This document shows positions 1 to 20,790 of a DNA stretch of 20,790 bases, one piece after another. Origin of the DNA: a virus; the IMG/VR virus record IMGVR_UViG_3300026473_000052, positions 1-20,790 of that record; one strand, 5' to 3'. The number at the start of each line of letters is the position of its first letter. Within the stretch, counting starts at the first letter, position 1. The notes under the pieces are model-generated. The model ran no database searches. It saw nothing but the letters and a program-made list of their open reading frames with translations, and had not been told where the DNA came from. The position numbers were made by a program, and so were the translations under genes.

Positions 1-191
1 ATGGTCACACTTTTTCACACAAATCCACACTTTTCTGCACTCTCTTGCACCCTAGACCCCCTGTAGCGATGTCTATACGCAGACCTCCGATCAGTAAATC
101 ACACTTTTCTGCATTTACTGACCCGTATGCGCATACGCACATGACCCAGTGTTGTTGTGCGCAAGCACACAACATCTTGCAGCGGGGCCTG
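1..191. other. Noncoding region dense in small inverted repeats
   Basis: No convincing gene is seen here. It lies beyond the 3' end of the leftward gene that ends at 192. It holds a perfect 8-bp inverted repeat, CAGTAAAT at 92-99 and ATTTACTG at 113-120, around a 13-nt loop; a perfect 12-bp palindrome GTATGCGCATAC at 125-136; and an imperfect hairpin at 153-174 built on TGTTGTG/CACACAACA. No U-tract follows any of them on either strand, so they are not classical terminators. They could be protein-binding sites, an RNA 3' end or debris; function unknown. Confidence 0.5.
26..113. repeat. 14-bp direct repeat pair
   Basis: The 14-mer CACACTTTTCTGCA occurs at 26-39 and again at 100-113. A degenerate relative, CACACTTTTTCAC, starts near position 6. 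The second copy forms most of the loop of the perfect inverted repeat at 92-120. The spacing is irregular, so this is not a CRISPR-like array. Possibly an iterated binding site. Confidence 0.5.
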
Positions 192-446
192 CTAGTCTGC
201 AGCTTCTATGAAGTCTATGGTATCTACGGTATCTTCTACTATACAGTAAGTTGCTTCTACTATAGTTCCGTCCTGTAGTCTACACTGTTCCATTTCCCAG
301 TTGCCTATGTCTACTCGTTCTACACGATCTTTAAAGCCCAAGTGCGAGTTACGAGCACGTTGGGCTATTCGGGCTCCTGCCCGATTCTTATAGTAGCGCA
401 GTCTACGACCCGTGTCCTTGTGTACTAGATAGTAGACTGACATCAT
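192..446 (-). CDS. Small unknown phage protein (84 aa)
   Basis: The reading frame encodes a charged, soluble-looking protein with an Arg/Lys-rich first half and an acidic C-terminus (ending DFIEAAD). I do not recognise a family. ATG at 446 is preferred; a TTG 15 nt upstream (461) is in frame but has no better ribosome site, and a second ATG follows at 443. No clear Shine-Dalgarno is visible. The opposite-strand frame (45-278) encodes a Cys/Tyr-rich low-complexity peptide and was judged a shadow. A leftward TAAATA motif at 574-579 could be its late promoter, about 128 nt upstream. No signal peptide or membrane segment is evident. Confidence 0.5.
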   Translation of the reverse strand: MMSVYYLVHKDTGRRLRYYKNRAGARIAQRARNSHLGFKDRVERVDIGNWEMEQCRLQDGTIVEATYCIVEDTVDTIDFIEAAD

Positions 447-624
447 CGTGCTAGTATCCAAATCCAGCCTATGAGTAAACCCAAGTTAAAGCTGATCACA
501 CTCAATAATAAGAGTGCTAACACGTACCAAACATCATCTTCTACTACAGTACGAACTAGTTTATTCATATGCATATTTAAGCCTCTAGCGGCCCGCAAGC
601 CCTGATTCTACGTTAAATAGCAGT
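447..624. other. Divergent intergenic region
   Basis: This separates the leftward 192-446 gene from the rightward genes beginning at 625. It holds one TAAATA on each strand (leftward 579-574, rightward 614-619), an arrangement also seen between the genes at 8078 and 8109. A 44-codon rightward frame at 471-605 opens with ATG but has no ribosome site and low-complexity Ser/Thr content, so it is not called as a gene. Nothing else recognisable is seen. Confidence 0.4.
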
Positions 625-819
625 ATGTACACTCTAGACTATGATCTTGGCCAGCTGGAACGTCTACACGACTTCATAGACTCAGGCCAGCCCATACGCA
701 TCATACACACGCTCATACGCGATGAAGTCAATCCAGATCAACTGGACTTTTTTGGTGATCGCTACATAGTGCTCATAGAATGCTCTGAGGTCATGTACAC
801 ATTCCTATTACTCTTATAA
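625..819 (+). CDS. Small unknown phage protein (64 aa)
   Basis: Encodes 64 residues beginning MYTLDYDLGQ and ending in a Leu run. The pattern is a short strand, a helix, then a strand (YIVLIEC) and a final helix, which fits a compact alpha/beta fold; I do not recognise a family. ATG is the only good start, but no Shine-Dalgarno is visible and a TAAATA motif sits only 5 nt upstream, too close to be its promoter unless the transcript is nearly leaderless. The next frame starts 1 nt after its stop. The next two small genes have a similar apparent plan, so the three may be distant paralogues. Confidence 0.5.
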   Translation: MYTLDYDLGQLERLHDFIDSGQPIRIIHTLIRDEVNPDQLDFFGDRYIVLIECSEVMYTFLLLL

Positions 820-820
820 C

Positions 821-1030
821 GTGATACATCGCAGATCGCTTGTGTGTCTAAGACTTACTAGTACGGTTGCCTATGATCAAGAAGCCATATGGGCTCGCGT
901 ACAACCCTTAGGCGGTCATCTAGAGTTTCGCGGGGACTGCATAGACTTTTTCGTTCCAGAGAGATATCTAGCTTGGATACACTTACAGTATCCTGAGTTA
1001 ACTCGTCAACAGCATTTGGATTTCTGCTAG
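821..1030 (+). CDS. Small unknown phage protein (69 aa), GTG start
   Basis: The frame opens 1 nt after the stop of the preceding gene with GTG; an in-frame GTG at 842 is an alternative. The C-terminal half (residues about 31-60) looks protein-like: a short strand with FRGD, then IDFFVPERYLAWIHL, resembling the strand-plus-amphipathic-helix ending of its neighbours. No ribosome site is obvious, so translation may be coupled to the upstream gene. An opposite-strand frame (858-1094) is Arg/Ser-rich and unlikely. No function can be assigned. Confidence 0.4.
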   Translation: MIHRRSLVCLRLTSTVAYDQEAIWARVQPLGGHLEFRGDCIDFFVPERYLAWIHLQYPELTRQQHLDFC

Positions 1031-1139
1031 AAACCCTTCGCGACCGCTGCCGCTTCGCGGCTATAAAAATTGCGCTAGGGCTTCGCCTAGTCAAAGTCTC
1101 TGCTCTGCATTTTTGGATTCTTGTGAACTAGGGTTAAAT
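1031..1139. other. Intergenic region with two tandem hairpins
   Basis: Two hairpins with TTC(G)-containing loops lie head to tail: GCCGC/GCGGC at 1049-1053 and 1057-1061, and CTAGG/CCTAG at 1075-1079 and 1086-1090. An A-rich segment (TATAAAAATT, 1062-1071) separates them. Neither is followed by a U-tract, so intrinsic termination is doubtful; they may stabilise the 3' end of the upstream message. Confidence 0.45.
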
Positions 1140-1361
1140 ATGTATATGAGAATCATATATCAACTCACTGATCCTGACTCTGAGCGACTAGCGTCTGTTA
1201 GAGCATTCGTCGCGGATCCCAACAACTCTATGATGCTCATGACTGAGCGTGTGGGCTCTAAAGATTTCTACAGTTTGGTAGCCATGCACAATGCTGATCA
1301 TATGCAGGCAGTCATAGACACAGAGTTTCCCGGTTGGGGCACTTGGGTGGAGAGAGAATAA
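1140..1361 (+). CDS. Small unknown phage protein (about 73 aa)
   Basis: A 73-residue protein from ATG 1140, or 71 from ATG 1146; the frame is open back to a TTG at 1113. An AGGG at 1130-1133 is 6 nt from the 1140 ATG, which favours that start. The sequence (MYMRIIYQLTDPDSERLASV...) predicts strand-helix-strand-helix, with a C-terminal helix HADHMQAVIDTEFPGW-like in character; no known family is recognised. Its TAA shares one base with the ATG of the next, structural, gene (TAATG), so the two are likely translated together. Confidence 0.6.
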   Translation: MYMRIIYQLTDPDSERLASVRAFVADPNNSMMLMTERVGSKDFYSLVAMHNADHMQAVIDTEFPGWGTWVERE

Positions 1362-1816
1362 TGGCCATCACTACACGAAGCGATCTAGTCACTGCTGCTG
1401 CACAGGGATTCACACGACAAAGCGCAGTAGACGGTACCAGCGTTACTACCCTGCGATTGAACCCTGTGAGCTATGGTATAGCCACTGCTGATGTTGCTGC
1501 CGCTGCTGCCACTGCCACCGTCACTGTACAGGTCGCTGCGGGCAGCACAGCTACCACTGACACAGTCACAGGCATAGTCACTATCGCTGGACCACAAGGT
1601 CCACAGGGAGCCCCGGGCGAACAGGGTCCACGTGGCCTACCTGGACAGGATGCTGTGGGCAATACTATACCCGATGTCACATCAACGACACCACAGGTGC
1701 TTTATCACGATGAACGTGGCTACATACAGTGGTATGATGTGGGCGCAGACTTCAAAACACTAAAGAAACAGCTGACCCGTGACATATTAGTCGCGGGCAT
1801 CATCTACGGAGCGTAA
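1361..1816 (+). CDS. Collagen-like phage structural protein (151 aa)
   Basis: The N-terminal part is rich in Ala, Thr and Val (an AAAAATATVTVQV stretch at about 46-58), as in fibrous virion proteins. Residues 77-97 hold seven consecutive Gly-X-Y triplets with frequent Pro at X or Y, a collagen-like triple-helix segment. A C-terminal domain (about 110-151) with aromatic and charged residues may cap or attach the trimer. Such proteins are known as phage tail-fibre or head-fibre parts. The start at 1361 overlaps the upstream stop by one base and is preceded by GGAGAGAG. The next gene is a tail-assembly chaperone, supporting a tail-fibre-related role. Location on the virion is inferred. Confidence 0.7.
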   Translation: MAITTRSDLVTAAAQGFTRQSAVDGTSVTTLRLNPVSYGIATADVAAAAATATVTVQVAAGSTATTDTVTGIVTIAGPQGPQGAPGEQGPRGLPGQDAVGNTIPDVTSTTPQVLYHDERGYIQWYDVGADFKTLKKQLTRDILVAGIIYGA

Positions 1817-1820
1817 ATAC
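1813..1820 (+). promoter_or_regulatory. Late-promoter-like TAAATA motif
   Basis: CGTAAATAC overlaps the stop codon of the collagen-like gene and lies 5-6 nt before the next ATG. It resembles the T4/cyanophage late -10 element (ATAAATA), but the distance would make a nearly leaderless transcript, so this is a weak candidate. Confidence 0.25.
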
Positions 1821-1824
1821 ACAT

Positions 1825-2235
1825 ATGATTGACCAACAACTATATCGCCAGCTAAGAGATCAGGGCCAGAACATCCAGCTTGATGCGCCCCCAGAACCCG
1901 ACCATTCTAAGCCCATGGATCGCCGCACGATAGTAGAACAAGTGGGTCCTGTACAGGTCAATGGACAGTGGCATCTACAGTGGCAGACTAGAACTATCAC
2001 TGCACAAGAACGAGTAAGTAGGCTCGCAGAAGACACCCTGGCCACACGCAGTCAACGTGACAAGTTCCTTAGAGAAAGTGACGTCTATGTACTACCAGAT
2101 CGCTGGGCACAGATGACCACACAGCAACAGCACTCTTGGACTGCATTCCGTCAGGCCCTGAGAGATCTACCTTCGCAGCCAGGATGGCCCTATGACATCA
2201 CATGGCCCACACACCCTCGAGGCACCTACGCATGA
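1825..2235 (+). CDS. Phage tail assembly chaperone-like protein (136 aa)
   Basis: The C-terminal half (about 75-129) matches the pattern of the phage tail assembly chaperone family (Phage_tail_APC type): an R-D-x-x-L-x-E-S-D element, then LPD, a W-x-x-x-R-Q-A-L-R-D-L-P helix, and QPGWPYDITWP. In known phages this domain is carried by small proteins encoded beside tail-fibre genes that help fibres fold or attach. The N-terminal half (Gln-rich, with an EQVGPVQVNGQWHLQW stretch) fits the beta-rich region that often precedes it. Its neighbour upstream is the collagen-like protein, a plausible client. Its stop overlaps the next start as ATGA. Confidence 0.8.
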   Translation: MIDQQLYRQLRDQGQNIQLDAPPEPDHSKPMDRRTIVEQVGPVQVNGQWHLQWQTRTITAQERVSRLAEDTLATRSQRDKFLRESDVYVLPDRWAQMTTQQQHSWTAFRQALRDLPSQPGWPYDITWPTHPRGTYA

Positions 2236-2474
2236 AAATCAACGAAATCATCAGAGAATCACTAGTAGACGAAGAACCCGCGAGCAGAGACCTTTGCCTA
2301 AGCGGTAAGCCAGACTCGGCCCTAGGTGCTAGCCAACTGGCTTCATGCAAGAGCCAGGGCTATCGTAGCCGTGATGGGGGCAAGAGCCACAAGGTAGGCT
2401 CAGAGCGCATCAAGGTCCGAGGAAAACGTATCAAGGGCAAGAAATACGGCGGCCCCTTACCAGACTGGAGTTGA
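2232..2474 (+). CDS. Small basic protein with capsid-targeting-like leader (80 aa)
   Basis: Begins MKINEIIRESLVDEE, an amphipathic leader with I-R-E|S at residues 7-10, which fits the T4 prohead protease rule ((L/I)-x-E followed by a small residue). The remainder contains a Cys-Lys-Ser-Gln segment and then a strongly basic tail (KVRGKRIKGKKYGGPLPDWS, about 61-80). By analogy with T4 internal proteins, a small basic protein with such a leader could be packed with DNA in the head and processed; this is inference. The start at 2232 (ATGA overlap with the upstream stop) is preferred to an upstream ATG at 2202 that would run inside the chaperone gene. Confidence 0.65.
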   Translation: MKINEIIRESLVDEEPASRDLCLSGKPDSALGASQLASCKSQGYRSRDGGKSHKVGSERIKVRGKRIKGKKYGGPLPDWS

Positions 2475-2480
2475 CAGATC

Positions 2481-3038
2481 ATGCATCTAGAACTAGGTGA
2501 TCTACTCATAGCACCCCCAAAGATGCCCGACCTACGTTTTAAAAAGTCAGTGATCATGCTGACACAGCAACACCAAGGGGGCTGGGCGGGCTTGACCATC
2601 AATAAACCCACACCTCATACACTGCTAGATCTAGCACGTGAAGTGGATCTTAATCTGCCCGAACGCATGAACTTTCCTCTGTACTGGGGTGGCCCTGTGA
2701 ACACCACTACAGTTTGGATGCTGCACAGTTCAGAGTGGTCCATGATGGAGACCATAGAGATCAACGAGCATTGGTCTATGACCAGCGATGAAAAGATGTT
2801 TGCCTGTGTGGCAGATGGTGACTACCCTCGACACTTTCGTTTTATGTTTGGGCTCTGTGCTTGGGCTCCAGAACAGTTGGAAGCAGAGCTACGTGGTAGC
2901 CCACCCTGGCATCACAGCTCTAGCTGGCTCATAGCTCGTGGTCCCAGCCCTGATTGGCTCTTTGAGCAGGATCCTGCGGATCTATGGTCTAACAGCACTG
3001 AGCTCTGTGGGCATCAGGCTGTGAATGCTTGGCTTTAG
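2481..3038 (+). CDS. YqgE/AlgH family protein (185 aa)
   Basis: Full length for the YqgE/AlgH (DUF179) family. Family features are visible in order: an N-terminal LLIAPPKMPD segment, F-K-K-S-V at 20-24, GLTINKP at 37-43 (bacterial members have GxxxNKP), YWGGPV at 68-73 followed by WMLHS, and a FGLCAWAPEQLEAEL stretch where bacterial proteins have GYAxWxxGQLExE. The cellular role is poorly defined; AlgH was named as a regulator of alginate synthesis. A phage copy could modulate the host or could be a cargo gene. Six bases separate it from the preceding gene. Its stop codon overlaps that of the convergent membrane-protein gene (TTAG, 3035-3038). Confidence 0.85.
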   Translation: MHLELGDLLIAPPKMPDLRFKKSVIMLTQQHQGGWAGLTINKPTPHTLLDLAREVDLNLPERMNFPLYWGGPVNTTTVWMLHSSEWSMMETIEINEHWSMTSDEKMFACVADGDYPRHFRFMFGLCAWAPEQLEAELRGSPPWHHSSSWLIARGPSPDWLFEQDPADLWSNSTELCGHQAVNAWL

Positions 3039-3298
3039 TGATCGCTGTTCTTGATAGTATCGAATAAGCGTTCGCGTTGTTCGCGATAACGATGCCAGCT
3101 TTCCATCAAGGGCTCTACCAAGAACCACTTGAAAATCCAAAATAAGAATATGGCCATGGCGCCCAAGTTGCAGTAGAGTCTGACGGGATCTTCAGTGAGC
3201 CAGCTGGTGATCAGCAGGCCCCAACCCACAAAGAAAGTCCACTGCCAAAACTTAAGGCCCTGTATGAGATGCAGGACCCATCCTAGAAATAACTTCAT
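3035..3298 (-). CDS. Small membrane protein with two predicted helices (87 aa)
   Basis: Two hydrophobic, Trp/Phe-rich segments at about residues 17-34 and 44-61 are separated by a short loop with E-D-P-V-R; the C-terminus is charged (SWHRYREQRERLFD) and probably cytoplasmic. No family is recognised. It is the last gene of a leftward operon: its ATG overlaps the stop of the 79-aa gene as ATGA. Small inner-membrane proteins in phages include holins, lysis regulators and superinfection-exclusion proteins, but nothing here distinguishes these, and no endolysin is adjacent. Confidence 0.7.
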   Translation of the reverse strand: MKLFLGWVLHLIQGLKFWQWTFFVGWGLLITSWLTEDPVRLYCNLGAMAIFLFWIFKWFLVEPLMESWHRYREQRERLFDTIKNSDH

Positions 3299-3534
3299 TT
3301 TACGCCTTTCAATCCATCCATGACCATCTTTTTGGCACGACGGTCCAGTTCAGCTTCTTCAGCACGTAGCATTTCAAAGCCCACCATGTTCATGAACTCC
3401 GCCAGCGCAGCCTTGCCTTCTTCAGTCCAATGACTATAGCCCGAGCCCACTGAGCTGTGATAGTAGTAGGTACGGTTTTTAAGCAGTTCTTGTATGCCAC
3501 CGTAGGTTAGGTCTTTGATAGCCTGTCGATCCAT
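3295..3534 (-). CDS. Conserved-looking unknown protein (79 aa)
   Basis: Begins MDRQAIKDLTYGGIQELL and contains a Tyr/Ser/His-rich centre (NRTYYYHSSVGSGYSHW, about 20-36) followed by a long charged helix (WTEEGKAALAEFMNM... to the end). I know of no function. The frame extends upstream to 3759, but that would overlap the ligase gene; the start at 3534, one base after the ligase stop and with an AAAGGTG upstream, is preferred. It sits directly behind DNA ligase in a coupled operon, so a role in DNA metabolism is possible but unproven. Confidence 0.65.
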   Translation of the reverse strand: MDRQAIKDLTYGGIQELLKNRTYYYHSSVGSGYSHWTEEGKAALAEFMNMVGFEMLRAEEAELDRRAKKMVMDGLKGVK

Positions 3535-3535
3535 T

Positions 3536-4873
3536 TTAGATTTTTTCACCTTTCGCAAAACCGCGGAATCGAAGGAATCTGGGGAACCGTAGCGAGTATA
3601 GGTCTTCACTATCTTGGCTCCTAGTCGCCGCATCCGCTCGGACTTCAATGACCTGACCCACGATGCTATCGGCTCGAAGCGTGTAGGCTTCCCAAAACTC
3701 TTTACGCTGGCTGTCACTGAATCCACTGCCCACGTTAACTGCGATACTCTTTCCATCATCTACACCTTCACATACTAGGGCACCCAAACGTCCTTGATTA
3801 CGGCCAGTGCCCTCTTCCACAGCCGTGACCGTCAATGTTACTTCGATATAGGGCTTTTGCTTGAGCCAGCTGGTGCTACGTTTGCACTCGTATTTGGCTT
3901 CAGGATCCTTGATCATGATGCCCTCGTAGCCCTCAGCGATCATCTGTTTGTTAAAGTCCTGGAACTCGATCTTGCCTACGAACTGATCTAGATCCACTTC
4001 GATCTGTGGAACGATAGTGATACAGCCTGCGTCAGCAAAGATGTTTTCAAAGCCCTTGAGGAAGTTAACACGGCGTCGCTGACCCATGGAGCTCTGACCC
4101 TGCTTGAACTCTACCAAAGGCACGATGTCAAAGAGATGTAGCACAGCATCACCGCTCTGCACATTGTCCTTGCGATGCACTTGCTTCATCAAATCCTGGA
4201 ATGTTTCGCTCATGACTTCACCGTCAAAGACAAAACTACGTCCAAAGTTGTCTAGGTTATCTTCAAAGGCCTTAACGATATGCGGAAAGTTAGCCAACTC
4301 TTTACCGTTGCGTGTGTACATGGTAACAGTACGGCTTTCAAAGTCTACTACAGTAAGACAGCGCACACCATCTAGTTTGCGTTGCAGGATCTTCTTGCCT
4401 GTGATCTTGCTTTCGTGATTGGCTCCGTCGTGTGCCAACATGCACTCAAACACAGGCACACGGTATTGAGTCAACCCCGTGTCCTTGGCCACGGAGTTTA
4501 CCGTCTTTTCTGAAACACCACAGCGCAGGTCTTTGATAAGGATACGTCGATACCAATCGTTCCATTGCTCTTTGGTAGCTACTGACATAGCCAGATTAAC
4601 AGCATCCCTAGCGGCATGCCCAGTAAGCCTACGGCGATATAGACTGTCCGCAAGCTCAATAAAGTTAGTCCAAGATAGTCCCTGTCCATCGTCTTCCTCT
4701 TTTACGGGCACCTGCTTGATGCCAAATGTATGTAGTTTGTCCAAGCACATACGCAGACCTTCGAAGAACTCATCGAGTCCTTCTTGCATGGCCTTGGCTA
4801 GGATAGCTTCTTTGGCCAGTCGTGAGTTGTCTGCTTCTAGTTGCTGGATGATAGTCTGTGGTTGTGTTCTCAT
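3536..4873 (-). CDS. ATP-dependent DNA ligase (445 aa)
   Basis: Seals nicks in duplex DNA with ATP. Nucleotidyltransferase motifs are in order: motif I K166-L-D-G-V-R with the adenylated lysine, motif III DGEV at 217-220, motif IV EGIMIKD at 317-323, and motif V around KRSTSWLKQK at 331-340. An N-terminal helical domain (1-140) and a C-terminal OB-fold domain (about 343-445) complete a T4 gp30-like layout, slightly shorter than the 487 residues of T4 ligase. ATG 4873 overlaps the upstream stop as ATGA. It probably joins Okazaki fragments and repairs nicks during phage replication. All catalytic motifs look intact. Confidence 0.92.
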   Translation of the reverse strand: MRTQPQTIIQQLEADNSRLAKEAILAKAMQEGLDEFFEGLRMCLDKLHTFGIKQVPVKEEDDGQGLSWTNFIELADSLYRRRLTGHAARDAVNLAMSVATKEQWNDWYRRILIKDLRCGVSEKTVNSVAKDTGLTQYRVPVFECMLAHDGANHESKITGKKILQRKLDGVRCLTVVDFESRTVTMYTRNGKELANFPHIVKAFEDNLDNFGRSFVFDGEVMSETFQDLMKQVHRKDNVQSGDAVLHLFDIVPLVEFKQGQSSMGQRRRVNFLKGFENIFADAGCITIVPQIEVDLDQFVGKIEFQDFNKQMIAEGYEGIMIKDPEAKYECKRSTSWLKQKPYIEVTLTVTAVEEGTGRNQGRLGALVCEGVDDGKSIAVNVGSGFSDSQRKEFWEAYTLRADSIVGQVIEVRADAATRSQDSEDLYSLRFPRFLRFRGFAKGEKI

Positions 4874-5229
4874 ACGATCACGTCTTTCGTAGTTTTACGG
4901 TTGCTAAAAACTTGATAAGAATAGTTTTCACGGACCCAATCTGCGAATCCTTGCGGGTCGCTGTCAGTCCAAATCTTTATTTCATTTAGACCGATATCTG
5001 CGGTGCTGGTAAACACATAGATCTCGTAGTGGCGATGACTATTCATCTGAGCCCGCATCACTAAGTGGCTGAGATTAAAACTTAGAGGCGCTTCGATTTT
5101 TTTAGAATACTTGATAGAATCAAACAGATGCTTCTTAGCCCAGTTGTCTGGGTGGCTGTCTGTGATTTCCTCGAGAAACTCAACACCGAGGTTGTCCCAG
5201 CTGACTAACCAATAGCGGGTATCTTTCAA
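4870..5229 (-). CDS. Unknown protein upstream of ligase (119 aa), TTG start
   Basis: Starts with TTG at 5229, supported by an AGGAGC ribosome site 5 nt away and a strong sigma70 promoter just upstream; no ATG lies nearby in frame. The protein begins (M)KDTRYWLVSWDNLGVEFLEE and has mixed alpha/beta character with no signal peptide or membrane segment. I do not recognise a domain. It is the first gene of the unit reading into DNA ligase, with an ATGA overlap, so it may belong to early DNA metabolism. Confidence 0.75.
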   Translation of the reverse strand: MKDTRYWLVSWDNLGVEFLEEITDSHPDNWAKKHLFDSIKYSKKIEAPLSFNLSHLVMRAQMNSHRHYEIYVFTSTADIGLNEIKIWTDSDPQGFADWVRENYSYQVFSNRKTTKDVIV

Positions 5230-5259
5230 GGTTGCTCCTAAAGTGTTAACTATGACAAT

Positions 5260-5288
5260 AGTATAGCACCTTAGAAGCAGTTTGTCAA
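5260..5288 (-). promoter_or_regulatory. Consensus sigma70 promoter for the ligase operon
   Basis: Reading leftward: -35 TTGACA (5288-5283), a 17-bp spacer, -10 TATACT (5265-5260), with transcription expected to begin near 5253, followed by an AGGAG ribosome site (5239-5235) and the TTG start at 5229. Such a perfect host-type promoter suggests early expression. The -35 box contains the TGA stop of the HNH gene. Confidence 0.85.
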
Positions 5289-5803
5289 CCCTCTATGCCC
5301 AACCAATCTCGCCAACTTGGATGAGCGATATGGTAACCCATTTTCTTACGTTTTTCTGCAAGTTCCCAGTAATCTGGCTTGTAGGGTTTGATTTTGGGCT
5401 TCATTTTGGTATGCGCAGCCTTTTCGTAGTTACAGCGTTTGCAGGCCGTAGTACTGTTATCCCAAGTGGTCTTACCACCCAGGCTGATTGGATGCACATG
5501 GTCCAAAGTGGCGTTTTCGCTTTGGCATTGTGTACCGCAGTATTGACAGATATAACGGTCACGCAGGAACACATTACGTTTACTCAAACGCACATAGTTT
5601 TTAGTCTTCTGATACTCTTTGAGCATCATGACCGCAGGGACGCGGGTCTCCCAACGAGCAGAACGAACGATCCAATCGTCGTACCAACTCATCACACGGA
5701 CCTTGTCCAGGACTAGATATCTGATCGCTTCTTGCCAATCTACAGTGCTAAGTGGTAGCAGGCTGACTGGCTGAGCGTCGGCATTTAATAGAAGTGTTGT
5801 CAT
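5285..5803 (-). CDS. HNH endonuclease (172 aa)
   Basis: Zinc-ribbon HNH nuclease: C86-x2-C89 (ICQYCG), then L-D101-H102-V-H-P-x-S-x-G-G, N116 in W-D-N-S, and C121-x2-C124. These form the beta-beta-alpha-metal site with structural zinc. The N-terminal half (NADAQPVSLLPLSTVDWQEA...) is typical of free-standing bacterial and phage HNH proteins of this class rather than of intron-encoded ones. The C-terminus is basic. Role could be DNA processing, packaging-related cutting or homing; no intron or interrupted gene is visible nearby. ATG 5803 has no clear ribosome site. Two leftward promoters, sigma70 and late-like, lie just upstream. Confidence 0.9.
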   Translation of the reverse strand: MTTLLLNADAQPVSLLPLSTVDWQEAIRYLVLDKVRVMSWYDDWIVRSARWETRVPAVMMLKEYQKTKNYVRLSKRNVFLRDRYICQYCGTQCQSENATLDHVHPISLGGKTTWDNSTTACKRCNYEKAAHTKMKPKIKPYKPDYWELAEKRKKMGYHIAHPSWRDWLGIEG

Positions 5804-5820
5804 GATTTGCTACTTTTGAG

Positions 5821-5826
5821 TATTTA
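5821..5826 (-). promoter_or_regulatory. Late-promoter-like TAAATA upstream of HNH gene
   Basis: Leftward GTTAAATAC, 17 nt before the HNH start codon. It resembles the T4-type late -10 element and lies downstream of a sigma70 promoter for the same gene, so early and late expression may both occur. Confidence 0.4.
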
Positions 5827-5838
5827 ACTACAAGATTC

Positions 5839-5867
5839 ATTATATACTCATATATTGCTGAAAACAA
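5839..5867 (-). promoter_or_regulatory. Sigma70 promoter for the HNH gene
   Basis: Leftward -35 TTGTTT (5867-5862), 17-bp spacer, -10 TATAAT (5844-5839). It is divergent from the clpP promoter, whose -35 begins at 5891. Confidence 0.65.
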
Positions 5868-5890
5868 GAGCCTTTTGAGATAAAATATAG

Positions 5891-5919
5891 TTGACGTGTC
5901 CAAGTTGCCACATTATACT
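5891..5919 (+). promoter_or_regulatory. Sigma70 promoter for clpP-cupin
   Basis: -35 TTGACG (5891-5896), 17-bp spacer, -10 TATACT (5914-5919); transcription expected near 5926, giving a 5' leader of about 23 nt with AAAAAGGAAAG before ATG 5949. Close to consensus, so probably an early promoter read by host RNA polymerase. Confidence 0.8.
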
Positions 5920-5948
5920 AATACAACTTACAACAAAAAGGAAAGACT

Positions 5949-6539
5949 ATGAGTTTGATTCCAATGGTTATCGAAACTACCAGCAAGGGTGAGCGTGCCT
6001 ACGATATCTACAGTCGCTTGCTCAAAGAACGGATCATCATGTTGAATGGTCCTGTAGAAGATAACATGGCTAATACTATCGTAGCACAGTTGCTATTCTT
6101 AGAAAGTGAAAATCCTGATCAAGACATCAGTTTGTTTATTAACAGTCCTGGCGGTGTTATCACAGCAGGTATGGCTATCTATGATACCATGCAGTTTATT
6201 AAGCCAGACGTAGCAACCTATGTAATGGGTCAAGCCTGCTCAATGGGCAGTTTCCTTGCACAGGCAGGAGCCAAAGGTAAAAGGTTTATGTTGCCCTATG
6301 CACGTCATATGATCCACCAACCATCGGGAGGTGCTCGTGGTATGCAGAGCGATATCGAAATCCAATACAAAGAGATCACTAAGATGAAAACTATCTTAAC
6401 TGAGCTCTATGTCAAGCACAATACTGCGGGCAAGACCTATCAAGACTTTGAACGTGACATGGATCGTGATACGTTTATGTCAGCAGAAGAAGCCAAGGCC
6501 TATGGTCTAGTAGATCAAATCATCGATCGGAGACCATAA
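5949..6539 (+). CDS. clpP: ATP-dependent Clp protease proteolytic subunit (196 aa)
   Basis: A complete ClpP-type serine protease of normal length. The catalytic triad is visible: S98 in GQACSMGS, H123 in MIHQPSGG, and D174 in MDRDTFMS. The INSPGG loop (65-69) and DIEI helix are conserved. ClpP forms a double heptameric barrel that degrades proteins fed by ClpX or ClpA. No ATPase partner or propeptide-type extension is present, so the phage protein would have to use host Clp ATPases or join mixed barrels. Phage ClpP genes are known and may act in head-protein processing or host-protein turnover. A strong sigma70 promoter precedes it, and its TAA shares a base with the next ATG. Confidence 0.95.
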
Positions 6540-6931
6540 TGGATCTAGGAAGAATAGAAAGAGGTTGGGGATTTGAAATCCTTTGGTGCAACAATGAAAA
6601 GTATAGCGGCAAGCTCTTAGTCTTTGAACGTGCAGGCGCTAAGACTAGCATGGTCTATCACAGCGAACGTAGAAAGAGCTGGTTCATTAATGAAGGCACA
6701 TTTAAACTAAACTTTGTTGATACCAAGACTGGCGAACATAGAGAGATAGAACTTCAGACAGGCAGTGCCTTTGAAGTAGCGCCTTTGAGTCCACATCAAC
6801 TAACTTGCCTTAGCGATAGCGGCATTATCTTTGAAGTGGGAACCACTGAAAACGGAGAGGATCGTTATCGTATTAGTCCCGGTGACTCTCAAACACGGCA
6901 ACCAGCGCAGTTACCAGATCCTCAATCATAG
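6539..6931 (+). CDS. Cupin-fold protein (130 aa)
   Basis: Small single-domain cupin resembling the C-terminal domain of mannose-6-phosphate isomerase/GDP-mannose pyrophosphorylase. Motif 1 runs from H41-S-E43 through K46 to N51-E52-G53; motif 2 is G75 ... P82 ... P85-H86. It begins [16 protein letters not shown], like the KPWGxEI start of many sugar-isomerase cupins. Some usual metal-binding His are replaced, so catalysis is uncertain; sugar binding is a fair alternative. It is coupled to clpP by TAATG, with CGGAG as ribosome site. Its last 59 bases overlap the convergent hemA gene, and its C-terminal tail (Gln/Pro-rich) is encoded in that overlap. Confidence 0.8.
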
Positions 6932-8078
6932 AATCATTATGGAATGGTGTAGGTGCAAAGCGTAAACGCTCTGTGCCTACGTCCACAGTAGGATAGTTGA
7001 TTGGCTGCACATAGATATTGTGTTCTGCTAACAGCATATCACTCATTGACTTACACTTCTTAGCATCACCTACAAGCACAGGAACGATGTGAGTAGTAGA
7101 GCATTCCATAACAGGAATACCTGCTACCTTTAGTCTGTGTTTGAGTTTACGAGCACGTTCTTGATGTTTCTCTCGTATCTCATTATGATCCTTGAGATAC
7201 TTCACAGCAGCTAGGGCACCTGCACAGGCCACAGGACTCATGCTGGTAGTAAAGATGAATCCAGCTGCCACTGAACGTATGGCATCGATGACGTCACTAT
7301 CGGCAGCAATATAGCCGCCTTGGACTCCATAGGCTTTGCCTAGTGTACCATTGATTATATCAATCCTAGACTCCAATCCTAGTTCTTCTACTTTACCGCC
7401 ACCGTGGGCGCCATAGAGTCCTACCGCGTGTACTTCATCAATATAGGTCATGGCATGATACTTGTCTGCGAGATCGCAGATCTCTTTGATCTTGCCTACA
7501 TCACCATCCATAGAATAAACTGACTCAAATACGATACAAGGAACATGACCAGTTAACTGGGCGTTGACTAGTTTATCTTCTAGGTCAGCCATGTCATTGT
7601 GCTTGAATACCTGTTTAGATGCCTTGCTGTGACTGATACCAACGATGATCGAGTTGTGATTATTCTCATCGCTGATGTATTGTATGTTAGGAATGATCTT
7701 AGCTAGTGCGATAAGAGTCCATTCGTTGGCCACATATGCACTGCTGAACAACAGTGCTCGCGCCTTATTGTGTAGTAGTGCTAGCTCGTGTTCTAGAGCT
7801 ACGTGATAGTGGCTGGTACCGCCGATGTTGCGTGTACCGCCCGAACCTGATCCTGTATGATCTAAGGCTGTGTGCATAGCGTCTAAGACAACTTTGTGCT
7901 GACCCATGCCAAGGTAATCGTTGGAGCACCAGTTTACGATGTTCTTGATATTGTAAGGACCATACCATAATGCTGTGGGAAACTTGCCTCGCTCACGCAC
8001 GATGTCGTTAAAAACACGATATTTTCCGTTTTCTTTTAGTCCTGCAAGCAGTTCTGTAAAGGGTTTTTTATCTATCAT
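6873..8078 (-). CDS. hemA: 5-aminolevulinate synthase (401 aa)
   Basis: Condenses glycine and succinyl-CoA to 5-aminolevulinate, the first step of tetrapyrrole synthesis by the C4 route, using PLP. Diagnostic features: WCSNDYLGM at 50-58, [12 protein letters not shown] at 81-92, D214 and H217 in [12 protein letters not shown], and the PLP lysine K248 in NGTLGKAYG. These positions coincide with those I recall for Rhodobacter ALAS. Full length and intact. WCSNDYLGM and the [12 protein letters not shown] context favour ALAS over the related AONS and KBL enzymes. ATG 8078 has AAAGGTG upstream. The C4 route is used by alphaproteobacteria, so a host from that class is likely. Presumably an auxiliary metabolic gene that raises haem or other tetrapyrrole supply. 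Confidence 0.95.
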
Positions 8079-8095
8079 CCTGCACCTTTCTACGC

Positions 8096-8101
8096 TAAAT
8101 A
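8096..8101 (+). promoter_or_regulatory. Late-promoter-like TAAATA, rightward
   Basis: GCTAAATATT, 7 nt before ATG 8109, in the 30-bp gap between divergent genes. Matches the core of the T4-type late element, though the very short distance to the start codon reduces confidence. Confidence 0.35.
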
Positions 8102-8108
8102 TTGTACT

Positions 8109-8333
8109 ATGGATATTATTAAAATCGATGTACCTTTATTTATTCGCTTGTTAGAACTGGCTCGCGAAGATATCAAAGACGACCGCGACATACACGATGT
8201 TGCTGAAATCGTTATCAAGCTATCGCAGCACAGTCCAGTGACTATGGAAGATTATCCTGCGATCTTAAAGTTCATGAACAGCATCGATCAAGCTGATGAA
8301 GTTAGTGATATTAAAAAGTTGAGTGGACTATGA
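8109..8333 (+). CDS. Small conserved-looking phage protein (74 aa)
   Basis: Starts [25 protein letters not shown] and is almost wholly alpha-helical and acidic, ending KKLSGL. It resembles small proteins common in large marine and freshwater phages, but no function is known to me. It begins the long rightward structural-gene block, 30 nt from the divergent hemA start, and overlaps the next gene as ATGA, so the two are probably co-translated. Confidence 0.7.
8137..8144 (-). promoter_or_regulatory. Late-promoter-like element for hemA
   Basis: Leftward AATAAATA (8144-8137) inside the start of the divergent gene, 58 nt before the hemA ATG. A reasonable match to ATAAATA late elements with a normal leader length. 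No good sigma70 promoter was seen for hemA. Confidence 0.4.
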
Positions 8334-8647
8334 GAGCAACAGAAATAATCAGAGATCTATTAGATCTTATAGACAACATTGATGCAGGCGTGGAAGTTGA
8401 AAAACCACAAGCCATTTCTGCGGATGTAGCTATCGCAGGTCAGCCTGCAGACATCAACCATTTCAAACAGATCATCGATCTTGTTCAAGAACCAGAAGTA
8501 GATCCTACATTTGCCAACGAACCTAATGAACAGTATGCTTCAATAGATGCGGTGACAACAAACGCAGGCGGAGGAGTCAATGGTCCTAAACAGGCAGCTG
8601 ATCTCCGTGGCAACAGTTTTAGAATATATCCCGGGGAGAGAAACTGA
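8330..8647 (+). CDS. Small protein with targeting-like N-terminus (105 aa)
   Basis: Begins [18 protein letters not shown], an amphipathic helix resembling the leaders of the 2232 and 20300 proteins, but with Asp rather than Glu at the expected cleavage position, so processing is doubtful. The middle is acidic and disordered-looking (QEPEVDPTFANEPNEQY); the C-terminal part has TTNAGGGVNGPKQAADLRGNS and a final RIYPG. I do not recognise a domain. It is coupled on both sides: ATGA with the 74-aa gene and TGATG with the adhesin-like gene. It may be a virion component. Confidence 0.65.
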   Translation: MRATEIIRDLLDLIDNIDAGVEVEKPQAISADVAIAGQPADINHFKQIIDLVQEPEVDPTFANEPNEQYASIDAVTTNAGGGVNGPKQAADLRGNSFRIYPGERN

Positions 8648-9339
8648 TGTCAGCAAATGGTATTTCAACCCTATCAACAAAAGAACTACGCCAAAAGGCC
8701 AAACTTGATCTAGCAGCATCAGATCGAGCAGCAGATGGCAATCTTAGATCTGAATATGATATTTCTCAGTTACCTACAAGATATGTCAACAATGACATTT
8801 TGAATAATGAAAATCCAGGAGGACTTGTACAAGGTCGTCCTTGGATTACAGGATCAGGAAAGTTATACTACGACGGTTTGTGGCATGACAAGTATGCAGG
8901 ATACTTTAATGACGATCCTAATTTTTTTATAATGAACTCACCGAGTGTATTTGGTTATCCAAGTGCCATATCTATCGCAGATTCAAATATTCCAGTTTCT
9001 ACTAGTGTAGAATGGAGAGGATTCTTCGTACCGCCAAAGACTGATACCTATACATTTTATACAAATAGCGATGACGCCAGTTATCTATGGATCGGCGATA
9101 CAGCAGTATCTGGTTTCACTACTGCTAATGCTCTAGTTAACAACGGTGGCCTACATGGTAATCAAGATGCATCTGGGTCGATACAGTTAACAGAAGGTGC
9201 TTATTATCCAATAAGAATACAATGCGGAAACAATCAGGTAACTGGATCGTGTTTTGTGTCTTGGTCTAACTCTACACAGGAAAGAACAGGAACCTTCACT
9301 GGACTGGTGTTCTACAAAACAATCGTAAACGGATTCTGA
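8647..9339 (+). CDS. PA14/GLEYA-like adhesin domain protein (230 aa)
   Basis: Residues about 120-223 have the signature of PA14/GLEYA carbohydrate-binding domains: EWRGFFVPPKTDTYTFYT, then SDDASYLWIG with the adjacent Asp pair (D142-D143) that usually helps bind calcium and sugar, then a Gly/Asn-rich loop, LTEGAYYPIRI, and a late FVSWSN strand. The first 50 residues are polar and could anchor it to another virion part. In phages such domains occur on tail tips and fibres, so binding a host-surface glycan is likely. No signal peptide. It is followed after 3 nt by a large structural protein. Conserved Cys193 and Cys202 could pair. Confidence 0.8.
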   Translation: MSANGISTLSTKELRQKAKLDLAASDRAADGNLRSEYDISQLPTRYVNNDILNNENPGGLVQGRPWITGSGKLYYDGLWHDKYAGYFNDDPNFFIMNSPSVFGYPSAISIADSNIPVSTSVEWRGFFVPPKTDTYTFYTNSDDASYLWIGDTAVSGFTTANALVNNGGLHGNQDASGSIQLTEGAYYPIRIQCGNNQVTGSCFVSWSNSTQERTGTFTGLVFYKTIVNGF

Positions 9340-9342
9340 TAG

Positions 9343-10680
9343 ATGTCTCAAGACCAGCCAGAGAATACCACAGGGTATAATCATCCTAGAGAACCTAATC
9401 TAAATGACCTGCATAAGGCCATGGAGTATAATGCTCTAGGTCAGCCTGTTCTAAGAACTACACTCAAGGTAGGACAGTCAGACGCATTTGGTCGCATACG
9501 TATGAGTAGTCCCTTTACTCTAGGTGACTACAAACACTTGTACGGATTAGATCCTAACTTTATCGACAAAGTATTCAACGGTGGTTCAGTGGCGTTCCAA
9601 TCAAACAAAGCCTGCGCTAGATTGACAACTACTAACAACTCCGCTAGTCGTGTTGTTCATCAGACTAAGTTCTATCATCACTATATGCCAGGTAAGAGCC
9701 AGCAGATACTTTCAAGTTTTGTATTCTATTCCGCAACAGCCAATGTAACCAAACGCACAGGATACTTTGATGACAACAACGGTATCTTCTTTGAACAAGC
9801 AGGCGACGGAACACTCAGTTGGGTTATAAGAACTTATACATCTGGTACTCCTGTAGAAAATCGTGTAACACAGGCCAACTGGAATATTGATCGGTGCAAC
9901 GGCCAGGGTGGCAGTCTATTCAGCATAGATATTACTAAAACACAACTAATCTTTATTGAGTTTCAATGGTTAGGAGTAGGGGCTGTCACAGTAGGTTTTG
10001 TACATGAAGGTGCCTACATACCTTGCCATATATTCTTTCACTCAAACAACTTGACCACAGTATATATGAGCTCACCAAACTTGCCTGTACGCTGTGAGAT
10101 CTTAAACACAGGTACCACAGCAGGTGCATACTTTGATCAGATATGTTCTACTGTGGTATCAGAAGGAGGCTATGTTGAAGCAGGACAAGATTGGGCTGTA
10201 AACAGTCCTGCGTCAAGAGCACTGGCCGCAGGCGCAACATTGCCAGTGTTGGCTATTAGATTAAAGACAGCATTCAATACCTATGCTAATCGTATGATCG
10301 TGCGTATGGGTAGTGTCAATGTGTTTGGCACACAGGAAAACATGGAATGGAAGTTGATCAAACTTACAGGGATAAGCCAACTAACTACCGGTACCAGTTG
10401 GGTTCCAGTTAACGATGGTAGTGGTGTAGAATACAACGCAGGTGCTACGGCATTTACTGGTGGTGAGATGATCGATGGTGGATATCTAGCAGCTACCACA
10501 CAAGGTAGTCAAAAGTCAGCAGGTGCTCCGCCCAGTGATCTACCGAGCTCAGCTAAAAAGAACTACATCGTTCAAAACTATGACAGCACAGACAGTGAAA
10601 TATACGTAGTAGCAGTAACAAATATAGGTGACACTGCTGGCACTGTTCGAGTCAGCACACAGTGGCGGGAGATCTACTAA
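9343..10680 (+). CDS. Putative virion structural protein (445 aa)
   Basis: A large, Gly/Thr/Asn-rich, beta-strand-rich protein without enzymatic motifs. The core includes HHYMPGKSQQILSSFVF, a GYFDDNNGIFFEQ segment, and IFIEFQWLGVGAVTVGFV, a pattern I associate with structural proteins of large marine and freshwater phages whose exact position is unknown. The C-terminus is beta-rich and ends VSTQWREIY. Placed directly after the adhesin-like gene, it may be a baseplate, tail-fibre or head-fibre component; I infer a structural role but not a location. It is coupled to the next gene by TAATG. Confidence 0.75.
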   Translation: MSQDQPENTTGYNHPREPNLNDLHKAMEYNALGQPVLRTTLKVGQSDAFGRIRMSSPFTLGDYKHLYGLDPNFIDKVFNGGSVAFQSNKACARLTTTNNSASRVVHQTKFYHHYMPGKSQQILSSFVFYSATANVTKRTGYFDDNNGIFFEQAGDGTLSWVIRTYTSGTPVENRVTQANWNIDRCNGQGGSLFSIDITKTQLIFIEFQWLGVGAVTVGFVHEGAYIPCHIFFHSNNLTTVYMSSPNLPVRCEILNTGTTAGAYFDQICSTVVSEGGYVEAGQDWAVNSPASRALAAGATLPVLAIRLKTAFNTYANRMIVRMGSVNVFGTQENMEWKLIKLTGISQLTTGTSWVPVNDGSGVEYNAGATAFTGGEMIDGGYLAATTQGSQKSAGAPPSDLPSSAKKNYIVQNYDSTDSEIYVVAVTNIGDTAGTVRVSTQWREIY

Positions 10681-11081
10681 TGTATCGTAAGTATATCAAC
10701 ATTGTAGAAGCTGCCAACAAGGGCTGTCCTATCGCTACCTACGACCTAGAAGTTAATGTTAAGAATAGACAAACTGCTATAGACAAACATCACTACGGTC
10801 CTGCCAATCCAGACGAACCGGGCGGATACTGGAAAGATGCAGCCAAGCAATGGGACATAGATGAAAAGACTGCTAAGACTATGACCTGCGGTAACTGTGC
10901 GGCATTTAACATTACAAATGCTATGTACAAGTGCATACATGATGGCATGGGTAAAGAAGCCTACGAAGCAGAAAAGACTCGTGAAGCAGCAGATTTGGGC
11001 TACTGTAATCTGCTACATTTCAAATGCGCAGGGTCACGTAGCTGCGAACTTTGGATCACTGGCGGGCCAATAGTCAAGTAA
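10680..11081 (+). CDS. Cysteine-rich protein, possible metal or Fe-S binder (133 aa)
   Basis: Seven cysteines: C16, then C70-x2-C73, C85, C109, C116 and C122. The CGNC ... C ... GYC ... C ... C arrangement with aromatic neighbours resembles small metal- or iron-sulfur-binding proteins; the CxxC...C...GxC order is reminiscent of HiPIP-type proteins, but the spacing differs, so this is only a suggestion. It begins MYRKYINIVEAA and ends ITGGPIVK. Start 10680 shares a base with the upstream TAA; a GTG upstream at 10662 lies within the previous gene and is less likely. It sits among structural genes, so a metal-stabilised virion or assembly protein is possible. Confidence 0.6.
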   Translation: MYRKYINIVEAANKGCPIATYDLEVNVKNRQTAIDKHHYGPANPDEPGGYWKDAAKQWDIDEKTAKTMTCGNCAAFNITNAMYKCIHDGMGKEAYEAEKTREAADLGYCNLLHFKCAGSRSCELWITGGPIVK

Positions 11082-11091
11082 GGAGCGAATC

Positions 11092-11727
11092 ATGATCAAG
11101 TTGACAAAAAATCAACTAGATCCCAACGGTTACTGGGATAAACCCATAGGTAAGATGTTATACATACCCTTGCCTGAAGACCTTGCGCTATTTGATCAGA
11201 ACGGATACGACCTAACTATCCTGGAACAGCATTTTGCCAACACCAATGACGCTATCACACAACAGCATCGTAAACATCGTACAGCACTAAAACAAAACTG
11301 GTACACACAGGAAACAAAAAAGGAAGGTGCTGTCCTTAATCACAGCCTATTGTTTGAGCGTAAAGGATACACAGGAGCTGCCTTGGAGCAGCTTAAATTT
11401 TGGGCCAAGACTCTGCCGTTGATATACAAGATAATAGCCATGCGTCCTAAATGGGGTTTAGACTTTAGCATGGACTATGTTGATCGTGAAGGAAATGCTT
11501 TTGAAATACTCCATTGGGAGTACGATGGGTTTAGCTACGAAGAAATATGCGCAGTTAAAGATAAAATCGAGCCCGTGATTAACAGCATAGATTTTGAGCA
11601 AGCAGGACGCGATCTGCTTAAATACAAAGACAAATGGCATCATTTAGATTTTTTCGCACAGAGTGATTGGAAGTGTGATTTTTTTGGCATTCCCAAAGAA
11701 CGATTTAAGATGGTGATCTGGGAATGA
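11092..11727 (+). CDS. Unknown protein (211 aa)
   Basis: Excellent start: TAAGGAG lies 7 nt before ATG 11092. The protein is soluble-looking, mixed alpha/beta and rich in aromatic and charged residues, with a distinctive LDFSMDYVDREGNAFEILHWEYDG-like middle (about residues 124-147) and a C-terminus ending MVIWE. No catalytic motif, signal peptide or membrane segment is visible and I know of no family. It lies between the Cys-rich gene and the secreted nuclease gene. Confidence 0.8.
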   Translation: MIKLTKNQLDPNGYWDKPIGKMLYIPLPEDLALFDQNGYDLTILEQHFANTNDAITQQHRKHRTALKQNWYTQETKKEGAVLNHSLLFERKGYTGAALEQLKFWAKTLPLIYKIIAMRPKWGLDFSMDYVDREGNAFEILHWEYDGFSYEEICAVKDKIEPVINSIDFEQAGRDLLKYKDKWHHLDFFAQSDWKCDFFGIPKERFKMVIWE

Positions 11728-11740
11728 TAAAGGATGATAA

Positions 11741-12568
11741 ATGAATAAACTCTTAGGTATTTTTATTTTAACCATGGCAGGTCTAGGTACCTGTTCAGTG
11801 TCTCATGCATGGGATCAACGAGCACCACTTCCAGTAGATGCCTGCAAAGTACATAGCCCATGGGGATGGGCACAATCAAGCAGACCGGCACAGCCTATCT
11901 GCAGAGAAGCATATCTAGTAGCATATGATGCTCCTGTAAAGATACCTGCTTACGTGGCCTACACACTACTTCCACAAAATGCCTTAGGATGCTTTCCACG
12001 TACGAACGCATTCGTTGCGGACCAGTCAGTTCCAGGAGGACCAACTCCTAATGACTACGCAGGCACAGGCTACGACAAAGGACATGCCGCTCCCGATGGT
12101 GACTTAAGTTGGTCACAGATCGTGGAGTATGAGAGTTTTTTGATGACCAATATGTATCCACAGCACGGAAGTTTAAATCGTGGAATTTGGAAACTACTGG
12201 AAACATCAGTCCGTGGGTGGGCGGTACAGCAGAATCGTCCTTTTACCATATACGTGGGGGCATTCTATGGCGCTGGTGATCCATTTATCGGAAATGGAGT
12301 CATCGTTCCGCATGGATATTATAAGATCGTTATCGATCAACAAACAGGTGCCATAGCAGGCTGGGCATTCCCACACAATAAACCTTATGGCAATCTAGGC
12401 AATGACTTGACCAAGTTCCGTATGCCCGTAGCTGATATACAAAAACAAGCAGGAATAACATTTAAATATCCTGCCAATGCTAAAGAGCTACAACCAGGTC
12501 AAGAATGGCCAGTAGATTTTGGAGCATTAACAAATGCTAAACGTGCCAAGTGCGGGAAAGCCGATTAA
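11741..12568 (+). CDS. Secreted DNA/RNA non-specific endonuclease (275 aa)
   Basis: NUC/Serratia-nuclease family. A Sec-type signal peptide is clear: MNK, a hydrophobic core at 4-17, and a likely cut after SHA (21-23). The active-site motif is D112-K113-G114-H115, the family's D-R/K-G-H with H115 as general base. Further on, TNMYPQ (136-141) and LNRGIW (145-150) supply the metal-binding Asn (N146), followed by E154. The predicted mature protein has four cysteines that may form disulfides, suiting the periplasm. It should cut both DNA and RNA with Mg2+ outside the cytoplasm. AAAGGATGATAA precedes the ATG, and the stop is coupled to the next gene by TAATG. A host-like exported nuclease inside a phage structural block is unusual. 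Confidence 0.9.
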   Translation: MNKLLGIFILTMAGLGTCSVSHAWDQRAPLPVDACKVHSPWGWAQSSRPAQPICREAYLVAYDAPVKIPAYVAYTLLPQNALGCFPRTNAFVADQSVPGGPTPNDYAGTGYDKGHAAPDGDLSWSQIVEYESFLMTNMYPQHGSLNRGIWKLLETSVRGWAVQQNRPFTIYVGAFYGAGDPFIGNGVIVPHGYYKIVIDQQTGAIAGWAFPHNKPYGNLGNDLTKFRMPVADIQKQAGITFKYPANAKELQPGQEWPVDFGALTNAKRAKCGKAD

Positions 12569-13380
12569 TGAAAACCTTTCGTGATTATCTGCTCGAAGCG
12601 GACAAAAAGAAAAAACAAGATCTCAAAGATAAGGATATTGATTGGTCCGGTTTTGACGATCTCTTCTCTCCCAAAGCAGATAATCTACCTTCGGCTCCTG
12701 AACCAGAGCGTAGAGATGAACCCCGTGATGAACCCCGAGGTGATGCTCCGCAACAGCGCAGAGCCAGTCAGTCTGATACACATAGAGCTACAAGAAACAT
12801 AGAACCTAATCAACGTATGCGAGACCTGCTTGGTCGTATGCGAGACATAGATGCAGATCCAGATGATCCAGGATATCCTGAACCTGATCAACAAAACTTA
12901 CCAGCGGTTGATGTTAACACTCGTAACTTGCCTGCAGTCGCTGGAACCAATCTAGCAGCAGCAGGTATACAAAATCCCGAGTTCCATCAAGTGGCTAATC
13001 TTCCAGGCAATATGCAACGTGCTATCCGTACACTAGGCAGACATCTGTTTAGATCGTTTACTCGCACAGAAACAAATGATATTTGGATGATTGGTAATCT
13101 TAACGGACAAGGACCTAATACTAGACAAGAAGTAAATGCTGTAGGAAACTGGGCTCGCGAAAATGGCGAAGATGTAGGTACAGGCGATATAGATTTTGAT
13201 ACAACTATCCCAGGATATCAAGCACAGATACATCAGTACTCTGCAGGCGGAATACGCTGGCTATTAGTACGAGATGAGTTTGGTGATTATATCTATAGCT
13301 GGCCTGAACAGGATAGTGTACACCCAGTAGAAAACCCCAGAGCTCTAGGACATGATCGTCCTAGACTACCTAACCGATAA
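12568..13380 (+). CDS. Putative head-internal protein with T4-like targeting leader (270 aa)
   Basis: Starts MKTFRDYLLEADKK, closely parallel to the T4 capsid-targeting sequence of internal proteins (MKTYQEFIAEA): same length, with L-L-E|A at 8-11 matching the gp21 cleavage rule. Then comes a charged, Pro-rich, low-complexity region (about 15-120) with a tandem RDEP repeat and two copies of NLPAV, and a folded C-terminal domain (about 135-260) with IWMIGNLNG and IRWLLVRDEFGDYIYSW. The C-terminal domain is unknown to me. Start 12568 overlaps the nuclease stop by one base and gives the leader; an upstream ATG at 12550 would destroy the pattern. Packaging into the head is inferred. Confidence 0.75.
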   Translation: MKTFRDYLLEADKKKKQDLKDKDIDWSGFDDLFSPKADNLPSAPEPERRDEPRDEPRGDAPQQRRASQSDTHRATRNIEPNQRMRDLLGRMRDIDADPDDPGYPEPDQQNLPAVDVNTRNLPAVAGTNLAAAGIQNPEFHQVANLPGNMQRAIRTLGRHLFRSFTRTETNDIWMIGNLNGQGPNTRQEVNAVGNWARENGEDVGTGDIDFDTTIPGYQAQIHQYSAGGIRWLLVRDEFGDYIYSWPEQDSVHPVENPRALGHDRPRLPNR

Positions 13381-13384
13381 ATAC
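13376..13384 (+). promoter_or_regulatory. Late-promoter-like GATAAATAC
   Basis: Matches ATAAATA-type T4/cyanophage late elements fully. It overlaps the stop of the upstream gene and ends 4 nt before ATG 13388, so it could drive only a nearly leaderless message for that gene or a longer message for later ones. Confidence 0.4.
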
Positions 13385-13387
13385 AAG

Positions 13388-14266
13388 ATGAGATTAGAAA
13401 GCTGTCAACTATTTGCTCGACTATGTGAATCTACTCTAGTAGAAGCTAGTAGCACATTAGACATGGTCAAAGGGCATCCAGGCGCACAACAGACTGTGCA
13501 GTATCTTCACACCAAGATGGGTCTATCACACGACCAACAATATCAACCAATACCTAAGATCCTTTGGAATGATCTTAAATCTAACTACAAAGGCACATGG
13601 GTATTGATCAAAGGAGCCACAGGCACGGGTGCTATCAAGTATGATGGTCGTTCATATACAGCAGTAGCTAGTGCAGGCGGCGAACCAGCAACAAAAACAG
13701 ATGATCGTGGCGGAAACATATTAGATTTCCTAAAAGGACAGATCGGTAATCCTAAGAGTTATAAGTTCTTTACAGGTAAAGAGCAAGGCAAAGTCAAAGA
13801 CGTACAACGCAAACGTCAAGAGCTACGTGGCACAAGCTCGCCTACAGAAATGAATCAAGAAAAACTTTTGACAAAGTTTCGACCACTATGGGTTAAAGCA
13901 ATGAACGCCGCCATAGCCGATGTCAAAGGACACGTAGCCAATCAAATCAAGAATGATGCTTTTGAAAAAGCCAAACATAAACTAGAACACATACAACGAT
14001 TACAGAATGGAATCGATGCTCTAGAAGTCGGAGGAGATACTCCTGGATTCTTAAACACTGCCATAAACTCAGCAGTACTAATGGCCGCATCACATTACTA
14101 TCCAGATGAAACTGGCGAAATCACACGCAGCAGATACGGCAGTGGTAGTTACAGTTCACAGTTTCCAGAAGGACCACAGAAACTATTAAAAGATATTTCA
14201 TCTGGTGATACTAGCAAGATAGGAACGATATTGGCATTCTTTAAGAGGAGTTTGATTTCAGGATGA
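13388..14266 (+). CDS. Unknown protein, possible head-internal (292 aa)
   Basis: ATG 13388 is chosen over an upstream start at 13352 because the latter would sit inside the previous gene. The N-terminus (MRLESCQLFARLCESTLVEA) is amphipathic and has two (L/I)-x-E|small sites, L-C-E|S at 12-15 and L-V-E|A at 17-20, so it may be a longer targeting leader. The rest is mixed: a Gly-rich KGATGTGAIKYDGRSYT segment at about 72-88, a DFLKGQIGNPKSYKFF segment, a long helical charged part (about 150-225), and SHYYPDE near the C-terminus. No family is known to me. It is coupled to the next gene by ATGA. Confidence 0.65.
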   Translation: MRLESCQLFARLCESTLVEASSTLDMVKGHPGAQQTVQYLHTKMGLSHDQQYQPIPKILWNDLKSNYKGTWVLIKGATGTGAIKYDGRSYTAVASAGGEPATKTDDRGGNILDFLKGQIGNPKSYKFFTGKEQGKVKDVQRKRQELRGTSSPTEMNQEKLLTKFRPLWVKAMNAAIADVKGHVANQIKNDAFEKAKHKLEHIQRLQNGIDALEVGGDTPGFLNTAINSAVLMAASHYYPDETGEITRSRYGSGSYSSQFPEGPQKLLKDISSGDTSKIGTILAFFKRSLISG

Positions 14267-15375
14267 AACTAAAACAAATATTCGAAGCCAATGTTGCTGC
14301 CAAGATCAAAGATCCCAAGATGATCAAGATGATCGGTATCGCTATGCGACACGATCACACTATTCCAAAACATCTAATAGGCAAGCTAGGACCTAAGCCT
14401 ACAGACGAACAGATCGTAAAGCTATGGAGCGATCTATTAGACCAGAGCCTAAGAGCCACAGACTACGGCGATGTTTCTGCCGACGGCAAGTTTGATGAAT
14501 GGTTAACTCGTTTATATGTAAACGGACAACTAGATTATGAAGACGTCAACGGTGAAGGTGGAGATGCACTAGGTGCATGGAAAGCTCTAAGTATACGCGG
14601 TAGACTAAAAGAAAAAGATCAAGATTTTAACAGATTCAAAAGCCTAAGACAGATACAGAACATCGTTCGTGATCGCGATTATCAAAACGAACTACGTAGA
14701 ATCAAAGACGCAGAAGTCATTGAAAAACACAAGCGCGAAAAGAAAGAAATCACACTGATCGACGATGATCGTTTCCTAGTAACTGTTCCTATGAACTATG
14801 GTTCATGTTATACATTCAACAACGAACACGGATACCAAGCAAGTTTCTGTACAGGATCTAGCTCGGGACTTCAATGGTTTAATCGTTACGCCGATGACGG
14901 CCCTATCGTTAGTATCTTTGACAAACAAAACGCAGACGATGTCAACGGTAAGTGGCAGATGCATGCCCCAACTAACCAGTTGAACAACGGTAACCAGACT
15001 GTGCGCAGTGATGAAAGATTCTCTGAACTATTTCCTGGGTTGATGAAACGCATCGTTGCAGCTATTGAACAGAAAGGCGAAGAAATCAAATCTAACAGCA
15101 CAGGTATAGTATCAGGTGGGTATGATATTGCACAGAGTGTTGCTGATATTAAACGCAGATTCCCATTATCATACGCCAGCGAAGCTCCTAAAGCCGACAA
15201 AGAAGAAGGCGACTCTAACGATGGTGAAGGTACCTGGTTAGTCACACATACTCAAACAGGACGTACAGCACGTATCCCTGCAGAAAGCAGAGATGATGCA
15301 CAACAAAAACTTCTAGCAAGACATCCAAATATTAACTTAGACGACTTCACGTTTGAACTACAACGAGAAGAGTAA
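14263..15375 (+). CDS. Conserved phage protein with targeting-like leader (370 aa)
   Basis: Begins MKLKQIFEANVAAK with I-F-E|A at 6-9, fitting the prohead protease rule. Residues about 10-150 are helical and basic. The central domain (about 170-265) has a distinctive pattern: VPMNYGSCYTFNN, YQASFCTGSSSGLQWF, DGPIVSIFD, a GKWQMHAPTNQL segment and an LFPGLMKRI helix; I recall similar segments in uncharacterised large-phage proteins, without a known function. Two cysteines, in GSC and FCTG, may be functional. A C-terminal appendage (WLVTHTQTGRTARIPA and following, about 324-370) looks like a separate small domain. The last of three coupled genes. No enzymatic class can be assigned. Confidence 0.75.
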   Translation: MKLKQIFEANVAAKIKDPKMIKMIGIAMRHDHTIPKHLIGKLGPKPTDEQIVKLWSDLLDQSLRATDYGDVSADGKFDEWLTRLYVNGQLDYEDVNGEGGDALGAWKALSIRGRLKEKDQDFNRFKSLRQIQNIVRDRDYQNELRRIKDAEVIEKHKREKKEITLIDDDRFLVTVPMNYGSCYTFNNEHGYQASFCTGSSSGLQWFNRYADDGPIVSIFDKQNADDVNGKWQMHAPTNQLNNGNQTVRSDERFSELFPGLMKRIVAAIEQKGEEIKSNSTGIVSGGYDIAQSVADIKRRFPLSYASEAPKADKEEGDSNDGEGTWLVTHTQTGRTARIPAESRDDAQQKLLARHPNINLDDFTFELQREE

Positions 15376-15378
15376 GAA

Positions 15379-15463
15379 CACCCTACCTTAGGACGTTATG
15401 CGTTACAGGGTGGCCCGGCTGCTGGGCTGGAACGGAGTAGGAGTCGTGCCCGAGGACCGTTCC
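15379..15463 (+). ncRNA. Candidate structured RNA between phage genes
   Basis: A GC-rich island in an otherwise AT-leaning genome with three successive stems: CACCCT/AGGGTG (15379-15384 with 15407-15412), GCCC/GGGC (15413-15416 with 15424-15427, 7-nt loop), and a perfect 7-bp GGAACGG/CCGTTCC (15429-15435 with 15457-15463). The first and third have large loops that could hold further structure. No U-tract follows, so it is not a standard terminator. The late-type promoter for aceA lies downstream, so the element is either a separate RNA, the 3' end of the upstream message, or a leader on read-through transcripts. No Rfam family was matched with confidence. A 22-codon frame (15398-15466) with AGGA 5 nt upstream also crosses it. 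Confidence 0.45.
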
Positions 15464-15494
15464 TAAAGTGAGCATCATTCTCTTGTGCAGAGCC

Positions 15495-15503
15495 ATAAAT
15501 ACT
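15495..15503 (+). promoter_or_regulatory. Late promoter for the aceA operon
   Basis: ATAAATACT is the best rightward match in the window to the T4-type late element. Transcription would begin near 15507, leaving a short leader with TAAGGAG before ATG 15524. The box is flanked by AGCC (15491-15494) and GGCT (15505-15508), which may be chance. Confidence 0.6.
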
Positions 15504-15523
15504 AGGCTTTTAAGGAGATATGA

Positions 15524-16732
15524 ATGAAGAAGCGTAACTACACACAAGACACAGTCCGTAAACTACAAGGCTCTGTGCAAATAGAGCATACACTAGCTAA
15601 ACGTGGTGCCACAAAACTACGTGAGCTATTAGCGACAGAACCCTATGTCGCAACGCTAGGAGCATACAGCGGCCAACAGGCTGTTCAACATGCCAAAGCA
15701 GGACTAAAAGCGATTTATCTATCAGGTTGGCAAGTGGCTGCTGCTGCTAATACAGCTAATCAAGTATACCCAGACCAAAGTCTATACCCAGTAAATTCAG
15801 TACCAACGATTGTTAAACAGATTAACAATGCATTCCGTCGTGCTGATCAGATTGAATATTCAGAAGGTAAAGTAGAAACAGATTACTTTCTACCAATCGT
15901 AGCAGATGCTGAAGCGGGATTCGGCGGAGCACTAAACGCATACGAACTAATGTCAGCGATGATCGAAGCAGGCGCAGCCGCAGTACATTTTGAAGATCAA
16001 CTATCTAGCGAAAAGAAATGTGGGCACTTAGGCGGCAAGGTTCTAATCCCAACTAGCCAAGCTATTCGTAACTTACAGGCTGCAAGGTTAGCCGCAGATG
16101 TGGCAGGAGTTGACACAGTTATTCTAGCACGTACAGATGCAGAATCGGCAACACTTATCACTAGCAATCACGATCCATTGGACAAGGATTTTATTATCGA
16201 TGAACGCACTGAAGAAGGTTTTTACAAGTTTAAAAATGGGCTTGATGCATGTATTAGGAGAGGTCTTGCTTATGCCCCTTACGCTGATCTCTTATGGTTC
16301 GAAACTAGTACACCTGATATTGCACAGGCTAAGAAATTCGCCGATGCTATACATGCTGAGTTTCCAGACCAAATGTTGGCTTATAACTGCTCTCCTAGTT
16401 TTAACTGGCGTAAGTTTTTATCTGTAGATGAATGCGAAACTTTCCAACGTGAACTAGGCGAACTAGGATACAAGTTCCAGTTCATCACACTTGCAGGATT
16501 CCATAGTGTTAACCTAGCAACATTTGAACTTGCAGAAGCCTACAAGCAACGTGGTATGGCTGGTTATTCAGAAATGCAGGAACGTGAGTTTGCCGCACAG
16601 GAACGCGGCTTTACTACTGTCAAACATCAACGCGAAGTTGGCGTAAGCTACTTTGATTTGATCAGCGAAGCAGTAGGAGCTACAAGCACAGTAGCTAATA
16701 AATCTTCAACAGAGGCAGATCAGTTTCACTAA
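15524..16732 (+). CDS. aceA: Isocitrate lyase (402 aa)
   Basis: Splits isocitrate to succinate and glyoxylate, the first reaction of the glyoxylate shunt. Family signatures: [10 protein letters not shown] (127-135) with the Mg-binding D128, [10 protein letters not shown] (164-173) with catalytic C166, LARTDAE (201-207), and NCSPSFNW (288-295). The C-terminal STEADQFH matches the usual isocitrate lyase tail. KKCGH separates it from methylisocitrate lyase. Slightly shorter than the roughly 430-residue bacterial enzymes, but no catalytic block is missing. ATG 15524 has TAAGGAG upstream; an out-of-frame ATG lies at 15520. First gene of a coupled operon with hydrolase and desaturase, behind a late-type promoter, so expressed probably during virion production. 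An auxiliary metabolic gene that would spare carbon and feed biosynthesis. Confidence 0.95.
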
Positions 16733-17316
16733 TGATAGTTTATATCCACGGAGCGAGTGCGACAGCTGAGAGCTTTACGCACATTAGGCAGTATGTTAGA
16801 GATACATTTGAAGAACCCGACATAATGCTCGAGTATAAGAGCCATGATGGGTTCTTCAACAATCTCGAAAAGATGAAAGGCCAGCTTGATGATGCCGACA
16901 GACTGTTCTTTATCAGTCATAGTCTAGGCGGTATCTATAGTTTATATTTGGCCCATCATTATAAAGAAACTACCAAAGGAGGTGTCAGTTTAAGCACTCC
17001 TTATGCTGGCAGCGAACAAGCAGATTTTGCCAAATACTTCTTACCATTTAACAGGTTGATGAAGGATGTTGGTACTATGAGCGAACCGATGATGGAAGCT
17101 CGTCATTTGCCTGCGCCTCCTAACTGGACACAGGTAGTAACAACTGCTGGACAGAGCCCGTGGATAAGTGAACCCAACGACGGAGTGGTCACGTTAAATA
17201 GTATGCGATCACGCAAAGACTTTGAAATAGTCGAGATGGAGTTAAATCATTACGAAGTGGTTATCAGTGACAGAGTAGTTGATTTGATTATAAACAGGAT
17301 AAAACGATCACTATGA
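16732..17316 (+). CDS. Alpha/beta hydrolase (194 aa)
   Basis: Compact alpha/beta hydrolase fold with an oxyanion-loop YIHGAS at 4-9, nucleophile elbow SHSLGG (62-67) with S64, and plausible D150 (EPNDGVV) and H173 (LNHYEVV) completing the triad. No signal peptide, so cytoplasmic. The SHSLGG elbow and GGVSLSTPYAG stretch resemble lipase/esterase or acyltransferase-like members, but the substrate cannot be told; ester-bond cleavage of lipid or storage polymer would fit the neighbours. TAATG overlap with aceA and ATGA overlap with the desaturase make a tight operon. Confidence 0.85.
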   Translation: MIVYIHGASATAESFTHIRQYVRDTFEEPDIMLEYKSHDGFFNNLEKMKGQLDDADRLFFISHSLGGIYSLYLAHHYKETTKGGVSLSTPYAGSEQADFAKYFLPFNRLMKDVGTMSEPMMEARHLPAPPNWTQVVTTAGQSPWISEPNDGVVTLNSMRSRKDFEIVEMELNHYEVVISDRVVDLIINRIKRSL

Positions 17317-18023
17317 TAGAATTGATATACACTTTAATAATGACACACATAACCATTATGTGTGTTACTTTGTTTTTGCACAGAGCACAAGCACATAGAG
17401 CAGTAACTTTTCATCCAGCCGTTGAGCATTTTATGCGATTCTGGTTATGGCTAACAACCGGTATGGTAACAAAACAATGGGTAGCTATACATCGTAAGCA
17501 TCACAGATTCAGCGATGAAGATGGTGATCCACACAGCCCCCACGTATATGGAATATGGCGTGTGTTTAGTCAAGGAGCATTATTGTATCATGAAGCATCG
17601 AAAGATAAAGATATGGTCGATACATACGGTGTTGGTACTCCTGCTGATTGGTTGGAGCTTCACTTATACCAGCCTCACAGTAGACTTGGCATTGGCATTC
17701 TCCTTGTGCTCAACACCTTGATCTTTGGATGGTGGGGATTGTTGGTATGGGGTATACAAATGATATGGATTCCATTTTGGGCCGCAGGAGTAATAAACGG
17801 CCTAGCACATTGGTGGGGGTATAGAAATGGAACGACACGTGATTATAGTCGTAATATTGTGCCTTGGGGCATTGTTATTGGTGGAGAAGAGTTGCACAAC
17901 AACCACCACTTGGAACCAGCGAGTGCCCGCCTCTCTCAGAAGTGGTGGGAGTTTGATATAGGTTGGCTCTATATAAAGATATTAGAGTCAGTAGGACTAG
18001 CAAGATTAAGAACTACCACATAA
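17313..18023 (+). CDS. Fatty-acid desaturase, membrane di-iron type (236 aa)
   Basis: Inserts a double bond into acyl chains using O2 and a di-iron centre. Three His boxes are present: H23-RAQA-H28 (HX4H), H60-RK-H63-H64, and H195-NN-H198-H199, plus H166 in NGLAHWWGYRN. Hydrophobic segments at about 5-21, 37-53, 124-141 and 143-161 fit the four-helix membrane arrangement. It resembles the short delta-9 acyl-CoA or acyl-lipid desaturases of bacteria. At 236 residues it is shorter than many family members, but all His boxes are there. Last gene of the aceA operon, followed by a strong terminator. Probably remodels host membrane lipids during infection; supply of oxygen and electrons would come from the host. 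Confidence 0.92.
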   Translation: MIELIYTLIMTHITIMCVTLFLHRAQAHRAVTFHPAVEHFMRFWLWLTTGMVTKQWVAIHRKHHRFSDEDGDPHSPHVYGIWRVFSQGALLYHEASKDKDMVDTYGVGTPADWLELHLYQPHSRLGIGILLVLNTLIFGWWGLLVWGIQMIWIPFWAAGVINGLAHWWGYRNGTTRDYSRNIVPWGIVIGGEELHNNHHLEPASARLSQKWWEFDIGWLYIKILESVGLARLRTTT

Positions 18024-18024
18024 T

Positions 18025-18054
18025 AAAAAAGGACATCCGGAGATGTCCTTTTTC
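18025..18054. terminator. Strong bidirectional intrinsic terminator
   Basis: GGACATC (18031-18037), tetraloop CGGA, GATGTCC (18042-18048), flanked by A6 on the left and T5 on the right, so both strands give a stem followed by a U-tract. It lies between the desaturase stop and the convergent 18091-18363 gene and ends both transcripts. Confidence 0.92.
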
Positions 18055-18065
18055 TTTCTACCAAT

Positions 18066-18094
18066 ATAATATGCCGCTATGCGGGTAATATTAT
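18066..18094 (-). other. Hairpin at the 3' end of the leftward operon
   Basis: Arms ATAATAT-GCCGC (18066-18077) and GCGG-GTA-ATATTAT (18081-18094): four G-C pairs, a small internal loop and seven A-T pairs. It begins within the stop codon of the 18091 gene. It is followed leftward by the bidirectional terminator rather than by its own U-tract, so it may protect the mRNA end. Confidence 0.5.
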
Positions 18095-18363
18095 TTCTTC
18101 ACGCCACTGTTAACGAAGGCGTACATTTTTTCTGCGGTTTCTAACACCTTATCTAGTCCTGGAAACTCAGGCATATCAACCTTAGATACGATCTGACCTG
18201 TCTTCTCGTCTCGCTTAGTTGACATTTCCCAACCCTGGAACTTAACATGATATTCGCTCTGGACCAAGTCTTTGGCCATTGCTAGAATATCTGTGCGGAT
18301 TTCATATCCGTTCTTATTAAACTTTACTTCTGGTAGTTTCATTTCTAAACCGTTATTTGACAT
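18091..18363 (-). CDS. Unknown protein beside the phasin-like gene (90 aa)
   Basis: Begins MSNNGLEMKLPEVKFNKNGYEIRTDILAMAKDL and continues with a short beta/helix segment (EYHVKFQGWEMSTKRDE) and ends MYAFVNSGVKK. The ILAMAKDLVQ...FQGWE pattern recalls phasin-associated or short host-derived helix proteins, but I cannot name a family. AAAGGAG precedes the ATG by 7 nt. It follows the 73-aa phasin-like gene after 33 nt in the same direction and probably shares its promoter. The terminator at 18025-18054 ends the unit. Confidence 0.75.
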   Translation of the reverse strand: MSNNGLEMKLPEVKFNKNGYEIRTDILAMAKDLVQSEYHVKFQGWEMSTKRDEKTGQIVSKVDMPEFPGLDKVLETAEKMYAFVNSGVKK

Positions 18364-18396
18364 AATAATCTCCTTTGTGTGTATGTCTGTTCAACC

Positions 18397-18618
18397 TTAG
18401 GCGGTTGCGTCCTTTCTTGAAAACAACACTGTTGAAGCTTTTTCAACCGCAAAGCGAGTGACTTCGATAGTGTTACTTACTAGAACTTTTGCGAACGCTG
18501 TCTGAGCGTCGATATAAGAATGAGCTGCTTTGTTCAATGCTTTATCAGCGATAACAGCATTGGCTACGGCCTTCTTGGCATTCTGGATTGATTCGATGTA
18601 AAAATCTGGTGTAAACAT
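18397..18618 (-). CDS. Phasin-like small protein (73 aa)
   Basis: A single long amphipathic helix region: MFTPDFYIESIQNAKKAVANAV, then SYIDAQTAFAKVLVSNTIEVTRFAVEKA. The xFxDAQTAFAK element resembles Phasin_2-family proteins, which coat polyhydroxyalkanoate granules in proteobacteria, but the protein is shorter than typical phasins and the match is by eye only. Alternatives are a generic helical scaffold or a small virion protein. CAGGAGA lies 6 nt from the ATG. A sigma70 promoter is present 60 nt upstream (18678-18706), so expression is probably early. Confidence 0.55.
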   Translation of the reverse strand: MFTPDFYIESIQNAKKAVANAVIADKALNKAAHSYIDAQTAFAKVLVSNTIEVTRFAVEKASTVLFSRKDATA

Positions 18619-18677
18619 ATTTTTCTCCTGTGTGTTTGTCTGTTCACTATCAACTACTTCTTTTTCGTTGATGTGTT

Positions 18678-18706
18678 ATTATATATCTCTTATCGCAAAA
18701 AAACAA
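18678..18706 (-). promoter_or_regulatory. Sigma70 promoter for the phasin-like operon
   Basis: Leftward -35 TTGTTT (18706-18701), 17-bp spacer, -10 TATAAT (18683-18678); leader of about 53 nt to ATG 18618. Same -35 and -10 as the HNH promoter, TTGTTT-N17-TATAAT. Confidence 0.75.
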
Positions 18707-18734
18707 CTAAAAACAGATACAATGGCAAGATTTG

Positions 18735-18860
18735 TTAACCTGCGATAACCAGATAACAAATCATACCTAGGATGGCCCATAAGCAGATCTTCTCATGCAT
18801 GGGCCAAGCCTCCTCAGTATCCGCCGTATCGTTTGCTGTACTGTGATTTTTTGTATTCAT
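18735..18860 (-). CDS. Tiny single-pass membrane protein (41 aa)
   Basis: A polar N-terminal half (MNTKNHSTANDTADTEEAWP) and one hydrophobic segment at residues 25-41 (ICLWAILGMICYLVIAG), predicted to span the membrane. A GGAG ribosome site lies 8 nt upstream of ATG 18860. Its first 47 bases overlap the 34-aa gene in another frame. Unknown function; small membrane peptides in phages include toxins, holin-like and exclusion proteins. Confidence 0.6.
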   Translation of the reverse strand: MNTKNHSTANDTADTEEAWPMHEKICLWAILGMICYLVIAG

Positions 18861-18918
18861 AAAGCGACTCCGAACAAGCGATTAAAAACTCATAGATGCT
18901 TTTAAAAACTTTAATCAT
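18814..18918 (-). CDS. Tiny gene coupled to the upstream 59-aa gene (34 aa)
   Basis: ATG 18918 overlaps the stop of the preceding gene as ATGA, so translational coupling is likely. The product (MIKVFKSIYEFLIACSESLYEYKKSQYSKRYGGY) is a short amphipathic helix with a basic, Tyr/Gly-ending tail, a form I associate with small conserved phage and host peptides, without known role. Its 3' part overlaps the 41-aa membrane-protein gene out of frame. Confidence 0.5.
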   Translation of the reverse strand: MIKVFKSIYEFLIACSESLYEYKKSQYSKRYGGY

Positions 18919-19094
18919 AGTCCGCGCCCCCATTGGTGAGCATCATACTCACGCTGCCAATATTCTACTTCTGCAGCGTTGGTTGGACGTTTGCTGTTGA
19001 TATACTGCTCTAAGCGAGTTTGGTAATGTTGCTTAGGAAACATTTCTGCTAGTCGCTCCAATAGCGATAGCATTTTTGCTGATAGTTTATTCAT
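18915..19094 (-). CDS. Small protein, DUF3563-like (59 aa)
   Basis: MNKLSAKMLSLLERLAEMFP followed by KQHYQTRLEQYINSKRPTNAAEVEYWQREYD and a basic end. The hydrophobic helix leading to a F-P turn, a charged helix with RLEQYIN and a later E-x-E-Y-W-Q-R-E resembles the short DUF3563-type proteins of proteobacteria, a resemblance by eye. ATG 19094 is chosen because a GGAGAT ribosome site precedes it and the late-type promoter at 19144-19151 would start transcription just upstream; the longer frame from 19181 would run through that promoter. Confidence 0.6.
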   Translation of the reverse strand: MNKLSAKMLSLLERLAEMFPKQHYQTRLEQYINSKRPTNAAEVEYWQREYDAHQWGRGL

Positions 19095-19143
19095 TATGTG
19101 AATCTCCGTATGTGTGTGTAGTAACTCATGGTTTCTACTAATG

Positions 19144-19151
19144 TATTTATA
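19144..19151 (-). promoter_or_regulatory. Perfect T4-type late promoter, leftward
   Basis: TATAAATA on the minus strand is identical to the T4 late consensus. Transcription would start near 19137, giving a leader of about 43 nt to ATG 19094. A possible overlapping sigma70 promoter (TTGCTT-N17-TACTAT) is weaker. A TGTGC/GCACA dyad (19160-19173) lies just upstream. Confidence 0.65.
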
Positions 19152-19184
19152 CATAGTATTGTGCAACCGCACAAAAAGCAAGTG

Positions 19185-19213
19185 TTGACACAGCCAAATC
19201 TTTTGTTTAAACT
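19185..19213 (+). promoter_or_regulatory. Sigma70-type promoter for the 19256 operon
   Basis: -35 TTGACA (19185-19190) is perfect; after a 17-bp spacer the -10 is TAAACT (19208-19213), a 4-of-6 match. Transcription would begin near 19220, 36 nt before the first ATG. Confidence 0.55.
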
Positions 19214-19227
19214 AAAACGTATTTGAG

Positions 19228-19235
19228 TTAAATAC
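19228..19235 (+). promoter_or_regulatory. Late-promoter-like TTAAATAC
   Basis: Lies 20 nt before ATG 19256, downstream of the sigma70-type promoter, so the same operon could also be switched on late. The match lacks the second base of ATAAATA. Confidence 0.35.
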
Positions 19236-19255
19236 AATAACGACTCGGAACAGCA

Positions 19256-19540
19256 ATGAAAGTAAAAACTAGATCAATATTACAAGAGCTTAATGAGTTA
19301 GCAGAAGTTCGAAACAAGGATGCCCTGTATGAAAGCAGAGCAACCAATATCATCAACTCTGCTATCAATCTGCTAGAAAGCATTCATAAGGCCTACGACC
19401 CAGAAATGGCAGATGAGCTAGAACGTCGCTTTATCAATGCTATCAAAGGTGCAGATCCTGCTAAGTTCACCCGCGGAATACGCAAGATATCAGAATCTCG
19501 CAAAGCAAAAAGAAAACTAGAAGAATCAAACAATGAGTGA
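19256..19540 (+). CDS. Charged helical small protein (94 aa)
   Basis: Begins MKVKTRSILQELNELAEVRN; essentially all alpha-helix and highly charged, with a basic C-terminal tail (RKAKRKLEESNNE). A basic N-terminus followed by an amphipathic helix with L-Q-E and L-N-E makes it a weak member of the targeting-leader group. No family is recognised. The last 8 bases overlap the next gene, so it is probably co-expressed with the nucleotidyltransferase-like protein and may be its small partner. Confidence 0.65.
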   Translation: MKVKTRSILQELNELAEVRNKDALYESRATNIINSAINLLESIHKAYDPEMADELERRFINAIKGADPAKFTRGIRKISESRKAKRKLEESNNE

Positions 19541-20303
19541 CTTACTATTTGAAGGCGGCAATATCTTCAAAGATGATGCCGGTACAGTTCTAACAGTACG
19601 CATTAATAAAGCGGACGTTCTGCCCACAGTACAGTGGCTAGAAAAAGTTACAGGACTTGAACTTACTGATAACATGCTAGGAACGACTGGCAAAAAAGAA
19701 ACCAGTGGAGATCTAGATCTAGCTGTAGATGCTAATGCTGTAAACAAAAATGAGTTCGCACAACGTCTTATGGACTACATTGCCAAGGACGGTGGTAATC
19801 CAAAAGAATGGGTTAAGAAAAGCGGTATATCTGTACACTTCAAAACTCCTATCAAAGGTAATCCAGATAACGGATTCGTACAAGCAGACTTTATGTTTGG
19901 TGAACCATCGTGGCTTCGCTGGAGCCTACAAGGCGGCAAAGAAGGCAGCGAGTTAAAAGGAAGCCATAGACACGTATTGTTAGCAAGCATAGCCAAAGCA
20001 CGTGGTATGAAGTGGAGTCCTAACAATGGATTAATGAGTGGCGACGGCAAAGAACTTATTACCAAAGATCCAAACGAAATAGCTAAGAAGCTGCTAGGAC
20101 AAACAGCTAGTCCTAAGAATCTACAAGATCCAGAAGCTGTAATCGATTATATCATCAAGCTACCTAACTACGAAGAGCTAGTCGCAGATGCTAGAGAAAC
20201 ACTAGGAAGAGAAGGATTGAAACTTCCAGAGGCAGGCAAGGTAGAAAGTTTTGTACCAGGAACTGGCGCATGGTTCCGTAGGATGATAGAGATTATTAAA
20301 TGA
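19533..20303 (+). CDS. Nucleotidyltransferase-like protein, polymerase-beta type (256 aa)
   Basis: Residues 50-66 (GTTGKKETSGDLDLAVD) fit the polymerase-beta-type nucleotidyltransferase signature: a Gly-rich turn followed by D60-x-D62 for two metal-binding carboxylates. A third Asp, D119, lies on a strand (FVQADFMFGEP) as in such enzymes. The rest includes a LRWSLQGG segment, a KGSHRHVLLASIAKARG helix likely to follow the core, and a C-terminal helical part (about 165-256). Nucleotide, acceptor and biological role are unknown. The N-terminus also has L-F-E|G at 5-8. Start 19533 overlaps the preceding stop by 8 nt, and its TGA overlaps the next gene as ATGA. Confidence 0.7.
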   Translation: MSDLLFEGGNIFKDDAGTVLTVRINKADVLPTVQWLEKVTGLELTDNMLGTTGKKETSGDLDLAVDANAVNKNEFAQRLMDYIAKDGGNPKEWVKKSGISVHFKTPIKGNPDNGFVQADFMFGEPSWLRWSLQGGKEGSELKGSHRHVLLASIAKARGMKWSPNNGLMSGDGKELITKDPNEIAKKLLGQTASPKNLQDPEAVIDYIIKLPNYEELVADARETLGREGLKLPEAGKVESFVPGTGAWFRRMIEIIK

Positions 20304-20790
20304 GAGCTTTTGAGTTTTTAACAGAAGATCTAGCTCCCTCTGCTCCTAAGAAAGTCGGCCGAGAGTTCAACCATCTAGAAGATCTAGTATTCACAGAACC
20401 TCGTGGTGCTTTACGTGCTGTCAGCGTATTAAAGAATATTTCAGCTGATGCCAAAAACATCAGCATCAAGTGGGATGGAAATCCTACAGTATATTGGGGT
20501 AGAGACGAAGACGGTACCTTCCGTATGGTTGGCAAGAACAACTGGGGTCGTGAAGAAGGGCGCAGTTCTAGTCCAGAAGAACTTAAACAGTTTATCATGA
20601 GTCGCGGCAAAGGCGAGGACTGGCGTGAAAAGTTTGCTGGTGATATGGCCAGCCTATGGCCTATATTCGAACGTGCTACGCCTAAAGACTTCCGTGGTTA
20701 TATCTACGGAGATATCTTATTCCATCCAGGCAAACCCTACGAAGGTCGTGATGGTAAACTAATCTTTACTCCTAACCAAACTACCTATGA
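20300..20790 (+). CDS. Ligase-fold nucleotidyltransferase-like protein, 3' end cut off
   Basis: Open to the end of the window (163 residues seen, C-terminus missing). Starts MRAFEFLTEDLAP, a targeting-leader-like sequence with L-T-E at 7-9 but Asp after it. Then ISIKWDGNPTVYWG (54-67) matches motif I of covalent nucleotidyltransferases (K57-x-D-G), and YIYGDILF (134-141) is where motif III lies in RNA/DNA ligases and capping enzymes. The gap between them is long and contains a KNNWGREEG turn. This suggests an RNA- or DNA-ligase-like enzyme, but motifs IV and V are beyond the window, so the class is open. ATG 20300 overlaps the upstream stop as ATGA. Confidence 0.65.
   Translation, partial: MRAFEFLTEDLAPSAPKKVGREFNHLEDLVFTEPRGALRAVSVLKNISADAKNISIKWDGNPTVYWGRDEDGTFRMVGKNNWGREEGRSSSPEELKQFIMSRGKGEDWREKFAGDMASLWPIFERATPKDFRGYIYGDILFHPGKPYEGRDGKLIFTPNQTTY

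Follow-up and report, generated by a model that had tools for sequence, protein, structure and literature searches.

The internal proteins IPII and IPIII of phage T4 begin with a leader of about ten residues ending in hydrophobic-x-Glu. According to the available excerpts of one source (PMC9026906), residues 4 and 7 of this capsid-targeting sequence govern targeting and residues 8 and 10 govern processing, gp21 cuts after L/I-x-E, and the known T4 cargo is given as three small IP proteins plus Alt. The same excerpts describe the inner-body and ejection proteins of phiKZ and SPN3US, where a gp21-like protease cleaves many head proteins behind a Glu, with several redundant propeptide sites, the phiKZ sites being S/A-x-E (PMC9026906). 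In jumbo phages, an RlaP nucleotidyltransferase (NTase) is paired with an RNA ligase (PMC7824862, in the part available). Polyvalent proteins, multidomain chains of 2 to 15 domains with Pol-beta NTases among them, are predicted to be co-injected with the DNA (PMC5512222, likewise in the part available). My literature search on capsid-targeting sequences in cyanophages found nothing beyond the T4 review.

I analyzed a 20.8-kb viral fragment (20,790 nt; hereafter the window) together with a sister record (G001), which is 99.6% identical over window positions 1-16733 (about 16.7 kb), and four other relatives (G002-G005). Gene sets and gene starts were obtained with my own gene-calling script, and genes are named here by their start positions. 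The first-pass annotation had described six window genes with a T4-like leader. As shown in Table 1, all six N-termini were found, and five of them (2232, 12568, 13388, 14263, and 20300) have the hydrophobic-x-Glu ending, while 8330 lacks it. At 2232, 8330, 14263, and 20300, the start overlaps with the upstream stop codon as ATGA. The leader of 12568 is the closest match in the window to that of IPII and IPIII, and the claimed position-by-position likeness holds: positions 4, 7, and 8 are hydrophobic or aromatic, and position 10 is Glu. The leaders are very probably T4-type capsid-targeting sequences with gp21-family processing, which would leave the proteins in the head. The mechanism is already known; the cargo and the architecture are new. 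Unlike the T4 cargo, the proteins here include many larger unrelated bodies, among them a ligase-like protein, and unlike in the T4 IPs, the leaders are 8 to 15 residues long and some proteins have two sites around a mini-module. The tandem sites of 13388, whose N-terminus reads MRLESCQLFARLCE/STLVE/A, recall the redundant sites of phiKZ and SPN3US; the -3 residue here is L/I/V/M/F as in T4, unlike in phiKZ.

Table 1. Features of the window discussed in the text (a slash marks the putative cut).
Positions	Strand	Feature	Remark
2232..2474	+	Leader MKINEIIRE/S and basic mini-protein (module b)	
8330..8647	+	Amphipathic N-terminus MRATEIIRD	Glu at residue 9 in none of 13 leader-bearing distinct homologue N-termini
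12568..12597	+	Leader MKTFRDYLLE/A	270-aa protein (12568-13380)
13388..13444	+	Leader with two tandem sites, FARLCE/S and TLVE/A	292-aa protein (13388-14266)
14263..14286	+	Leader MKLKQIFE/A	370-aa protein (14263-15375)
19256..19540	+	phrog_11854 'virion structural protein'; conserved SILQE and later L-x-E/S	Gene-block marker; processing uncertain
19533..20303	+	Candidate Pol-beta-like nucleotidyltransferase; very short leader MSDLLFE/GG	
20300..20326	+	Leader MRAFEFLTE/D of DUF6267 protein	Gene continues past the window end at 20790 (372 aa in locus L084)
20468..20479	+	K57-W-D-G of DUF6267 protein	K57, W58, D59, and G60 invariant in 43 rows

Searches against named phages covered the whole window (megablast), 20300, 14263, and 13388 (tblastn), and the 19256-20300 region (blastn), all of which gave no match, and 9343 (tblastn), which matched 175 records. 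Isocitrate lyase was uninformative for host inference, since actinobacterial and proteobacterial names were mixed among the best 22 of 80 loci (56-68% identity).

Much of the cargo lies in one block. The gene order p12568-p13388-p14263-p19256-NT1-(NT2)-LIG fits all 16 arrangements listed, which comprise 175 overlapping and hence non-independent loci, and the ligase is also present at 121 of the 132 NTase-bearing loci. The ligase-like motif noticed earlier in 20300 is borne out by the invariant K-W-D-G, which I take to be the nucleotidyl-lysine motif (motif I, K-x-D-G) of ligases, and by a probable ligase-type fold of the predicted model. A structure search with this model gave a best Z of 6.5 (180 aligned residues, rmsd 4.7, Naegleria gruberi RNA ligase), which is not decisive since the tool's own note puts the mark at 8, and all 50 rows listed were ligases or ligase-containing entries. 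Foldseek gave no match for the model at E<=0.001, a PDB sequence profile search with the DUF6267 protein found no ligase, PDB sequence profiles of four families gave no matches or chance-like ones only, and a literature search on DUF6267 returned nothing. The neighbouring 19533 has the motifs SGDLDLAVD ... VQADFMF, in which S58-G59-D60-x-D62 and D119 are invariant in 43 rows; D-x-D plus a third Asp is presumably the Pol-beta NTase motif. It shows a weak profile match to a second NTase-like family, while no NTase, RlaP included, was among the 10 Pfam families listed at E<=1 for the 43 members scanned. Judged by its motifs, 19533 is a candidate Pol-beta-type nucleotidyltransferase.

Are the tagged proteins delivered enzymes? 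They might mainly be structural or scaffold parts of the head, such as core proteins consumed in assembly; T4 core proteins are also gp21 substrates in the available excerpts (PMC9026906), and 19256 matches a 'virion structural protein' PHROG. So does a leader-bearing family outside the window (MKTFKEYLTE/S in G004): its matches are phrog_14802 'virion structural protein' at E 1.7e-10 and, at E 2e-4, phrog_2667 'internal head protein', which also speaks for loading into the head. Its homologues are annotated 'structural protein' in E. coli phage 121Q, where the start is MNRLQQILTE/K, and 'virion structural protein' in PBECO4; that of Pseudomonas phage Paride starts MKSFRDYYDASKRK, without L-x-E. 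A leader protein rich in glycine and alanine also lies close to the head genes of G001, G004, and G005. Since the ligase motifs and probable ligase-type fold of the DUF6267 protein and the NTase-like motifs of 19533 would be unusual for a scaffold, I regard a mainly structural role as unlikely.

The boundary Glu is strongly conserved in most of the families. In 14263, E-A-N is invariant in 42 of 42 aligned rows (from 45 non-redundant picks, the window replacing L003; L080, L078, and L023 were dropped) while the leader length varies among homologues, and the boundary motif is present in 108 of the 109 tblastn matches not cut at a contig end. Of the dropped sequences, L080 and L023 keep E-A-N and L078 is cut off. 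E9 of 20300 is found in 42 of 43 rows (from 44; L132, which carries the leader MRAYEIITE, was dropped) and its motif in 126 of 133 uncut matches; the residue after the cut is Asp in the window and Ala in 27 of the 43 rows. For 13388, E14 and E19 are invariant in all 44 rows (from 45, the window replacing L003; L089, cut at a contig end, was dropped), and a strict two-Glu pattern is present in 83 and missing in 20 of 103 uncut matches. In 19533, E-G-G is present in 43 of 43 rows (from 45 picks, the window replacing L004), although the dropped L116 and L125 lack the Glu; these and L126, with one residue unread, lie outside the alignment and start with MSGN[IV]FK. The residue preceding the Glu is variable (2.84 bits in 14263, among the most variable leader positions; 1.52 in 20300, 1.77 in 19533, and 2.16 at the second site of 13388), while the Glu itself is invariant in 14263 and has 0.16 bits in 20300 and 0 bits in both 19533 and the second site of 13388. 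For 12568, MK[TSA]F[RK][DN]YLxE is present in nine of ten distinct N-termini, the tenth (the L175 group) having no such leader in its frame, and the boundary motif is found in 24 and missing in 8 of 32 uncut tblastn matches under a strict pattern. Only five tblastn matches were found for 2232.

In the predicted structures, residues 1-8 of 14263 and 1-20 of 20300 have a pLDDT below 50, and the ordered part of 14263 begins after its leader. Both models place a low-confidence leader ahead of the fold, though disorder at termini is a frequent feature. In a structure comparison of 14263, good alignment was confined to its small C-terminal domain, with a best Z of 5.2 across 49 residues; this led to no functional assignment and is no evidence of a new fold.

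The first-pass annotation had named the lack of a genomic gp21-type protease as grounds for refutation; no such gene lies in the window, a 20.8-kb fragment, but the sister record has one. Peptidase_S77 (PF03420) was found in G001 and in the four other records of at least 147 kb searched, G002-G005 (E 6e-25 to 8e-27), along with a Gp23-type capsid protein whose propeptide boundary is KYL[AS]E/[AS]ATAGATSAGN. This boundary falls in the region of the T4 FLTE/AEIGG site, where the alignment is gapped. Neither PF03420 nor Gp23 was found in G026 (169 kb), which may be a fragment.

It is conceivable that the leaders are uncut helices docking to scaffold, capsid, or another phage structure, with the Glu as part of the binding face. 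The N-terminus of 8330 is instructive here. Considered as a cleaved leader, it was rejected: the helix is present in 13 of 20 distinct N-termini, and none of these 13 has Glu at residue 9 (two have Asp), so by its sequence 8330 falls outside the group of cleaved leaders. Among the other seven, the six loci read upstream proved to be the neighbouring 8109-type protein, which shares a short RRFRQIVDL-like stretch. Such leaders retain the helix without the Glu, and targeting and cutting are separable, since Asp at residue 10 of the T4 sequence permits the former and blocks the latter, as far as the available excerpts describe it (PMC9026906). Docking alone would nevertheless leave unexplained why no aligned row of 14263 has lost the Glu or the A-N after it, although the leader differs in length and in the residue preceding the Glu, and why relatives with a gp21-family protease have the same L-x-E/A or S boundary in their capsid protein; I consider it improbable.

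The whole-gene-set search for such N-termini proposed at first pass was run on G001-G005. With the pattern M-[KR]-x(1-5)-hydrophobic-hydrophobic-x-E, written from the window leaders and T4, 42 of 1181 genes matched against 3.40 expected from internal positions (Poisson P ~ 5e-31): 5/133 in G001, 10/303 in G002, 13/395 in G003, 5/179 in G004, and 9/171 in G005. None of 1000 shuffles gave as many matches as observed in G001, G002, G003, and G005, and for G004 the observed count was at most equalled. Two of the 42 genes, both in G001, are the window's own; 17 of the 42 come from families present in the window and 25 from other families. The pattern picks 3 of 241 T4 genes, namely ipII, ipIII, and gp61.1 but not ipI, and 0 of 317 genes of T5 and SPO1. 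When the Glu was swapped, the summed counts were A 20, D 19, K 12, S 9, and Q 5, so that E at 42 is about twofold above the next residue but not absolute. In a looser count, the density of the boundary motif [LIV]-x-E-[ASGTN] at residues 5-14 was compared with that past residue 40: the relatives show a 2.39-fold excess (121/11810 vs 1198/279390, p=2e-16), four T4-like isolates 1.47-fold (p=0.0015), and T5 plus SPO1 1.19-fold (p=0.26). Another looser pattern matched 27 of the 133 genes in G001, where 13-15 would be expected by chance. Since the leader enrichment is modest in the four isolates (11 vs 3.42 expected) and almost absent in S-RIM32 (1/165), a gp21-type protease alone does not predict many leaders. 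Coincidence of N-terminal composition (Met-Lys starts and amphipathic helices common in phage genes) is already disfavoured and highly improbable: the motif is short, [LIV]-x-E-small occurs at 0.43-0.50% of internal positions, residues other than Glu are not uncommon at that position, and the unrelated gp21-less comparison comprises two phages (T5 and SPO1), but neither the excess over expectation and shuffles nor the deep conservation of E within families fits it.

With targeting and processing as the preferred reading, the amphipathic leader would bind the scaffold core during head building and bring the protein into the prohead, the gp21-family protease would cut after hydrophobic-x-Glu, and the mature protein would stay in the head with the DNA. 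Delivery to the next host along with the genome would be a further step, by analogy with the T4 internal proteins and Alt. The cargo would be large and mixed, consisting of the block from 12568 to the DUF6267 ligase, with one or two NTases, plus scattered small proteins.

There are also small basic modules. Module b of 2232 is ASRDLCLSGKPDSALGASQLASCKSQGYRSRDGGKSHK..KKYGG, with a net charge of +10 from RDLC onward. In three relatives, it makes up the C-terminal portion of a leader-bearing protein of 159-168 aa, with VSE/A, VSE/E, or ITE/E at the junction. Many DUF6267 homologues have a small basic module between two protease-type sites, an architecture that looks like that of a head-processed polyprotein; in this subset, cuts at both sites may free the modules as peptides, much as T4 does from core proteins. 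Neither module a nor module b matched any family of Pfam or PHROG at E<=1. Leader-plus-module-a genes are also found in cultured phages of Synechococcus, at least two of them (S-SM2 and Bellamy), which makes the idea directly testable. The adjoining SSM2_109 and Bellamy_123 were rejected as DUF6267 relatives, having no K-W-D-G in their sequences; SSM2_109 matches Pfam DUF192 and DUF6321.

The gene order here, NTase-like and then ligase-type, resembles the RlaP-RNA ligase pairs, suggesting nucleotide restoration and then sealing. Unlike in those pairs, 19533 has no Pfam NTase match, and the ligase, and possibly the NTase, has a head-targeting leader, with which these proteins would act before phage gene expression. 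As with polyvalent proteins, co-injection would be expected, but here from separate genes, each with a removable tag. I tentatively propose, as a doubtful but specific possibility, that a head-borne nucleic-acid repair kit (one or two Pol-beta-type NTases plus the DUF6267 ligase) enters with the DNA and mends tRNA cut by the host, or nicks in the incoming DNA, ahead of the reading of any phage gene, and that the head protease, as a polyprotein processor, frees basic Cys/His mini-peptides from cassettes that lie between two cut sites and are swapped among unrelated cargo. With such cassettes, the T4 head protease would have a role in peptide release as well as in trimming, and the probable ligase and candidate NTase cargo would make sense as first-minute counter-defence. 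The leader is a sequence-only readout of the proteins that are probably head-loaded and delivered by an uncultured phage. For a well-populated group of uncultured T4-like phages, a genome-wide search for it narrows the candidates for early action to a short list, on which several proteins are without a match in Pfam or PHROG.

All six N-termini that the first-pass annotation had listed as capsid-targeting leaders were found in the sequence at their positions (leaders are short, amphipathic, and end in hydrophobic-x-Glu; a slash marks the presumed cut point, and genes are named by their start positions in the window). The strongest evidence for such putative leaders is the behavior of their homologues. 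In the 14263 family, the leader varies (MKLKQIFE, MKLNQFFHYDILAE, and MKLSQIFLDQEILDE), the residue preceding the Glu being among the most variable leader positions, yet all 42 aligned rows retain E-A-N. In the 20300 family, 42 of 43 aligned rows have E9 and the remainder varies (MRAFEFLTE, MRFWELLLE, MRAWELLVE), while the two Glu residues of 13388 (positions 14 and 19) are kept in 44 of 44. Over all hits without a contig-end cut, the boundary motif was present in 108/109 (14263), 126/133 (20300), 137/142 (19533), 83/103 (13388), and 24/32 (12568); the 19533 family includes three loci whose N-termini lack a leader. In the predicted structures, residues 1-8 of the 14263 protein and 1-20 of the 20300 protein have pLDDT values below 50 and an ordered fold follows, a pattern only consistent with removable leaders because low-confidence termini are common. 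The leader observation was thus confirmed, except that 8330 was ruled out as a cleaved leader, the Glu being found in 0 of 13 leader-bearing homologue N-termini.

The leader pattern was built from the example leaders of that annotation together with T4, the expectation was taken from internal positions, and gene starts came from a simple in-house caller. In five long uncultured relatives (G001 to G005), 42 of 1181 genes carried the pattern (3.40 expected), and four T4-like isolates had 11 in 1014 (3.42 expected); T5 and SPO1 gave 0 of 317 (1.18 expected). T4 ipII and ipIII were picked up. By manual count, 17 of the 42 hits belong to families that also occur in the window, and the other 25 do not. 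When the E was swapped for another residue in the five relatives, A gave 20, D 19, K 12, S 9, and Q 5 hits, versus 42 for E. Thus, many N-termini fit the pattern apart from its Glu, and E exceeds the next most frequent residue about twofold. In a less pattern-dependent count, [LIV]-x-E with A, S, G, T, or N after it was 2.39-fold denser near the N-terminus in the relatives (p=2e-16) and 1.47-fold denser in the T4-like isolates (p=0.0015), with no significant rise there in T5 and SPO1.

The window is a virus record of 20,790 bases, and a megablast search of its DNA against named phages gave no match. Among uncultured virus contigs, confirmed relative stretches numbered 98 for 14263, 145 for 19533, 16 for 12568, and 3 for 13388. 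The closest long record is G001 (147 kb), which shares 99.6% identity with the window from position 1 to 16733 and is divergent beyond. The divergence sets in abruptly at 16733, where the isocitrate lyase gene ends, which suggests a breakpoint there, from recombination or assembly. Peptidase_S77, the family of T4 gp21, was detected in 5 of 20 records, comprising 5/5 of those of at least 147 kb and 0/15 of those of at most 83 kb. In a second set of ten, T4, KVP40, S-RIM32, and P-SSM2 were positive, and T5, SPO1, and four more uncultured records were negative. The last four include G026 (169 kb), in which no Gp23-type capsid protein was found; this protein is present in G001 to G005. The gene order in G001 is protease, scaffold-like protein (assigned by position only), and capsid protein. 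The end of the capsid propeptide, KYLAE/AATAGATSAGN, falls in the region of the T4 site FLTE/AEIGG, where the alignment is gapped, so that the capsid protein of these leader-bearing phages is probably cut by them after L-x-E as well.

Two 86-aa proteins, encoded on the minus strands of G003 (locus L211, 174382-174642) and G002 (266291), have a leader (MKISDILRE and MKIQEIIE) fused to a close copy of the capsid arm, the stretch directly after the capsid protein cut site (ATAGATSA..). They are possibly capsid-arm mimics. T4 gp61.1 (MKTFKEFIKE/DMVAGDSGGNPENISIGTTSGAV) looks like the same leader-plus-arm idea relative to gp23.

One leader family outside the window is common to all five relatives, with MKTFKEYLTE/S in G001 and G004 and MSMKTLKDYLTE at the called start in G003. 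The family matches the PHROGs annotations 'virion structural protein' and, weakly, 'internal head protein'. Its homologue in E. coli phage 121Q (N-terminus MNRLQQILTE/K) is a 'structural protein' by annotation, and that of Pseudomonas phage Paride has an N-terminus without L-x-E; the virion link of this family is one of database annotations. The available text of the S-SM1 virion study lists 41 proteins, of which 18 are hypothetical; gp21 is one of the newly detected ones (PMC3037559). T4-type targeting with gp21-type processing is the best explanation of the leaders, and very probably the right one.

Many homologues of the 20300 protein have a small module flanked by the leader site and another [LIV]-x-E site. 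Module a has the sequence KWSxKYKxSINCSNPKGFSQKAHCAGRKK (one copy of 35 residues has a net charge of +7) and turned up in related loci in 22 distinct contexts. Hydrophobic-x-Glu directly precedes it in 21 of the 22; a further one starts 8-9 residues past the last Cys in 17, and the remaining five have TNE (four) or end at the module (one). Two further inserts, the first Cys-rich and the second basic, terminate in V-T-E/A. The leader plus module a is also N-terminal in a second nucleotidyltransferase (NTase)-like protein and in a short basic protein. The window gene 2232 consists of just a leader and another basic module, b, which in G002, G004, and G005 forms the tail of a leader-bearing protein of 159-168 aa, joined via VSE/A, VSE/E, or ITE/E. 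Neither module matched Pfam or PHROGs. Seventeen named cyanophage records match the leader plus module a. Of the two examined, Bellamy_122 has the N-terminus MKSFKQFQE/SWSNKYKKSIDCSNPKGFSQKAHC, and SSM2_108 begins with MKTLKQFLKE/T and has FRE/SWSNKYKKSIDCSNPKGFSQKAHC at its end. In the simplest reading, the head protease would free basic peptides from these cassettes, much as T4 gp21 makes fragments of core proteins. The gene adjoining the module-a gene in Synechococcus phage S-SM2, SSM2_109 (L322:2620-4743, 707 aa), appears to be built of small Cys-rich modules and basic modules in a row; at E<=0.001 it has 12 PHROG matches, each to a family of unknown function.

The order p12568-p13388-p14263-p19256-NT1-(NT2)-LIG fits all 16 arrangements listed (175 overlapping loci), where NT1 is 19533, NT2 the second NTase-like gene, and LIG 20300. 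No match to Pfam or PHROG at E<=0.01 was obtained for 12568, 13388, or 14263. In 19533, D60-x-D62 and D119 are invariant in the aligned homologues, a pattern shared with Pol-beta-type NTases; the family did not match the Pfam NTase models. NT2 was found in 16 loci, between 19533 and the ligase-like gene or elsewhere in the same block, with the leader MRAFEFLNE in the loci examined. The two proteins show a weak mutual profile match from D-x-D to the third-Asp region.

The 20300 gene encodes a DUF6267 protein of 372 aa (the G003 homologue matches this Pfam family at E 7.9e-20), and the ligase-like motif ascribed to it was upheld: K57-W-D-G is invariant in the aligned homologues. All 50 structural matches listed for its model are RNA, DNA, or tRNA ligases or ligase-containing complexes, the best having Z 6.5 over 180 residues, where a Z under 8 can reflect a common arrangement; Foldseek on its own found nothing at E<=0.001. 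Therefore, the reading of DUF6267 as a putative ligase draws on the motif together with a fold match that is consistent but of middling strength. Since an ordinary DNA ligase gene is also present, it would be a second, different enzyme.

Other genes are tabulated below. The aminotransferase-fold enzyme, encoded on the minus strand and likewise metabolic or host-like, resembles 5-aminolevulinate synthase, and the GLEYA/PA14 domain protein is possibly an adhesin.

Other window genes and their coordinates
Feature	Window position	Remark
AlgH-like protein	2481-3038	metabolic or host-like gene
Ordinary DNA ligase	3536-4873	
ClpP	5949-6539	metabolic or host-like gene
Class I/II aminotransferase-fold enzyme	6873-8078	
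GLEYA/PA14 domain protein	8647-9339	directly upstream of phrog_1645 virion protein
Non-specific DNA/RNA endonuclease	11741-12568	metabolic or host-like gene
Isocitrate lyase	15524-16732	phage-borne; PF00463, E 5.6e-102; best genome hits 56-68% identity, mixed organism names
Fatty-acid desaturase	17313-18023	metabolic or host-like gene

According to the available text of PMC9026906, T4 leaders are cut after L/I-x-E, with residues 4 and 7 used for targeting and residues 8 and 10 for processing, and the CTS (capsid-targeting sequence) may be the route by which T4-like phages load varied proteins. Thus, the mechanism is known and its spread was anticipated. The literature search and the available parts of the cited papers contained no description of a large enzyme-bearing leader set in this phage group, no ligase assignment of DUF6267, and no account of the cassette architecture. 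Injected multidomain proteins are described with Pol-beta NTases among their domains (PMC5512222, in part). By analogy with T4, the tagged proteins are likely to be delivered into the host. A packaged repair role for them is put forward as a tentative and rather doubtful proposal. Jumbo phages, in the accessible portion of PMC7824862, carry out repair by an NTase and an RNA ligase; head-packaged versions would act earlier.
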